Assembly (NCBI GenBank): GCA_900316035.1
Contig: ONBI01000004.1
Coordinates: 1 to 57,928 of the forward strand
Direction: 5' to 3'
DNA: 57,928 nt
Source: an uncultured Eubacteriales bacterium
GTDB taxonomy: Bacteria > Bacillota_I > Bacilli_A > RFN20 > CAG-288
Below the pieces are notes generated by a model. The model was not told the DNA's origin, ran no database searches, and saw only the letters and a program-made list of their open reading frames with translations. Position numbers and translations under genes: made by a program. Below, piece after piece: positions 1-57,928 of this stretch; the first letter of the stretch is position 1, and each line of letters opens with the position of its first letter.

Positions 1-96
1 GAGTAGGATTGAACCGCCCATTGCCGAACGGCACGATGGGTGGTGTGAGAGGCGACGGAAATGGAAGAGGACCTTCCATTTCCTAGCCTACTCGAT
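1..96 (+). mobile_element. 3' end of a group II intron (domains V and VI)
   Basis: Only the ribozyme tail is in the window; the intron body and any reverse transcriptase would lie upstream. Domain V is seen at about 9-44: ACCGCCCAT pairs with ATGGGTGGT around an inner GCC/GGC stem with a bulge, followed by GTGTGAGAGG, the usual bacterial domain V-VI joiner. Domain VI is the hairpin at about 55-82 plus an outer GAGTAGG (1-7)/CCTACTC (87-93) pairing. The intron most likely ends at CTCGAT near 96. The pattern matches many bacterial group II introns; the class is not assigned. Confidence 0.8.
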
Positions 97-284
97 TGGT
101 ATGTCGGACATGTATTGCTTCTAAGTGGAAAACCCTTTGGGGGTTAGTTATCGAGCAACCCTCTCGATTCCTCACTTAAAGGGAGCAAGAAAACAAGGGA
201 AAAGGACTTCCCAAAGAGAAGCAATCTCTAAGAAAATAGAGAAAATCGGTAAGAGAAAAGGATAAAGAAATATAGGAGATTGAT
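97..284. other. Intergenic stretch between group II intron and surface operon
   Basis: No gene is seen here. On the minus strand, downstream of the operon's last gene, there is an ATCGAG/CTCGAT hairpin (about 149-168) and a weak AACCC/GGGTT hairpin followed by TT (about 131-147). Either could end the operon transcript. Group II introns often insert next to terminator hairpins, which fits this position. Confidence 0.4.
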
Positions 285-1400
285 TCAGTCCTTCAGGACG
301 AAAGAAGTATAGAGATCCAGATCGCCACTGACCGGAGTCAGATCGGTGAAAGCACCGTTTGTCACATTCGGGGTCTTGGTCGTATACCAGCCCTGGAAGA
401 GGTAACCCGACTTCGTCGCAAACGGAACAGGTTCCCCGACCGAGGCAAAGCACATGCCTTTGGAGATGGTATAGGAGTAGGTGTTGGTCGAAGAAGTGAC
501 CGGCTGAGTATTTCGGGTGATGACTTCATCTCCATTCCAGTGGAAGGAGACGGTATAGGATTTGGTCTCCTCGGTCGGAATTGTGATCTTAGCGACCCAG
601 ATACCATTCTCCCTTAGATAGATGATTCCATCCTTGGTATCAAAATAATAGTCGCCGTCCTTAGCTCCATTAACTGTCTCCGGCTGACCGTTTCCCTGAT
701 ACCATTTCGAAGTCGTAGGAAGAGTGAGTGTGACGGAGGAAGTATCGCCGTTGCTATAGGTGAAAGTCAGAATATAGGTTCCTTCCTCTTCTCCGGTTCC
801 CTGTTTTCCATCGATGGAGACGATGCCGTTTCCGCTATCTCCTTTTTCGCCTTTCGGAACACGGAAGACAAATTCCTGCCCGGAGGTTAGGACGATATGG
901 ATGAGGGTATTCCCCATCTCATCGGTGGAGGCATTTAGGCTTTGGATGGAGTCTCCCTCTTTCCCTTGAGGGATAACGATAGGGTCGCTCTCTTTTCCGT
1001 CGGAGAACGTGAAGTAGAGCTTGGTCTCCCCGGTCTTCTCATCCACCTCGGTCCGATACCCGAGCACCGAGACGCCGTTAGGAATCGTCACCTTGGAGTC
1101 CTTGCTTCCCTCCGCGGTATAGGAGATGGTGAGGATGGTGCTTTTTCCATCCTCGGACTGGCTCTCCTGAATCTGACGGATACCGTTTCCGCTTTCGCCT
1201 TTGGGAATGGTGAAGGTGAGAGGCTTTTTGTCTTCGTCGGTATAATGGATGGTGACGAGGGTGTTCCCTTCGTCATCCAGCTCCGTTTCGATACTGGCGA
1301 TCTTCAACGAATCCTCTTCCCCGCTGTCGACGAAGTTGCAAGCCGAGAGCGGGAGAGAGAGAAGAAGGGGGATAAGACAGAAAAATCTTCTTAGTTTCAT
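285..1400 (-). CDS. Repeat lipoprotein with C-terminal InlB-type domain
   Basis: This is a predicted surface lipoprotein of 371 residues. A signal peptide ends in a lipobox (LPLSAC, Cys21). About five degenerate repeats of roughly 35-40 residues follow, each with a beta-hairpin ('TLVTIHYTD', 'TILTISYTA', 'TKLYFTFSD', 'TLIHIVLTS', 'TYILTFTYS') and ending in a Pro-Lys/Gln-Gly turn such as IPKGESGNGI or VPKGEKGDSG. Next is a segment around WYQGNGQPETVNGAKDGDYY, and finally an InlB/Flg_new-like repeat with SGYLFQGWYT. No enzymatic motif is seen; a binding or adhesive role is inferred. It is the last gene of the minus-strand operon and its start overlaps the stop of the preceding beta-helix gene by 4 bases. 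Confidence 0.8.
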   Translation of the reverse strand: MKLRRFFCLIPLLLSLPLSACNFVDSGEEDSLKIASIETELDDEGNTLVTIHYTDEDKKPLTFTIPKGESGNGIRQIQESQSEDGKSTILTISYTAEGSKDSKVTIPNGVSVLGYRTEVDEKTGETKLYFTFSDGKESDPIVIPQGKEGDSIQSLNASTDEMGNTLIHIVLTSGQEFVFRVPKGEKGDSGNGIVSIDGKQGTGEEEGTYILTFTYSNGDTSSVTLTLPTTSKWYQGNGQPETVNGAKDGDYYFDTKDGIIYLRENGIWVAKITIPTEETKSYTVSFHWNGDEVITRNTQPVTSSTNTYSYTISKGMCFASVGEPVPFATKSGYLFQGWYTTKTPNVTNGAFTDLTPVSGDLDLYTSFVLKD

Positions 1401-3874
1401 AGCGAATCGCCTCCTTTGGCGTTCTGAATCAGAGTTGCTAATTTCGGAGAATCTCCGAAGAGATAATTATCTTTTGCCGCATTATAGGAAACAAAGGAGA
1501 AAGGCGAAAAACCGATGACCAGGTTGATCGCTTTTAGCGAATAAGACGTGAGAGGGGAGAAGGAAGCTTCTTCTTGTGGAAGCGAAGCATCGAGCAGGTC
1601 GCAGGAGAAAGGTGAAGAGAATTCGTCGCTCTTTTCACACTCTGAGGTATCGATCGTAGAGAGATTGATGCCCCCTCCATAATAGGAGACAGGGATATTG
1701 AGAAACTTCTCTTTCTCTTCCGTATTCTCTTCCTTCTTTTCGGCTTGGTATCCTTTTTTCTCTATCTGCGGGAAGAGGAGCTGTTTGATCGGGAAGATGC
1801 TATCGATGGTCACGGGTTCCTGAGTGAAACTGCTCAGGAGATCTCCTAATCTTTGGTAGATCAGTTCGCTGAGATCAAAATCCTCTTCTTTCTTGTAATC
1901 ATAGAAGCGGGTCTTTCCGACCAGCTTCAGTTTCGCCGGATAGGAGATTCCGCCGATGTTCTCGGCAAAGAGGGGGAAGGGATTTCCGGAGCTTGCCCTT
2001 TGGAGAGAAGAGAGCCGCGAACGGAAGGCGGAAGGGGATTTCCGTTCCATGAAGGGACCGTCGAAGAGAGAGGAGAAGACGATCGAGGAGATACCCGAGC
2101 GGTAGAAGAGCGTATCTTTGAGGGTCACCTCACACTTGTAGAGATCTTCTACTCGGCTTTTCCCGTTCAGGTTTTCGTCTAGACGACGCAATACTCTCAG
2201 GGCTTTTTCTTTCTCCTCCGAAGAGAGAGAAGAGGTGTTCAGGTATTCTCCTAAGAGAGCATCCGCGGATAATTCCGGAGCGGATCCTTCCGAGTAGTCC
2301 TGGAAGAAATTCTCGAGAGTGGTTCTTCCTTCTTCGCCTTTCCAGGTGTAGAAGGATTTCTCCTCGTCCCAGGAAGGAGTGAGGTATTCATCGTTTCCAA
2401 TCTCCAGAAGGAAGTTTCTGGCATTGCTCAATAGACAGTTTTCCACGAGGAGATTCTTCGAGGAATACGCTCTTAGGATATTCCTTCCGTTTTCCAAGAC
2501 GCAATTGCGGATTTTGACATCGTCGGCATGGACATCGACGACGTTTCCGACGTAATCCAGATTTGCTAAGCTATCGCCGAAATCGGCGTTGCGGATCTTG
2601 ACATCGTCGATAATGACTCCGTCTCCATCGATATAAAGCCCGGAATTATCCTGCCCGTAGATTTCGATCAGCGGGTTCTGCGGAGTTCCTAAGCAATAGA
2701 AGGGAAGAGGGCCTCTAAAAAGATCCGAAGAAGAGAGAAGAGGCATTTCTCTCCCGTTCTGGGTGATGGTCTTCTGCGGATAGCAAAGATCGTGGAAATC
2801 CAGAGAGTAGCCGTTTCCGTAGAGGTCTTTGGTCAGATGCAGAGCGGAGAGGACGTTTGCTTCTATCGGGCGATAGCTCTTGGTATTCTTCGACTTAGCA
2901 AATTCGTTCCACTGGTCGATGAAACCGTGAGGATAACTCGTTTCATGGGAATAGACTTCCTTTTCAAAGGAGAACTTTTCCTTCTCGAAGTCGTAATGGC
3001 CGAAGAGGGCTAAGGAAGTGTCCTTCTTCTTGGGAGAGCCGTTTTCGTCCTTGAGGACTTTCCCTTTCTCATCGAGAAAATAGCAATCGGAGAGCCTTCC
3101 GAAACTCGTCTGCAGGACCAGAGGGGAAGGATCGTCCTTGGTCGCATAGAGGAGGTCGTCATAGGAATAAGCATTGATGCCATGGGGTAGAATCGTATAG
3201 GAGAGAGTGATATCCGGAATCGAGGAGTTATTCAAAGAGAGAGTGAAGGAAGAAGAACCGGAAGAGAGAACATGAAGCGTCTTGTCGGAGAGGTCGAAAG
3301 AGATATTCGGAGTCTCTTCCTTGACGGTGAGGTTTGCTTCTAAGGAACGCGGCTCGACTTGAATCTCAAAAGGGACTTCGGCTAAGGTTTTCTTTCCGTT
3401 CTTGTAATCGTATTCGCCGAGGTACGATTTTCGATCGATCCTCGCACCGGATTCCTTGTTCTTGCGGTTGATGAGGATGGCGCCATGCTGATACGTATAT
3501 AAGGTGAAGGATTTGGAGACGGTCCCTTTTTCGTTTTCACAGGTGATTGTGCTTTTTCCTTCGTCTAAGGCTTTTAGCACATACTGACCCCCTTCTTTAC
3601 GTAAGGAGACGTGACTGCTTTTCGCTTCATCGTCGCTACTCTCTTTCCAGACGAGGTCGTTTCCTTTATCGAGGACGAATTTCGGATCGTAGAGAGGTTT
3701 TGCTTCTAAGGTCAGAGTATCCCCGACCTTCAGGCCTTCGTTATCGCGGTAAGCAAAAGAGATGCCGCTGATATCTTTCGCTATCGTGGGACCTAAGATT
3801 TTCGCGGTGGATAACCCGAGCAAGGCAAGGAGGAAAGGAAGACAGGCGAGAAGAGCAAGATTGCGTTTTCTCAT
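1397..3874 (-). CDS. Secreted Ig-like plus parallel beta-helix surface protein
   Basis: An 825-residue exported protein. The N terminus has a basic start and hydrophobic segment (about 4-25) without a lipobox Cys. Residues about 30-130 resemble a bacterial Ig-like (Big) domain, including the DEGKSTITCE strand. Around 400-480 there are successive short strands (GLYIDGDGVIIDDVKIRNA, VVDVHADDVKIRNCVLENG, NLLVENCLLSN) typical of a right-handed parallel beta-helix as in pectate lyases and surface adhesins. No catalytic residues could be assigned and no LPXTG anchor is present. It starts 4 bases after the permease stop, so the two are probably translationally coupled. A cell-surface binding or structural role is inferred from context. 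Confidence 0.75.
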   Translation of the reverse strand: MRKRNLALLACLPFLLALLGLSTAKILGPTIAKDISGISFAYRDNEGLKVGDTLTLEAKPLYDPKFVLDKGNDLVWKESSDDEAKSSHVSLRKEGGQYVLKALDEGKSTITCENEKGTVSKSFTLYTYQHGAILINRKNKESGARIDRKSYLGEYDYKNGKKTLAEVPFEIQVEPRSLEANLTVKEETPNISFDLSDKTLHVLSSGSSSFTLSLNNSSIPDITLSYTILPHGINAYSYDDLLYATKDDPSPLVLQTSFGRLSDCYFLDEKGKVLKDENGSPKKKDTSLALFGHYDFEKEKFSFEKEVYSHETSYPHGFIDQWNEFAKSKNTKSYRPIEANVLSALHLTKDLYGNGYSLDFHDLCYPQKTITQNGREMPLLSSSDLFRGPLPFYCLGTPQNPLIEIYGQDNSGLYIDGDGVIIDDVKIRNADFGDSLANLDYVGNVVDVHADDVKIRNCVLENGRNILRAYSSKNLLVENCLLSNARNFLLEIGNDEYLTPSWDEEKSFYTWKGEEGRTTLENFFQDYSEGSAPELSADALLGEYLNTSSLSSEEKEKALRVLRRLDENLNGKSRVEDLYKCEVTLKDTLFYRSGISSIVFSSLFDGPFMERKSPSAFRSRLSSLQRASSGNPFPLFAENIGGISYPAKLKLVGKTRFYDYKKEEDFDLSELIYQRLGDLLSSFTQEPVTIDSIFPIKQLLFPQIEKKGYQAEKKEENTEEKEKFLNIPVSYYGGGINLSTIDTSECEKSDEFSSPFSCDLLDASLPQEEASFSPLTSYSLKAINLVIGFSPFSFVSYNAAKDNYLFGDSPKLATLIQNAKGGDSL

Positions 3875-3878
3875 AAGA

Positions 3879-5462
3879 TTAACTCCTTACTTCCATTTTT
3901 AAAAAGAGATTCCTGATCCGTTTCCGGAAATGGATGAGGAAAGGAAGGGAAGAGAGAAGCAAAACGCCGCTTGAGAGGAGGACGATTCCATAGAGCGGGA
4001 CGTGATAGAAGCTAAGCAACAAAGAGAGGAAGAAGAGAAGGATCGGCAGGACCCAGTCATAGAGAGAAGAAAGAAGGCGGTTTCTCTCTTGCTCCGGTTT
4101 TCGTTTCAGCTCTTCTCTAAGGGAAGCCAAAGAGGAAATAGCTAAGAAGAAAGCCCCGGTAAAGAAAGATAATACTCCCGTAAGAGGGCCTAACTCCTTC
4201 GTGGAAGTCAGAACAATAATGGTGACGAGGAGAGAGATAAGACAGGAAAGATAAGGAATCGCCAGTTTGATCCATAGCTGTAAAGAAGGAGAAAGGGGAA
4301 GAATCTTCATGATCTTGAGACTTCCTTTCTCGATACCGATGTAGTTATCTCCGCCGGAGAGGAGAGTGACATAGATGAGTAGAAGCAGACAGAGATCGAG
4401 ACTTTCGAAAAAGGTAGGGAAAAGAGCGGTATAGTAAGAGACCAATCCGGAACGGAAGACGCTGTTCATCGCCTTGAGAAGGAGATAAGAGAAGAAAGGA
4501 GCGACGAAAAGAAGCCCGGAAAAAGAGAAGAAGTTCTCCGAAGAAAGAAACAGTAAGGAACATTCTTTCCTCCAAAGCGCTTCCCAGGGTTTCAGCGGCT
4601 TCTTCGCTCTTATGGTCTTTCTCTTCGCCGGCGTTTCTTCTGCCGTGATCCGATAAGAGAGCGATGCAAAAAGCACTCCGAGAAAGAAGATGACTAAGGA
4701 TAAAAGAAGCGAAAACACAAACGACCATCCTTCGTTGTAAAGAAGAAAACGGAGGAAGAAAGAGGTCGGGTAGAAAGACGAAGTGATGCTAGAGAGCTTT
4801 GCAAGACTATCGGTAGAAAAGAGAGTGATCAGCTCATTCTGATTCACCAGTTCCAAAAAGAGATGAAGAACAGAGGAATAGAGGAAACTGAGAAGAAAAA
4901 GGAGAGCGAGAGAAAAAAGGAAACCAAGCCAGGGAATCCTTCTTAGCCAAGTCTTTATCTGGTGATAGGGAATGGTGAGAAGCAAGGCTGCTCCTACTTC
5001 CGTCAACGCGGCAAAGAGAGAGTAGAAGAGAGATTGGAAGTAGAAAAAAGGAAGCTTATGAGTGAGTACACCGAAGGTGAGAAGAAGAGGATAAGCGGTC
5101 AAAGCGTCATAAGCGACCTGTAAGAGCAGAAGGAAGAGGACATCGCTGAAGACGATTTCCTCTTTCCGGATGGGAAGGGTGCTAAGCACCTTCCGATCCT
5201 GCTTCTGGAAGAGAAGCTTTTCCGAGGCGAGTAAAGAGAGAACGAAGAGGAAGATAGAGATCGCAAAAAGGAAAAGGATCAGAAAGGAGTTGCTCGCTCC
5301 TTCAAAAGAGGTGACTTTGCTTAAGACACCACGGAAGAGGAAAATCTCGAGCGTCAGAGCAAGAGCCACGAAAAGAACGCGGAAAAGAAGGTTTTCCCTT
5401 CTTTCCTTCTTGTCCTTTTCAAAGCCGAAGAGAAGCTTGAAGTTCTTGCCAAGAAGTGTCAT
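3879..5462 (-). CDS. ABC transporter permease (ABC-2-like)
   Basis: A 527-residue polytopic membrane protein with many hydrophobic segments (for example LFVALALTLEIFLF, LILFLFAISIFLFVLSLLAS, LFSLALLFLLSFLYSS, ILLFFLSLLLSFYHV), consistent with about 12 helices. A cytoplasmic loop is rich in basic residues (AKRKTIRAKKPLKPWEALWR). It pairs with the ABC ATPase directly upstream through an ATGA overlap (5459-5462). The substrate is unknown. Because the operon otherwise encodes surface proteins and their processing enzymes, export or a step in envelope assembly is the likely role, but this is inference. Confidence 0.8.
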   Translation of the reverse strand: MTLLGKNFKLLFGFEKDKKERRENLLFRVLFVALALTLEIFLFRGVLSKVTSFEGASNSFLILFLFAISIFLFVLSLLASEKLLFQKQDRKVLSTLPIRKEEIVFSDVLFLLLLQVAYDALTAYPLLLTFGVLTHKLPFFYFQSLFYSLFAALTEVGAALLLTIPYHQIKTWLRRIPWLGFLFSLALLFLLSFLYSSVLHLFLELVNQNELITLFSTDSLAKLSSITSSFYPTSFFLRFLLYNEGWSFVFSLLLSLVIFFLGVLFASLSYRITAEETPAKRKTIRAKKPLKPWEALWRKECSLLFLSSENFFSFSGLLFVAPFFSYLLLKAMNSVFRSGLVSYYTALFPTFFESLDLCLLLLIYVTLLSGGDNYIGIEKGSLKIMKILPLSPSLQLWIKLAIPYLSCLISLLVTIIVLTSTKELGPLTGVLSFFTGAFFLAISSLASLREELKRKPEQERNRLLSSLYDWVLPILLFFLSLLLSFYHVPLYGIVLLSSGVLLLSSLPFLIHFRKRIRNLFLKMEVRS

Positions 5463-6223
5463 GATGCCTCCTTCGTTTCTGTCTCCTGAGAGAAGAGAGC
5501 AGGTAACATCAGACGGTAATTGGGTTCTTGCCGGAGATCGAGAAGCCTTGTGATCTTGCCGTCCTTGAGGATTCCGACCCGGTCACAGAGCTCACTGACG
5601 AGCTTGATATTATGGGAGGTAATCAAGACGCTATGGCCGCTATCGGCATAAGCGCGCATCATCTTCTTCAAAGTCTCTATCGCCATCACATCTAAGCCGA
5701 CCGTCGGTTCATCGAGAATCCAGAGAGCGGGGGTATGTAACAAAGAGGCGATGAGGCAGAGCTTCTGTTTCATGCCGTGGGAGTAAGAAGAGATCTCTCT
5801 TGCTAAGTCTTCCTCCGACAAGGAGAAACGATGAGCGAGGTAGCTCTTGTTTTTCTCTAGCTCTGCTTCTTCCACTCCGTAGACCGAGGCGATGAAGTCG
5901 AGATATTCGTCTCCTGTCATGACTTCATAGCAGAGAGGTTCGCTGGCGACATAGCCGAAGAAGCTTTTCGCTTTGACGGGATCTTTCTTTAAGGAGACTC
6001 CCTTAATCTCGACGTCCCCTTCTTCAAAATCCTTCGCTCCGATGATACAGTCGAGAGTCGTGGATTTTCCGACTCCGTTTCTTCCGATGAATCCGAAAAG
6101 CTCTTTCGGATAGACTTCGAAGTCTATCCCATCGAGAACCTTCTTCGCCCCATAGGATTTCTTCAGTCCGCGGACCACGAGAGAAGGATGCGGATGTAGC
6201 GTGTTCTTGGTTTGGGAATTCAT
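5459..6223 (-). CDS. ABC transporter ATP-binding protein
   Basis: A 254-residue nucleotide-binding subunit. It has Walker A GRNGVGKST, a signature region SSYSHGMKQKL in place of LSGGQ, Walker B LWILDEPTVGLD and the switch histidine in LITSHN. This belongs to the CcmA/drug-exporter type of ATPase that works with ABC-2 permeases, and the permease follows directly with a 4-base overlap. The start overlaps the stop of the upstream DUF2357-like gene by 4 bases, so the two are probably co-translated. Confidence 0.93.
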   Translation of the reverse strand: MNSQTKNTLHPHPSLVVRGLKKSYGAKKVLDGIDFEVYPKELFGFIGRNGVGKSTTLDCIIGAKDFEEGDVEIKGVSLKKDPVKAKSFFGYVASEPLCYEVMTGDEYLDFIASVYGVEEAELEKNKSYLAHRFSLSEEDLAREISSYSHGMKQKLCLIASLLHTPALWILDEPTVGLDVMAIETLKKMMRAYADSGHSVLITSHNIKLVSELCDRVGILKDGKITRLLDLRQEPNYRLMLPALFSQETETKEAS

Positions 6224-7497
6224 TTGTCCCTCCTTTCTCCGAGGCTGCGGAACCAGATCTTCGGAAGCAAATCTCCTTTGGCCGGCAAAAAGCTATATTC
6301 GAGATGGCAATGAGAACAGCGGTAATGCCCCTGATAGGGAAGGATTGAGGAAGAGAGGCAGTTTGGGCACAGATGGGTATAGATCTCTTTTTCCCCAACC
6401 CTGGTGAAGTAAAGAAGTCTACATAGCTCCTCCATCAAGGAAAAGGAATCAGGATAGAATACTTTCCGGTTGGAATAGGCGAGCGAAAAAGGAGTGAGTA
6501 CAAACGTACGGGGAGGTAAAGTCTCTCTTTTCTCTTTTTTCTCTTCCTGGAAGAGAAGCGAGTAGTTCTCTTGGTTTTCTCCTTTCGGAAGGAGCAAAGA
6601 AGTGACCTGAACTTCATAGCGGTTTTCTTTCTTCTGTAAGACGAGAGAGCATTCCTCCTTCTTGGTGAAAACCATCAGCCAGGAATAAGAGAAGGTATCC
6701 TGGTTATCGATCTTGTAACCGGCTTTGAGCAGAGCAAAGAGGAAGAGAGGAAGACAGAGAGAAGCGATTATGGACTCCGTCTCTTTTTGAGAAACGAGCG
6801 AGACTCTCTTCCGATAGTCCCGGTAGAGCTGCTGATAAAGAGGATCGTGAAGGAGGATATTGGTCGGTTCATAGAAAGGAATCTGGGGGCGTTTCCTTTT
6901 TACGATCCGATAGAAGGGAGTCGCTTGGATGCGCTCAACTTTCTTCCTCAATTGCTCGAGCAAGAGATAATCCCGGCTCACTCTTTCGGCGGCTAAAGAA
7001 GAAGAGGAATCTTCCTCGCCGGTCTTAAGAAGCCGGGAGAGGAGATAGCTTTTCTCCTCGAGTTCCTTTTGATAGAGGTCGAGGAGAGAAGTGAGAAAGA
7101 AATTCTCATAGGTGCTAAGATCCTCTTCTTCTTTCCGACAGTAGACCTCTTTCGGATAAAAGGCATAGCCTCCTTTTTTCTTCCATAAGGAAGCGTCTTT
7201 ACCGGTCTCTTCTAAGAGATCCTCCTCGATATGAGAGACACGCTCGCTTTTTTCTAATTCCACGATTCCTTTCGGATTCCAACGGGGAGAAGAGAGAATC
7301 GAAAGGACGATAGAGAGATTCTTCCGATAGACCTTTGCTTCTTTTTCACACGCATTTAAGAAGAGAGAAACAAAATCGGGGAGCTTCTCCTTGTCAAACG
7401 AAGAAAGGAAATCCGGCGACAGAAAAGCCGAAGCAGGATAACGCTGCTCCGTCTCTCGGAAAAGATCATCCAGGACTTTTCTCTCGCACTTGTTCAT
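6220..7497 (-). CDS. DUF2357-like (McrBC-associated) protein with zinc ribbon
   Basis: A 425-residue, mainly soluble protein. Two segments resemble DUF2357 proteins that accompany McrB-type ATPases: STYENFFLTSLLDLYQ (about 128-143) and NILLHDPLYQQLYRDYRKR (about 210-228), with TPFYRIVKRKRP between them. The C terminus holds a CPNC...CSHC zinc ribbon (about 377-397). No PD-(D/E)XK nuclease motif was found. It begins 6 bases after the McrB-like ATPase gene and overlaps the ABC ATPase gene, so it is probably the ATPase's partner. The family call rests on motif memory only and is moderately sure; function unknown. Confidence 0.5.
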   Translation of the reverse strand: MNKCERKVLDDLFRETEQRYPASAFLSPDFLSSFDKEKLPDFVSLFLNACEKEAKVYRKNLSIVLSILSSPRWNPKGIVELEKSERVSHIEEDLLEETGKDASLWKKKGGYAFYPKEVYCRKEEEDLSTYENFFLTSLLDLYQKELEEKSYLLSRLLKTGEEDSSSSLAAERVSRDYLLLEQLRKKVERIQATPFYRIVKRKRPQIPFYEPTNILLHDPLYQQLYRDYRKRVSLVSQKETESIIASLCLPLFLFALLKAGYKIDNQDTFSYSWLMVFTKKEECSLVLQKKENRYEVQVTSLLLPKGENQENYSLLFQEEKKEKRETLPPRTFVLTPFSLAYSNRKVFYPDSFSLMEELCRLLYFTRVGEKEIYTHLCPNCLSSSILPYQGHYRCSHCHLEYSFLPAKGDLLPKIWFRSLGERRDK

Positions 7498-7503
7498 CTT
7501 GCT

Positions 7504-9342
7504 TTAGAGTCTTCTGAGCAAAGAAGCGATTCTTCCCCTAGAGAGCGGGAAAGCCTCTTTTCCATAAGAATCGGTCAAAAGGTCTAAAAGACGGTAGAGA
7601 TTATCCTTCAGGGAGTCTTCAAACCGGCCCTCGAGCCTGCTCAAAAGCTTCGTGCTGAGCAAAGCATCCAAAGCATCCTCTTTGCTTCCTCCACAGGCGA
7701 GGAAAGCAGGGATGAAATGCGCCATCTGATCCTCAACACGGTTTCCTAGGACCAGGCCGAAATTCTCTTTGAGGAAATCACGGATCTTATTGAAGCGGTT
7801 CTTCTCTTCTTGGCTTAAGGAGAGCTGAGGATTCTCATACGCTTCGTCAAGCAAGGACTCGAAACGGCTTCGGGAAAGAGAAATCGCAGGAGCCTCTTCT
7901 TCGACTTCGAAAGAGGGGTTTCGATCCTCGAAATCGATCGTCAGAGCACGGTCATAGACCTTGTTGGAGATCGGGAAAGTCGAATCGTCTTTGTTGGCGG
8001 TTCCGACAAAATAGACGTTCTCCGGAATCCTCAGATAGCCTTCTTCCAGATGCAGCGGAGGAAGAAAACCGGCAGGAAGTTGCATCAAGGAGATCTTCCA
8101 ATCCTCTTTCGGGTATTCGAGAACCGAGAGGAAGTCGGCAAAATAGTATTCGACACGGGAGATGTTCATCTCATCGAGAACAAAGATCGTCAATCGGTCC
8201 GGGTCATAGGAAGCTTCGTAGAGGTTTTTCAGGAAGTCGGTCTCATGATAGGTCTTCGTGAAATCGCTGAAATAACCTAAGAGCGAAGTCTTATCCCGGA
8301 AAGAGGCCTGGACCGGTAAGAAGAAGGCTTTGGACTGGGTATAGGAAGCAAAATAACGGGGCAGCGACGATTTTCCGGTACCGGAAATACCTTCGAGAAT
8401 CGTAAGTCTCGAGCAGGAGAAGCCGGCTAAGAAAGCATTGATGGTGTTCTGGCTGTAATAGAGTTTCTGATGCTTAGCAAGATAGTTGCGGAAACCGGAA
8501 GCGAGCTCCTTTAAGGAGATCTCTCCCGCCTCTCGTTTCGTTAGAACAATCCCGTGATATTTTTCATCGACCGCGGAAAGAGTAGGGAAAACCTTAGAGC
8601 GATCTGTCAGAGGAACTTCGGCGTTTTCTCCGGTTGAAACACTAAGCGAAGCCGCGTTCGTTTTTGATGAAGAAAGAGCTGTCGGTAGGCTAGCTTCTTC
8701 GGAAGAGGTTTCCCCGAAGGCGCTTTCGATACTCTCTTTCTCGTCTTTTTCCACCTTTGTCTTCTCCTCATGGGAGAACTCACCGGAGTCCTCTTCCGGA
8801 GAAGAGGAGAAGAAGACGAAAGGACGGTTGACTTTGGCAAAGTTGAGAATTGCTCCGACCACTCCGAAGACCAAGAGCGAGAGAACGAGAGAAAGCAATA
8901 AAGTGAGGAAGAAGCTTTCCCCGATAAAGATCATCCCGGAAACAAAATTCGTCGTGCCTGCTCCACCGAGAATCAAGTAGGAAATCAGAGTGCTGAGGCC
9001 AAAGCAGAGAAGGAAAGCGAGCAGATAAAGGTTCCATGCTCCTAGAGAGCGGGTTCTTTTTCCGGTGAGGAAACGATAACGGAGCAGAGAGACGATCGCC
9101 CATGTGGCGATGATGACATAGATAGCAAAGACCAGAAGAGAGGTTAGTCCGCTTGCCCCGGCTTTGATCTTAGGGAGGTTCATGCTGTTTGCGAGTAGGG
9201 CGATGGGGTTCTTCTTGCTTAAGAAGGTGTAGTTTGCATCTAAGCAGAGCCCGACAAAGAGAAGCAGAAGCGAAAACAGGGCCGAAAGAGAAAGGACGAT
9301 ATAGTTCTTTCTGGTATAGAAATGGGTATTATTTGCTGCCAT
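7504..9342 (-). CDS. Membrane-anchored McrB-type AAA+ ATPase
   Basis: I start this at 9342 (MAANNTHFY, 612 residues) because AAAGGAG lies just upstream; a longer reading frame to 9462 would run deep into the signal-peptidase gene. Four hydrophobic helices (about 13-33, 66-87, 104-125, 139-165) precede an acidic Ser/Glu-rich linker (180-250). The AAA+ module follows: Walker A GISGTGKS (318-325), Walker B FVLDEMN (387-393), and the McrB-like sensor GTANKDDSTFPISNKVYDRA (about 437-456). McrB relatives are normally soluble GTP/ATPases paired with McrC or DUF2357 proteins. Here the partner gene starts 6 bases downstream. The gene overlaps the SipW gene by 14 bases. A role in driving surface assembly or sensing is inference. 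Confidence 0.8.
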   Translation of the reverse strand: MAANNTHFYTRKNYIVLSLSALFSLLLLFVGLCLDANYTFLSKKNPIALLANSMNLPKIKAGASGLTSLLVFAIYVIIATWAIVSLLRYRFLTGKRTRSLGAWNLYLLAFLLCFGLSTLISYLILGGAGTTNFVSGMIFIGESFFLTLLLSLVLSLLVFGVVGAILNFAKVNRPFVFFSSSPEEDSGEFSHEEKTKVEKDEKESIESAFGETSSEEASLPTALSSSKTNAASLSVSTGENAEVPLTDRSKVFPTLSAVDEKYHGIVLTKREAGEISLKELASGFRNYLAKHQKLYYSQNTINAFLAGFSCSRLTILEGISGTGKSSLPRYFASYTQSKAFFLPVQASFRDKTSLLGYFSDFTKTYHETDFLKNLYEASYDPDRLTIFVLDEMNISRVEYYFADFLSVLEYPKEDWKISLMQLPAGFLPPLHLEEGYLRIPENVYFVGTANKDDSTFPISNKVYDRALTIDFEDRNPSFEVEEEAPAISLSRSRFESLLDEAYENPQLSLSQEEKNRFNKIRDFLKENFGLVLGNRVEDQMAHFIPAFLACGGSKEDALDALLSTKLLSRLEGRFEDSLKDNLYRLLDLLTDSYGKEAFPLSRGRIASLLRRL

Positions 9343-10300
9343 GTGGAGTTTCTCCTTTATCTTTGGTTTGTTCGTCTGGAAGGTAGGGAATGAGCGGAAG
9401 AGAAGAGTCTTCTCTTGCTTCTTTCTTCCCTTTCCCGTCTTCTTCGATCCGATAGACAACATCCTTGACTGAGAGATAGAAAGGGGTAGTCTTGACTTGC
9501 TTTCTTCTCTTCTCCAACTCTTCCTTCAGGTACTGCTTTCTCTTTTCCTTCGCTTCCTCTATCTTTTGGTTCTCCCTATCGACGAGAACGAGGATATAGA
9601 GGATCCCTACCCCGGTAAGAATGCCAGGAACCGAGGGAAGGAACAGGAGGAAAGCTCCGATCTTCTTCAATCTTCTCCCGTGATACACCCCGACGATATC
9701 CGAGTAGGAAGGATGGTAATCGTCGGAAGCGTTATTGGCATCGCCTCTTGTGAGATAGGTTCCATCCTCTCTTTGAGCGATGAGGCGGTGGAGGATGGTG
9801 ACTTTCTTCTCCCGGTTCTGATAGGCGATGACATCGTAGAGATGGATATCTTCTGGGGAAGATGGCTTCTGAAGAAAAACGATATCGTAGGTCTGAAACT
9901 GATAATCTCTTCTTTCCTCGTCTATCGTCTGGTCAAATAGATACGTGTTCTCTTCGTTTTTTTTCGACATGGACCCGGAAGCGACGACCAAGGCACTCTC
10001 GTTTCCAAGGACCGGGACATTCCCCTCAATCCGTGTGACGAAGGCATAAGTCATAAGAGGAATAAGGAGGAGAAGATAGATGGTGGAGAGAACCTTGTAA
10101 ACGATCTGCGAAACTCTTTTTTTCGGCGGTTGTTCCTGCTCTTTCAGAAGAGCATCCAGAATCAAGACATCGTTCTCTCCTACCTCTACTCTCTTGACCT
10201 CCTCTTTCCGATAGCGAAGAAGAAAGAAGGTAAAACCAGTGCAGAGAAGTAGCAGGGCCAGAGCCGTGATAAAACTAGCAATAAGGTAAGGCTTATTCAT
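9329..10300 (-). CDS. sipW: SipW-like type I signal peptidase
   Basis: A 323-residue membrane signal peptidase of the ER/SipW type, which uses a Ser-His pair instead of Ser-Lys. The catalytic Ser is in ASGSMS (Ser110) and the His in TILHRLIA (His171); RGDANNASDDY (about 185-195) supplies the conserved acidic residues. Two N-terminal helices (about 6-28 and 70-88) and one after the catalytic domain (about 222-242) anchor it, followed by a charged coiled-coil tail of about 80 residues, unusually long for SipW. It directly follows six genes whose products carry SipW-type signal regions, which are its obvious substrates. The gene symbol reflects family membership only. Confidence 0.88.
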   Translation of the reverse strand: MNKPYLIASFITALALLLLCTGFTFFLLRYRKEEVKRVEVGENDVLILDALLKEQEQPPKKRVSQIVYKVLSTIYLLLLIPLMTYAFVTRIEGNVPVLGNESALVVASGSMSKKNEENTYLFDQTIDEERRDYQFQTYDIVFLQKPSSPEDIHLYDVIAYQNREKKVTILHRLIAQREDGTYLTRGDANNASDDYHPSYSDIVGVYHGRRLKKIGAFLLFLPSVPGILTGVGILYILVLVDRENQKIEEAKEKRKQYLKEELEKRRKQVKTTPFYLSVKDVVYRIEEDGKGKKEAREDSSLPLIPYLPDEQTKDKGETPHGSK

Positions 10301-10307
10301 ATCAAGA

Positions 10308-11006
10308 TCAGCCGAGAAGAGGACGGATATCGAGCGTCAAGGAAGCCTTTTTTCCCTCTTCGGTTTGGCGGGAATCTTCCACGAGCGAATAGAAATCCTT
10401 GAGAGTCGCTTCCATCTCCTCATCGGAGACTCTCTTTCCCGTCTCATCCTCATCGTAATATTCCCCGGGGTTCTTCCCGTGGAAGAAGGATCCCCAGGTA
10501 AAAGAGATCGGATAGGCAAAACACTTTTCCGAAGAAGAGACTTCGCCATCTTTGACGTAATCGGAGATATAAGGTTTCTCGGTCGGAATCGTCGCTCCTT
10601 CCTCGCTTGTAGCAACCTCGGGAAGGAGGAGATAATTCTTTCTCATTGCCTCCTTCAAGCCATCGGGCAAGGATAGAATCAGCTGAAAACCGCGGACCGA
10701 AGAAGCGTTCGTATAGCGGAAAGACAAGGTCGAAGAGAGAACCTCGACCTTCTTGCTGTTACAGCGGACCCTTCCGGAATAATCTCCCGCTTTCGGTTCA
10801 AAGCAGAAACGGTTCTCCGAAAAAGAGACATCCTTCAAAGTGAGGGAAGAGGATTCGATCGTTCCTACTTTCAGTTCCCCTTCGTTCTCTTCTCCTTTTT
10901 TCTCTAAGGCGACCACGAGAAATGCACTCGCCAGAAGTACGAGAGTCAATAGGGCGAAAGAAACGAGTCCGATGGTAACTTTTTTGGCTTTTCTATCCGA
11001 GGTCAT
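10308..11006 (-). CDS. SipW-dependent TasA-like secreted protein, paralog 6
   Basis: A 232-residue paralog, and the last of six small secreted-protein genes before sipW (7-base gap). The N-terminal helix (about 10-33) is more degenerate than in its siblings, lacking the clear GxGFAA motif, but the segment after it (ELKVGTIESSSLTLKDVSF) lines up with the others. The family motif WGxxFxxxNPxxYY is present as WGSFFHGKNPGEYYDEDE. The fold is probably all-beta like TasA/CalY. It may be a minor component, or it may stay membrane-anchored if cleavage fails. Exact function is unknown. Confidence 0.75.
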   Translation of the reverse strand: MTSDRKAKKVTIGLVSFALLTLVLLASAFLVVALEKKGEENEGELKVGTIESSSLTLKDVSFSENRFCFEPKAGDYSGRVRCNSKKVEVLSSTLSFRYTNASSVRGFQLILSLPDGLKEAMRKNYLLLPEVATSEEGATIPTEKPYISDYVKDGEVSSSEKCFAYPISFTWGSFFHGKNPGEYYDEDETGKRVSDEEMEATLKDFYSLVEDSRQTEEGKKASLTLDIRPLLG

Positions 11007-11028
11007 TCGCTTGAGGTGAGGGAGAAAC

Positions 11029-11727
11029 TCAGTTGAGCTTCACCGAAAGATTGACCGTCATCGTACCAGCAGCATCTAGTTCCTTTTGGAAAGCTTCTAA
11101 GGTCGACTTCATTTCACTATCCGAGACGAGCTTTCCATTCTCATCCGTATCGTAGTATTCCCCCGGGTTTTTGCTGTTGAAAACACTTCCCCAGCCGAAA
11201 GAGAAAGTATAGGAGACGGATTTCGTGTTGTCCTTACCCTCGGTATCGGAAACGACGGCAGAGGTAGTCGACCCATCAGCTTTGATATCAAGGCCTATCA
11301 ATTCGTTCGTGTTCTCTTTATAGGCGGCGATCTCCGGCAAAGTGATGTAATTGTCGCTTGCCGCTTTCCGAATACCTTCCGGAACTTCTAAATCGATATG
11401 GATCGCATCGACGGTATCCGCTTGATCGAAGGTGAAAGTCAAGGTGGTAGAAAGTGCTTCGCTCTCTTTTCCGTCATAACGGACTCTTCCCTTGGCATCT
11501 TCTGCTTTCGGCTCAAAAGCGATCTTCGTATTCGAAAGAGCGATATCGTTGATATTGACCGATTTTTCTTCGACCTTTCCGATCTCGATAGCGCCGGTGA
11601 TCTCCTGCGGTTTATTGGTAGAGATGATGAAAGCGGCAAAACCGGTTCCGACTAGAGCAAAAGCGGAAAAGAGAGCAATCCCGACCATCATCTTCTTCCC
11701 GACAACGTTTTTCTTAGTCGTCTTCAT
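11029..11727 (-). CDS. SipW-dependent TasA-like secreted protein, paralog 5
   Basis: A 232-residue secreted protein with a basic N terminus, a helix and the GTGFAAFIIST cleavage region typical of SipW substrates. IEIGKVEEKSVNINDI marks the first strands of the mature protein. It carries the family motif WGSVFNSKNPGEYYDTDENG and is close to paralogs 4 and 6 (shared FEPKAEDAKGRVR-type segment). It is predicted to be exported, cut by the adjacent SipW-like peptidase and built into surface fibres or a matrix; this is by analogy with TasA. The gap to the next gene is 22 bases. Confidence 0.8.
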   Translation of the reverse strand: MKTTKKNVVGKKMMVGIALFSAFALVGTGFAAFIISTNKPQEITGAIEIGKVEEKSVNINDIALSNTKIAFEPKAEDAKGRVRYDGKESEALSTTLTFTFDQADTVDAIHIDLEVPEGIRKAASDNYITLPEIAAYKENTNELIGLDIKADGSTTSAVVSDTEGKDNTKSVSYTFSFGWGSVFNSKNPGEYYDTDENGKLVSDSEMKSTLEAFQKELDAAGTMTVNLSVKLN

Positions 11728-11744
11728 ATTTTTCTTCCTTTCTC

Positions 11745-12461
11745 TCAGTTATTCGTAGCACTGAGATTCACGACACATTTTTCGCTTGTCTTCCCATCTT
11801 TTTCCGGAAGAAGCGAAGCGAATTCCTTCAGGGTGGAGGCAACTTGCTCTGAGGGAACGGCTTTTCCTTTTTCCGTCTCGTCATAATAGCGGCCGGGGTT
11901 TTCGTTTGCGAACTTCTCTCCCCAGCCGAAGCGAATCGTATAGGTGAAGCTCTTTCCGTTCTGTAGATCGGTTCTCTTGCACTCCTGGATATGATCCTGA
12001 TCCAGAGAAGTGTAGTCTGGCCCATCGACAGAGAAGACTTTTCCTTTTTCCAGCTCTTCCTGGTCCTCTAAGGTGATGTAGTTCTCTTCGATCGCTTTGC
12101 GGATACCTTCCGTCAGCTCTAATTGGATGGTCAAGGAAGATAAGAGGTCCGCATGATCGAAAGAGAAGCTAAGGGAGGTAGCTAGGATCTCATCCCCTTC
12201 TCCGTCGCTCCGTACTCTCCCTTCCTTGTCCTCTTTTTGAGGAAGGAAGGAGATCGTATGTTCACTGAGAGAAACATCATAGAAATGGGTTGTCTCATCC
12301 TTCACTTCGCCGATCGTGATATTGCCTTCTACTTTCTCACTGACCTTTCGGCTTACGATAAAAGCTGCAAAGCCGACAGAGTTCAGAGCCAAAAGAGAAC
12401 ATAGCGAAAGCAAAAAGAGAATTCCTTTCCTCGGACGATGAATTATCTTTTTCTCATTCAT
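11745..12461 (-). CDS. SipW-dependent TasA-like secreted protein, paralog 4
   Basis: A 238-residue member of the same family. The signal region is MNEKKIIHRPRKGILFLLSL...SVGFAAFIVSRK, then IGEVKDETTHFYDVSL. It contains WGEKFANENPGRYYDETEKG. GAGGTAG upstream of the ATG at 12461 serves as ribosome binding site. The predicted mature protein is acidic and beta-rich. Spacing to the next gene is 17 bases. Role as a surface fibre subunit is inferred from the neighbouring sipW. Confidence 0.8.
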   Translation of the reverse strand: MNEKKIIHRPRKGILFLLSLCSLLALNSVGFAAFIVSRKVSEKVEGNITIGEVKDETTHFYDVSLSEHTISFLPQKEDKEGRVRSDGEGDEILATSLSFSFDHADLLSSLTIQLELTEGIRKAIEENYITLEDQEELEKGKVFSVDGPDYTSLDQDHIQECKRTDLQNGKSFTYTIRFGWGEKFANENPGRYYDETEKGKAVPSEQVASTLKEFASLLPEKDGKTSEKCVVNLSATNN

Positions 12462-12525
12462 GAACCGTTTACTACCTCAAGGAAAGATCCTGTGAAAGGA
12501 TTCTTTCGAACAAAGAGACATCGTA

Positions 12526-13248
12526 TCAAGCTGTTTTTGGCGTAGCCAAAACCGTAAGAGTGAAAGAAACACCATTCAGATCCGTCGCAAGAGCCGATAA
12601 AGAGGCACTAGCATCATCCGCATAGGTGGTGGAAGAATTTTTTAAGGTATCATCAGCCTTGTTCGAGTTGTAATAGGTATAAGGATTCTTACCTCCGAAA
12701 TGAGTTCCCCAGACAAAAGAACCGGAGATATCAATATCCACGCTAGAGGTATCTAAGGAAGTATGTAACGTGTTCTCAGTTCCGAGAGCGGGCAAAGCAT
12801 CTGACGGAGCAGTGAAAGAGAGATTGCCGGAAACATAGCCTGCAGTAACGGCTTTTGCCCATCCTCCCTTGGCATTGTCATTCACAGAAATCTTGTACTT
12901 GATCTCGCTGACCAGATTGCTGAGGTTTGTCTTTTTATCCTTCGAAGCAAGCGTGAAAGAAAATTTGAAATCAAGGTCTTCAGTAGCTTTATCGTCTCTG
13001 GCAAGCCAAGGATTTGTGACATTTTTATCCGCTTTGCTGCTGAAAGAGATGCTCTGAACTGGCGCATCTTTGGCGGTCAGAGTGACACGCTTATCTGTGA
13101 TGCCTTCCGCGGTGATGGTATTACCACTGACTGTCTGAGTCGCATCCTGCCCGACAATCGTCCAAGCAGCAAAACCGACTCCGACCGAAAGCCCGATAGC
13201 AAAAAGGGAGAGAACCGGGACAAGAAACTTCTTAGAATGCTTTTTCAT
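12526..13248 (-). CDS. SipW-dependent TasA-like secreted protein, paralog 3
   Basis: A 240-residue protein with the clearest SipW-type signal: MKKHSKKF, a hydrophobic helix, then SVGVGFAAWTIVGQDATQ and GNTITAEGITDKRVTL. The family motif reads WGTHFGGKNPYTYYNSNKAD, and a STTYADDASASL stretch is shared with paralog 2, so these two are the closest pair. Low in charge and rich in Ser/Thr/Ala, it looks like a structural subunit. The start is followed downstream by a 64-base gap before paralog 4. Confidence 0.82.
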   Translation of the reverse strand: MKKHSKKFLVPVLSLFAIGLSVGVGFAAWTIVGQDATQTVSGNTITAEGITDKRVTLTAKDAPVQSISFSSKADKNVTNPWLARDDKATEDLDFKFSFTLASKDKKTNLSNLVSEIKYKISVNDNAKGGWAKAVTAGYVSGNLSFTAPSDALPALGTENTLHTSLDTSSVDIDISGSFVWGTHFGGKNPYTYYNSNKADDTLKNSSTTYADDASASLSALATDLNGVSFTLTVLATPKTA

Positions 13249-13263
13249 AATCGATAATTCCTT

Positions 13264-13944
13264 TTACTTGCTCGTATCGAAATTAGCCGTCACCTTCAAC
13301 ACAAATTTGGCACCATTCAGCTTGGAGAGCGCTGTCAATGCTGTCTTAGCATCATCCGCATAGGTGGTGGAAGAATCTTTTACTGTTAAGGTTTCATTAG
13401 CACCTTTCGAGTTGTAATAGGTATAAGGATTCTCCTTTCCGAAATGAGTTCCCCAGTCAAAAGAGCCGGAGATAGCATAGGTAGCGGAACCATTTTCACC
13501 CATGGTCTTTGTTCCGATGGTGATGGTCGGAGCAGTGACATAATTGGCAGAAACAACGGCATCCCAATCGGTCTTGTTAGCTTCCGCAATTGCGATAGTT
13601 GCTGTAACTTCTGAGCAATAAGCGGCGTTATCAACTGTTGCGACGAAATGGAAATCGAGGTCTTCTGCGGACACATCGTTTTCCGCGATAAGCCAATCTG
13701 TGTCTTTGTTTGTCGCATCCTTCGGTTTTCCGAAGACGATGGTGTTAGAGTCATTTTCCGCTTTCGTCACTGACAAGGCGATACGTTTATCGGTGACGGT
13801 ATAAGCAGTGACAGTGGCTCCTTCGGCATTTTTTGTTTGATTGCCACCTGCGATGACCCAGGCAGCATAACCGACTCCGGCAAGAGAGAAGATGGCACCT
13901 GCACTGAGGAGGGGAATGAGGATTTGGCGTTTTCTTTTTAGCAT
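13264..13944 (-). CDS. SipW-dependent TasA-like secreted protein, paralog 2
   Basis: A 226-residue sibling of paralog 3. The signal region is MLKRKRQILIPLLSAGA..SLAGVGYAAWVIAGGN followed by AEGATVTAYTVTDKRIALS. It carries WGTHFGKENPYTYYNSKGAN and SSTTYADDAKTAL. AAAGGA precedes the start. The 15-base gap to paralog 3 and shared motifs suggest a recent tandem duplication. It is predicted to be exported and SipW-processed. Confidence 0.82.
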   Translation of the reverse strand: MLKRKRQILIPLLSAGAIFSLAGVGYAAWVIAGGNQTKNAEGATVTAYTVTDKRIALSVTKAENDSNTIVFGKPKDATNKDTDWLIAENDVSAEDLDFHFVATVDNAAYCSEVTATIAIAEANKTDWDAVVSANYVTAPTITIGTKTMGENGSATYAISGSFDWGTHFGKENPYTYYNSKGANETLTVKDSSTTYADDAKTALTALSKLNGAKFVLKVTANFDTSK

Positions 13945-14051
13945 AACTTTTTTCCTTTCTTTTTCTTTTTGTCTGTCTATTATCCGATTCTAGGTAAGAG
14001 TCTTTTTGGAGGAGATAGAGGAGTAGCAAGAGCCTATTCAGGTATGGTTCT

Positions 14052-14621
14052 TCATTTTTCGATCACCTCCAGCGTCAATTTGGTTGCTTTTGTTTTGCTT
14101 GCGTCTGTCAACGTGTATTGAATCGTTGCTTCAAAAGGAGAGGGCAAAGAGGAGGAAGCTTGAAAAGAGATGGTGTTCGTAAGCTGATGTTTATCGGTAG
14201 ACATCTGGTTTTCATGGACGGAAGCGCTAATGGCGCTTGCTGTAGAAGAGAGAGTAGGCGGAGAAGTAATACTTGCAATAGTGGTTCCGCTTTCCGGTTC
14301 CGCTAAGGTGAAGCAGAAACCTGCTTCTTTTTGATCCGAAAAACCAGTGAAAGTGATGGTTGCGGAAAGAACTCCGTTATCCTTTGCCAGATGATCGGAA
14401 GGATCGATAAAACCATCGCTTGCATAGAGATAAGAAGTATTATGGAAAGAAACAACGATGGATTTCTTCCTATCTTTGAAGTCTTCCGCAGTGATATCTC
14501 CGTTTGCTTTTGCTTCCACCGCTTTTCCATAAATATAGTAAGAAGAAAAACCTACCCCTACCATCAGGAGAGGAAGTAACACGGAAAGCAGAATGATCCA
14601 GACTTTACTATTTTTTCTCAT
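14052..14621 (-). CDS. SipW-dependent-type small secreted protein, paralog 1 (short)
   Basis: A 189-residue protein, the shortest and most divergent of the set. It has the N-terminal helix and cleavage region (VGVGFSSYYIYGKAVEAKAN) and the ITAEDFKDRKKSIVVSF strand like its siblings, but lacks the WGxxFxxxNPxxYY segment, so it is either truncated or a distinct subunit type. No strong ribosome binding site lies before the ATG; it starts 19 bases after the large adhesin gene and may depend on translation of that gene. A 107-base gap follows. Confidence 0.7.
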   Translation of the reverse strand: MRKNSKVWIILLSVLLPLLMVGVGFSSYYIYGKAVEAKANGDITAEDFKDRKKSIVVSFHNTSYLYASDGFIDPSDHLAKDNGVLSATITFTGFSDQKEAGFCFTLAEPESGTTIASITSPPTLSSTASAISASVHENQMSTDKHQLTNTISFQASSSLPSPFEATIQYTLTDASKTKATKLTLEVIEK

Positions 14622-14640
14622 GGTCGTTCAGCAATGATCA

Positions 14641-16769
14641 TTAATCCCATACCATTGCAAGGTCGAATACGAAGGTCGACTCGAAAGACTTCCCGTCCGG
14701 AGTGGTAACTTTCCCTTTCACGTTGATGTGTTGGGTTCCATAATTGCCGGTAGTAAACCCATAGTAAAAGGGATTCGTATTTGTTTCGCTCGCACTCAAA
14801 GCAGGGTAATCTTCGTTTCCGGTGACCGTCCATAGATAGGTGGAACCATCTAAAGCGCTGGATGGATCAGTAGTTATCGTAAACTTCAAATATAGGTAGC
14901 CAATGGTATAGTTCCCTTCTGGGTCCCAATCATCTAATTTAGACAGAACTTTAACTAGGTTAATTTTCTCGCGATTATTAATTTTCTCGCTTATACCATA
15001 CGTTTTATATAACTCATAGTCCGGATTCGTCACGCAGTTGATGTTTATTGCGAAATCATTCGCTTTGAAACTCCATCCGGATTGCTGTTCCAGATGGGAA
15101 TAAGTGCCGTTCTTGGTTAAAGATACTAAAGTCAAAGTCTTCGTGGAATGGTCATAGACATCTCCCGTTGGTTGATAAGTAAATTCAGCTGTTGTAATAC
15201 CACTTGAAATTTCCTTTACCGTCAGCGAGTCTCCTAAAAATCCTGAGGTTTCTACCTTAGCATCTTTGGCGTCAGCATCTGTGGTGACCTTGCCGCCAAA
15301 GAGGTTCTGTAGCTTCAGAGTGCCGTCATTCTTTAATACAGCCTGTCCTACTTCTGTACTGTAATAATCCTTAGGACGTGGATCCGTGACACCGCTATCG
15401 GTATAGGAATGGACGAGCAAGCCTCGGTTGGTGGTTAATGTAGCGTTCTTTCCAATCGTTAAAGAACTCCCCGGCAGAAGCTTTACATCCTTTGAAAGAG
15501 TAACATCTGTGGGGGTTGAAGTGCTTTCTGTGTTCTCCGTTAACTGGATTTGGAACAAGTTAGAAAGCGGGAAATAGTAATCCGCACTAGAGTAAGAAGT
15601 GTCTTCATCTCCAATTGTAATTGTTAAGGATTCAAAAGAATACTTTCCACGGATCGAGATGTCTAAAGCATGGGTATTCAAGATTTTGTGACTGGTGTCT
15701 TGGAGATTCGTAATCTGGGTTCCTTTGCTAAAGTCGGTGTTCTTGAGTGTGATGCTTCCTCCGGAGTTACTCTCTTCGGACTGGAAGAGGCCGGTGTTGT
15801 CACTGGTTTTCCCCACAATTACAACTTCACTGAAGTGGTTAGTCTTATTTTTGCCCCATCCAGCACAGATATTGACAGAACCTGTCAGATTGCTTCCGCC
15901 ATCAAAGATAGTTTTAGGAGCAATCTGTGGTAAGTCAAAGAGGTTGAAAGGAAAAACGGAATGAAGTTCACCAGAATCGGTACCCCCTCTCCAATCATAA
16001 ATGACAAGAGGCTCGATTACTTTTCCGGTGGAGGCAACATGGATGTAGGATCCGTTGCCGTTCCTCTCGTCCTCTCCGGAAATCACAGTATTACGGGTTC
16101 CGTAATCTTCCCGAATAAAACCATCGCAACGGATAGTTCCGTTGCATTCGATATAGGAGCTGCTCTGCAGTAATAGTTCGGCATAGGAACCGGTGGTCTG
16201 GCCTTGAGTGTTCGGAGACACTGCGTTTCCTCTTTCACCCCCGATATTCAATGTTCCGTTGACGGTGAGAGTGTGATTGGTGGTTAAGACCACTTGTACT
16301 TTTCGTTTGGATTCATCGGTGTCGGCAAAACTATTGGCAGGGTAATTCCCCTTGCTGTCTTTGGAGGCTTGCCCATTCATGGTAACTGTATTGGTATAAG
16401 TCTCTCCATCATACGGCAATGTCAAAGTGACACCACTATCGATGGTGCAGCTCTCTTTGATTTCTATCTTATTTCCTAAACCCGGAATCGCATAGACAGT
16501 GATTTTGCCTTTGAGCGGACTATCCTCTTTCAGGCTTTTTTCCAACGCGTTGGCATCCTTCAATCCATCCTCGATGCTCGCATAATACTGCTTCTTACTA
16601 TCTTCGTTCGTAAAATAGCAGACCGCATGACTAAAGCTGAGGTTGGTAGTCGCAGAACCGGATGCCTTTATCTCATAACTTGCAAAAACTTGCGGGGGGG
16701 GCAAATTATAGTCATGATTAAAGTAGCCAATGCGATAGAGATTCTTCTGAGCCTTAGGCTGCTTTTCAT
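14641..16769 (-). CDS. Large secreted adhesin-like protein with C8 frameshift tract
   Basis: First gene of the operon. From 16704 downward there is an open frame of 687 codons starting only with TTG and lacking a ribosome binding site. Upstream, ATG at 16769 (GAAAGG upstream) opens a perfect signal peptide (MKSSLRLRRISIALATLIM..) in another frame. The two join at a run of eight C (plus-strand G run, 16694-16701). Nine Cs would fuse them with a signal-peptidase site after QVFA. The mature protein is rich in beta-solenoid-like turns (TLTVNGTLNIGG, YIECNGTIRCDGF) and ends without a sorting motif. It is probably an adhesin or fibre tip. As read here the gene is out of frame; a sequencing error in the homopolymer is possible. 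Confidence 0.7.
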
Positions 16770-16887
16770 GAAAATCTTTTGCCTTTCTTTAAATGCGGGA
16801 AATGTTCTTTTGGACTCAGCCAAGAAAACAATTTCCATTATTACAGAAACAACGAATTCCTTGAGGTGCTACAAACCTCTGAAACTG

Positions 16888-16896
16888 ATTATACCA
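16888..16896 (-). promoter_or_regulatory. Extended -10 promoter of the surface operon
   Basis: TGGTATAAT reads on the minus strand about 120 bases upstream of the ATG at 16769. It is a perfect TATAAT with the extended TGn element; no good -35 box is seen at 17 bases. It is the best candidate for the promoter of the whole operon. Confidence 0.6.
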
Positions 16897-17225
16897 CTTG
16901 CGAAAGGACAAACCACCATGGATTTCTTTCAAAAAAGCAGAGGGATTCCAGGAGAGAAATACTATTAAACAAAACAAGAAAAAGTGGTGCTGATTTAGGT
17001 GACCACTTGGAGAGAAGAAAATAACGATGATGCCTGAGGCGATTGGTACAACTTGTTATGGTGAAAGAGGATTGGGAATATCTATATTCATTGTTCACCC
17101 TTAAGATTTTGTGTCTGTTACTTTTTCTCAAATGCCTATTTTCTTCCCTATCCTCCCTTTTTACGGAGCATTCCTTTGATGAGATCTTTCTATCCGTTTT
17201 CGAAACTTTTTCGCGCAATCCAAGC

Positions 17226-17255
17226 AAAAAGGGAACCCGTCGAAGGTTCCCTTTT
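17226..17255 (-). terminator. Rho-independent terminator
   Basis: GGGAACC and GGTTCCC form a stem with a 7-base loop, flanked by A5 on the left and TTTT on the right. It can terminate in both directions; on the minus strand it would end the fmt-ybaK-GH13 transcript about 320 bases after the GH13 stop. Confidence 0.75.
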
Positions 17256-17573
17256 ATCCGATACTGTATCAATTGAGACTCCGTAAGATATCGACATGCT
17301 TCTTGTTCATGTGCATATTCAAAGAAAAAAAAGAAATCCGTTTCCCAAGATAATCCGAAGCAGCAGGAAAAGAAGTGACTTTTTTCCAAGAAACCGGTCA
17401 GGGAGATTGGTTTCCCCTATTTTTCGGATTCCCTTTATTGTCTTGATAAAGACCTCGGAATCCCTCGTTCGGGGAAACATCGTATTTTCTCATCTTCCTT
17501 TTGCTATTGGACCAAGGAAGGTCTCTTTTCTTCCACAGCGTTTTTTTCGATAGTTTCCCTAAAAACGACCGAT

Positions 17574-19115
17574 CTATTCCAGAACGATGAAACTCTGGGG
17601 AGAAAGCTTCATCGCATCTTCCTCGACGAAGGCGCCTCCGCTGGAGAAAAGCGGATTGCCTCGGAAGTCGCCTAAGGAGATCTTGTAGGTCCTCGGGGAG
17701 GGATTGATGGCAATCAGCAGCTTTTCGGCAAACTTCTTACGGATATAGACAAGCGGGCAGTAGCCCTTTGTTTCCACCAGCTCGAAGGAGGCGTCATTAT
17801 CGAATGCGACATGGTCCTTGCGGAAGGACAGGAGAGTTTTGAGAAAAGCAAAGAGGGAATCGTCTTCTTCGGCCTCTTCGCGGACCGAGATTCCTGCGCG
17901 CTCGGAAGGGATGCGGATATAGGAAGTCCGGCCCGAAGTGAATCCCGCCATCTTGGTTTCGTCCCACTGCATCGGGGATCGGTTTCCCGTTCGGTCAAAG
18001 CCGCCTTCGACGGAGAGTAGACCTTCCTCATACTTCATACCGATTTCGTCCCCGTAGTAGAGGAAGGGAACATTCGGCATGGTGAAAAGATACAGATAAT
18101 AGAACTTCATCTCTTCCGGGCTGAGGAAGGAAGCAAGCCGTTTCGTATCGTGGTTTCCGCTGATCAGAGAGAGAAACTTCTGCTGCGAAGAAGCAAACGC
18201 ATAGAGTTTCCGGAAATTGTCGAAATAGGCTTTGGCATCCTTTCGTGAGTTATCGAAACGGAAGTAAGGAGAAGAAGTTCTGGTCAAAAGACTGTTATAG
18301 GGATTGAAGGGATCCTGAAGGAGAAAGTCCATATCGAATCCGGCCCGGAGAGAGCAGAGCGGATCGTCCCACTCCGAAACGAAGACCGCATCGGGGAAAT
18401 CGTTCTTGATGGTGTCGATAATCTGTCTCCAGACACGGATGGTTCCGCTATGGTCGGGGTCGTGTTTGACCAAGGAACCGGCCATGTCGCAACGGAAGCC
18501 GTCCGCACCGTGGCGGAGCCAGAAACGGAGGATATCGATCATCGCGGTGATCGTTCCCTGAGGTCCTTTTCCGTCGACCGGCTCCTCATAGGATTCATGA
18601 GGAGAGGCAAAACCATAATTGAGAGCCGGCTGGACGGAGAAGAAATTCGTGACGACGGCACCGTCACGGTCGCTGATACCGCGGAGGACAGGAAGATCTT
18701 TCGGAGTTTTCCAGACCGAATCGGTCCAGATATAGCGGGAAGTGAATTCGTTCTCTTTCCCCTCGCAGGATTTTCGAAACCAGGGGCACATCAGCGATGT
18801 GTGGCCGGGGACAAAATCGAGAATCACTTTCATCCCCTTTTCGTGGGCGGCCTTAAAAAGGTCATAGGCATCCCTGTTGGTGCCATAGCGTTTTGCCACT
18901 TTTTTGTAGTCGGTGATGTCATATCCGGCATCCTTGAAGGGAGACTCGTAGATGGGGTTGAGCCAGAGCGCGTTGAAACCGAGGTTCTTGATGTAGTCGA
19001 GTTTCTTCTGAATTCCTTTCAGATCTCCGATACCATCGCCGTTGCTATCGAAGAAGGACTGGGGATAGACTTCGTAGAAGAGCGCTTTATTGAGCCATTC
19101 CGGATGGGAGTTCAT
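17574..19115 (-). CDS. GH13 alpha-glucosidase/alpha-amylase family enzyme, copy 1
   Basis: A cytoplasmic 513-residue glycoside hydrolase acting on alpha-glucosidic bonds. The start at 19115 (MNSHPEWLNK) overlaps the previous stop by ATGA and matches the second copy; an upstream extension to 19289 is inside ybaK. GH13 regions are visible: LDFVPGHTS (I, with Pro-Gly in place of the usual Asn), GFRCDMA with the nucleophile Asp (II), VFVSEWD with the acid/base Glu (III), SGNHDTKRL (IV), then PMQWDETKM typical of oligo-glucosidases. No signal peptide. It is about 94% identical by eye to the copy at 27259-28800. It closes the fmt-ybaK-GH13 cassette; exact substrate not determinable. Confidence 0.9.
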   Translation of the reverse strand: MNSHPEWLNKALFYEVYPQSFFDSNGDGIGDLKGIQKKLDYIKNLGFNALWLNPIYESPFKDAGYDITDYKKVAKRYGTNRDAYDLFKAAHEKGMKVILDFVPGHTSLMCPWFRKSCEGKENEFTSRYIWTDSVWKTPKDLPVLRGISDRDGAVVTNFFSVQPALNYGFASPHESYEEPVDGKGPQGTITAMIDILRFWLRHGADGFRCDMAGSLVKHDPDHSGTIRVWRQIIDTIKNDFPDAVFVSEWDDPLCSLRAGFDMDFLLQDPFNPYNSLLTRTSSPYFRFDNSRKDAKAYFDNFRKLYAFASSQQKFLSLISGNHDTKRLASFLSPEEMKFYYLYLFTMPNVPFLYYGDEIGMKYEEGLLSVEGGFDRTGNRSPMQWDETKMAGFTSGRTSYIRIPSERAGISVREEAEEDDSLFAFLKTLLSFRKDHVAFDNDASFELVETKGYCPLVYIRKKFAEKLLIAINPSPRTYKISLGDFRGNPLFSSGGAFVEEDAMKLSPQSFIVLE

Positions 19116-19606
19116 CTCTTCTCCTCCGTTATCGGAGCAAAGGAAGCGGAGACAAATTCCGCTAACGCGTGTGGCTCGATTTCGACCTGGACTCCGATTT
19201 TTCCACCGGAAACAAAGATGTGAGAGCAGTTTTCGGCGGAAGCATCGATGAAAGTCACGAAGGCTTTCTTCATCCCGATGGGGGAGCATCCGCCATGGAT
19301 ATAGCCTGTGAGAGGAAGGAGATTCTTCTGAGGAATCATCTCGATGTTCTTCTCGCCGGCGGCTTTGGCTGCCTTTTTCAGGTCGAGTTCCCCTGTCGCG
19401 GGTAAGACGAAGACATAGTGTTCGCCGCTTTTAGCGACGGTCACCAGCGTCTTGAAAACATGGCTTGGATCCTCGTTGAGAACTTTGGCGACATCGTCGG
19501 CGGAGATAGCGACTTTCGGATCATAGGAATGAGGCGTATAGGGGATCTTCGCTTCGTCTAAAAGGCGCATGACATTGGTTTTGGCAATCTCTTTTTTCTT
19601 GCTCAT
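19112..19606 (-). CDS. ybaK: Cys-tRNA(Pro) deacylase, YbaK/EbsC family, copy 1
   Basis: A 164-residue YbaK-type editing protein that hydrolyses Cys mischarged on tRNA(Pro). Family marks are FKTLVTVAKSGEHYVFVLPA, the KKAAKAAGEKNIEMIP stretch and the conserved GYIHGGCSPIGMKK motif near residue 100. Length is typical. It overlaps fmt upstream (19603-19606) and GH13 downstream (19112-19115) by ATGA, so the three are a single translation-coupled unit. A second copy with about 85% identity by eye lies at 28797-29291. Confidence 0.92.
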   Translation of the reverse strand: MSKKKEIAKTNVMRLLDEAKIPYTPHSYDPKVAISADDVAKVLNEDPSHVFKTLVTVAKSGEHYVFVLPATGELDLKKAAKAAGEKNIEMIPQKNLLPLTGYIHGGCSPIGMKKAFVTFIDASAENCSHIFVSGGKIGVQVEIEPHALAEFVSASFAPITEEKR

Positions 19607-20535
19607 CGTAACTCACTCCCTTCTAAATCGTGAACCCCGTTATTGAAATCGCCGGCTTTCATCATTTCCTTTCCGGGACGCTGAAGCTCTTCTAAAGCGA
19701 CCTGGCCATCTTTCAGCTGAAGGAGAATCTGCTTCTTCTTCGCTAAGACGATCTTTCCTATCGGTGCCGAGACTTCCTCGTTTGCTTTCTCGGCGGTGAA
19801 GATCTTCAGGATCTCTCCGTCCGGGCGTAGCAAATAACCTCCTGGCGTATAGGCAAGAGAGCGGCACTGGTTGATGAATCCTTCACAGGAAAGAGAGAGG
19901 GAGAGGTGCTCTTCTTCTTTTTTGATAGTAGAGCAGAAAGAGGCTTTGCTCTCTTCCTGCTTCACAGGGGAAAGCTCTCCGCGGAAATATTTCGGCAAGG
20001 CTTCTAAAGCAAGCTCCAGCGCAAGAGAGCTGAGTTTATCCGAGAGGGTCGTGTAATTGTCTTCTGGAAGGATCGGGAGCTTCTTTACCGCATAGACGTC
20101 TCCGGCATCCAAGGCATGGACCATCTTCATCAGAGAAACACCTGTTTCCTTATCCCCGTTACGCAAGGCGTACTGAATCGGAGCAGCTCCACGGTATTTG
20201 GGTAAGAGGGAGGCATGCAGGTTGAGCGGTTTATAAGTGCCTAAGGCAAGAATCTCATCGGAAAGGATCTGCCCATAGGCAAAAGTGAGGAGGAGGTCCG
20301 GCTTTTTCTCCACGAGAAAGGAAAAATCCTTATTCAGTTTATGGGGTTTATGAAGAGGAAGAGATAGCTCATGGGCTTTCATAGCCACCGGGGATTCCTC
20401 GATCCGGTTGTTCCTGCCCCGGACTTTGTCCTCTTTGGTGATGACGCCGACGATGTTCATGCCGGCTTTGACTAAGCCTTCTAGGACACGGGCCGAAATC
20501 GCGGGTGTTCCTAAGAAAATGATCCGTTCGTTCAT
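19603..20535 (-). CDS. fmt: Methionyl-tRNA formyltransferase, copy 1
   Basis: A 310-residue enzyme that formylates initiator Met-tRNA with 10-formyl-THF. I start at 20535 (MNERIIFLGTP), matching the second copy. The catalytic region NLHASLLPKYRGAAPIQYAL (Asn, His, and the SLLPxYRG loop) and MVHALDAGDVY (conserved Asp) are intact, and a C-terminal OB-like domain follows (GGYLLRPDGEILKI). It heads a cassette with ybaK and GH13. The promoter now borders an IS end. About 87% identical by eye to the copy at 29288; having two intact fmt genes is unusual. Confidence 0.93.
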   Translation of the reverse strand: MNERIIFLGTPAISARVLEGLVKAGMNIVGVITKEDKVRGRNNRIEESPVAMKAHELSLPLHKPHKLNKDFSFLVEKKPDLLLTFAYGQILSDEILALGTYKPLNLHASLLPKYRGAAPIQYALRNGDKETGVSLMKMVHALDAGDVYAVKKLPILPEDNYTTLSDKLSSLALELALEALPKYFRGELSPVKQEESKASFCSTIKKEEEHLSLSLSCEGFINQCRSLAYTPGGYLLRPDGEILKIFTAEKANEEVSAPIGKIVLAKKKQILLQLKDGQVALEELQRPGKEMMKAGDFNNGVHDLEGSELR

Positions 20536-20577
20536 GTTCTTCCTTCTCCTTCCTGCCGAAACTCTTAACACTTAACT

Positions 20578-20586
20578 ATGTTACCA
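20578..20586 (-). promoter_or_regulatory. Extended -10 of fmt copy 1, abutting the IS end
   Basis: TGGTAACAT on the minus strand matches the core in front of fmt copy 2. The first base of the motif coincides with the first base of the IS inverted repeat, so anything further upstream (including a -35) now comes from the IS. Confidence 0.5.
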
Positions 20587-22683
20587 CCCGACTTTGCCAC
20601 TTGCTAAACAAGAAAATCTCAGAAAACGTTGAAGTAAAGGCGTTTCCTGAGATTCTCTTCAATAATTGCGTTCGGGGTCTGTAGGTACTTAACCTTTTGA
20701 TCCTCCGTAAACATCGATCTTTTTCTTCATCCTGACCATCTCCCCATAGCTGTATTGCTTTTTGGGAATCGTCAGATCATATGCCTGCAGAATCGCTGAC
20801 AGATCCGGATCATCGAGATCCGCGAACCAGTACGAGTCTTCTCCGACCTGTATCGCTTTCCATTTCTGCAGAGCCGTCTGTATCCTTTCGCCGGATATAC
20901 CATAGGTCCAGTCCCGCTTGTCATCCGTTGCAGGCGGGAACTTTTCTTTATATTTCCGCTGGATCAGGCGAATCATTACGAGCGCGATCATGCAGATAAG
21001 AAGGTGCGCATGAATGTGCTCGGGTTTGCGTACGTAGACCGGTCTTGTGTCCAGGGTGCCTTTCATCTCTTCGAATTGGTTTTCGATTCGGGACAGACCG
21101 TGATATTTATCAATCACTTCCGTGTCATTCATGTCTGTTTCGCTTGTCACGATGACGTAGTACCCCATAAGATCGGTATATTCTTCCAGTTTCTTGTCAT
21201 CGATCATTGCGATAAGCTTCCTTGAATCCAGCACCTCTCCGGTCGTTCCGTTCACTACGTCTGCGGACATGAATCTCTTGAGGCTTGCTGCCTGTGCACG
21301 CGTCACACGGAAATTTGTCGGATTCTTTTTCAGCTTATCAATGAAATCCAGGAAGCTCTTATGCTCTTCCACATCATGGTCATAGAAGTTCTTGCTCCAG
21401 TATGCAACCACTTTCTGCCGAATGTTCCGCACCTTGCCTTCTTTGTCTTTGACTTTGGCCGTGATGATCTCGGATTTATAGCGGAAGCGGTCGCTGACAA
21501 TGGTGTAGCCATTTTTGCTTAAGACCCAATCCTTCAGCGTCTTATCTGCTTTGCGGAGCGGTTTGCTGATGATATACCCATTGCCTTCATCCAGCAGTTC
21601 GCACATGATCGGACCGGTGCAGATACCGCGATCCGCTATGAAGATAAAACGGGAATGGAATCCAAGTTTCTGCACTGTATGCTCGTAGGCCGGTATCGCT
21701 GTCTGCGCATCAAGCGTGTTGCCGGGAAACATATCAATTGCGATCGGAATGCCGGAATTATCCAGAAATAAGGGCATCTGAACAATGGGCAGTTTCCGCT
21801 GCTCTTTGCTTACGCCGTTTTTCCGCAGGCCTTTTGCCAAGACATTCCCGTCGCCATCTGTCACATCCTCATCGGGATCCCCGATTTCAAAGTAGAAGTT
21901 GGTGACATCATAGAACAGCAGAGAGGTATCCCGGCTGATATGGCGGGCAATCGTGCTGTTCATGCGTTTAAGGATCTTATCCCGGTTCTCATAGATCAAA
22001 TCCAGCGCATCGTAGACATGATAAGCATAGTCATCATTTCCGACGACGGGTCTGCAGTAATCCCCGTTGTGTTCCACGGTTCCGATTTTGGAAGCGGGGT
22101 TCAGGATTCTGTCAAACACAAGAAGCCGCACATAATCCGTCAGGGGATACTCGATCCCGGATGAGAACTTGATCGTATTGAAGAGTTCGGATAGACCAAG
22201 CTCCTGGAAAATGCGGTCAAGAAGGATCGTTGATGCATACCTTGGGTGGGCAAAGGATGTCTTGAAAAGAGAAGTATCGGCAGGAAGGCCTTCCTGCTGA
22301 GGAACGGCGGTCTCATCTACATAAGGCCGGAGAGCAGGAATGAGAGGATTGCCGTCGCGGAAGGATTGCTTCAAGCGCTGAACATAATCCGGTTTACCGT
22401 CATCAAAGCGGGATAACGGGCCGATATTCAGCTGGGTAACCTTGTAGGAAGAAAAGACAGAAGGATCGCTCTTCTTGGGACGCCGGACGCTGCGGACAAG
22501 CCGGAGGTAATCCGTCCCGTTATTTTTGTAGCACTCAATGAACATGACAGCCCTCCTATATACCTATCATCCTACATACTATTCTATCATAGTTGCAAAA
22601 AAAGCAGCGAAATCGCTGCATTCTCAAAGCTTTTATCCAACTCGGCCACCTCTATTTTGGATTAGTAAGTGGCAAAGTCGGGT
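20586..22683 (-). mobile_element. IS1634-type insertion sequence
   Basis: A complete element of about 2.1 kb bounded by inverted repeats: 20586-20607 (ACCCGACTTTGCCACTTGCT..) and 22662-22683, matching at 21 of 22 positions. It encodes one transposase. No clear target duplication is visible. It sits between fmt copy 1 and the GGDEF/EAL gene. Confidence 0.9.
20689..22545 (-). CDS. IS1634 family DDE transposase
   Basis: A 618-residue transposase of the IS1634 branch of the IS4 superfamily. The first catalytic Asp region is LLFYDVTNFYFE, the second FIFIADRGICTGP, and the C-terminal Glu lies in the YHGLSRIENQFEEMKGTLD (Y-(2)-R-(3)-E-(6)-K) signature, followed by RPVYVRKPEHIHAHLLICM. Length and order fit the family and the frame is intact, so the element may be active. 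Its base composition and codon use look different from the flanking genes, as expected for a mobile gene. Confidence 0.93.
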   Translation of the reverse strand: MFIECYKNNGTDYLRLVRSVRRPKKSDPSVFSSYKVTQLNIGPLSRFDDGKPDYVQRLKQSFRDGNPLIPALRPYVDETAVPQQEGLPADTSLFKTSFAHPRYASTILLDRIFQELGLSELFNTIKFSSGIEYPLTDYVRLLVFDRILNPASKIGTVEHNGDYCRPVVGNDDYAYHVYDALDLIYENRDKILKRMNSTIARHISRDTSLLFYDVTNFYFEIGDPDEDVTDGDGNVLAKGLRKNGVSKEQRKLPIVQMPLFLDNSGIPIAIDMFPGNTLDAQTAIPAYEHTVQKLGFHSRFIFIADRGICTGPIMCELLDEGNGYIISKPLRKADKTLKDWVLSKNGYTIVSDRFRYKSEIITAKVKDKEGKVRNIRQKVVAYWSKNFYDHDVEEHKSFLDFIDKLKKNPTNFRVTRAQAASLKRFMSADVVNGTTGEVLDSRKLIAMIDDKKLEEYTDLMGYYVIVTSETDMNDTEVIDKYHGLSRIENQFEEMKGTLDTRPVYVRKPEHIHAHLLICMIALVMIRLIQRKYKEKFPPATDDKRDWTYGISGERIQTALQKWKAIQVGEDSYWFADLDDPDLSAILQAYDLTIPKKQYSYGEMVRMKKKIDVYGGSKG

Positions 22684-22790
22684 TATATCATACGGAAACA
22701 AAGGGCCAAAAAAGGAACTTAAAGTTGTTTAAAGAAAGAAAGTTTCATTCTGCCCACATTTGATTAAAAAAGCGTTCTGCCTTCCCTAAT

Positions 22791-22841
22791 AAAGGGGGCT
22801 GTGCCTGCAGTTCATGACAGGCTTTGCAACAGCTCCTTCTT
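22791..22841. repeat. Imperfect 50-base palindrome, possibly an IS/MITE remnant
   Basis: GGGGCTGTGCCTG and CAGGCTTTGCAACAGCTCC pair across TTCATGA. The GGAGCTGTTGCAAAG end on the minus strand resembles insertion-sequence termini. There is no T run, so it is not a clear terminator. Confidence 0.4.
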
Positions 22842-22850
22842 TCAAGGCAT

Positions 22851-22884
22851 AAAAAAGAAGAAGGCAATCTTCCCCTTCTTCTTT
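22851..22884 (-). terminator. Terminator of the GGDEF/EAL gene
   Basis: On the minus strand AAAGAAGAAGG pairs with CCTTCTTCTTT, followed by further T residues, 8 bases after the stop at 22892. Confidence 0.8.
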
Positions 22885-22891
22885 AGGCCTT

Positions 22892-25800
22892 CTATTCTTC
22901 GTGGGTGTGGGAGAGAATCTCGTCGACGTTGAAGTCGTTGACTAAGGCAACGCCTTCCACCTTCTTTGCTAAGAACATATAGCGGTCGGCGCGGTTGATG
23001 AGAGACATCGCATCGTCTTCCTTTCTCACGCAGGTGATACCGAAAGAAAAATGCGGAACGAAGACTTTGCCGTTATTGGTCTCAAAGGATTTCTCCGGTA
23101 AAGAGAGACAGCGGGCGGAGATCTTAAGCGTGTCTTCCGGTTTCTTGAGCGGGAATAGGGCGACGAATTCATCGCCTCCGTAACGGCAGAGGCGGTCCAT
23201 CTTCCGGGTGGTGCTCTTCAGAGATTCCGCTAGCCCGATCAATATCTGATCGCCGACTTCATGCCCATAGAGATTGTTGTAGTTATGGAAATCATCGATA
23301 TCGGCAAAGAGGAGAGCGAAGGTCTTTCCGCTCTTATGATAGGTTTCAAAAGCATCGGCTAAGCAGACATCGAGATACTTTCTTCCCGGTAATCCGGTAA
23401 GAGCATCCTTGGTGGCTTCGTGATAGACTTCCTCGATCCTCATCGCTTCGTCCTCGTCGTTGGTGATCGGATAGAAGTAGCCGATCTTTCCTTCTCCCTC
23501 GGGGAAAGGAACTTGGAAATGACGAAGAAGAACCTTATTTCCGTCTTTTTCGGTGGCAAGAAGGATGTGATTATCTTCCGAAAGCGGAAGAGAGGAATTC
23601 CCACTTGTTTCCGATAAAGACATCAGAGCGCTTCCAAGATGGTCGCCTGTGACTTTCTTTCCGATCATCTCGTCTTTCGAGTAACCGAGAAGCTCCTCTC
23701 CTTTATGGTTGAGGTAACGGAGAGTGTTATCGGAGCGGAGAAGGTAGCTTCCGCAGGGAAGGGTATCGAGAAGGGCAATCGCGATCTCTTCTTTTTCACC
23801 ATCGGTTTCGGGTTTCTTGGAGAGTTCGAAGAGTGTCTTTTCCAAGGCTTCGCTGAAATGGCAGGCGACTTCGGCATAGAGGATCACGCTATCGGTATAG
23901 AGGGTGACGGAACTGTGTTCGATCTCTTTGATTTCTTCGATATCCTGTTTCAGCTTTGCCGCGAGATCGTTGATCGCGGAAGGGTTCTGATAGCGGAAAA
24001 GAACAGCAAACCCATCGCTATCAAAACGGGAGACGATGCCTTCGTTCTGAACTCTTTTGAGGATACGCGATGCGGCTTCTTTTAAGACTGACCGGGAGAA
24101 AGATTCTCCATAGGCTTTCGCAATACGGCGGAGAGAAGTGATCTTCAATAGAATCACACCGTAAAGAAGATGGTTGAACTGGTATTCTCCCCGGTAACGG
24201 GCCATATCGTCCAAGAAGTCGGAGAAGTTTTCGATAGGGAGCAAAGGATCTTTGCTCTTCGAAGAAGGTCTTTCTCTTTCTAAAAGAGAGGAGACCATGT
24301 TTTCATCGATGAAATAACCCATCAGGCCGCAGATTTTGCCGTCTCTCAATAAGGGCCATTTGGTCGCTAGGATATTGCGGGTAACGCCTCTTGCGATACA
24401 TCTTCCCGGAATCGCGATATGGACCTTTCCGGTGGAGAGAACTTCTTCTTCAACCTTCCTATAGGTGAAATTTTCCGGATGCCAGTGAAGATCTTCGTCG
24501 GTCTTCCCGAGGATTTCGTCCAAAGAGGAGAATCCGTAGTAATCGAGGAAGGATTGACTAGCCCCTAGGAACCTCCGCTGTCTATCTTTCCAGAAGAAGG
24601 GGAAAGGAGAATGGAGCATGAAATCATCAAAGAGAGCTTCCTTTTCACTGGATTTATCCTTGTTTCCTTTTTCTCCCGTGACTAAAGGGGCAAAGGAATC
24701 GGAATCGATCAAGGCGGCATCCTTATAGAAAGAAGGAATATCAAAACTGCGGGTGGCATAAAGGAAAACCTTTTCGTTTCGATCGGGTACCGAGATGACA
24801 TGGTGGCATTTCCAGGAAAAACGCCCGAATTCATCTTTGGTGCGGAAGACACCCTGGAGATTTCCTCTCGGTGCCTTATGGACTCTTTCTTCTAGGGTCT
24901 TAGGATCCAGGAAAGCAAGATATCTTTCCTTATCCGCTAAGAAGATTTCCGGAAGATGCTCCATCATCTTCTCGATGCTGTCTCCGAAAGAATACCCTTG
25001 GGAAGCATTGTTTAAAGCGACCATGAAAGGGCGGATTGTGTGAGTCGTGAGATTGATCAGAAGAAGATCGTCGTAATAGTTGCGTAAGGCTCTGGCGATA
25101 CGGTCTTCCTCGGTAAGACGTTTTCTTTCCGAATCGATGTTGGTGACTTCGACTTCATAGAGAATCCGTTGATCGATACGGGATACTCGCCGGTAATGGC
25201 ATTTGAGCTGATCTCCGAAGTGGGAATAGAAGAGATCGCCTTCTGCCCCTGCATAGTTTGCATGCTGGGCAGTCTTGAGTAAATCGAGGTTTGTCTGTAA
25301 CTCCGGATTGTTGAGGAAAGCATCGACTTCGCTCAAAGTAGTCGAGATCTTGTTCGGGAAAGGAGCAGATTCAAAGAGGGCGTTGACAAAGAGAGTATGG
25401 AACTGCCCGTTTTCAAACTCGAGAAGAAGCATCGGTCGATCGGTCTGGAAATCGACCGTCTCTAACGAATCGTAGTAGTTCTTCCACTTGGTCGGTTCGA
25501 TACCGATGTTGTTAGCAAGGCATCCTTTGAGACTTTCGGAGAAAGGAAGAGGCTTTCCGAAAAGATAGCCCTGGGCCTTATCGCAACCCGCTCTCCGTAA
25601 GAAATCGAACTGCTCTTCGGTCTCGACACCTTCGGCTAAGGTTCTATTACCGATTTTCTTATCCATCGCAATGATGGAGGCGATGATATTTCTTCCTCTC
25701 GGGGTCTCTTTCTTTAAGAAAGCCATATCGATCTTCAGGACGTCGAAGGAGTAATCCTTCAGGAGTTTCAGGGTCGAATAACCGCTTCCGAAATCATCCA

Positions 25801-26824
25801 TCCAGATCTCATAGCCGGCGTTGCGGAAACGGGAAAGAACATTGAGAACGGTCTGGGAATGGGAGATCAGGACGGTCTCGGTGACTTCAATATGGAACAT
25901 TCTCCTCGAAAGAGAATACTTGCGGACAAGATTCTCGACTTCGGTAAAGATATCACAGGTGAGGAAATCGATGCGGGAGAGATTGATGGAACAGGGAATC
26001 TCCGGAATTCCCTGATCCTGGTTCTTCTTCAGCTGCTTGCATACTTCTTCGATGACATATAAGTCCAGTTTATGGATGCACTGGGCTTCCTCTAAAGCCT
26101 GAATGAAAACAGAAGGCATAAGCATCCCTAAGTTCGGATCGATCCAACGGGCTAAAGCTTCCATGGAGCAGAGCTGTTTGGATATCGCGCGGACGATCGG
26201 CTGATAATAGACCTGAATCCAGCCGTTCTGGATAGCTTTCTCAAGATGGGAGACCACATAATCGGATAGCTCCAAGGCTTCGCCAATCTTCTTGGTGTAG
26301 AAAGAGAAATAGGAGCCGTCGCTTCGGCAGAGATCGGAAGCGAGCTTTGCACACGATAAAGCTTTCTCCTCGCTGCCTTTTGCATAAAGACAGGCGCCGA
26401 CTCTAATATCGAGAGGAAGACTCGGATTGAGGGCTTTGATCCGGCTTCGGGTTGTATCGACTTTCTCTTTCAGATTCTGACTATTGGAAAGAAGAGCAAA
26501 GTGATCGCCTTCGATCCGGCTGAAAAGAGAACCGAGATAGGTTTCCCGAAGGATCTTTGTGACTTCCTTGAGGAAATCGTCACCGGCCTGCATGCCGTAA
26601 TAGAAATTGATGTAACGGAAATTGGCGATATCGTAATAGAGGATCACTGGAGGATTCTCCGGGTCATTCTCCTCAACAATTTGCGGAAGAAGAGACAGAA
26701 ACTCGATTCGGCTGATGGTGTCTTCTCCTTCGGCAACGGATTTTTCTTCTTTGCTTTGGTTCGTAGAAACGTCGTTGACAATACCAAGAAGAAGATTTTT
26801 CTCCTCCTCCTTCTTCGATTGCAT
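22892..26824 (-). CDS. Multidomain GGDEF-EAL-PAS-GGDEF-PAS-GGDEF c-di-GMP protein
   Basis: The intact main part (1310 codons) of a large cytoplasmic cyclic-di-GMP enzyme. Order: degenerate GGDEF (RIEGDHF, about 103-109); EAL phosphodiesterase with EAL (222-224), SINLSR, HIEVTE, MDDFGSG, LKID, AEGVET and QGYLFGKP all present, so probably active; PAS-like regions; a PAS near 730 (SPFPFFWKDRQ); a second degenerate GGDEF (RFDSDGFAVLF); a PAS (GSYLLRSDNTLRYLN); and a canonical GGDEF at 1216-1220. The ATG at 26824 has no ribosome binding site and lies inside a PAS domain; the real 5' end is the fragment at 26790-27152, joined by a +1 frameshift. It may control biofilm or surface functions. Confidence 0.88.
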   Translation of the reverse strand: MQSKKEEEKNLLLGIVNDVSTNQSKEEKSVAEGEDTISRIEFLSLLPQIVEENDPENPPVILYYDIANFRYINFYYGMQAGDDFLKEVTKILRETYLGSLFSRIEGDHFALLSNSQNLKEKVDTTRSRIKALNPSLPLDIRVGACLYAKGSEEKALSCAKLASDLCRSDGSYFSFYTKKIGEALELSDYVVSHLEKAIQNGWIQVYYQPIVRAISKQLCSMEALARWIDPNLGMLMPSVFIQALEEAQCIHKLDLYVIEEVCKQLKKNQDQGIPEIPCSINLSRIDFLTCDIFTEVENLVRKYSLSRRMFHIEVTETVLISHSQTVLNVLSRFRNAGYEIWMDDFGSGYSTLKLLKDYSFDVLKIDMAFLKKETPRGRNIIASIIAMDKKIGNRTLAEGVETEEQFDFLRRAGCDKAQGYLFGKPLPFSESLKGCLANNIGIEPTKWKNYYDSLETVDFQTDRPMLLLEFENGQFHTLFVNALFESAPFPNKISTTLSEVDAFLNNPELQTNLDLLKTAQHANYAGAEGDLFYSHFGDQLKCHYRRVSRIDQRILYEVEVTNIDSERKRLTEEDRIARALRNYYDDLLLINLTTHTIRPFMVALNNASQGYSFGDSIEKMMEHLPEIFLADKERYLAFLDPKTLEERVHKAPRGNLQGVFRTKDEFGRFSWKCHHVISVPDRNEKVFLYATRSFDIPSFYKDAALIDSDSFAPLVTGEKGNKDKSSEKEALFDDFMLHSPFPFFWKDRQRRFLGASQSFLDYYGFSSLDEILGKTDEDLHWHPENFTYRKVEEEVLSTGKVHIAIPGRCIARGVTRNILATKWPLLRDGKICGLMGYFIDENMVSSLLERERPSSKSKDPLLPIENFSDFLDDMARYRGEYQFNHLLYGVILLKITSLRRIAKAYGESFSRSVLKEAASRILKRVQNEGIVSRFDSDGFAVLFRYQNPSAINDLAAKLKQDIEEIKEIEHSSVTLYTDSVILYAEVACHFSEALEKTLFELSKKPETDGEKEEIAIALLDTLPCGSYLLRSDNTLRYLNHKGEELLGYSKDEMIGKKVTGDHLGSALMSLSETSGNSSLPLSEDNHILLATEKDGNKVLLRHFQVPFPEGEGKIGYFYPITNDEDEAMRIEEVYHEATKDALTGLPGRKYLDVCLADAFETYHKSGKTFALLFADIDDFHNYNNLYGHEVGDQILIGLAESLKSTTRKMDRLCRYGGDEFVALFPLKKPEDTLKISARCLSLPEKSFETNNGKVFVPHFSFGITCVRKEDDAMSLINRADRYMFLAKKVEGVALVNDFNVDEILSHTHEE

Positions 26825-27152
26825 GATACTGGAAACGGAGCGTGTGGTAATTTCCTTCTCCGCTCAGAAAGCGGCAATCGAAAGTGATCTCTCCGTTGTC
26901 TTTAAGATGCGGTGCTTCAAAATGGGAAGCAAAAAGAGAAATATCTTCTGGGGATATCTTTCTTAAATATCCTCCTTGAAAAAATCTATCCTCTTCTTCT
27001 TTGCTTTCTAAGGAGAATAATTCTTTGAAATCTGCACTCAGATAAAGAGGAGTAGGATGCTCTTTATAAGGCAATACGAAAATGGCACCGGGAAGAAGTT
27101 CCCAGAGAGAACCTTTGCTCTTCTTCAACGGAGAATCTTTGCTGCTATTCAT
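26790..27152 (-). pseudogene. Frameshifted N-terminal PAS part of the GGDEF/EAL gene
   Basis: From ATG 27152 a PAS-like domain is encoded (WELLPGAIFVLPYKEH ... YLSADFKELFSLE ... NYHTLRFQYHAI). Its frame then loses sense (SSSWYCQRRFYEPK) while the next frame takes over with KNLLLGIVNDVST, the usual end of such a PAS domain. The switch lies in GGAGGAGGAGAAAAATC at about 26796-26812; removing one base restores one protein. It could be a real mutation, a switch, or a sequencing error. The previous gene's start and this gene's start are separated from GH13 copy 2 by about 100 bases. Confidence 0.65.
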
Positions 27153-27258
27153 ATGGGAACCTAACTTGAAAAGAAAGAAGGTTGCTGTACTTAGATTATA
27201 GGCGCTTTCGCGCTAAAGGAAAAGATAGAGAGAGCGATCAGAAAGCGAAAACAGAACC

Positions 27259-28800
27259 CTATTCCAGAACGATGAAACTCTGCGGAGAAAGCTTCATCGC
27301 ATCTTCTTCGACAAAAGCACCTCCGCTCGAGAATAGCGGGTTGCCTTTGAAGTCCCCTAAGGAGATCTTATAGGTCCGCATCGAAGGATTGATGGCAATC
27401 AATAACTTCTCCGCAAACTTCTTTCGGATATAGACAAGCGGACAATAGCCTTTGGTATCGACGAGTTCAAAAGAAGCATCGTTATCCAGAGCCACATGAT
27501 CCTTACGGAAAGCAAGGAGCGTCTTGAGGAAAGTGAATAAGGAGTCATCGTCCTGCGCTTCTTCTCGGACCGAGATACCTTTTCTATCCGGATTGATCTT
27601 GATATAGGAAGTCTTACCAGTGGTGAATCCGGCCATTTTGCTTTCATCCCACTGCATCGGAGAGCGGTCTCCCGTGCGGTCAAAACCACCTTCGACCGAA
27701 ACAAGACCTTCTTCATAACCCATACCAATCTCATCTCCGTAATAAAGAAACGGAACATTCGGCATCGTGAAGAGATAAAGATAATAGAACTTCATCTCTT
27801 CCGGTTTCAGATAGAAAGCAAGACGCTTGGTATCATGGTTCCCGGAGATCAGAGAGAGGAATTTCTGCTGGGAAGAAGCAAAGGAGTAAAGTTTCCTGAA
27901 GTTATCAAAATAGGCTTTGGCATCCTTCTTCGTATTATCAAAACGGAAATAAGGAGAAGCGGTTCTGGTAAGAAGGCTGTTATAGGGATTGAAAGGATCC
28001 TGAAGAAGGAAATCCATATCAAAACCGGCTTTTAAAGAGCAGAGGGGATTATCCCATTCCGAGACGAAGACGGCATCGGGATAATCGTTCTTGATGGTAT
28101 CGATGATCTGTTTCCAGACACGGATCGTACCGCTTCTATCCGGATCGTGTTTGACAAGGGAATCGGCCATATCGCAACGGAAACCGTCCGCTCCATGGAA
28201 TAGCCAGAAACGGAGAATATCGATCATGGCGGCAATCGTCCCCTGCGGGCCTTTGCCGTCGATCGGTTCCTCGTAAGATTCATGCGGGGAAGCAAAACCG
28301 TAGTTGAGTGCCGGTTGCACCGAGAAGAAATTGGTGACGACGGCTCCGTCCCGATCGCTGATACCGCGGATTACAGGAAGATCTTTCGGGCTTTTCCAGA
28401 CCGAATCGGTCCAGATATAACGGGAAGAGAATTCGTTTTCTTTCGGTTCACAGGATTTCTTGAACCAGGGGCAGTTGATAGAGGTGTGGCCTGGTACGAA
28501 ATCGAGAATCACCCGCATCCCTTTTTCATGGGCGGTCTTGAAAAGGTCATAGGCATCCTTGTTGGTGCCATAACGTTTGGCGACTTTCTTATAGTCGGTG
28601 ATATCGTAGCCGGCATCTTTGAAAGGGGACTCGTAGATCGGGTTGAGCCAGAGAGCATTGAAACCGAGATTCTTGATGTAATCGAGTTTCTTCTGAATGC
28701 CTTTCAGGTCTCCGATACCGTCTCCGTTGCTATCGAAGAAGGACTGGGGATAGACTTCGTAGAAGAGAGCCTTATTGAGCCATTCCGGATGGGAGTTCAT
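27259..28800 (-). CDS. GH13 alpha-glucosidase/alpha-amylase family enzyme, copy 2
   Basis: A 513-residue paralog of the enzyme at 17574-19115, with the same regions: LDFVPGHTS, GFRCDMADSLVK (nucleophile Asp), VFVSEWD (acid/base Glu) and SGNHDTKRL, then PMQWDESKM. Differences from copy 1 are scattered and mostly conservative (for example Asp for Gly after GFRCDMA). Codon third positions look less GC-rich than in copy 1. It ends the second fmt-ybaK-GH13 cassette, again overlapping ybaK by ATGA. Cytoplasmic; probably acts on imported malto-oligosaccharides or storage glucan, by family. Confidence 0.9.
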   Translation of the reverse strand: MNSHPEWLNKALFYEVYPQSFFDSNGDGIGDLKGIQKKLDYIKNLGFNALWLNPIYESPFKDAGYDITDYKKVAKRYGTNKDAYDLFKTAHEKGMRVILDFVPGHTSINCPWFKKSCEPKENEFSSRYIWTDSVWKSPKDLPVIRGISDRDGAVVTNFFSVQPALNYGFASPHESYEEPIDGKGPQGTIAAMIDILRFWLFHGADGFRCDMADSLVKHDPDRSGTIRVWKQIIDTIKNDYPDAVFVSEWDNPLCSLKAGFDMDFLLQDPFNPYNSLLTRTASPYFRFDNTKKDAKAYFDNFRKLYSFASSQQKFLSLISGNHDTKRLAFYLKPEEMKFYYLYLFTMPNVPFLYYGDEIGMGYEEGLVSVEGGFDRTGDRSPMQWDESKMAGFTTGKTSYIKINPDRKGISVREEAQDDDSLFTFLKTLLAFRKDHVALDNDASFELVDTKGYCPLVYIRKKFAEKLLIAINPSMRTYKISLGDFKGNPLFSSGGAFVEEDAMKLSPQSFIVLE

Positions 28801-29291
28801 CTCTTCTCCTCCGTGATATCGACAAAGGATGCGGAGACAAGCTCCGCCAGGGCTTTCGGTTTGACTTCGACCTGAAGTCCGACTTTCCCACCGGAAACAA
28901 AGATGTGAGGTAAGTTTTCTCCTGAGATATCAATATAAGTCGGGAAGGCTTTCTTCATACCGACAGGAGAGCATCCACCATGGATATAGCCGGTGAGAGG
29001 GAGAAGATTCTTCTGCGGAATCATCTCGATATATTTCTCCCCGGCGGCTTTGGCAGCCTTCTTTAAATCCAGCTCGGAAGTGGCCGGTAAAACAAAGACA
29101 TAATGGTCTCCGCTTTTTCCGACCGTAACTAAGGTCTTAAAGACGTGGCTAGGATCTTCGTTTAAAACATGTGCGACATCGTCGGCGGCAACCGCAATCT
29201 TCGGATCATAGGCATGGGGAACATAAGGAATCTTTGCTTCCTCGAGTAGACGCATGACATTGGTCTTGGCGATTTCTTTTTTCTTGCTCAT
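28797..29291 (-). CDS. ybaK: Cys-tRNA(Pro) deacylase, YbaK/EbsC family, copy 2
   Basis: A 164-residue second copy of the editing deacylase, intact, with FKTLVTVGKSGDHYVFVLPA and GYIHGGCSPVGMKK. Its overlaps with fmt (29288-29291) and GH13 (28797-28800) are the same as in copy 1. About 25 residues differ by eye. The neighbourhood also holds tRNA-Pro and tRNA-Cys genes and cysS, but far away, so no direct link is claimed. Confidence 0.92.
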   Translation of the reverse strand: MSKKKEIAKTNVMRLLEEAKIPYVPHAYDPKIAVAADDVAHVLNEDPSHVFKTLVTVGKSGDHYVFVLPATSELDLKKAAKAAGEKYIEMIPQKNLLPLTGYIHGGCSPVGMKKAFPTYIDISGENLPHIFVSGGKVGLQVEVKPKALAELVSASFVDITEEKR

Positions 29292-30220
29292 TTCAAAACA
29301 CTCCCTTCGAGATCATGGACGCCGTTATTGAAATCGATTGCTTTCATGATCTTTTTTCCCGGACGCTGTAACTCCTCTAAAGCTACTTGACCATCCTTCA
29401 GTTGAAGAAGAATCTGTTTCTTCTTGGCTAAGACTACGGTACCGACCGGAGCTTTGACTTCCCCGTTTGCTTTTTCGGCGGTGAAGATCTTCAGGATCTC
29501 TCCATCCGGACGGAGAAGATATCCACCCGGCGTATAGGATAAAGAACGCATCTGATTGATGAATTCTTCACAGGATAAAGAAAGATTCAGATGTTCTTCT
29601 TCTTTCTTGATCGTAGGACAATAGGAGACTTTGCTTTCGTCCTGTTTCACGGGAGTGAGTTCTCCGCGGAAATACTTCGGAAGAGCTTCTAAAGCTAACT
29701 GAAGAGACACTTCCGAAAGCTTATCGGCCAAGGTAGTGTAATTGTCTTTCGGATCGATCAACAGTTTCTTTACCGCATAGACATCCCCGGCATCTAAAGC
29801 ATGGACCATCTCCATTAAGGAGACACCGGTTTCTTTATCGCCGTTACGTAAAGCGTATTGGATCGGAGCTGCTCCACGGTACTTCGGAAGCAAAGAAGCA
29901 TGGAGATTAAGAGGCTTATAGGCACCTAAAGCAAGAATCTCATCCGAGATGATCTGACCATAGGCAAAAGTGAGTAAAAGATCCGGTTTCTTTTCCTTGA
30001 TAAAAGCGAAATCGGTATTGAGTTTATGGGGCTTATGAAGAGGAAGCCCTAACTCATGGGCTTTTAAGGCGACCGGGGATTCCTCGATTTTATTGTTTCT
30101 CCCTCTTACTTTATCCTCTTTGGTGATGACTCCGACGATATTCATGCCGGCTTTGACTAAGCCTTCTAAGACATGAGCCGAAATTTCCGGTGTTCCTAAG
30201 AAAATGATTCGTTCGTTCAT
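29288..30220 (-). CDS. fmt: Methionyl-tRNA formyltransferase, copy 2
   Basis: A 310-residue intact formyltransferase with NLHASLLPKYRGAAPIQYAL and MVHALDAGDVY. It is the first gene of the second cassette and has its own extended -10 promoter at 30263. Differences from copy 1 cluster in surface positions and the C-terminal domain. Which copy is ancestral cannot be told here; this one has the undisturbed promoter. Confidence 0.93.
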   Translation of the reverse strand: MNERIIFLGTPEISAHVLEGLVKAGMNIVGVITKEDKVRGRNNKIEESPVALKAHELGLPLHKPHKLNTDFAFIKEKKPDLLLTFAYGQIISDEILALGAYKPLNLHASLLPKYRGAAPIQYALRNGDKETGVSLMEMVHALDAGDVYAVKKLLIDPKDNYTTLADKLSEVSLQLALEALPKYFRGELTPVKQDESKVSYCPTIKKEEEHLNLSLSCEEFINQMRSLSYTPGGYLLRPDGEILKIFTAEKANGEVKAPVGTVVLAKKKQILLQLKDGQVALEELQRPGKKIMKAIDFNNGVHDLEGSVLK

Positions 30221-30262
30221 GTTCTTTTTTTCCCTCCCAGCACAAGATGTTTCTTCCTTACT

Positions 30263-30271
30263 ATGTTACCA
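30263..30271 (-). promoter_or_regulatory. Extended -10 promoter of fmt copy 2
   Basis: Minus-strand TGGTAACAT, preceded by CGTTA, lies about 43 bases upstream of the ATG at 30220. The same core precedes fmt copy 1. Confidence 0.55.
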
Positions 30272-30365
30272 TAACGGGAAGAAGTCCGCTTTCGGAAAGC
30301 CTTTTGCAGGATTCTTTTCTCTTCGGAAGAAAAAGCCGAATTTCCCTGCTTCCGTCTTTTCACTA

Positions 30366-30374
30366 TGGTAAGAT
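30366..30374 (+). promoter_or_regulatory. Extended -10 promoter of the CmpB-like gene
   Basis: TGGTAAGAT on the plus strand, 25 bases before the ATG at 30400, with AAAGGAG at 30385-30391 as ribosome binding site. Confidence 0.55.
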
Positions 30375-30399
30375 AGGGGCAGTCAAAGGAGAAGAACAA

Positions 30400-31389
30400 A
30401 TGTTTCTTGAAGATAGCCTTTATAACGGCTCCGTTCAGGATCTCATCTCGAAGATCTTTCTGACTCTTTTAGTGATGTTCCTTTTCGGTTGTATGCTCGG
30501 ATACGGATTGGAAGTTCTTTTCCGCCGTATCTTCACCGCCCATAAATGGGTAAACCCCGGCTTCATGAAAGGGCCTTGGCTTCCCCTTTATGGTTTTGGA
30601 GTCGTGATCATGTTCTTCTTCTGTTTTCTCCTTATTGTTTATCTTCCGAAAGACTGGGTCTTCTATAATCCGTTAGGAGAACTCTTCGGAAGAAAAGGAG
30701 TCCACGGACCTACCGTATATGATTTAGTCATCATTCTCTGTATGACCTTAGGACTCATCCTTCTTGAATTCTTCGCCGGTCTTATCTTCGTCAAGGGATT
30801 CAAAGTCCGGCTCTGGGATTATTCCAACATGAAAGGGAATATCCTCGGTATCATCTGCCCGGTCTTCAATCTCGTCTGGTTTGCCGTCGCTGTCTTCTAC
30901 TACTATGCCTGTAATCCTTTCTTCTACCGCGGTTTCTCCGTCACTTTCGATTACATGTTCGGGGAATCCGGGCAGGAAGCTCATTTCTGGTTCATCTTCT
31001 GGATCGGGGTTGTCTATGGCGTCTTCTTAGTCGATCTTGTCGACTCTCTCAATATCTTCAACCGCATCGCCAAGATGACCAAACATTCCAAATTCGTCAC
31101 CCGTTATGAAACCCAGCGTGATGTCCAGAGACAGAAATCCAAGGAAGCGCGAAAGAAGTTCTACGATTCTCTTCCCCAGAGTATCAAATCCGCTCACGAT
31201 GCCGAAGTCGCCGGTAAGAAGAAGCTAGCTTCCTTTGTTGCCAAAGCCGTGATGATCGACCCATCAAAATCTTCCGATGTACAACAGAACTATGATGCAA
31301 ACGGCCGCCCTGTCGTCGAAGAAGGAAGTAAAGCCTTAGTCGGAAAAGAAGAGACGAAAGAAGAAACTTCCGAAACCGAAAAGAAATAG
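30400..31389 (+). CDS. Putative ABC-transporter type IV / CmpB-like membrane protein
   Basis: A 329-residue membrane protein resembling the PF06541 (CmpB, DUF1113) family. I start at ATG 30400 because AAAGGAG lies 9 bases upstream and the longer frame lacks one. About six helices are seen (FLTLLVMFLFGCMLGYGLEV, GFGVVIMFFFCFLLIVY, LVIILCMTLGLILLEFFAGL, GIICPVFNLVWFAVAVFYYY, FWFIFWIGVVYGVFLVDLV), with the family-like FMKGPWLPLYG segment. The last 110 residues are a charged cytoplasmic tail. A TetR regulator follows 15 bases downstream. Function of the family is not settled. Confidence 0.75.
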   Translation: MFLEDSLYNGSVQDLISKIFLTLLVMFLFGCMLGYGLEVLFRRIFTAHKWVNPGFMKGPWLPLYGFGVVIMFFFCFLLIVYLPKDWVFYNPLGELFGRKGVHGPTVYDLVIILCMTLGLILLEFFAGLIFVKGFKVRLWDYSNMKGNILGIICPVFNLVWFAVAVFYYYACNPFFYRGFSVTFDYMFGESGQEAHFWFIFWIGVVYGVFLVDLVDSLNIFNRIAKMTKHSKFVTRYETQRDVQRQKSKEARKKFYDSLPQSIKSAHDAEVAGKKKLASFVAKAVMIDPSKSSDVQQNYDANGRPVVEEGSKALVGKEETKEETSETEKK

Positions 31390-31404
31390 GAAGGATAGCT
31401 AGCT

Positions 31405-31926
31405 ATGCGCAAAAAGAACCAGACCAGCGAATTCATCAAGGACTGTATCGCCGATTCTCTTCTTGAACTGATGAAGAACGAAAACTTCGAAGCCATCACC
31501 ATCGAAGAGATCATCAAGAAAGCCGGAGTCGGTAGAACCACTTTCTACCGCCACTTCGAGCAGAAGAGCGATATCCTTGTCTATAAATTCATAAGAATCT
31601 ACGAAGAAGCTAAGAAGAAAAGCCCCGGGACTTGGTCCTATGGGGCTTTGACTCCTTCTTCTCTTTCTCTTTTCTTCGAATCCATCTATGAGGTAAGAGA
31701 TATCCTCAACCTCGTCTTCACCGCCAAACAGGATGCGACCGTCTACACTGCCTTCAAGGAAATATACTTTCAGGAGAAGGACGCAAGAGAACATACCTAC
31801 GAAGCTTCCTTTATCGGGTCCGGCCTCTTCGGTGTCTTATCCGAATGGGTCGAAAACGGGTTCACCGATTCTCCGGAATCGATGGCCGAGAAAGTGATGG
31901 ATATCCTTCACAAGTTCGCCCGTTAA
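31405..31926 (+). CDS. TetR/AcrR family transcriptional regulator
   Basis: A 173-residue regulator. The N-terminal helix-turn-helix is clear: FIKDCIADSLLELMKNENFE, ITIEEIIKKAGVGRTTFYRHF. The C-terminal ligand domain is short and matches the TetR_C type common in Bacillota. It lies 15 bases after the CmpB-like gene and probably controls that operon. A terminator follows 60 bases downstream. Confidence 0.93.
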   Translation: MRKKNQTSEFIKDCIADSLLELMKNENFEAITIEEIIKKAGVGRTTFYRHFEQKSDILVYKFIRIYEEAKKKSPGTWSYGALTPSSLSLFFESIYEVRDILNLVFTAKQDATVYTAFKEIYFQEKDAREHTYEASFIGSGLFGVLSEWVENGFTDSPESMAEKVMDILHKFAR

Positions 31927-31985
31927 AAGAAAATTGTTTCTCTGAGGAGCGTTTGCGATGGCGCTCCTTTTTACTTGAAATCAAA

Positions 31986-32019
31986 AGAAAACGGCATCCG
32001 GTAATCACCAGATGCCGTG
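31986..32019 (-). terminator. Convergent terminator
   Basis: ACGGCATC pairs with GATGCCGT, extended by GGT/ACC. On the minus strand it is followed by TTTTC, ending the thioredoxin-like lipoprotein transcript; it may also stop the TetR transcript. Confidence 0.8.
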
Positions 32020-32036
32020 AATCGTAAACGAAACGG

Positions 32037-33158
32037 TTAGTCCGGAACGTAATCCGGATCAAGAAGCTTATCGAAAATCGTGGTGAAGTGACTTTCCTGA
32101 CCGTTATAACCGGCTTCGGAGACAGCGACAAGGCCATAACGATCGATAGCGACAAAGCTCGGATCACCGGTGATATTGAAAGCATCGGAGCAGAGGAGCG
32201 GAGAACCGGAAGAAGTGGTTCCGACACGGACATCCTTCGACATCAGATAGGGAAGATGATACGTGGATTTCACACTCTTGATATCATCGACCGTATCGAA
32301 GTATTCGGTCTGAAGATAGGTCTTGATGGAGTCGACGGTGACCTTATCTTCGCTGACACCCATATATCCGGCAAGAGTCTTCTTGGAACTGGCATTGTTG
32401 TAATAGCTGGTAGCAAGAGCGGTCCATTCCTCGTCGGTATAATCCGGAGTCAAGGTATCGATACCGATGACGCAGACTTTCTCTTGATAAGTGACATCCG
32501 TATCGCCTTGGCCGGTATAGTTTTCGCTGAGCGCTGCCGTCATAACCGGATACTGCTTGATGCACCAGGGGCAGGCGGCATAGAAGAAATCGAAGCAGAC
32601 GCAGTCATACTCCTTGAGCAGATCGGTAATCTTGTATTCTTTTTCGGTAACGACATCCGTGAAAGAGAAATCATGGATGACATCGCCCTCTTTATACGCA
32701 TATTTGTTCGTACCATAGGTGCTCGTATAGGTATAGATGAGATCCGAACTGGTAAGAGCATCACTGGAAATGACCGGAACTGCTTTGAAGGTGTAATCCG
32801 TCTTCTTTGCAGTGAGAACGCACTTATCTTCAAGAGAATAACCTCTATAAGAATCCGGAAGAGTGGCCGTGACGGTGTAATTTCCGGCCGGAGTATCGTA
32901 GAAAACGGCTAAGCCGGTTTCATCGGTATCGGCAGTCTGAGCTTCACCGTTGACCATGATCGAAAGAGCCGCTCCTTCGATGGCTTTTCCTCTGATATCG
33001 TTCAGAGTGACATTGTAATCGACATAAGTAACCGAAGCTTTTTCCGAAGTGTTGGCACTATCCGAAGTGCCGCTATCTTTCTTTCCTTGCTCACCGCAGG
33101 ATGCAAGGCTGAACATGGCTAAAACCGAGAGAAGCAGAGAAACCGTTTGTTTTTTCAT
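32037..33158 (-). CDS. Thioredoxin-like lipoprotein with CPWC motif
   Basis: A 373-residue surface lipoprotein. The signal peptide ends at LASC (Cys21). A Ser/Thr linker precedes a CnaB/SpaA-like beta domain (about 48-118: ALSIMVNGEAQTADTDETG). A thioredoxin-fold domain follows (about 150-370) with FYAACPWCIKQYP, redox Cys196/Cys199, as in TlpA/AhpC-type proteins. It is transcribed away from the polyferredoxin operon and separated by a 500-base intergenic region, and is probably an acceptor in the same extracytoplasmic redox chain. Substrate unknown. Confidence 0.82.
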   Translation of the reverse strand: MKKQTVSLLLSVLAMFSLASCGEQGKKDSGTSDSANTSEKASVTYVDYNVTLNDIRGKAIEGAALSIMVNGEAQTADTDETGLAVFYDTPAGNYTVTATLPDSYRGYSLEDKCVLTAKKTDYTFKAVPVISSDALTSSDLIYTYTSTYGTNKYAYKEGDVIHDFSFTDVVTEKEYKITDLLKEYDCVCFDFFYAACPWCIKQYPVMTAALSENYTGQGDTDVTYQEKVCVIGIDTLTPDYTDEEWTALATSYYNNASSKKTLAGYMGVSEDKVTVDSIKTYLQTEYFDTVDDIKSVKSTYHLPYLMSKDVRVGTTSSGSPLLCSDAFNITGDPSFVAIDRYGLVAVSEAGYNGQESHFTTIFDKLLDPDYVPD

Positions 33159-33211
33159 AAATTGATCTCCTTTCGAAGCAGAAAAGACGCGTTTCCGTGT
33201 CTTGTAGAGAA

Positions 33212-33240
33212 AATATAACGATTTCCATTTGTAAAAACAA
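33212..33240 (-). promoter_or_regulatory. Promoter of the CPWC lipoprotein
   Basis: Minus strand TTGTTT (33235-33240), 17-base spacer, TATATT (33212-33217), about 55 bases upstream of the start codon. Confidence 0.6.
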
Positions 33241-33632
33241 TTCAGAACCTATTCTTTCTTTTCGTAAGAATTGACAAGAACCAAAAAAAAGAAAACGTAA
33301 GGATTCTGGGACAGGAAAAGGAAAAACTCAGCTTGAAAACGGGAAAGGTGAGGAAAACAGGGACTTTTCGAAATTTTCGTAAAGATTTTCAACGGATTTT
33401 CTCTTAGCGTTTTAAGGCTTCTTTAAGAAATCAGATAGGTAAAGAAAATCCGAGGAATCGTGTCTGATTCTCTGAAAGCGTTTACCTTTTTCTATCTCTT
33501 TTTCTAAATAAGAAAAGAAAGGACGTTTGGAAGGGTACGAAAGGGTTATTTCTGTCTCTCTTACGTATTCCTCTGTCAATCTTTTCTTTCCTTTTCTCTT
33601 TCTTAGGAATCCCTTTTTTTCTTATTTGTATT

Positions 33633-33638
33633 TATAAT
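33633..33638 (+). promoter_or_regulatory. -10 box of the redox operon
   Basis: A perfect TATAAT lies 28 bases before the ATG at 33666, after a T-rich tract. No strong -35 box; the repeated ATCCGAGGAATCG element overlaps the start of the transcript. Confidence 0.5.
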
Positions 33639-33665
33639 GAAGAACATCCGAGGAATCGGGATACT

Positions 33666-34436
33666 ATGGAAAAGAAAGCAAAGATACTCTTCATCGTCAA
33701 ACTGGTGTCAACCATTCTTACGGGAGGGATGGGGATCCTTTTGATTGCGGCTTTAGGAGATATCTATTTTGCTTCTCCGGATAACGATCCTTTCAATACG
33801 GCAAGTATCTCGGCTCATTCTCCTTATTTCATCACCGTTCTTGTCCTTTTCTCAGTGGTCTTATGTGCTTCTATTCTTTCTGCCATCTTCCTTCCGAAAG
33901 AAAACAGGACCTTCGATAAAAGAGGAAAACAGGAATTCCTGAATCAGCTCCGTTATTACAAAGAATCTTCCGCTTTCAAGGAAGAAGAGAAGAAAGAAGT
34001 CGCTGCCATTCAGAAAAAACGTCATATCCTTCTATGGATTACTTCGCTTGTTTCTTTAGCTCTCTTTGTCTTCCCTCTTGCCTATGTCTGTAATCCTGCT
34101 CATTTCTCCGCCTATGGAGATATAGCTTCGGAAGCGATCGCTCTTGCTATCCATACGCTTCCTTTCTTGCTTGTCATCTATATCCTTTTCCTCATTTATT
34201 CCTTCCTCAATGATAAAGAGCTGGAGAAAGAGATCAAACTTTATCGGAAACTTCCTCTCAAGAAGGAGAAAAGCGAAAAAGACGAAAAGAAAGAAAAACT
34301 ACTCAAGACGATTCTTCAGGCTTCTATCCTGGTTCTGGCTATCACCTTCCTCATCGTCGGAGCTGTGAGAGGAGAAGCGGAGTCGGTCATGGCCAAAGCC
34401 ATCAATATCTGCACGGAGTGTATCGGTTTAGGATGA
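33666..34436 (+). CDS. Membrane protein with C-terminal CXXC (CD1871A-like) segment
   Basis: A 256-residue membrane protein with about five helices (about 8-30, 53-75, 118-137, 155-178, 216-236) and a charged cytoplasmic loop. The last helix ends in RGEAESVMAKAINICTECIG, very like the small CD1871A-type CXXC membrane proteins (RGE...KAINxCxECIG) often encoded beside 4Fe-4S/NapH-type proteins. Here that small protein seems fused to a longer N-terminal membrane region. The CTEC pair is placed at or just beyond the membrane surface. The stop overlaps the polyferredoxin start (ATGA at 34433-34436). An electron or thiol relay role is inferred. Confidence 0.65.
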   Translation: MEKKAKILFIVKLVSTILTGGMGILLIAALGDIYFASPDNDPFNTASISAHSPYFITVLVLFSVVLCASILSAIFLPKENRTFDKRGKQEFLNQLRYYKESSAFKEEEKKEVAAIQKKRHILLWITSLVSLALFVFPLAYVCNPAHFSAYGDIASEAIALAIHTLPFLLVIYILFLIYSFLNDKELEKEIKLYRKLPLKKEKSEKDEKKEKLLKTILQASILVLAITFLIVGAVRGEAESVMAKAINICTECIGLG

Positions 34437-35377
34437 ACTTCTTTACTCGTATCGGGACTTTCTTTTCCCGTCTTCATCATCAGCTCTGGGACGCTCTTCC
34501 TAACCGCAGAAAGATCGTACAGCTTTTCTGTGCTCTTCTTTATAATGCCAATATCAAAGGCTTTATCTCCGGAAACATCTACCAAGGCGCAAGCAAAAGT
34601 TTCTGTGTCCCGGGTATGAACTGCTACTCCTGCCCAGGGGCGATCGGAGCCTGTCCTTTAGGTTCCTTACAGAACGCCTTAGCCGGAGCAAAGACCAAGA
34701 CCATCTACTATGTTCTCGGTATCTTACTTCTTTATGGCATCCTCTTCGGAAGAACCATCTGCGGATGGCTCTGTCCTTTCGGTCTTATACAGGATCTTCT
34801 CTATAAGATTAAATCCTTCAAGATCAAGAAAGGAAAATGGTCTTACTATCTCTCCCGTCTGAAATATGTCTTCCTCTTCGGATTGGTCATCGTTCTTCCT
34901 TTGATCTATGGTTTCCAGAACTTAGCCGTTCCGGCATTCTGCAAATATATCTGCCCGGTAGGAACCTTAGAAGGCGCCTATGGCTTGATGCTCAATAGCA
35001 ACAACGTCTCTCTTCTTTCGATGTTAGGATCTCTCTTCAGCTGGAAGAGTCTGATTCTGATCTTTGTTCTGGTGATGTCGGTTCTTATCTTCCGTCCCTT
35101 CTGCCGCTTCCTGTGTCCTTTAGGAGCTATCTATTCCTTCTTCAGCAAACTCAATCTCATCGGTATCACCGTCGATGAAAAGAAATGCACGCGTTGCGGA
35201 ATCTGCACCCGCAACTGTCTGATGGATGTCAAGAAAGTCGGAGACGGGGAATGCATCCAGTGCGGAAAATGTATTCCGGGTTGCCCGGTGAAAGCCATCC
35301 ATTACCGCGCCGGTTTTGCCTACATCAATTCCGGCTACCACCCGAAAGAGGAGGCTAGAAAGAATGATTCCAAGTAA
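34433..35377 (+). CDS. NapH/YccM-type membrane polyferredoxin
   Basis: A 314-residue membrane iron-sulfur protein. I start at ATG 34433 (MNFFTRIG), coupled to the previous stop; a GTG at 34418 is possible. It has the four CxxxCP motifs of NapH-like proteins (CPGAIGACPLG, CGWLCPFG, CKYICPVG, CRFLCPLG) around four or five helices, and two C-terminal [4Fe-4S] motifs (CTRCGICTRNC and CIQCGKCIPGCP). Family members pass electrons across or along the membrane. No cytochrome, Nos or Nap genes are nearby; the partners are thioredoxin-like proteins, so it may deliver reducing power to the outside. This is inference. Confidence 0.88.
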   Translation: MNFFTRIGTFFSRLHHQLWDALPNRRKIVQLFCALLYNANIKGFISGNIYQGASKSFCVPGMNCYSCPGAIGACPLGSLQNALAGAKTKTIYYVLGILLLYGILFGRTICGWLCPFGLIQDLLYKIKSFKIKKGKWSYYLSRLKYVFLFGLVIVLPLIYGFQNLAVPAFCKYICPVGTLEGAYGLMLNSNNVSLLSMLGSLFSWKSLILIFVLVMSVLIFRPFCRFLCPLGAIYSFFSKLNLIGITVDEKKCTRCGICTRNCLMDVKKVGDGECIQCGKCIPGCPVKAIHYRAGFAYINSGYHPKEEARKNDSK

Positions 35378-36386
35378 AGTCTCCAAGGTTTTAGGTATCG
35401 TCTCTCCGCTTGTTCTTTTAGGAGCATTAGTAGGAACGATGCTGGCGGTGAATCTTCCTTCTCCGTCTTCTAAGAGCGAGAGCACTCCTACCAGTGACAA
35501 GGAAAACCGGATGGAAGGGAAAGCCAAGGATTTCTCCTATGTCTCTTTTTCTTTCCACGAAGAAGAAAAAGTCTCTTTCGAAGGAAAAGAAGGTGCGACT
35601 CTTGTCTTCTTCGATGACAAGATCGAAGACGAAAAGATCAAGAAGACAGAAGAACTGTTAAACGAAAATTCTTCTCTTACGGCCTATTTTCTTTATCCCT
35701 TCTCTTCGATGGTCGGAGATATTTCTCAGACCGTGCTTACGACCTATCAGAATAGTCCCATCCATTTCGGACATGACGACGAATCTTCTTCTTTACTCAC
35801 TTCTTTTCATAAAGATGCTACTTATCCTTATGCGGTCACTATGGATAAAGAAGGGACGATTGTCTCTTCTTCCTCCTCTTTCGATACCGCTTTCTCTCTT
35901 TTCGGAGCAGGAGAAGCTACCTTAGGAATCGAAGTCGGAAACATCATTCCGGAACTGAAAGGCCATTCCTATTCTACCGATAGCACTTTCTCTCTACGAG
36001 AGGCGACTTCTGGGAGAACCACCCTTATCAATTTCTGGGGAACCTGGTGTGGATCCTGTGTCAAAGAGCTTCCCTATTTCGGAAAACTGAAGCGGGAATA
36101 TCCGGAAATTGAGATTGTAGCCGTCCATTCCTCCGATCCTACCGACGATGTCAAAGCTTTTATCGACGATATGGAAGACGGGGATGATTACTCCTGGAAA
36201 GATTATGGTATCGACTTTGTTCAGGATGAAAAGCTCTCTTCTGGTAAGACCTACTATGAGACTTTGTTAGGAAACAAGAATGTTTATCCTTATACTTTCG
36301 TTCTTGATTCTCACCAGGTGATCCATACGATTCACCCTAGCTCTATCACCTACGAAGAACTTGTAAGCGCGATAAGTAATCTGTAA
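35364..36386 (+). CDS. TlpA-family membrane-anchored thioredoxin
   Basis: A 340-residue protein with an N-terminal anchor (about 8-30) and the rest outside the cell. I use ATG 35364 (MIPSKVSK), which overlaps the polyferredoxin stop by 14 bases; the longer frame is inside it. The C-terminal domain is a TlpA/ResA thioredoxin with INFWGTWCGSCVKELPYF (Cys229, Cys232) and VYPYTFVLD with the cis-Pro region. The N-terminal half (about 75-160) has a thioredoxin-like strand pattern but no Cys pair. It is probably kept reduced by the polyferredoxin and/or CXXC protein. Confidence 0.88.
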   Translation: MIPSKVSKVLGIVSPLVLLGALVGTMLAVNLPSPSSKSESTPTSDKENRMEGKAKDFSYVSFSFHEEEKVSFEGKEGATLVFFDDKIEDEKIKKTEELLNENSSLTAYFLYPFSSMVGDISQTVLTTYQNSPIHFGHDDESSSLLTSFHKDATYPYAVTMDKEGTIVSSSSSFDTAFSLFGAGEATLGIEVGNIIPELKGHSYSTDSTFSLREATSGRTTLINFWGTWCGSCVKELPYFGKLKREYPEIEIVAVHSSDPTDDVKAFIDDMEDGDDYSWKDYGIDFVQDEKLSSGKTYYETLLGNKNVYPYTFVLDSHQVIHTIHPSSITYEELVSAISNL

Positions 36387-36412
36387 AATGGCAAAGCGAG
36401 GTTTTGATCATA

Positions 36413-37177
36413 ATGAAAAAACAGATCGGTTTTCTTTTCTTTTCGGCTTTGACTCTTTTAGCTTCCTGCGGTGGAAATAACTCTTCCTCGGTAAAACCCT
36501 CTACGGAGAAACCGAGTCTCTCTTCCAAAGCTTCTTCTACTCCGAAAGCATCCACTCCGGAAGAATCCACCAGTTCTCTTCCGTCTTCTACCTACACGAC
36601 GAAAGTCCTGAAACCGGATGGAACTCCTTTAGCCGGTACTCAGGTTCAGTGGTGCTCCGGAACTTTCTGTATGACTCCGGTCATGACAGATAGCGAAGGC
36701 GTTGCTTCCCGCGTCTTAGAAGACGGCAAAGAATACTTTGTCCATCTTCCTTCTCTTTCCGAGGAATATACCTATGACGGCAATACCACCAAACAGGATG
36801 AGACCAAGAAAGATCTCACCATCACTCTTTTCCCGGTCACTTCCATCAGTGATAACACCATCACGGCAGCCGGTTACTATCTCACTAGCTTCTCAAAGAA
36901 AGTCTCTTCGGTCACCTATTCTCTTACTTTACCAGCCGGAAGCTATACTCTTTATTCCTTCAATGACTACGGCGAAGCCTCTATCACCAACGATGTCGAT
37001 CCTAAGATCACCATCAAGAACGGAGAGGAAACACTCGCCAGTGATAACGATTCCGGAACCGGTAAGAACTTCTCCGTCTCTTTGACCGCTGCTGCTTCGA
37101 CTACCTATTCTCTCACCATCGAATGTGAAACCACGATGGCGATGAAACTTCCGTTAGCTATCAAAGCCGCTGCCTAG
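36413..37177 (+). CDS. Lipoprotein with SpaA/CnaB-like domain and Cys pair
   Basis: A 254-residue surface lipoprotein. Start at ATG 36413 (MKKQIGFL); the frame could extend to a TTG at 36404. The lipobox is LLASC, followed by a Ser/Thr/Pro linker of about 50 residues. A CnaB/SpaA-like beta domain contains QWCSGTFCMTP, a possible disulfide, and a second all-beta domain ends the protein. It is the last gene of the redox operon; the extracellular Cys pair makes it a candidate partner of the TlpA protein. No enzymatic motif. Confidence 0.75.
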   Translation: MKKQIGFLFFSALTLLASCGGNNSSSVKPSTEKPSLSSKASSTPKASTPEESTSSLPSSTYTTKVLKPDGTPLAGTQVQWCSGTFCMTPVMTDSEGVASRVLEDGKEYFVHLPSLSEEYTYDGNTTKQDETKKDLTITLFPVTSISDNTITAAGYYLTSFSKKVSSVTYSLTLPAGSYTLYSFNDYGEASITNDVDPKITIKNGEETLASDNDSGTGKNFSVSLTAAASTTYSLTIECETTMAMKLPLAIKAAA

Positions 37178-37194
37178 AATCCGATCGAATAAAA

Positions 37195-37239
37195 GAAACC
37201 ACAGCTTGAAGCCTTAGAAAGTTTAGGCTGTGGTTTTTT
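37195..37239 (+). terminator. Terminator of the redox operon
   Basis: AAACCACAGC pairs with GCTGTGGTTT, followed by TTTT, 18 bases after the last stop. Confidence 0.85.
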
Positions 37240-37660
37240 ATTGAAGCCATCCATTTGGCAACCGAAAGCAACTTGAATGATGATGTCAAAAGCTTTCACT
37301 GGTCTCTGGTTACATTTTCGCTCCCCGTATAGTAAGCGCGACTTCCTAAAGAATGGCCTGAAACTATCAAGCTCCTGTTTCAGGCCGCAATCTATCTCCA
37401 AACATAACTGTTTCCGAATTTAAAGGTATTGTCAACCTGTTTCTCGCTTCTGCTTCTGGGATCAGAGGACGATGTGGTTTCTTGAAAAAAGTGCTTTTTG
37501 GATAGAGGAGATGAAAAGAAGAAAAAGAAGTTGGTAGGAGAGTTCAAGAGTAAGGAGAAAGAACGTCAGCAAATGTCCGGCTTAGCTTCCCGGGTTACAC
37601 GAAACTGATTACCAGGGATGCCTTTTTCTTTGAACGTTATTATGGATGAACGAACACTGA
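37240..37660. other. Intergenic stretch with inverted repeat
   Basis: About 420 bases without a recognisable gene. GGCCTGAAAC and GTTTCAGGCC (about 37353-37384) form a perfect 10-bp stem with a 12-base loop but no T run. Translations on both strands show nothing familiar. Confidence 0.45.
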
Positions 37661-37685
37661 AAAAGCCCGGAAACCCGGGCTATTT
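37661..37685 (-). terminator. Terminator of tRNA-Ala
   Basis: Minus strand AGCCCGG pairs with CCGGGCT and is followed by TTTTTC, directly downstream of the tRNA. Confidence 0.85.
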
Positions 37686-37694
37686 TAGATTTGA

Positions 37695-37770
37695 TGGTGG
37701 AGCTGACGAGAATCGGACTCGCGACCTCCTGCTTGCAAAGCAGGCGCTCTCCCAATTGAGCTACAGCCCC
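37695..37770 (-). tRNA. tRNA-Ala (anticodon UGC)
   Basis: A full cloverleaf of 76 bases with encoded CCA: GGGGCTG acceptor pairing with CAGCTCC, anticodon loop CTTTGCAAG, and GGTCGCGAGTCCGATTCTCG-type T arm region. Own terminator downstream. Confidence 0.96.
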
Positions 37771-37810
37771 GAAAAAGCAAACAAGATTATAAGGGATGAA
37801 GAGAGGAAAA

Positions 37811-39064
37811 TCAATCGATTTCCCTCTCGACAAAGGTATCGACCTTCGCCTTCGGAGCAGAGAAAGAGAAAGGAAGATAATTTCCGCTATAACCGGTAGC
37901 GATACCGCCTTCGGTAACATTCTCAATCAGGACTTTCACCTTTTCCCCTTTATGCTCAAGACGATACTGCTTTTCCAGCTCTTTTCCTAAGGTGATCACT
38001 TTCCTGGTACGTTCTCTTCTTACTTCCATCGGAACCACACCGGTTCTTAAGCTGGCTGCCGGTGTCCCTTCTCTTTCGGAGTAGGGGAAAGCGTGGATAC
38101 GTAAGAAACCGATTCTCTTTAGGAAGGCTAACGTCTCTTCGAAGTCTTCTTCGGTCTCACCGGGGAAACCTAAGATGATATCGGTCGATAGACCGACATC
38201 GGGTACTTCCTTTTTGATCTTGTCGCACATCTCCTCGTAGGCTTTTAAGGAATAACGGCGGTTCATCAGAGTCAGGATCTTCTGACATCCAGACTGCAAG
38301 GGAATATGGAAATGGGGGCAGATCTTATCGGGATAATCGTGGAAAAGAGAGATGTATTCGTCATCGATCTGACTTGCTTCAATCGAGGAGACACGGACGC
38401 GATAGTCTTTTTCCGGTTCCAAGGTTGCTAAATCTCTTAGAAGATGTTTCAGACGGTAATCCTCTTCGTTCGGGTCTTTATAGGAACCGACATCGATACC
38501 GCCTAAGATGAGTTCCTTTTCCCCGTTAGCAAGTAATCTCTTTGCTTCTTCTAAGACAGAAACATGGCTTCGGGAACGGGAGACACCGCGGGTATAAGGG
38601 ACGATACAATAGGAGCAGAAATTGTTGCAGCCGTCCTGAACCTTGATATAGGCTTTGGCTTCATGGGCGGAAGAGGAAATCGATAAGTCGCTATCGAAAA
38701 CAAAGGATCTCGTATCTTTCGTTAAGGAAATAGAGCCACCGGAAAGACAGGTGAGAAGATCTTCTCTCCGCTCGGTTCCGGTCACCCCTTCGACATGATC
38801 GATGCTCCGATACCATTCGGGATGGATCTGGCTCGAGCAACCCATGACGAAGATACGGGAATGGGGATAGGTGCGGGAGAGTTCCCGTACAAGCTTCTTG
38901 TCCTTGTTCTCGGCGACTTTGGTGACGGCACAGGTGTTGACGAAAAAGAGGTCGGCTTCGCCTTCCTTCTTTTCTTCCAAACCGGCTTTGAGAAGCTTTT
39001 CCCGAATGGCTTCGCTTTCGTAGGCGTTCATCTTGCAGCCTAGGGTATAAAGACGGAAGGTCAT
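37811..39064 (-). CDS. mtaB: tRNA t6A37 methylthiotransferase MtaB
   Basis: A 417-residue radical-SAM methylthiotransferase that turns t6A37 into ms2t6A37 in tRNAs reading ANN codons. The UPF0004 domain has its three cluster cysteines in TLGCKMNAYES, VNTCAVT and VMGCSSQ; the radical-SAM cluster motif is CNNFCSYCIVP (CxxxCxxC), and a TRAM-like domain closes the protein. The start TLGCKMN form separates it from MiaB and RimO. Its start overlaps the stop of the unknown gene upstream by ATGA. Confidence 0.93.
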   Translation of the reverse strand: MTFRLYTLGCKMNAYESEAIREKLLKAGLEEKKEGEADLFFVNTCAVTKVAENKDKKLVRELSRTYPHSRIFVMGCSSQIHPEWYRSIDHVEGVTGTERREDLLTCLSGGSISLTKDTRSFVFDSDLSISSSAHEAKAYIKVQDGCNNFCSYCIVPYTRGVSRSRSHVSVLEEAKRLLANGEKELILGGIDVGSYKDPNEEDYRLKHLLRDLATLEPEKDYRVRVSSIEASQIDDEYISLFHDYPDKICPHFHIPLQSGCQKILTLMNRRYSLKAYEEMCDKIKKEVPDVGLSTDIILGFPGETEEDFEETLAFLKRIGFLRIHAFPYSEREGTPAASLRTGVVPMEVRRERTRKVITLGKELEKQYRLEHKGEKVKVLIENVTEGGIATGYSGNYLPFSFSAPKAKVDTFVEREID

Positions 39065-39840
39065 TTCGCTTTCCTCGCTTTGGCTAACATCTTATCGTCG
39101 TAGTGAGCCTGGACCTGAAGAGTTTCTTCATAAAGAGGAGAGGAAATCAGATGAAGATCTTTTAAGGAATGAATCAGAGAGATGGTATCTTCGGTGTAAT
39201 AGATATGGGCCAGTTTCTTCACTCGTTCGAATAAATCGCTTGGGTGGATATCTTTCAGACGGTCATCAAAAAGAGGAATCTCTTCTTTCAGGGTTCCGTT
39301 CCTATGGATAAAATAAAGAGCATGATAACCGACATGATAGAAAGCCTCACTCTCATCATCTCCTTCGTCTAGCGGAGTAAGACGGGTAAAAGGAGAAGCG
39401 AAAAGAGCAAAACCATAGGTGATAAAAGGATCGATGATTCCTTTTTTATCGTCTTTCAATAGATCCTGATAAGGAGCTTTCTTAAAAGAGGAAGGAGTTT
39501 TGGCATAAAGAGAATTGATCTCCCTACTATAAGTAGGAACATAGATTCTCTCCCCTTCGGATTCTAAGAAAGGAAGCTCAGAGAGAATCTCCTGCTTCAC
39601 TACTTTGTTTTCCAATTGCTCTTGAGAATAGATTCCGATATCTTCGTTCATGATCTTACGGTTGAGAAGACCGCGTAAAACGATATCGGATTTGATCAAG
39701 GAGAAAGAAGAATAGGATTCGTTGAATTTCAGAGTGACAAGATTAAAAAGGGAGCAGTGCTGATCGTAGAAAAGCTGTTCATAGGAGTTTCCGACCGGTT
39801 CAGGATTGGCCCAGCGGAGATATTCAAATGCGTTTTTCAT
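39061..39840 (-). CDS. Protein of unknown function upstream of mtaB
   Basis: I do not recognise this 259-residue soluble protein. It has no signal peptide, helix anchor, Cys pairs or nucleotide motif. A repeated acidic/aromatic composition (FYHVGYHALYFIHRNG, AHIYYTEDTISLIHSL) suggests a globular fold. Overlap with mtaB implies shared expression. Its promoter must lie in the short stretch that also holds the terminator of the tRNA pair at 39876. Confidence 0.7.
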   Translation of the reverse strand: MKNAFEYLRWANPEPVGNSYEQLFYDQHCSLFNLVTLKFNESYSSFSLIKSDIVLRGLLNRKIMNEDIGIYSQEQLENKVVKQEILSELPFLESEGERIYVPTYSREINSLYAKTPSSFKKAPYQDLLKDDKKGIIDPFITYGFALFASPFTRLTPLDEGDDESEAFYHVGYHALYFIHRNGTLKEEIPLFDDRLKDIHPSDLFERVKKLAHIYYTEDTISLIHSLKDLHLISSPLYEETLQVQAHYDDKMLAKARKAK

Positions 39841-39875
39841 AGGACCTGATTATTCTACTCCTTTCGATAGACAAG

Positions 39876-39900
39876 AAAAAACCCTTGCGCGAAGCAAGGG
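39876..39900 (-). terminator. Terminator of the tRNA-Asp/tRNA-Gly unit
   Basis: Minus strand CCCTTGC TTCG GCAAGGG followed by TTTTTT, just after tRNA-Gly. Confidence 0.88.
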
Positions 39901-39912
39901 CAGTGCACTAGA

Positions 39913-39986
39913 TGGAGCAAGCGACGGGAATCGGACCCGCATGTCGACCTTGGCAAGGTCGCGTTCTACCACTGAACTACGCCTGC
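39913..39986 (-). tRNA. tRNA-Gly (anticodon GCC)
   Basis: A 74-base cloverleaf with CCA encoded; anticodon loop CTTGCCAAG; acceptor GCAGGCG/CGCTTGC. Follows tRNA-Asp in the same transcript. Confidence 0.96.
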
Positions 39987-39991
39987 AAGAA

Positions 39992-40068
39992 TGGCGGATC
40001 CTATGGGATTTGAACCCATGATCTTCTCCGTGACAGGGAGACGTGATAGGCCTCTACACTAAGGATCC
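39992..40068 (-). tRNA. tRNA-Asp (anticodon GUC)
   Basis: A 77-base cloverleaf with CCA; acceptor GGATCCT/AGGATCC, anticodon loop CTGTCAC. First of the Asp-Gly pair, 5 bases before tRNA-Gly. Confidence 0.96.
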
Positions 40069-40087
40069 ATTTCTTGAGTGCTTTTCT

Positions 40088-40116
40088 ATTATCCTAGGTT
40101 CGCTTTCGAAAAGCAA
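40088..40116 (-). promoter_or_regulatory. Promoter of the tRNA-Asp/Gly unit
   Basis: Minus strand TTGCTT (40111-40116), 17-base spacer, GATAAT (40088-40093), about 20 bases before tRNA-Asp. Confidence 0.65.
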
Positions 40117-40264
40117 GTACTTTTTGAAAAACTTTTGTTCCACTGCATTACTCCTCATTTCTTTCCTGGAAAAAGGAAGAAAGCACGGAACTATCGGCAC
40201 AAAGAGAAAAGATGAAAAGAAGGGAACTACATGCTTTTTCTTCTTCCCACTTCGGTTAAAACTC

Positions 40265-40293
40265 TTTCCATAACACGGGAATTGTTCTAGAAT
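40265..40293 (+). promoter_or_regulatory. Promoter of hpt
   Basis: TTTCCA (40265-40270), 17-base spacer, TAGAAT (40288-40293); GGAGGAGG at 40309-40316 is the ribosome binding site. Confidence 0.5.
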
Positions 40294-40324
40294 ATTCCTA
40301 TTCTTATCGGAGGAGGACTGAACC

Positions 40325-40927
40325 ATGGAAAAACTGATTCTCTCGGAGGACGAAATCGTCCGTATCTGCGAACGTCTCGGAAAAGAGATCGACAGGAAGC
40401 TCGACGAACTCAACAACGGCATTCCGGTCTTTGTCGCTGTCATGAACGGAGCTTTACCTTTCTTCTATGAACTGATCAAGCACATCCATCATAAGATCGA
40501 GATCGATACCATGAAGGTCTCTTCCTACGATGGTACCGGATCGACTGGCAAAGTCACGGTTTCGAAACATCCGGATCACAATCTCGAAGGCAGAACCGTT
40601 GTTCTTGTCGAGGATATCATCGATACCGGTACGACCATGCACTATATGAAGGATTTCATGAAGAAGACCTATAAGATGAAAGATCTTCTTGTCACGATCC
40701 TCATCAAGCGTAACAACATCCATATGAAGTACGATGAACAGGCCGATTTCACGGGTCTTACCACGGATGAACAGAGATACATCGTCGGCTTCGGTTTCGA
40801 TTACTACGGACTTCTCCGTAACGAGCCTTATGTCTTCGTTCCTTCGACTAAGGATATCGAGGAGATGAATGCCCTTATCGCGGAAGATAAGGCGTTAGGT
40901 CACTCCGATATCACCAAGGAACATTAG
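40325..40927 (+). CDS. hpt: Hypoxanthine phosphoribosyltransferase
   Basis: A 200-residue purine salvage enzyme converting hypoxanthine/guanine and PRPP to IMP/GMP. The PRPP-binding motif VVLVEDIIDTGTTM is perfect, preceded by VAVMNGALPFFYELI and DTMKVSSYDG in the usual positions; the GFGFDYYGLLRNEPYV tail is also typical. About 15 residues longer than average because of a charged C terminus. Stands alone with its own promoter and a strong ribosome binding site. Confidence 0.95.
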   Translation: MEKLILSEDEIVRICERLGKEIDRKLDELNNGIPVFVAVMNGALPFFYELIKHIHHKIEIDTMKVSSYDGTGSTGKVTVSKHPDHNLEGRTVVLVEDIIDTGTTMHYMKDFMKKTYKMKDLLVTILIKRNNIHMKYDEQADFTGLTTDEQRYIVGFGFDYYGLLRNEPYVFVPSTKDIEEMNALIAEDKALGHSDITKEH

Positions 40928-41010
40928 TTCTTACTTCGGACGGAATTGTTTTTATAGGAGCATCGGAAGAGATTCTCTTCCCTTGCTCCTTTTTCTTTGC
41001 TTATAGAAAA

Positions 41011-42306
41011 CTATCGGTTATCAAAACTACCTGGCTTCGAATGGTAAGGAGAAGTAACCTCTATAGCGGAAGAAAGTATCTGCGGTTCTTCGCAGTTCTG
41101 AAAAGAACCATAATCGGATACGCTTGCTTTCATATCCTCAAAGACAACATCTTTGATCGGAGAAGAAGGAAAACCGCAGAAGGTAAAAAGGGTAGTAGGA
41201 GTATTGGAACCCGGTGTGCCTCTTATATCGATATGGGAAAAACGGAGATGGGAGATTTCCGTATCCTTTAAGGAAGGATCCACTTTCTCTAAGAGCTTCT
41301 TATAGTGATCCGGAATAGGGCCTTTGAAATCGCTGGGAAGAGTAAGCTCATTGTAATGGGGGTTCCAGTTGAGATAGAGATAGAAAGGATAGCGGACATC
41401 GAGCATCGAGATATTCGATAAAGAGACATTCTTCACATATCCTTTTCTATTAGGAGAGGACTTGATGCGGAAACCGCAGTCGCTCCCGAAGAAGTTCAGA
41501 TTCTTCCCGACGATATTATTTATACCTCCGCTCAGCTCCGAACCGATCGATAAGCCGTATCCATGATGGAAAGCGCAATCTTCGATGGTGACGTTTTCGG
41601 TCGGAATACCGACTCTTAAACCATCGGCATCCCGTCCGGATTTCAAAGAGATGGCATCATCGTCTGTCGAGATACTACAGCCTTTGATGAGGATATCTTT
41701 TGAGGAATCGATATCGATTCCATCGGTTGAAGGGGAATTAGGGTTATCGGAACGGATCAAGAGATTCAAGAGCTTGATATCATGCGAATAAAGGACATGG
41801 AGATTCCAAAAAGGAGAGGAGATCAAGGATAGACCATCCAGAGTGATATCGTGGCTGTTCTGGATCAGGATATTCTTCGGACGATAGCAATCGTAATCGC
41901 TGGCCCAACGCATCCCTCTTTTCTCATACTCTTTCCGCATTCCACCCTTGGTATCTTTTCCCCAGTATTTCTGATACCATCTATCGCCTTGTCCATTGAT
42001 TAAAAGAGGTCCTTTAAGAGTGACATCTTCGGCATCAAGGATATTGAGAATACCCGGATATCCTTTCATCTCAATACCGGCGATACGGGTAGGAATCATA
42101 GGATAGTCTTTCTCTTCTTGACTTGCGATAAGGGTGGAACCTTCTTCGAATCGGATGTGGCTATGGGAAGGAAGAAAAAGAGGACCGGTATGATAAATGC
42201 CCGGTTGAAAGATAAGGGTTTCTTTCTTCTTAGCAGCTTCAAAGATAAGTTCCTGAAGCTCATTGGTAACCATATTTTTCCGTTTGGTAAGAGAAGAAGT
42301 ATCCAT
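41011..42306 (-). CDS. GH28 polygalacturonase-like glycoside hydrolase
   Basis: A 431-residue parallel beta-helix enzyme of the GH28 family. Catalytic signatures are SPSTDGIDIDSSKDI (Asp), ISTDDDAISLKSG (paired Asp) and HGYGLSIGSELSGG (His, Gly). No signal peptide, so it should act inside the cell on imported galacturonides or other uronic-acid oligomers. It runs from an extended -10 promoter of its own and is followed by hpt convergently. No transporter or other pectin genes lie nearby. Confidence 0.88.
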   Translation of the reverse strand: MDTSSLTKRKNMVTNELQELIFEAAKKKETLIFQPGIYHTGPLFLPSHSHIRFEEGSTLIASQEEKDYPMIPTRIAGIEMKGYPGILNILDAEDVTLKGPLLINGQGDRWYQKYWGKDTKGGMRKEYEKRGMRWASDYDCYRPKNILIQNSHDITLDGLSLISSPFWNLHVLYSHDIKLLNLLIRSDNPNSPSTDGIDIDSSKDILIKGCSISTDDDAISLKSGRDADGLRVGIPTENVTIEDCAFHHGYGLSIGSELSGGINNIVGKNLNFFGSDCGFRIKSSPNRKGYVKNVSLSNISMLDVRYPFYLYLNWNPHYNELTLPSDFKGPIPDHYKKLLEKVDPSLKDTEISHLRFSHIDIRGTPGSNTPTTLFTFCGFPSSPIKDVVFEDMKASVSDYGSFQNCEEPQILSSAIEVTSPYHSKPGSFDNR

Positions 42307-42327
42307 TCTTTATTGCCTCTAAGAAGG

Positions 42328-42336
42328 ATTCTACCA
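42328..42336 (-). promoter_or_regulatory. Extended -10 promoter of the GH28 gene
   Basis: TGGTAGAAT on the minus strand, 22 bases before the ATG at 42306. Confidence 0.5.
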
Positions 42337-42393
42337 TATTCTCTTTTTCCTGCTTTCGTTCTCTTAGAACAAAGAAAAAGAAGAAAAGAAGTG

Positions 42394-42399
42394 TATACT
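42394..42399 (+). promoter_or_regulatory. -10 box of the HIT gene
   Basis: TATACT 33 bases before the ATG at 42432; no good -35 is seen. AGAGGAA (about 42414) is the ribosome binding site. Confidence 0.4.
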
Positions 42400-42431
42400 A
42401 CTACCTAGAAAAAAGAGGAACCACAAAACAC

Positions 42432-42863
42432 ATGAAAGACAAAAACTGCGCCTATTGCATGAGAGAAGAAAAACCGGAGCTCTATCAAGCTTTCGGATAC
42501 TACGTCAAGGATTTAAGAGTCTCGTCTCTTTATATCTTCCGCGAGCAGTCCCATCCGGGAAGATGCATCGTCGCCTATAAGGACCATGTCTCCGAGATGG
42601 TCGATCTCACCAAGGAAGAAAGAGAAGCCTTCTTAGCCGATATCTGCGATGTCGCCAATGCGATCCATGAAGCCTATCATCCGGATAAACTCAACTATGG
42701 ATTCTATGGCGATAAGGGAAAACATATCCACTGCCATCTTTGCCCGAAATATAAAGACGGCTTTGAATGGGGCAGTGTCTTCCAGATGAATCCCCATAAG
42801 GAAGATAAAAGCGATGAAGAGCTGAAGGAAGTCGCCGATAAGATCCTTAAGTATCTTAAGTAA
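42432..42863 (+). CDS. HIT family protein
   Basis: A 143-residue histidine-triad nucleotide hydrolase or transferase. The HIT motif is HIHCHLCP near residue 98-105. An N-terminal CAYC pair may bind zinc. The region REQSHPGRCIVAYKDHVSEM matches the usual HIT strand before helix. The natural substrate of this branch is unknown. Single gene, ended by a strong hairpin shared with glf. Confidence 0.87.
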   Translation: MKDKNCAYCMREEKPELYQAFGYYVKDLRVSSLYIFREQSHPGRCIVAYKDHVSEMVDLTKEEREAFLADICDVANAIHEAYHPDKLNYGFYGDKGKHIHCHLCPKYKDGFEWGSVFQMNPHKEDKSDEELKEVADKILKYLK

Positions 42864-42865
42864 AT

Positions 42866-42914
42866 AAAAAACTCCTCTGTTCCTAAGAGAGAATCCTAGG
42901 AGTAGAGGAGTTTA
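42866..42914. terminator. Bidirectional terminator between HIT gene and glf
   Basis: AAACTCCTCT pairs with AGAGGAGTTT around a loop containing a second small stem (CCTA/TAGG); A and T tracts on both sides serve both converging transcripts. Confidence 0.82.
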
Positions 42915-42921
42915 TATGTGT

Positions 42922-44034
42922 TTACGCGTTCTTCTTTTCTAACTTGTCAAAGAGAGTCATCGCTTCACGGATGGTATCGTCCATATCGAAGTAACGGTAC
43001 TGGCCTAATCTTCCGCAGAAGGAGACGCTCTTTTCGTTTTCGGCCAGTTCCTTATATTTCGCATAGAGGGTGTTGTTTCTTTCGTCGTTGATCGCATAGA
43101 AAGGATCGTCGCCTTCTTCGAATTCCTTCGGGTATTCCTTGGTGATATAGGTGACCGGGGATTCGCGGTAGTTGAACCATTTATGCTCGGCGATACGGGT
43201 ATAGGGAACACTTCGTTCCGTGTAGTTGATGACCGCATTTCCTTGGAAGTTCTCTTTTTCGAGTCTCTCGGTTTCAAAGCGGAGCGTGCGGTACTGAAGA
43301 TGGCCTAAGGCGAAATTGAAGTAACGGTCGATCTCACCGGTATAGATTACATGATCCGCTAACGGATGGAGATCGTTTTTCTCTTCGAGATAGTCGCAGT
43401 TCGTCTTCACTTCGATTCCTTCTAACATCCTCTCGATGACGGCGGTATAGCCATCGACCGGGATACCCTGATACTTATCGTTGAAGTAGTTGTTGTTATA
43501 GGAGAAACGGACCGGAAGACGTTTGATGATGGAAGCGGGAAGATCCTTGCAGTCTCTTCCCCACTGCTTTTCGGTATAACCCTTGATGAGAGTCTCAAAG
43601 ACATCCCTTCCGACTAAGGAGATTGCCTGCTCCTCGAGGTTGGTAGGAGTCTTTCCTTCCATCTCTTTTCTCTGGGCATCGATCTTGGCCTTTGCTTCTT
43701 CCGGCGTAATCACTCCCCAAAGGGCATTGAAGGTATTCATATTGAAAGGAAGATGATAGAGTTTCCCTTTGTAATAGGCTAAGGGAGCATTGACGAAATT
43801 GTTCATCTCGGAATAGGAAGAGAAATAATCCCAGACTACCTTATCCGAGGTGTGGAAGATATGGGGACCATAAAGATGGACATCGATGTTGTCTTTCCGT
43901 TCGCTGCGGATCGCACCGCCGATATGTTCCTTCTTCTCAACGACTAAGACTTTCTTTCCGGCTTTCTTCGCTAAGGAAGCAAACGTCGCTCCGAAGAGAC
44001 CGGCTCCGACAATGAGATAATCGTATTCTGCCAT
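42922..44034 (-). CDS. glf: UDP-galactopyranose mutase
   Basis: A 370-residue flavoenzyme making UDP-galactofuranose for cell-surface glycans. I start at 44034 (MAEYDYLIVG), with AAGGAGG upstream; an ATG at 44052 lacks spacing. FAD-binding VGAGLFGATFA, VEKKEHIGGAI, the VHLYGPHIFHTSD motif, YTGEIDRYFNFALG and the C-terminal FCGRLGQYRYFDMDD all fit Glf. It is the last gene of the rimO-ABC-cysS operon. Galactofuranose use suggests a decorated cell surface. Confidence 0.95.
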   Translation of the reverse strand: MAEYDYLIVGAGLFGATFASLAKKAGKKVLVVEKKEHIGGAIRSERKDNIDVHLYGPHIFHTSDKVVWDYFSSYSEMNNFVNAPLAYYKGKLYHLPFNMNTFNALWGVITPEEAKAKIDAQRKEMEGKTPTNLEEQAISLVGRDVFETLIKGYTEKQWGRDCKDLPASIIKRLPVRFSYNNNYFNDKYQGIPVDGYTAVIERMLEGIEVKTNCDYLEEKNDLHPLADHVIYTGEIDRYFNFALGHLQYRTLRFETERLEKENFQGNAVINYTERSVPYTRIAEHKWFNYRESPVTYITKEYPKEFEEGDDPFYAINDERNNTLYAKYKELAENEKSVSFCGRLGQYRYFDMDDTIREAMTLFDKLEKKNA

Positions 44035-44056
44035 ACACTTTCCTCCTTTCAAGGAA

Positions 44057-44542
44057 TCAATAGGTTTCTAAGTAGGAAATGGCTTTCCCGACAAACTGAC
44101 TCTTCTCCGTAGGATAGGTATCAAAGAGGGTGAGGAAGAAACTCCGCGAGGAAGAAAGCCATTCTTCTAAGGAGCTCTTCGGGGTGAAATCGGTCTTCCG
44201 TAAAAGAGCCGGAGTCACCTTCTGGGTCGGACGGAAATAGAGATAAAGATGGATCTGCGCATAATGGCTATCGACCGAAAGAGCGGAAAGAAGAGAACCT
44301 TCTCCCTGGATCAGCCACTGTAAACGGCAATCGCAGACGATGGTATTGGCAAACCTCTTATCGGTGATCGAAGTCGGATTCTCATAAAGAATCACTTCGT
44401 AAGTCGGATAGCTCTCTCGGACAAGAAGACCTTTCTCAATCAGGCCAAGATCAAAAGCCTGGACGATTTCGATCGGCTCCTGAAGCGGGTTCAATGCCGC
44501 TTTGAGAGAGGCGATATTCTCTTTCAGTTTCTCTTCGGTCAT
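44057..44542 (-). CDS. Small protein of unknown function between cysS and glf
   Basis: A 161-residue soluble protein not recognised. It overlaps cysS by ATGA and precedes glf by 22 bases. It has a helical N terminus and a beta-rich middle (TYEVILYENP, QIHLYLYFRP), with no catalytic motif. VCDCRLQWLI is its only Cys pair. Confidence 0.7.
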   Translation of the reverse strand: MTEEKLKENIASLKAALNPLQEPIEIVQAFDLGLIEKGLLVRESYPTYEVILYENPTSITDKRFANTIVCDCRLQWLIQGEGSLLSALSVDSHYAQIHLYLYFRPTQKVTPALLRKTDFTPKSSLEEWLSSSRSFFLTLFDTYPTEKSQFVGKAISYLETY

Positions 44543-45882
44543 AATAACCCTTTCTCCATAAGAATCGGACGGAGCTTATCGCTCGTCGCAAAATCCTTGT
44601 TGGCTCTCGCGCTCTGATACTCCTCATAGATCTTCTTATCTTCTTCGCTTAAAGGAGCAATCGGATACGCTAAACCTAAGATATCCGCTAATTCCAAAGC
44701 CGTATGCAAAGTCTTGGAAAGAAGCGATAAATCCGAGTCTTTCTTCATCACTAAACTATTGAGATTCTTGATCTCCTTTTCAAAGACGGTAAGAGCATTC
44801 GCGACATTGAGATCATCGGCTAAGGCAGCTAAGAAAGCCTCCTTATCCTCTTCCAACGTACCTTCCGGTTTTAAAGATGCTAACTCTAGTTTTCTAGTCG
44901 CCTTCGTTAAAGCGGTACGATACTTGTTATCGATCTTATCAAACGAAGCAAGAGCTTCCTCGGTGTAATTGACCGGTGCTCTATACGGTGTCGAAAGGAA
45001 GAAAAGACGGACGGCATTGCCGGTGTGTCTTGTTAAGACATCCTTAGCCAGAATCGAATTACCTAAGGACTTAGACATCTTCACACCGTTCGTGAGTAAG
45101 AAGCCGACATGCATCCAGTAATTGGCTAAGCGTGTTCCGTTATGCGCTTCGCTCTGAGCGATTTCGTTTTCATGATGCGGGAACTTGAGATCGAAGCCTC
45201 CGCCGTGGATATCGATTAGCGGTTTACCGAAGACGGAATTGACCATGACGACACACTCCGTGTGCCAGCCCGGTCTTCCTCTTCCCACGACCGTATCGAA
45301 CTTGATACCGTCATCGTCAGTGAGTTTCCACAAGGCGAAATCCATCGGGGATTCCTTCTTGGAAGAGACATCGATTCTTGCTCCGGCATCGAGATCCTCG
45401 ATCTTCTGTTTGCTCAAAGCACCGTAGCTCGGGTCGCTCTTGACTCTAAAGTAGATATCCTCTCCTCCCTGATAGGCATCGCCTTTCTCTTCGAGATCCT
45501 TGATGAAGGAAGCCATCCTGTCGATATATTCACTGGCCTTCGGATGGCAGTAGAGAGGAAGGATATTGAGTTTCGCAAGGCAATCTTCATAGGCTTTGAT
45601 ATAGAACTCACTCAGTTCCTTCTCCGTCTTATTCTCTTTCTTTGCTTCCTTGATGATCTTATCGTCGATATCGGTGTAATTGGAGACACAGCGGACTTCA
45701 TAACCGATTGCTTTCAAAAAGCGCGTAAGAAGATCGAAAGTGATTGTCGGACGGAAGTTCCCCAAATGGACATAGTTATAGACCGTCGGACCGCAGTAAT
45801 AGATATCTACCTTTCCTGGGGTCAATGGAACAAACTCGCGTTTCTTCCCTTCGTACGTATCATAGAGAAAGACTTTTCTCAT
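44539..45882 (-). CDS. cysS: Cysteinyl-tRNA synthetase
   Basis: A 447-residue class I tRNA synthetase charging tRNA-Cys. YCGPTVYNYVHLGNFRP holds the zinc Cys and HIGH-like HLGN, RPGWHTECVVM the second zinc ligands, HGGGFDLKFPHHENE the editing-free Cys site, and KMSKSLGN the KMSKS loop. Normal length. It overlaps the ABC exporter gene upstream and the unknown gene downstream by ATGA. No T-box leader is visible, as it is inside an operon. Confidence 0.97.
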   Translation of the reverse strand: MRKVFLYDTYEGKKREFVPLTPGKVDIYYCGPTVYNYVHLGNFRPTITFDLLTRFLKAIGYEVRCVSNYTDIDDKIIKEAKKENKTEKELSEFYIKAYEDCLAKLNILPLYCHPKASEYIDRMASFIKDLEEKGDAYQGGEDIYFRVKSDPSYGALSKQKIEDLDAGARIDVSSKKESPMDFALWKLTDDDGIKFDTVVGRGRPGWHTECVVMVNSVFGKPLIDIHGGGFDLKFPHHENEIAQSEAHNGTRLANYWMHVGFLLTNGVKMSKSLGNSILAKDVLTRHTGNAVRLFFLSTPYRAPVNYTEEALASFDKIDNKYRTALTKATRKLELASLKPEGTLEEDKEAFLAALADDLNVANALTVFEKEIKNLNSLVMKKDSDLSLLSKTLHTALELADILGLAYPIAPLSEEDKKIYEEYQSARANKDFATSDKLRPILMEKGLL

Positions 45883-47723
45883 GCGTTTTCTCCTCCTGTA
45901 GGTTGTTTATGGCCGATCTTCCGCTCCATATTCTGTAGCTGATATAGATTATAGTAAGTTGAACGGTTTTTCAAAAGCTCCTGATGGGTTCCCGACTCCT
46001 GAATCTCCCCTTTGTTGACCACGAAGATGATATCGGCGTTCTTGATGGTGCTCAAGCGATGGGCGACGATGATGAGAGTACCGATCGAATGCATCTTCTC
46101 TAAGCTCTTTTCGATGATGTTCTCGGTTTCGGTATCGATATTGGCAGTCGCTTCATCTAATAGCATCAACGAAGGATGATAACAGAGAGTTCTGGCAAAG
46201 GAGATAAGCTGTCTTTCCCCGGCAGAGAAGTTATCGCCTCTTTCTTTGACGACGGTATTTTCTTTCTCCGGTAACGAAGCGATCCGAGGAGAAAGACCGA
46301 CGAAGTCTTCTTTCTCTTTGACTTCGGAAGAAGAGATAGATTTATCGCCTAGCGTGATATTGTCTTCGATCGTTCCGGAGAAGAGGAAAACATCCTGCAT
46401 CATCAGACCGATATTTCTTCTCAGACAGGATAATTTATATTCGTGGATATCGTGATCATCGATCAGAATCTCTCCGCCGGTGATTTCATAGGTTCTTGTG
46501 ATCAAAGAGATGATCGTGCTTTTTCCGGCACCGGTCGCTCCGACAAAGGCAGCGGTCTGACCGGGTTCAATCACAAAGGAGACATCCTTCAGGACATCCT
46601 CTTTGCCATCGGGATAACGGAAATAGACATGACGGAATTCGACTTTGCCTTGGAAAGAAGGGACATCGAGACTTCCTCCGTCGTTATCGCTCTCCGGTTC
46701 CATCGAAAGGATCTTTTCACAGCGTTCGGCAGAAGAAAGGATCGACTGGACGCTGTTGATCAGAGACGCCATCTGCTGGATCGGCTGGAAGTACTGGCCG
46801 TTGAAGTTGATGAGTAGATAGAAGGTGCCATAGGTGAGATTTCCGTAGTAGACCTGCGGAATGGCAAGTCCGCAGATCAGAAGCAGGGAAGTCATCTGGA
46901 GAAGATACATGCCCGGATAGAAGATAGCAAAGAGATCCTGGGATCTGAGGAAGTGATGGTAGATCTCTTTGTTTCTTTCTTCGAATTCGTTCTGCTTCTT
47001 GTTCTCTTTGTGATAGGTCTTGGTGACCTCAATACCCGAGAAGGATTCGCTCAAGAAGGAATTCATCTTGGAGATAGCATCCTTTTCCCCGAGATAGTAT
47101 CTTCTGGCTCGCTTGCGGAAAAGAGAAGAAAGAAGGAAGACAACCGGAAGATAGGCTAAGAAGATAAAGCCGAAAAGACCGGTCTTAAGGAACGTAGAGA
47201 CTAAGATGATGATGACGGTATTGAGATTGCGGATGAAGACCGGAAGGATATCGCTGAAGAAAGTCGAAAGGTTCTGGGAATCGTTGGTGATACGGGTGAC
47301 AAAAGAACCGATCTTCATGGTCTTCAGCTGTTTCTGGCTGAGAGAGATGACGCAATCGAAGAGAGCGTTACGGATATCGTAGACGATCTCCTGACCGATC
47401 TTACGTAAGAGGAAATTGACGACGTAGGCGGCAAAAGAAGCAAAGAAGAGCATTCCTAAATCTAAGGAAGTAAGAAGGACGAAGTCCGCATGCGCTTCTT
47501 CATAGACAACGGTACCGTTGAGATATTCCTGAATGATATCGAGGTTCTTCGATAGGACAAGAGCTTCCGCGGTAAAGCAGAAATTGACTAATAGATCCAG
47601 AACGATGATGACGATGAGACGGAAAAGGTACGGCTTTACAAAAGGCAGATAAGCCTTCAGCATCTTCAGGTCTTTATAGGAGTAAGCTTTGGTGCTGGTG
47701 GTTTCTTCTTCAAAGGCATCCAT
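45879..47723 (-). CDS. Heterodimeric ABC exporter subunit (canonical NBD)
   Basis: A 614-residue half transporter with six helices and an NBD: Walker A VGATGAGKST, signature FSAGERQL, Walker B LMLLDEATANID with the catalytic Glu, and the H-loop VAHRLST. It pairs with the 610-residue subunit encoded just upstream (4-base gap). The FSAGERQ signature is the mark of BmrD/LmrD/MdlB-like subunits. Substrate could be a drug, peptide or lipid; not known. Confidence 0.93.
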   Translation of the reverse strand: MDAFEEETTSTKAYSYKDLKMLKAYLPFVKPYLFRLIVIIVLDLLVNFCFTAEALVLSKNLDIIQEYLNGTVVYEEAHADFVLLTSLDLGMLFFASFAAYVVNFLLRKIGQEIVYDIRNALFDCVISLSQKQLKTMKIGSFVTRITNDSQNLSTFFSDILPVFIRNLNTVIIILVSTFLKTGLFGFIFLAYLPVVFLLSSLFRKRARRYYLGEKDAISKMNSFLSESFSGIEVTKTYHKENKKQNEFEERNKEIYHHFLRSQDLFAIFYPGMYLLQMTSLLLICGLAIPQVYYGNLTYGTFYLLINFNGQYFQPIQQMASLINSVQSILSSAERCEKILSMEPESDNDGGSLDVPSFQGKVEFRHVYFRYPDGKEDVLKDVSFVIEPGQTAAFVGATGAGKSTIISLITRTYEITGGEILIDDHDIHEYKLSCLRRNIGLMMQDVFLFSGTIEDNITLGDKSISSSEVKEKEDFVGLSPRIASLPEKENTVVKERGDNFSAGERQLISFARTLCYHPSLMLLDEATANIDTETENIIEKSLEKMHSIGTLIIVAHRLSTIKNADIIFVVNKGEIQESGTHQELLKNRSTYYNLYQLQNMERKIGHKQPTGGENA

Positions 47724-47727
47724 AGAG

Positions 47728-49560
47728 TTAAGCTACCTCCTTTTCTAACTGCTGAAGCGCATAGATATCCTGATAGAGAGAGCAGGATTTCAGAAGCTCT
47801 TCATGGCTTCCGAAACCGACAAGTTTCCCTTTATCCAAGACCAATATGACATCGCAGTTCTCAAGAGAAGAGATGCGATGGCAGATGAGGAAGGAGGTGA
47901 CATCCTTTCGTTCGGTCTTGAGATTGCTGAGAATGTTCTTTTCGGTATCGGCATCGACCGCACTTAAAGAATCGTCGAGAATCAGGACATCCGGATTTTT
48001 GTAGATAGCTCTGGCAATCGAGATTCTCTGCTTCTGTCCACCGGAGAGGGTGTTTCCTTTTTCCCCGACGATAGTGTCATAGCCATCGGGGAAGGATTCG
48101 ATATCCTTATCGATGGCGGCAAAGTGAGCGGCTTTCTTCATCTTCTCTTCGTCGATGTTCTTGCTATCCTCTTCGCTGAAACCGATGGATTCCTTGATCG
48201 GACCGGAGAAAAGATAGGCTCTCTGAGAGACAAAACCGATATGGTTTCTTAAATCCTCTTTGCGCCACTTGCTTAAATCATCGCCGTCTAAGGAAATCAT
48301 CCCTTGAGGTACTTCATAAAGCTTTGGGAAAAGAGAGACCAGAGTGGATTTTCCGCTTCCGGTTCTCCCTAAGATACCGACCTTGCTTCCCGGTTTGATC
48401 TCAAAGGAGATATCGTCTAAGACTTTCTCATCGCTTCCGGGATAGGAGAAAGAAAGATGGGAGACGACGAAATGACCTTCGATATGGTCATGGGGAATCG
48501 CATCGGGAGCATCGACGATATCTTCCTTAGCCGAAAGGATCGTCTCCATTCTCTTATAGGCGGCTTTCGCGTTGGAGACTTCCGAAAGAAGAATCCCGCC
48601 TGCCATCATCGGCCAGATAAGAGAGTCGCAGTATCCGGCAAAAGCGACAAAGTCGCCGGTATCGCGGATATTGCCTAAGAAGAGATCGTTAGAAACTAAG
48701 AGAGAATACGCGCCGCAGAGAAGGAGAATCGCATACATGAAAGTGATGATGAGATTGATCGTGACATCCAATCCCGCATTGTAGTTTGCTAAGCGGATAT
48801 TGGTCTTTTCGGTGTCTTTGGCTTTTTCCTCAAAGCCTTCTTCTTTGACTCTCTCTTTGGAGAAAGCCTTGATGACGGAGAACCCCTGTAAGTTCTCTTC
48901 GGTGAAGTCACTCAATCTCTCGAAGGAATCGTCCGCCTCCTTGCTTCTCTTGGTCATGCCGTCTCCGATCAGCTTTCCGAAGAAGATGAAGAAAAGAAGC
49001 GGAAGCATACAGAGGAGGCCTAAAAGCCAGGAGTACTGAAGCATATAGAGGAACGAAAGGGAACCTAAGACGAGAAGATCTGTCAAGAAGATATAGCCTT
49101 CGATGAAAAGCTGTTTGACCTGCTGGATATCCCCTGTGAGATAAGACATCAGACCGCCGACCTTCTTCTCGGAGTAGTAGCTTAATGACATCTTCTGGAT
49201 GTTCTGATACATCTCGGCTCTAAGATCGTGTTCGATATGGGCTCCGATACGGGCAGAGAACGTTCTCCAACCGATTCTTCCTAAGACGATGATGATGGTG
49301 ATGACGGCTAAAGAGATCATCGAAGCGGTGAAGGATTTGGCATAGAAAGGAAAGGGCGTATAGACACCACCGATCGTAAGGCTAGTGATCCCCTGACCCA
49401 TAAAATCCTCAGGGGCATTGTTCAAGCCCTTGAGGATAAAGCCTTCCAGTTTCGGTAAGTAGAGCTGGATGACATCGACTAAGATGTCGCAGAGAATCGT
49501 AAGCAAAAAGAAGTACCAGTACTTTTTGTAATATTTATTGATATATTTTCCGAAAATCAT
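47728..49560 (-). CDS. Heterodimeric ABC exporter subunit (degenerate NBD)
   Basis: A 610-residue half transporter. Walker A LGRTGSGKST, signature LSGGQKQR, Walker B VLILDDSLSAVD with Asp in place of the catalytic Glu, and the LICHRISS H-loop. The Glu-to-Asp change gives one inactive ATP site, typical of asymmetric exporters such as BmrC, LmrC and TM287. It is encoded between rimO and its partner. Confidence 0.93.
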   Translation of the reverse strand: MIFGKYINKYYKKYWYFFLLTILCDILVDVIQLYLPKLEGFILKGLNNAPEDFMGQGITSLTIGGVYTPFPFYAKSFTASMISLAVITIIIVLGRIGWRTFSARIGAHIEHDLRAEMYQNIQKMSLSYYSEKKVGGLMSYLTGDIQQVKQLFIEGYIFLTDLLVLGSLSFLYMLQYSWLLGLLCMLPLLFFIFFGKLIGDGMTKRSKEADDSFERLSDFTEENLQGFSVIKAFSKERVKEEGFEEKAKDTEKTNIRLANYNAGLDVTINLIITFMYAILLLCGAYSLLVSNDLFLGNIRDTGDFVAFAGYCDSLIWPMMAGGILLSEVSNAKAAYKRMETILSAKEDIVDAPDAIPHDHIEGHFVVSHLSFSYPGSDEKVLDDISFEIKPGSKVGILGRTGSGKSTLVSLFPKLYEVPQGMISLDGDDLSKWRKEDLRNHIGFVSQRAYLFSGPIKESIGFSEEDSKNIDEEKMKKAAHFAAIDKDIESFPDGYDTIVGEKGNTLSGGQKQRISIARAIYKNPDVLILDDSLSAVDADTEKNILSNLKTERKDVTSFLICHRISSLENCDVILVLDKGKLVGFGSHEELLKSCSLYQDIYALQQLEKEVA

Positions 49561-49602
49561 AAAAAGTTGCTTTGAAAAGAAAACGGAATGTTCTTAAGAA
49601 AA

Positions 49603-50910
49603 CTACTCAGCTTTGCGTAAGACCTGCGTGACCTCACCTTCAAGATCGTAGACTAGAGCGTTGACGACCTTAGCTTCGACTAAATCGCCTTCGGCAAGCG
49701 GAATCTTCGAATAGAGTCTCATCTCGCCATCGATATCATCCGGCGCGTAGATGTTGTTGACACAGGAATAGGTGAAGGTCTTCTCATCGTATCCGGTGAT
49801 GAGGCATTTATAGGTCTTTCCTAATCTCTTCTTGTTGAGTGCATAGGAGACTTTCTTCTGAGCCTTCATGACGGCGTTATAACGTGCCTTCTTGACCTCT
49901 TCCGGAATCTGATCCTTGAAGTTATAGGCAGGAGTTCCTTCTTCCGGACAATACATGAAGCAGCCGAGATGATCGAACTTCACTTCCTGAATCTGCTTGA
50001 GAAGCTCCTCAAAGTCTTCTTCGGTCTCTCCCGGGAAACCGACCATGACCGTGGTTCTTAGAATCGCTTCCGGAACCTTCTTACGGAAACGGGAGATCAG
50101 GTCGATGATATCCTGTTCGCTTCCTCTGCGACCCATTCTCTTCAGGATGTGATCCGAGAAATGCTGAACCGGAAGATCAAAATAAGGAGTGAGATTCGAA
50201 TCCGCGGCGAATAAATCAATCAGTTCTTCAGGGACTTCATCCGGATAGAGATACATAAGCTTTACAAAATCAAAGGACGGATACTTGTTGATCTCTTTGA
50301 CTAAATCGACGAGGGAGACATTCCCTAAATCTCTTCCGTACATCGAAGTATCCTGGGAGATGACGGTCAAGGAACGGATACCGTCGTCAGCAAATTCCTT
50401 GATTTCGGTCTTCAGGGTATCGAAGGGGACGCTCTTGAAACGCCCGCGGATATGCGGAATCGCACAGAAGTTGCAGTAGTTATCGCAACCGTCCGAGATA
50501 CGTAAATACGCTTCTCTCTTCGGAGAGAGGAAAACTCTCTTGGTAGGATCGATTTCACCGGTAAGAGTCTTTTCTTTGACTAAGGGTTGGAAGACTTTTC
50601 CGAAGTCATGGTAATCCTCTAAAGGTACCCATAAAGCGACTTCCGGAATCTCTTTCTTCAGTTCGTTGAGATAACGGGTCGAAAGACAGCCGGTGACGAC
50701 GACCGGTTTCTTATAGGGAAGAAGCTCTAGAATAGCATCGATCGACTCTTTCTTCGCCGCTTCGATAAAAGCGCAGGTGTTGACTAACAGGATATCCGCC
50801 ATAGCGGGATCCGAGACGGCTTCAAAACCGTTCTTCTTCAGGTAGGCTAAGATCTCCTCTAGGTCGACTTGGTTCTTGGCACAGCCAAGAGAGATGATTC
50901 CGATATTCAT
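49603..50910 (-). CDS. rimO: Ribosomal protein S12 methylthiotransferase RimO
   Basis: A 435-residue radical-SAM enzyme that methylthiolates an Asp of ribosomal protein S12. Cluster cysteines are in ISLGCAKNQVDLE, VNTCAFIEAAKKES and VTGCLSTRY; radical SAM CDNYCNFCAIP; TRAM domain at the C terminus. The SLGCAKNxVDxE start is diagnostic for RimO. It heads the operon with the ABC pair, cysS and glf, from a promoter at 50939-50967 with AAGGAG before the ATG. Confidence 0.96.
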   Translation of the reverse strand: MNIGIISLGCAKNQVDLEEILAYLKKNGFEAVSDPAMADILLVNTCAFIEAAKKESIDAILELLPYKKPVVVTGCLSTRYLNELKKEIPEVALWVPLEDYHDFGKVFQPLVKEKTLTGEIDPTKRVFLSPKREAYLRISDGCDNYCNFCAIPHIRGRFKSVPFDTLKTEIKEFADDGIRSLTVISQDTSMYGRDLGNVSLVDLVKEINKYPSFDFVKLMYLYPDEVPEELIDLFAADSNLTPYFDLPVQHFSDHILKRMGRRGSEQDIIDLISRFRKKVPEAILRTTVMVGFPGETEEDFEELLKQIQEVKFDHLGCFMYCPEEGTPAYNFKDQIPEEVKKARYNAVMKAQKKVSYALNKKRLGKTYKCLITGYDEKTFTYSCVNNIYAPDDIDGEMRLYSKIPLAEGDLVEAKVVNALVYDLEGEVTQVLRKAE

Positions 50911-50938
50911 GCTTTCTTCTCCTTAGAATCACTAATAA

Positions 50939-50967
50939 ACTTTATTTATATTCATAAATAAGGACAA
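50939..50967 (-). promoter_or_regulatory. Promoter of the rimO operon
   Basis: Minus strand TTGTCC (50962-50967), 17-base spacer, TAAAGT (50939-50944). An alternative -10 (TATAAA) lies 4 bases nearer. Confidence 0.5.
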
Positions 50968-51053
50968 CCTATTCTACTCGAAAAGGAAAATGAATCAAGG
51001 AAAGAGGAAAAAGGAACGCTTCCATAGAGACAAAGACGGGAAAAAGGGAAGCT

Positions 51054-51995
51054 TTACTTCTTACAGGAATCCAGGAAAAGAGCAAGCTTCTGATAGACTT
51101 CCTTGCTTTCTTCGTATTCCGGATAAATGACCGGATAGATATGTTCCAAAGGATGTTCTTTTCCTTTTTCCGCACAGAGATAAGTGAAAGAGTAACCTAA
51201 CTGAGAAAGAGAATCCTTCAGGAACTCGGAATCTCCTAGAAGCATATCCTCTTTGGAACTGGTGAAGAAAAGTGGGAATGCATTCTCTTTCGTAATCATC
51301 TTGATAGGATGGGCGAGATAATCGTAACAAGGGTACTTCTTCAGCTTCTTTTTCAAAGCGACTTTATAGGGAACCGCCATCCCATCCTCCCGTTCCATCT
51401 TTGTCATCGGAGAAAAGAGCGCTATTCCTAAAGGAGCTGTCGAAAGAGGTTTGAAACCGAATAATGCGCAAAGTTCTTTATCTTTCAATAAAGAGGCAAG
51501 CATCAGAGCAATCATCCCACCGGCCGAATCGCCGACGAGGAATAACTTCGAGGAATCGATATTCCATCGGTCCGCATTTTCTATCAGATACGTCAAGGCT
51601 TCATAGCTTTCTTTAAGAATCTGATAGAGATCCCCTTTCGGAGCAATCGTATATTCGTGAAGAGAGACTACATAACCGAGTCTTGCTAACGATAGAGCGG
51701 AAGGATAATTCAGTTTCCGATCCCCGTACATGAATCCACCGCCATGGATATCAAAAAGAAGAGGAAGCTTTTCTTCTTTCTTATCTACAGGTCGGTAAAG
51801 ATCAAGAAGAGCGTTTTTTCTTTTTCCGCAAGAAATATCTTCCTGAAGCAGAATATCGCTACTTTCAAAATGCTGCTTCTTGACTCTCTTTCTATCGTTT
51901 CTTCGGCAATGGGAACGGAAAATATAACCGCAGAGGTTATATCCGAGTTTTCCAATCGGTGCTTTTCCCTGTAATATCTTATCTAGCAGTTTCAC
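51054..51995 (-). CDS. Alpha/beta hydrolase (HSL-type esterase)
   Basis: A 313-residue cytoplasmic esterase or lipase of the hormone-sensitive-lipase group. The oxyanion hole is DIHGGGFMYGD, the nucleophile elbow VGDSAGGM (Ser), and Asp and His follow in MLLGDSEF and EHPLEHIYP. A basic N-terminal segment precedes the core. It overlaps the GPx-like gene by ATGA. Substrate unknown. Confidence 0.88.
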   Translation of the reverse strand: MKLLDKILQGKAPIGKLGYNLCGYIFRSHCRRNDRKRVKKQHFESSDILLQEDISCGKRKNALLDLYRPVDKKEEKLPLLFDIHGGGFMYGDRKLNYPSALSLARLGYVVSLHEYTIAPKGDLYQILKESYEALTYLIENADRWNIDSSKLFLVGDSAGGMIALMLASLLKDKELCALFGFKPLSTAPLGIALFSPMTKMEREDGMAVPYKVALKKKLKKYPCYDYLAHPIKMITKENAFPLFFTSSKEDMLLGDSEFLKDSLSQLGYSFTYLCAEKGKEHPLEHIYPVIYPEYEESKEVYQKLALFLDSCKK

Positions 51996-52567
51996 TCCTC
52001 TACCTCACTATCGGTATCTAACAGATGAAGAACTTCTTTTTCAATCTTTTCAAAAGGAGTCGTCAATTCAAAACGTTTCTTCGCTTTTCCTTCTCTTGTG
52101 ATGAGAAACATCGTGAAAGGACCTTTGATGGAAGGATCTTTTTCCCAACCAGGTCCCTGTTTGATATAGCGGTCTGCAAAAATAGGAGAAAGGGGATTGC
52201 CGGGATCAAAACCGGTGAATTTCTTTTTCTTACTCAGATAGAGAAAGAGAGGATGGGCGCTTTCTCCTCTCACATCGACCTTAGCAAAACGGGGGAAAGT
52301 CGTGTGATAGTTCTCTTTACAGAAAGCATCGATCTCCGCATCGCTTTCCGGAGTTTCTCCCCAGAACTGATCGGTGGGGAAATCAAGGATTTCGAATCCT
52401 TCTCTTTGATGCATGATATAAAGACGTTCTAAGTCTTTATATTCCGAAACAAAAGGGGAATGAAGAGAAGTGACGACAATCAAAAGAATCATCCCCTGAT
52501 AGGAACTTAAAGACACCAGATGTCCTTTTTTATCCAAAGCGGAATAAGAATAAAGATTATCTTCCAT
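51992..52567 (-). CDS. Glutathione-peroxidase-like protein lacking the catalytic Cys
   Basis: A 191-residue protein of the GPx fold. Family landmarks are the FPTDQFWGETPESDAEI segment (usually FPCNQFGGQEPG), FPRFAKVDVRGESAHPLF and the C-terminal PFTMFLITREGKAKKRF (usual WNFxKFLVD). The peroxidatic Cys site (normally NVASKCGFT) reads VVTSLHSPF, with no Cys, and the resolving-Cys position is Thr. The tetrad Gln is kept. It is therefore unlikely to be a peroxidase. Co-transcribed with the esterase. Confidence 0.8.
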   Translation of the reverse strand: MEDNLYSYSALDKKGHLVSLSSYQGMILLIVVTSLHSPFVSEYKDLERLYIMHQREGFEILDFPTDQFWGETPESDAEIDAFCKENYHTTFPRFAKVDVRGESAHPLFLYLSKKKKFTGFDPGNPLSPIFADRYIKQGPGWEKDPSIKGPFTMFLITREGKAKKRFELTTPFEKIEKEVLHLLDTDSEVEE

Positions 52568-52584
52568 ATTTTTTTACTAACAGG

Positions 52585-52590
52585 ATTATA
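52585..52590 (-). promoter_or_regulatory. -10 box of the GPx-like/esterase operon
   Basis: TATAAT on the minus strand, 18 bases before the ATG at 52567. The short leader has no ribosome binding site, so translation may be leaderless-like. Confidence 0.45.
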
Positions 52591-52620
52591 TCCTCCTTTT
52601 CTTCTTATCGGGAAAAAGAA

Positions 52621-52646
52621 AAGAGGCTTTGAAAAGAAAGCCTCCC
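52621..52646 (-). terminator. Terminator of the tRNA Cys-Arg-Pro array
   Basis: Minus strand GAGGCTTT CTTTTC AAAGCCTC followed by TTTTC, 10 bases after tRNA-Pro. Confidence 0.85.
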
Positions 52647-52656
52647 TAGAATGCAA

Positions 52657-52733
52657 TGGTCGAGAGTGAGGGATTCGAACCCTCGACCCCCTGCTCCCAA
52701 AGCAGGTGCGCTACCAAGCTGCGCTAACTCTCG
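52657..52733 (-). tRNA. tRNA-Pro (anticodon UGG)
   Basis: 77 bases with CCA; acceptor CGAGAGT/ACTCTCG; anticodon loop TTTGGGA. Last of a three-tRNA array. Confidence 0.96.
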
Positions 52734-52748
52734 AAAAGATTTAGAAGA

Positions 52749-52773
52749 AAAGAGTCCATTTTGCTGGACTCTG
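52749..52773 (-). terminator. Hairpin between tRNA-Arg and tRNA-Pro
   Basis: AGAGTCC/GGACTCT stem followed by TTTTC on the minus strand. It could be a partial terminator or processing site within the array. Confidence 0.55.
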
Positions 52774-52783
52774 TTTCTTACGA

Positions 52784-52860
52784 TGGTGCCCTCGAAGAGA
52801 TTCGAACTCTTGACCCTCTGATTCGTAGTCAGATACTCTATCCAGCTGAGCTACGAGGGC
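52784..52860 (-). tRNA. tRNA-Arg (anticodon ACG)
   Basis: 77 bases with CCA; acceptor GCCCTCG/CGAGGGC; anticodon loop CTACGAA. The A34 is presumably edited to inosine. Confidence 0.96.
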
Positions 52861-52864
52861 AAGT

Positions 52865-52939
52865 TGGAGGTTCCACGCGGATTCGAACCGCGGGTTGAGG
52901 ATTTGCAATCCTGTGCCTTACCAGCTTGGCTATGGAACC
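52865..52939 (-). tRNA. tRNA-Cys (anticodon GCA)
   Basis: 75 bases with CCA; acceptor GGTTCCA/TGGAACC; anticodon loop TTGCAAA. First in the Cys-Arg-Pro array. Confidence 0.96.
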
Positions 52940-53478
52940 AGCAAAGGAAGTTTACCACGGTCGGGCGGGGAAAACAACAGGAAGCTGTTTTTCCTTTGTT
53001 CCTAATCGGAGCGAAAAATATTGTACACTCCCGAAAGACAAAAAGGAAGAAAAAGTTTTACAAAGTATCCGATTCCCACTTTCAAGCGGCAGTCCTTAGA
53101 CGGTTGCTGTCTACCATAGAGGTGGAACCCCATCGAAATAATGCTAACGATTCCTTTCTTTTGTCTCACTTTACCGGTATCGGTGAATTCTTCCTCTAGA
53201 AGAAACGACAAAGCTCTCTTCCTCCGCCTCAGCGGAAAAGAAATCTCGATTTCCTTTTGCTCATCCCAATTTCGGAAGGTGCTTTCTCCGATGACGGTTA
53301 CGTCAGAGCGGAGATAAGATTTCTTTTGTAACCGCCTATCAAGGGAGAGGGAAAGCTCTTTGTGCGGCACTTCTTCTATATCCGTTTCCTGCTTTCTATC
53401 TACGATTCAAACGGAAGTTTACTTTCTAAAAGGTAAATAAGGTACTCCTTAGTTGACAGAGAACTGGTTTGCAGAAAG
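52940..53478. other. Intergenic region with putative array promoter
   Basis: No convincing gene. TACAAT on the minus strand (about 53017-53022) lies 80 bases before tRNA-Cys and may be its -10 box. Open frames on both strands have no ribosome binding site and no recognisable content. Confidence 0.4.
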
Positions 53479-53512
53479 AAAAAAGGTCTGACACCGCATT
53501 TGGCATCAGACC
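53479..53512 (-). terminator. Terminator of tRNA-Gly(UCC)
   Basis: Minus strand GGTCTGA/TCAGACC stem followed by TTTTTT. Confidence 0.85.
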
Positions 53513-53526
53513 ATGGTTTTCAGAGA

Positions 53527-53600
53527 TGGAGCAGGCGACGGGAATCGAACCCGCATGATCAGCTTGGAAGGCTGAAGTTCTACCACTGAACTACGCCTGC
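53527..53600 (-). tRNA. tRNA-Gly (anticodon UCC)
   Basis: 74 bases with CCA; acceptor GCAGGCG/CGCCTGC; anticodon loop CTTCCAA. Together with tRNA-Gly(GCC) at 39913 it shares most of its body. Confidence 0.96.
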
Positions 53601-53672
53601 AGTGGAAAACGGCTCAAGTATTATATAATCTCACCCTGTTTCATGCAAGCACGAATTTTCGGCTCTTTCCCC

Positions 53673-54458
53673 CTAGGAATGCTTCTCCGGATGAGAAAGA
53701 TAGCTGATGGTTTTGATCTCCAGTTCCACCGGTTTCCGGTAATAGCGGTGACCTTCTTTTTCGAAATAGAAAAGAGCATCGTCGGTGAGAACATTCTTGT
53801 TTTTGACTTTGTTCCATTCGTCGCTATCGAGAAGATGATCCTCTTCATGGAGAAGCGGTATTCCGATATCCCCGATACGGATTGAGGAGACATACTTCTT
53901 GAAATTGCCTTTGAGAAGACCGATCTTGAGAGAGTTGATGGCGATCGTGATATTGCTTCTTACCGCTAAGGAAGAAGGACCGTAGTCGCCGTTGAAACCG
54001 GAGTTGATATCGCAGGAGATGACTTTTCCTTCGGCTTCGTTGATCTCTTCGATGGCTTCTTTATAGATACCCTGAGGTTTTCCAGTGAACCCGGTTCCGA
54101 AAAGACAGTCGACGATGATATCGACATCATCGAGAAGCCCCAGATCCGGTTCATAGGGCATGATCGGAACTTTTTTCTTCCGGCATTCGTTTTCGAAGAA
54201 ATAGGCGTCATCGCTGATTTCATCCGAAAGCTTATAGACGGAAGGGATCAGTTCATGGGAAGCAAGAAGACTAGCTAAAGCAAACCCATCTCCGCCGTTA
54301 TTTCCTTTTCCAACTAAGATAGCGACATTTCCGGAATAGCGGATTCCATGATAAAGCACAAGCCCTGCTCTCCGCATCAGCTCCAAAGAGGGCGTCCCTT
54401 TCTCGATAAGAGCCTTTTCGCTCTCCTTCATCGTCTTGACGGATAAGATATCCCACAT
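53673..54458 (-). CDS. nnrE: NAD(P)H-hydrate epimerase (YjeF_N domain only)
   Basis: A 261-residue protein with the YjeF N-terminal fold. Motifs: MKESEKALIEKGTPSLELMR at the start, VAILVGKGNNGGDGFALA (phosphate-binding), DIIVDCLFGTGFTGKP, and SCDINSGFNGDYG. It epimerises damaged NADHX/NADPHX. The C-terminal dehydratase (kinase-like) domain of bifunctional Nnr is absent and no nnrD is in the window. It follows the GtrA-like gene by 5 bases. Confidence 0.85.
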   Translation of the reverse strand: MWDILSVKTMKESEKALIEKGTPSLELMRRAGLVLYHGIRYSGNVAILVGKGNNGGDGFALASLLASHELIPSVYKLSDEISDDAYFFENECRKKKVPIMPYEPDLGLLDDVDIIVDCLFGTGFTGKPQGIYKEAIEEINEAEGKVISCDINSGFNGDYGPSSLAVRSNITIAINSLKIGLLKGNFKKYVSSIRIGDIGIPLLHEEDHLLDSDEWNKVKNKNVLTDDALFYFEKEGHRYYRKPVELEIKTISYLSHPEKHS

Positions 54459-54463
54459 AGTCG

Positions 54464-55423
54464 TTACCGGTAAATGAAGACCTTTCTCGTGATGTAATTA
54501 TAAACCATGACAATAAGAGTCCGGATAACAAAATCGACCGGATAGGAAAAGAAGCTCACTCCCTGCTTCAGACAGAGGAAATCATAGAGGAGATATTGGA
54601 TGCCGATACCGAGCAAAAGACCGATGGCGGAAAGAACAAAGAAGATCACCATGCCTCCGGCGGTCTTGGAGAAAGAGGAATGGGTGTTTTTATAGACCAT
54701 ATAAGTCGACATCAGGTAATTGATCACGACCCCGACTAAGAAACCGCAGGCGGTAGCGATGATTGTCACATACCACTCCTTGTTCCCTTGAAAAGCTCCG
54801 AACTGGACTAAGGAGCAGGTCGCCAAATCAAAGACCGCAGCGACTAGGCCGACGATGGCAAAACGGAAGAACTCCCAGAAAAGAGCGTTCGATAAGGTTC
54901 TCGATTCCATATAGAGCTTATAGATGAGGTAATCGTAGATACCGACTAAGAGACAGGCGATCAGGCTCGAAGCCCAGAAAGAGAGAAAACCGGAGCAGAA
55001 GACTGCTATCACAAGATATGCAAGATACCCGAAGACCCCTAAGATGATCCAGGCGATCAGATATTTATGCTTCTCGCCTAAGGTAGGTTTGATTCCGGAA
55101 GGTCTTACGAAGAAGAAAGAAAGGAAATAAGCGATAGAAACGAGGAATCCGTTGATCAAAGAAAGGGTTCCGAAACGGGAATCGAAGGTGATCGAACGGT
55201 CATCGGAATAGGTAAAGGAGAGAAGATACTTCTCTTCCCCTTTCTTGATCGGAAGAAAAGCGACCACTGACGTAACAATCAACGTGATAAGAACAAGAAT
55301 AGAGGAGACAAGCAGAATCTCCTGCCAAAGTTTTCTTGTAGGCTTAGGAAGAAGAACTTCCTTAACTTCCTTCTTCTCCTTATCTTTTGTTTCTACAACC
55401 TTTTTCTCGTTTTCCTGGTCCAT
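54464..55423 (-). CDS. GtrA-like membrane protein with N-terminal extension
   Basis: A 319-residue protein. The C-terminal half (about 185-319) is a GtrA domain with four helices: FWEFFRFAIVGLVAAVFDLA, IATACGFLVGVVINYLMSTY and FVIRTLIVMVYNYITRKVFI. GtrA proteins help move lipid-linked sugars across the membrane. The first 180 residues add a Lys/Glu-rich cytoplasmic start and about four more helices, unusual for this family. It could serve cell-wall glycan decoration, like glf. Operon with nnrE. Confidence 0.83.
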   Translation of the reverse strand: MDQENEKKVVETKDKEKKEVKEVLLPKPTRKLWQEILLVSSILVLITLIVTSVVAFLPIKKGEEKYLLSFTYSDDRSITFDSRFGTLSLINGFLVSIAYFLSFFFVRPSGIKPTLGEKHKYLIAWIILGVFGYLAYLVIAVFCSGFLSFWASSLIACLLVGIYDYLIYKLYMESRTLSNALFWEFFRFAIVGLVAAVFDLATCSLVQFGAFQGNKEWYVTIIATACGFLVGVVINYLMSTYMVYKNTHSSFSKTAGGMVIFFVLSAIGLLLGIGIQYLLYDFLCLKQGVSFFSYPVDFVIRTLIVMVYNYITRKVFIYR

Positions 55424-55493
55424 GAAGAGTGCTCCTTGGAAAGTGAAAATATTCTAGTCGAGGAAAAGAGAAACTTCAATCCGAGGTATAGAC

Positions 55494-55502
55494 TGCTAAA
55501 AT
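55494..55502 (+). promoter_or_regulatory. Extended -10 promoter of the flavin reductase gene
   Basis: TGCTAAAAT (TGn plus TAAAAT), 26 bases upstream of the ATG at 55529; AAAGGAAAAAGAG is the ribosome binding region. Confidence 0.5.
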
Positions 55503-55528
55503 AATTAGAACAAAAGGAAAAAGAGAAT

Positions 55529-56098
55529 ATGGAACAGAAAAGCTTTAAACCGAATACGATGATGTTTCCGATGCCGGTACTGATGATCTCGACCTATGAC
55601 GAAGAGAATAATCCCGATGTCATGATGGCCGCCTGGGGAACCTTAGAAGATACCGACTGTATCCTTCTGGAACTCACGAAGGACCATAAGACCTCGAAGA
55701 ATATCCTTGCGAAGAAATGCTTCACGGTCTCTTTTGCCGATAGCGAACATATCGTCGGCTGTGATTATTGCGGTATCGCTAGCGGCAATAACGTCAAAGA
55801 AAAGATAGCAAAATCCGGCCTGAAACTCGAAAAGTCGAAACTGTTAGATGCCCCGATCCTCGTCGATCTTCCGGTCACTTTGGAATGCAAGTTAGACCGC
55901 ATCGATGAAACCGATGGGGACTTTGTGGTCTACGGCAAAGTGATCTCCGTCTCGGTAAGAGAAGACTGCTTAGATGAAAAGAACAGACTCGATGTCGATA
56001 AATGCCATTTCGTCACTTTCTCTACGGCCGATAACACCTATCGCGCAGTCGGTAAAACAGTAGCGAAAGCTTTCTCGGCCGGACTCAAACTCCGCTAA
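55529..56098 (+). CDS. Flavin reductase family protein
   Basis: A 189-residue FMN-binding split-barrel protein (DIM6/NTAB, flavin reductase-like). FPMPVLMISTYDEENNPDVM matches the family's N-terminal strand and AAWG turn; LELTKDHKTSKNILAKKCF and VSFADSEHIVGCDYCGIASG are the usual FMN-contact regions. Several Cys residues (VGCDYCG) are typical of the gut-Bacillota branch. Single gene; substrate not known. Confidence 0.85.
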   Translation: MEQKSFKPNTMMFPMPVLMISTYDEENNPDVMMAAWGTLEDTDCILLELTKDHKTSKNILAKKCFTVSFADSEHIVGCDYCGIASGNNVKEKIAKSGLKLEKSKLLDAPILVDLPVTLECKLDRIDETDGDFVVYGKVISVSVREDCLDEKNRLDVDKCHFVTFSTADNTYRAVGKTVAKAFSAGLKLR

Positions 56099-56199
56099 AA
56101 AAAGAATCCGGAAAGCGGTTTAAAAAGACGTAGAAATCGATTCTCTTCTTTTTCGACCGCTTTCCTTCCCTTTTCCAAGGAAAAAAGCAAAATTAGGTA

Positions 56200-56228
56200 T
56201 TCCCAAAAGGGTACTAAGTCGTTATAAT
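56200..56228 (+). promoter_or_regulatory. Promoter of tRNA-Ser
   Basis: TTCCCA (56200-56205), 17-base spacer, TATAAT (56223-56228), 13 bases before the tRNA. Confidence 0.65.
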
Positions 56229-56241
56229 AGTAGGGCTTTGT

Positions 56242-56332
56242 GGAGCGATACCCAAGCGGTCCAAGGGGATGGTTTCGAAAACCATTAGTGGGTGCAAGCC
56301 CAGCAAGAGTTCAAATCTCTTTCGCTCCGCCA
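56242..56332 (+). tRNA. tRNA-Ser (anticodon CGA)
   Basis: 91 bases with CCA and the long variable arm of class II tRNAs; acceptor GGAGCGA/TCGCTCC; anticodon loop TTTCGAA. Confidence 0.95.
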
Positions 56333-56344
56333 GTCAGCGAAAAT

Positions 56345-56366
56345 GCCCGAGAAATCGGGCTTTTTT
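56345..56366 (+). terminator. Terminator of tRNA-Ser
   Basis: GCCCGA GAAA TCGGGC followed by TTTTTT. Confidence 0.92.
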
Positions 56367-56665
56367 AGACTTTAAAAGTCAAATACCTTGTACCCCGACT
56401 CTGGGGTGATGATATCGAGGAAAAGTCGATAGCGAATAAAAAGATTGTTTTCCTAATACCCTAATACGAGGGTATAAGGAATAGGCGCTTCCGAATGAAG
56501 TCCAAGTGTCAACGCTTTTTAAGGGAAGCATTTTCTCTCCTTTGTTATGTTTCGAACAGTTAGAAATACTATAAGCTAAAAAATCAATCGTAAACAATTG
56601 CTTACGGTCGCTTGCCATTGCCATGCATTTTTATAAGTATCTTATTAAACAAGGAGGTGATCTAT
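56367..56665. other. Region upstream of the antitoxin gene
   Basis: About 300 bases without a gene. ATACCCT AATACG AGGGTAT at 56456-56475 is a perfect 7-bp inverted repeat that could be an operator, though it lies 190 bases before the antitoxin start. Confidence 0.45.
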
Positions 56666-56941
56666 ATGGGTAACACCCTTATTCAATCCCGCGTAGAAGA
56701 AAACGAAAGAGTAGAAGCAACTCAGATCTTGGATGATTTAGGATTGGATATGTCCTCCTATTTAAGGATGTGTCTTTCCCGTCTGGTTAAAGAAGAAGGA
56801 ATCCCTTTTCGCATGAGTCTTAAAAGCACTTCGGAGAACCGAGGGGTTGCAGTTATGAAACGAGCCTGTCAGATTGCCGAAGAAAACGGTATATCGGATA
56901 TGTCTCTAGAAGAAATCAATGGCGAGATTCCTTCTTTCTAA
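56666..56941 (+). CDS. RelB/DinJ-family antitoxin without adjacent toxin
   Basis: A 91-residue antitoxin-like protein. The start at 56666 is set by AAGGAGGTGATCT upstream; the longer frame is not needed. The ribbon-helix-helix N terminus is clear: NTLIQSRVEENERVEATQIL, LGLDMSSYLRMCLSRLV, and GIPF, the DinJ/RelB hallmark. The C terminus, which normally wraps the toxin, is present. No YafQ/RelE-type toxin is encoded downstream; the next gene is a broken lipoprotein 187 bases away. Confidence 0.85.
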   Translation: MGNTLIQSRVEENERVEATQILDDLGLDMSSYLRMCLSRLVKEEGIPFRMSLKSTSENRGVAVMKRACQIAEENGISDMSLEEINGEIPSF

Positions 56942-57127
56942 GAAAAGAAGTAGAGGAACACATCCGCAACCTTTTCCATAGACGTTTGCTACTTTTCTTT
57001 GAAAAAGTACGACAAGAAGAGCTTCTCTCTTTACGCTTTCAACAAATTGTTGATAAACCTCTTGACTACCCTTACCCCTTTCATGAGAAAATACGCTCCT
57101 CTGAAAAGAAAGGATTCCATTTTATTC

Positions 57128-57928
57128 ATGAAAGTAAATAAACTTCTTTTTGTTCTACCTTCTCTTCTTCTAGCTAGCTGCACCAAAAACAACATTTCTT
57201 CTTCCTCTTCTCCGATTTCCTCTCCGGTCGATTCTTCTACTTCCTCGAGTTCTTCTTCCTCAGTATTAAAGAAAAGAAGCATCGAAGAGATGGTTTAGGA
57301 TCTCTATGATCCGATGACCGTAACCGGTACGGTCAAAGAGATCTTAGTCGGAAAAGATTCCGAAACGACCTTAACCAACACCGAAACCCTGATCTTAGGA
57401 GAATCCTCCTATCACATCGAAGTCGAAGGCGAATCCTATACGGATGGAGCCTTCACTTCGAGTGTCTACCGTTCCGAAGACGGAACTTCCTGCGTCCACT
57501 ATTACATCAGTGATAGGAACGAAGTCGAAAGCGAAGATATCACCGATAAAGAAGGAAACAAACTCCCCTGGAGCGAATACGCTAATCCCTGGAAAGATAT
57601 TGATAGCGATGCTTTCACCTATCAGGACGGTGTTTTAGTCGGAAGAATCGATGCTCCGGCCTATGCTTCGGACCTCAACCTTATCATGGCCCGCAATACC
57701 AACATCGATTTCATCAGCATGGCAAAAGCCCACAGCGATCTCTCTTCTCTTTGGAAATCCTTCACTCTCAAAGTCGAAGATCAGAAGATCAAAGGACTGA
57801 TGGCCGAAACCGTCAATATCACCGATTCTCTCGGTACGGAAAGACTCTCCTACGATCTTACCTTCGACTATTCGAAGACCACTTCTCATGAATACGCAAA
57901 ACCGACTCCTCTTCCTAGCGATACGGCT
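57128..57928 (+). pseudogene. Lipoprotein gene interrupted by in-frame TAG, runs off the window
   Basis: ATG 57128 opens a lipoprotein (MKVNKLLFVLPSLLLASC lipobox) with a Ser-rich linker and then KKRSIEEMV. A TAG at 57296-57298 follows, but the same frame continues without another stop to the end of the window (DLYDPMTVTGTVKEILVG ... RSEDGTSCVHYYIS ... SLWKSFTLKVEDQ) with good coding character. One base change (CAG to TAG) would explain it. TAG is a genuine stop for other genes here (for example those ending at 31389, 37177 and 40927), so recoding is unlikely. The protein family is unknown; the mature part looks beta-rich. Confidence 0.75.

Follow-up and report, generated by a model that had tools for sequence, protein, structure and literature searches.

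A conserved gene block of gut Bacilli links a membrane-anchored McrB-type NTPase and a McrC-like partner lacking conserved nuclease residues to SipW, Tas-like secreted proteins and a β-helix ABC system

Introduction

The established role of McrB-type NTPases is the cleavage of foreign DNA, the TasA/SipW operon of Bacillus subtilis is a matrix-fibre operon, and NosDFY(L) is the assembly machinery of nitrous oxide reductase. In a further arrangement, CoCoPALM, an NxD-type McrB is associated with signal peptidases and the assembly of pili, and an FtsB-like transmembrane (TM) helix plus a coiled coil is fused to this McrB, giving one TM segment; its McrC homolog contains a coiled coil as well. The arrangement is mentioned by name, with little detail, in Bell et al. 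2024 (PMC11090510). This paper and its preprint were the only sources on CoCoPALM returned by our literature search, which had most subscription journals outside its reach and within the same limits yielded no relevant paper on a SipW-McrB link or on TasA together with homopolymer phase variation, and none on Anaeroplasma and SipW.

Here we analysed a DNA stretch of 57,928 nucleotides from an uncultured Eubacteriales bacterium (the window), which is one whole contig (G000:C48). A sequence-only reading had described in it a surface-assembly operon matching no described system, a statement that has to be revised as CoCoPALM is the closest known kind. Both have an NxD McrB, a McrC-like partner and a linked SipW-type signal peptidase with Tas-like secreted proteins. 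The McrB of the window clade, however, carries four TM helices, whereas the CoCoPALM-like loci L041, L042, L051 and L052 encode one TM helix and a charged helix; the partner of the window clade is short and ends in a zinc ribbon, and the clade adds an ABC ATPase, a permease, a β-helix protein and a lipoprotein, which are missing from the CoCoPALM-like loci found here. These loci occur in the same taxonomic order and probably elsewhere in the same genome (L041, L042, L051, L052, L060, L145), and the window clade branches apart from them in the tree (84/98).

Results

All 14 genes of the proposed minus-strand operon are present between 285 and 16769 (Table 1). The non-overlapping junctions measure 4 to 107 bases, in line with the upper limit of 107 bases given before, and overlapping junctions number four (1397-1400, 5459-5462, 6220-6223 and 9329-9342) rather than five. 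The promoter placed near 16890 is perfect in its -10 hexamer with the extended TGG, but a good -35 element is lacking and the site is absent from the list of a consensus promoter scan, which is uninformative here because it found fewer sites than shuffles. As the window is a whole contig, the downstream end of the operon lies 284 bases from the contig edge.

Table 1. Features of the operon in the window
Feature	Position	Strand	Evidence
Probable promoter -10, extended TGG-TATAAT	16888..16896	-	sequence; -10 at 16893-16888; no good -35
Gene 1, large secreted protein (~708 aa with the frame restored)	14641..16769	-	ATG 16769 opens the signal peptide; ORF 14641-16704 gives the frame of the mature part
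C8 run in gene 1 signal peptide	16694..16701	-	signal peptide out of frame with mature protein
Gene 2, Tas-like secreted paralog, 189 aa	14052..14621	-	paralog comparison
Gene 3, Tas-like secreted paralog, 226 aa	13264..13944	-	paralog comparison
Gene 4, Tas-like secreted paralog, 240 aa	12526..13248	-	paralog comparison
Gene 5, Tas-like secreted paralog, 238 aa	11745..12461	-	paralog comparison
Gene 6, Tas-like secreted paralog, 232 aa	11029..11727	-	paralog comparison; AF2 model pLDDT 82.5
Gene 7, Tas-like secreted paralog, 232 aa	10308..11006	-	paralog comparison
Gene 8, SipW-type signal peptidase I, ER/archaeal Ser-His type	9329..10300	-	TIGR02228, catalytic residues
Gene 9, McrB-like NTPase with NxD motif ANKDDST, four TM helices at the N-terminus and an acidic linker	7504..9342	-	sequence, alignment
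Gene 10, McrC-like DUF2357 protein, C-terminal C4 zinc ribbon	6220..7497	-	DUF2357 above gathering cut-off; alignment; structure match
Gene 11, ABC ATPase	5459..6223	-	ABC_tran 1e-21
Gene 12, ABC-2-like permease, ~11-12 TM in homologs	3879..5462	-	family members match ABC_tran_2 / ABC2_membrane_4
Gene 13, exported right-handed β-helix protein, 825 aa	1397..3874	-	Beta_helix 0.003, below Pfam cut-off; 13-member family
Gene 14, lipoprotein with repeats, C-terminal List_Bact_rpt domain	285..1400	-	Flg_new 7.5e-5; TIGR02543 above cut-off

The six paralogs proposed earlier are related but split into subgroups, sharing 37-40% identity with one to two others and 20-24% with the remaining three. None of them matched a TasA/CalY family in Pfam, nor did any of 19 homologs in NCBIfam. 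The AF2 model of gene 6 gave the TasA fibre (8aur) as top Foldseek match, albeit a weak one (E 0.03, TM 0.23), and VIA recovered generic Ig-like sandwiches (Z ~6); TasA was not among the 50 VIA matches listed, which excludes nothing. Membership in the TasA family was rejected as the fold evidence is weak and the family models gave no match. The neighbouring gene 8 product passes TIGR02228 (55.9 bits, cut-off 51.85) and stays below the cut-off of 190 for the SipW model NF046067 (39.5 bits, 4e-10), so by sequence it is related to Bacillus SipW and not the equivalog. The catalytic Ser-His residues S110 and H171, as well as D187 and D193, are invariant across 15 homologs, which have three TM segments. 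The locus resembles the B. subtilis operon in that a SipW-type peptidase adjoins small secreted β-sandwich proteins whose fold weakly matches the TasA fibre; it differs in having six paralogs, a large secreted protein and additional modules of the McrB and ABC types.

The McrB-like protein most likely starts at ATG 9342, preceded by AAAGGAG. Hydropathy analysis places four TM segments at the N-terminus (3-6 in homologs), followed by a Ser/Glu-rich, unconserved linker. Across 16 close homologs N451, D453 and D454 do not change; in wider homologs the +3 position is variable (NRDGS in L128, NKDES in L058), so the part of the motif that is kept is N and the D at +2. The protein also matches the PADLOC candidate defence family PDC-M26A (3e-40). 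Its partner, the gene 10 product, scores 26.3 bits against DUF2357 (PF09823, cut-off 23.3), a family matched by 9 of 17 homologs, and has McrC as best structural match (Z 8.2-8.6) with a nuclease-like fold; the AF2 model contains long helices at 130-160 and 167-191, joined by a stretch of low pLDDT. Aligning the 17 homologs revealed no invariant or near-invariant D, E or K at 229-376, and no nuclease gene was recognised in the block. The pair is therefore related to the type IV restriction system McrBC of E. coli by its AAA+ NTPase and by the McrC-like structure of the partner, but the motif is NxD instead of NxxD (NTAD), the NTPase is membrane-anchored with no DNA-binding domain seen, and both conserved nuclease residues and a nuclease gene are absent, for which reason a restriction system was rejected.

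The remaining genes correspond to NosDFY(L) in architecture only: an ABC ATPase, a permease, an exported right-handed β-helix protein and a lipoprotein. In profile searches Beta_helix gave weak matches only, NosD reached 0.21 with the window protein, NosY gave no match and NosF was not the nearest ATPase, the nearest solved ones being lipid-moving ABCA proteins; there is no nosZ context either. NosDFY membership thus has no sequence support, and we keep the comparison as an architectural analogy.

We then surveyed the 80 closest McrB matches from 84,980 genomes, which comprised 56 loci that were not cut short. In 54 of these the same one-strand block is found, with Tas-like paralogs, SipW, four-TM McrB, DUF2357/zinc-ribbon protein, ABC ATPase, permease, β-helix protein and lipoprotein; this number includes L063 and L074, where DUF2357 is present but starts outside the window of the automatic count, which gave 52. 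sipW was detected in 67 of the 69 loci with room for it and Tas-like genes in 61 of 62; they are as conserved as the ABC-permease-β-helix trio. Among 59 relatives strong matches to SipW (17), four-TM McrB (17) and DUF2357 (18) adjoin in the same loci. Order and strand are kept despite McrB identities of only ~38-46%, most full-length matches to the β-helix family fall in block loci (the exceptions being mainly McrB-less or ABC-only, L141-L143), and the block also occurs outside the taxonomic order of the window, elsewhere in the class (L160, L161), while flanking genes differ between genomes. The carriers are uncultured gut Bacilli and metagenome-assembled records labelled Anaeroplasma, a cultured, wall-less genus. 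The proposed linkage of a membrane-anchored McrB, its DUF2357/zinc-ribbon partner and an ABC transporter to SipW and Tas-like genes is thus supported, their suggested role in building, energising or monitoring a surface structure being putative, and an accidental neighbourhood is ruled out by the conserved order and strand and by the recurrence outside the order.

The modules can nevertheless be separated. The presence of the McrB/DUF2357 pair varies among relatives: two loci contain the block without it (L141, L143), and the same order frequently contains SipW loci devoid of McrB, DUF2357, ABC and β-helix genes (L147, L149-L155). Such loci had been named beforehand as evidence of accidental proximity, together with the pair occurring beside nucleases; the former exist, the latter was not found, and the pair is consequently not obligatory. 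The trio occurs without SipW and Tas genes (L142) and inside a type IV pilus cluster with PilB, GspF and pilin (L144), and the McrB-DUF2357 pair among type IV pilin-like genes (L131). Once, the four-TM McrB pair lies beside an AbiL-like ATPase, a neighbour typical of defence (L138).

The gene for a large adhesin, also part of the earlier description, is present with a good signal peptide (MKSSLRLRRISIALATLIMTIIC), but in the consensus sequence its frame is broken at the C8 run, which had gone unnoticed; 9 or 6 C would restore it. Its product matched no family in a profile search. The run, one of only four such runs in the 1.86-Mb genome, is a candidate for either a phase-variation tract or a consensus error of the metagenome-assembled genome. 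A second long C run near a SipW locus of this genome (C85:4028, L159) was set aside as weak support for switching because its ORF looks cytoplasmic. With operon starts set by a fixed rule, earlier starts taken from the longest ORFs being rough, G runs of at least 8 were present within 150 bp upstream of 12 of 77 SipW operons, where 0.05-0.1 were expected (P ~1e-23); this enrichment refers to upstream G runs, whereas the window itself has a single C8 in coding sequence. G runs ahead of SipW operons had not been foreseen in the sequence-only reading. Two species (L149, L151) share a promoter in which the run differs in length, G8 against G9. The upstream runs in relatives and the frame break in gene 1 both suggest phase variation.

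Discussion

We consider it fairly probable that the block is a conserved, mobile-looking cassette in which a nuclease-free McrBC NTPase module and a β-helix ABC machine serve surface-fibre biogenesis, since it is kept almost throughout the survey and recurs elsewhere in the class, the partner has no conserved nuclease D, E or K, the modules recur with pilin genes, and 8aur is the first Foldseek match. SipW would release the Tas-like subunits, and probably also one large adhesin-like protein, and the released subunits would form or decorate a surface fibre. ABC ATPase, permease and exported β-helix protein may constitute one machine, the direction of the motor being such that ATP-driven motion is passed to the β-helix scaffold outside the membrane, as the architectural likeness to NosF-NosY-NosD would allow, with the lipoprotein as possible anchor or partner. 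For the four-TM McrB we infer a ring that, together with a nuclease-dead McrC-like activator, would make up a second, NTP-driven membrane module, its target being subunits or precursors that it may gate, remodel or recycle instead of cutting DNA. The block also exists without McrB and DUF2357, so that the fibre, whatever its role, does not need the NTPase. This observation, the AbiL-like neighbour, the PDC-M26A match, the weak TasA match and the lack of a Tas family match speak against this explanation.

Alternatively, McrB and DUF2357 might serve in defence or as a guard, watching over the surface structure, e.g. as a phage receptor, and responding to its disturbance, with the neighbours as what is guarded. 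McrB ancestry, the PADLOC match, the AbiL-like neighbour, the variable presence of the pair and promoters that look phase-variable, as would fit phage pressure, are consistent with this, but a nuclease or toxin gene was not recognised in the block, the nuclease residues are not conserved, and the pair is tightly linked to secretion genes in nearly all loci and also found inside a pilin-like operon, rendering a guard function unlikely. Somewhat less likely still is that the ABC ATPase, permease, β-helix protein and lipoprotein are the main machine, exporting or modifying a glycan or lipid surface polymer with Tas-like proteins, SipW and McrB as accessories: the trio does occur apart from SipW and in a pilus cluster and the solved ATPases nearest to it are lipid-moving ABCA proteins, yet the block contains no glycosyltransferase or polymer-synthesis genes and its Tas-like and SipW genes are conserved to the same degree. 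That the locus is an ordinary TasA/CalY-type matrix operon with McrB, DUF2357, ABC and β-helix genes as genomic-island passengers fits the SipW loci devoid of these genes and the variable flanks, but is largely refuted and highly improbable, because passengers would not keep order and strand at such low McrB identity and outside the order, nor the four overlaps in the window.

Extending the fibre-biogenesis reading, a restriction machine may have become a membrane motor that lost its nuclease, gained four TM helices and works alongside the β-helix ABC machine, the two being exchangeable modules for SipW/Tas-like as well as type IV pilin-like systems, some copies being switched by slippage of promoter G runs; this scenario is tentative, its chances being slightly below even. 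To judge by the promoter G runs, some surface structures of gut bacteria are probably phase-variable, none having been reported for SipW loci in the literature searched. If the reading is correct, a widely kept nuclease-free membrane McrB tied to secreted fibre proteins would represent a new job for this motor, and the barely described CoCoPALM idea would gain a concrete, testable gene set, whose natural variants with McrB, without McrB and with pilins allow the role of each module to be asked directly.

Operon organisation

The window comprises the entire contig G000:C48, which belongs to a draft genome of 1.86 Mb that is 75% complete. The 14 minus-strand genes recognised in the sequence-only reading, with no intergenic gap above 107 bases, were recovered as described except that four junctions overlap, not five. 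They encode, in order, a large secreted protein, six Tas-like paralogs (small secreted proteins likened to TasA), a SipW-type signal peptidase, an McrB-like protein, a DUF2357 protein, an ABC ATPase, a permease, a beta-helix protein and a lipoprotein. Family-model searches placed the peptidase above the cut-off of TIGR02228 (signal peptidase I; SipW match 4e-10) and the DUF2357 protein above that of its family, and matched the McrB-like protein to McrB (1.2e-5), the ATPase to ABC_tran (1e-21), the exported beta-helix protein to Beta_helix (0.003) and the lipoprotein to the Listeria-Bacteroides repeat; the Tas-like paralogs and the large secreted protein gave no convincing match in the family search. 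The promoter proposed near 16890 is represented by an extended -10 element, for which no good -35 partner was found.

Conservation and modularity of the neighbourhood

Searching 59 relatives with McrB yielded full-length homologs (38-46% identity) in several families, nearly all surrounded by Tas-like, sipW, mcrB, duf2357, ATPase, permease, beta-helix and lipoprotein genes in this order. The co-occurrence check proposed for SipW, AAA+ and DUF2357-like proteins was borne out in these relatives, strong matches to all three sharing the same loci. An McrB profile was run against 84,980 genomes, and of the 384 relatives that it recovered the best 80 were retained; these, like the window's own genome, are MAGs, largely gut-derived and labelled by their submitters as Bacilli, Bacillales, Acholeplasmatales, Anaeroplasma or 'Clostridia', and some flanks end at contig ends. 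Among the best 80 of 384, profile searches found the complete one-strand block in 54 of the 56 sufficiently long loci, a count conditioned on McrB similarity, so that the frequency of the other genes without McrB is addressed by the searches in the 59 relatives only. The two exceptions are L128, lacking the ABC and beta-helix genes, and L131, where the pair lies among prepilin-like genes. Another family of the class, not in the window's order, also has the complete block (L160, L161), and a variant occurs with the lipoprotein gene directly after DUF2357 and the ABC genes farther down (L037, L038, L053, L057, L135, L140). Because it is conserved across relatives in these forms, the SipW/Tas-McrB-ABC neighbourhood is not accidental.

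The linkage is nevertheless incomplete, since sipW/Tas loci without the McrB-DUF2357 pair occur (L141, L143, L147, L149-L155). As several loci hold the McrB pair or the ABC trio (ATPase, permease, beta-helix protein) singly, or neither (L131, L141-L144, L147, L149-L155), the two are distinct modules, found repeatedly next to genes for secreted, fibre-like proteins, which are of two unrelated types. Three of three prepilin-like genes tested in L131 exceed the TIGR02532 cut-off.

Features of the window and of related loci
Feature	Locus	Position	Content
Operon, 14 genes	window	16769-285, minus	first gene to last
Extended -10	window	16896-16888	TGGTATAAT
C8 run	window	16694-16701, minus	within gene 1 signal peptide
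Block without mcrB/duf2357	L141 (G018)	6704-17841	Tas, Tas, sipW, ATPase, permease, beta-helix, Tas-like, large secreted protein
Block without mcrB/duf2357	L143 (G015)	5895-15611	surface cassette with sipW, ABC, beta-helix, like L141
ABC/beta-helix trio by itself	L142		
ABC trio in type IV pilus cluster	L144	6093-10674	pilins, PilB/GspE- and GspF-like genes
Four-TM McrB and DUF2357	L131	1907-18673	row of large genes, several with type IV prepilin N-termini
Four-TM McrB and DUF2357	L138	1749-5940	adjoining AbiL-like ATPase; 5.9-kb contig
SipW loci without McrB pair and ABC trio	L147, L149-L155		Tas-like genes in most
G runs of 8-10, promoter region of SipW/Tas operons	L029, L031, L034, L053, L061, L063, L127, L140, L147, L149, L151, L152		

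The McrB-DUF2357 pair and its relation to CoCoPALM

Four TM segments at the N-terminus of McrB are followed by a Ser/Glu-rich linker, which is not conserved, and by an AAA+ domain, in which Walker A (SGTGKSS), DEMN and ANKDDST are conserved motifs. In ANKDDST, N and the +2 D are invariant, whereas position +3 is occupied by D, E or G; the motif is therefore NxD, as compared to NTAD in E. coli McrB. Twenty-seven four-TM McrB proteins cluster in the tree (84/98), separate from 1-TM and 12-TM relatives. L047, L048, L049 and L055 encode another membrane-bound type of NxD McrB relative, about 900 aa long and with about 12 TM segments; in L047 the neighbouring protein terminates in a CxxC pair.

The predicted DUF2357 model (pLDDT 76.7) matched best three McrC chains (Z 8.6, 8.3 and 8.2; 222-229 residues), McrC being the kind predicted for this family, although such Z scores alone are not decisive for helical models; the rmsd of about 14 indicates shifted domains. 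Residues 236-363 also resemble the restriction nuclease BsoBI (Z 6.2), but no conserved acidic or lysine residue was found in this region among 17 aligned homologs, the invariant positions being those of the DUF2357 part and four cysteines that belong to a zinc ribbon at the C-terminus. From the McrC match, the unconserved nuclease-like region and the absence of a nuclease gene from the block we conclude that the partner is an activator of the McrC kind whose nuclease has been lost.

In the account of Bell et al. 2024 (PMC11090510), which defers details to a later paper, CoCoPALM systems combine an NxD McrB fused to an FtsB-like TM/coiled-coil domain, an McrC with coiled coils and associated signal peptidases likely acting in pilus assembly. 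CoCoPALM-type loci are present throughout the class (L041, L042, L051, L052, L060 and others). Two further contigs of the window's genome, G000:C13 (L145) and G000:C11 (L146), carry a longer McrC homolog, a SipW-like peptidase and very large surface proteins, and L145 is probably a CoCoPALM-like locus. The claim that no described system has this gene set therefore needs qualification: CoCoPALM and the block have in common the NxD motif and the link to a signal peptidase, whereas the N-terminal McrB architecture differs and the ABC, beta-helix and lipoprotein genes are additions, which suggests that the block is a new form of an already named, barely described kind.

Homopolymer runs

Phase variation by G/C runs had not featured in the sequence-only reading. 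Of 77 distinct SipW operons, 12 have a run of at least 8 G no more than 150 bp ahead of their first gene, as compared to 0.05-0.1 expected. In L140, L149, L151, L152 and L063, and in the promoter of one prepilin-like gene of L131 (G10), the run is placed between TTGACA and a TATAAT-like box, its length determining the spacer; the near-identical promoters of L149 and L151, from two species, have 8 and 9 G and spacers of 17 and 18. These SipW/Tas promoters are candidates for phase variation. Runs of this kind are rare, the window's genome containing four C/G runs of at least 8. One of these breaks gene 1, the large secreted protein, by shifting its mature part out of the frame of the signal peptide; a run of 9 or 6 C would restore the frame. 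The break reflects either a switched-off phase state or a consensus error.

Proposed mode of action

The Tas-like model (pLDDT 82.5) is a beta-sandwich whose first Foldseek match, albeit weak, is the TasA fibre, and the subunits would be processed by SipW. In NosFYD, the ATPase moves a beta-helix located on the outer side of the membrane; the ATPase, permease and exported beta-helix protein are reminiscent of this set without belonging to it by sequence, and may act similarly, with the lipoprotein as possible anchor. The TM helices of McrB would anchor its ring in the membrane, and DUF2357 would assist in driving it; the ring could gate, remodel or recycle subunits. Since blocks without McrB occur, this role would be regulatory or one of quality control and not essential.

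The main rival is a guard or defence role of the McrB pair. The PADLOC candidate family PDC-M26A matches the window's McrB as well as all related McrBs tested, and the AbiL-like ATPase of L138 is the sole defence-like context seen. For a role in surface assembly, the strongest functional hint is the recurrence of the modules beside fibre-like genes. Complete cassettes are also present in L071 and L072, from a record labelled Anaeroplasma bactoclasticum and a close relative, and may open a way to a cultured model.
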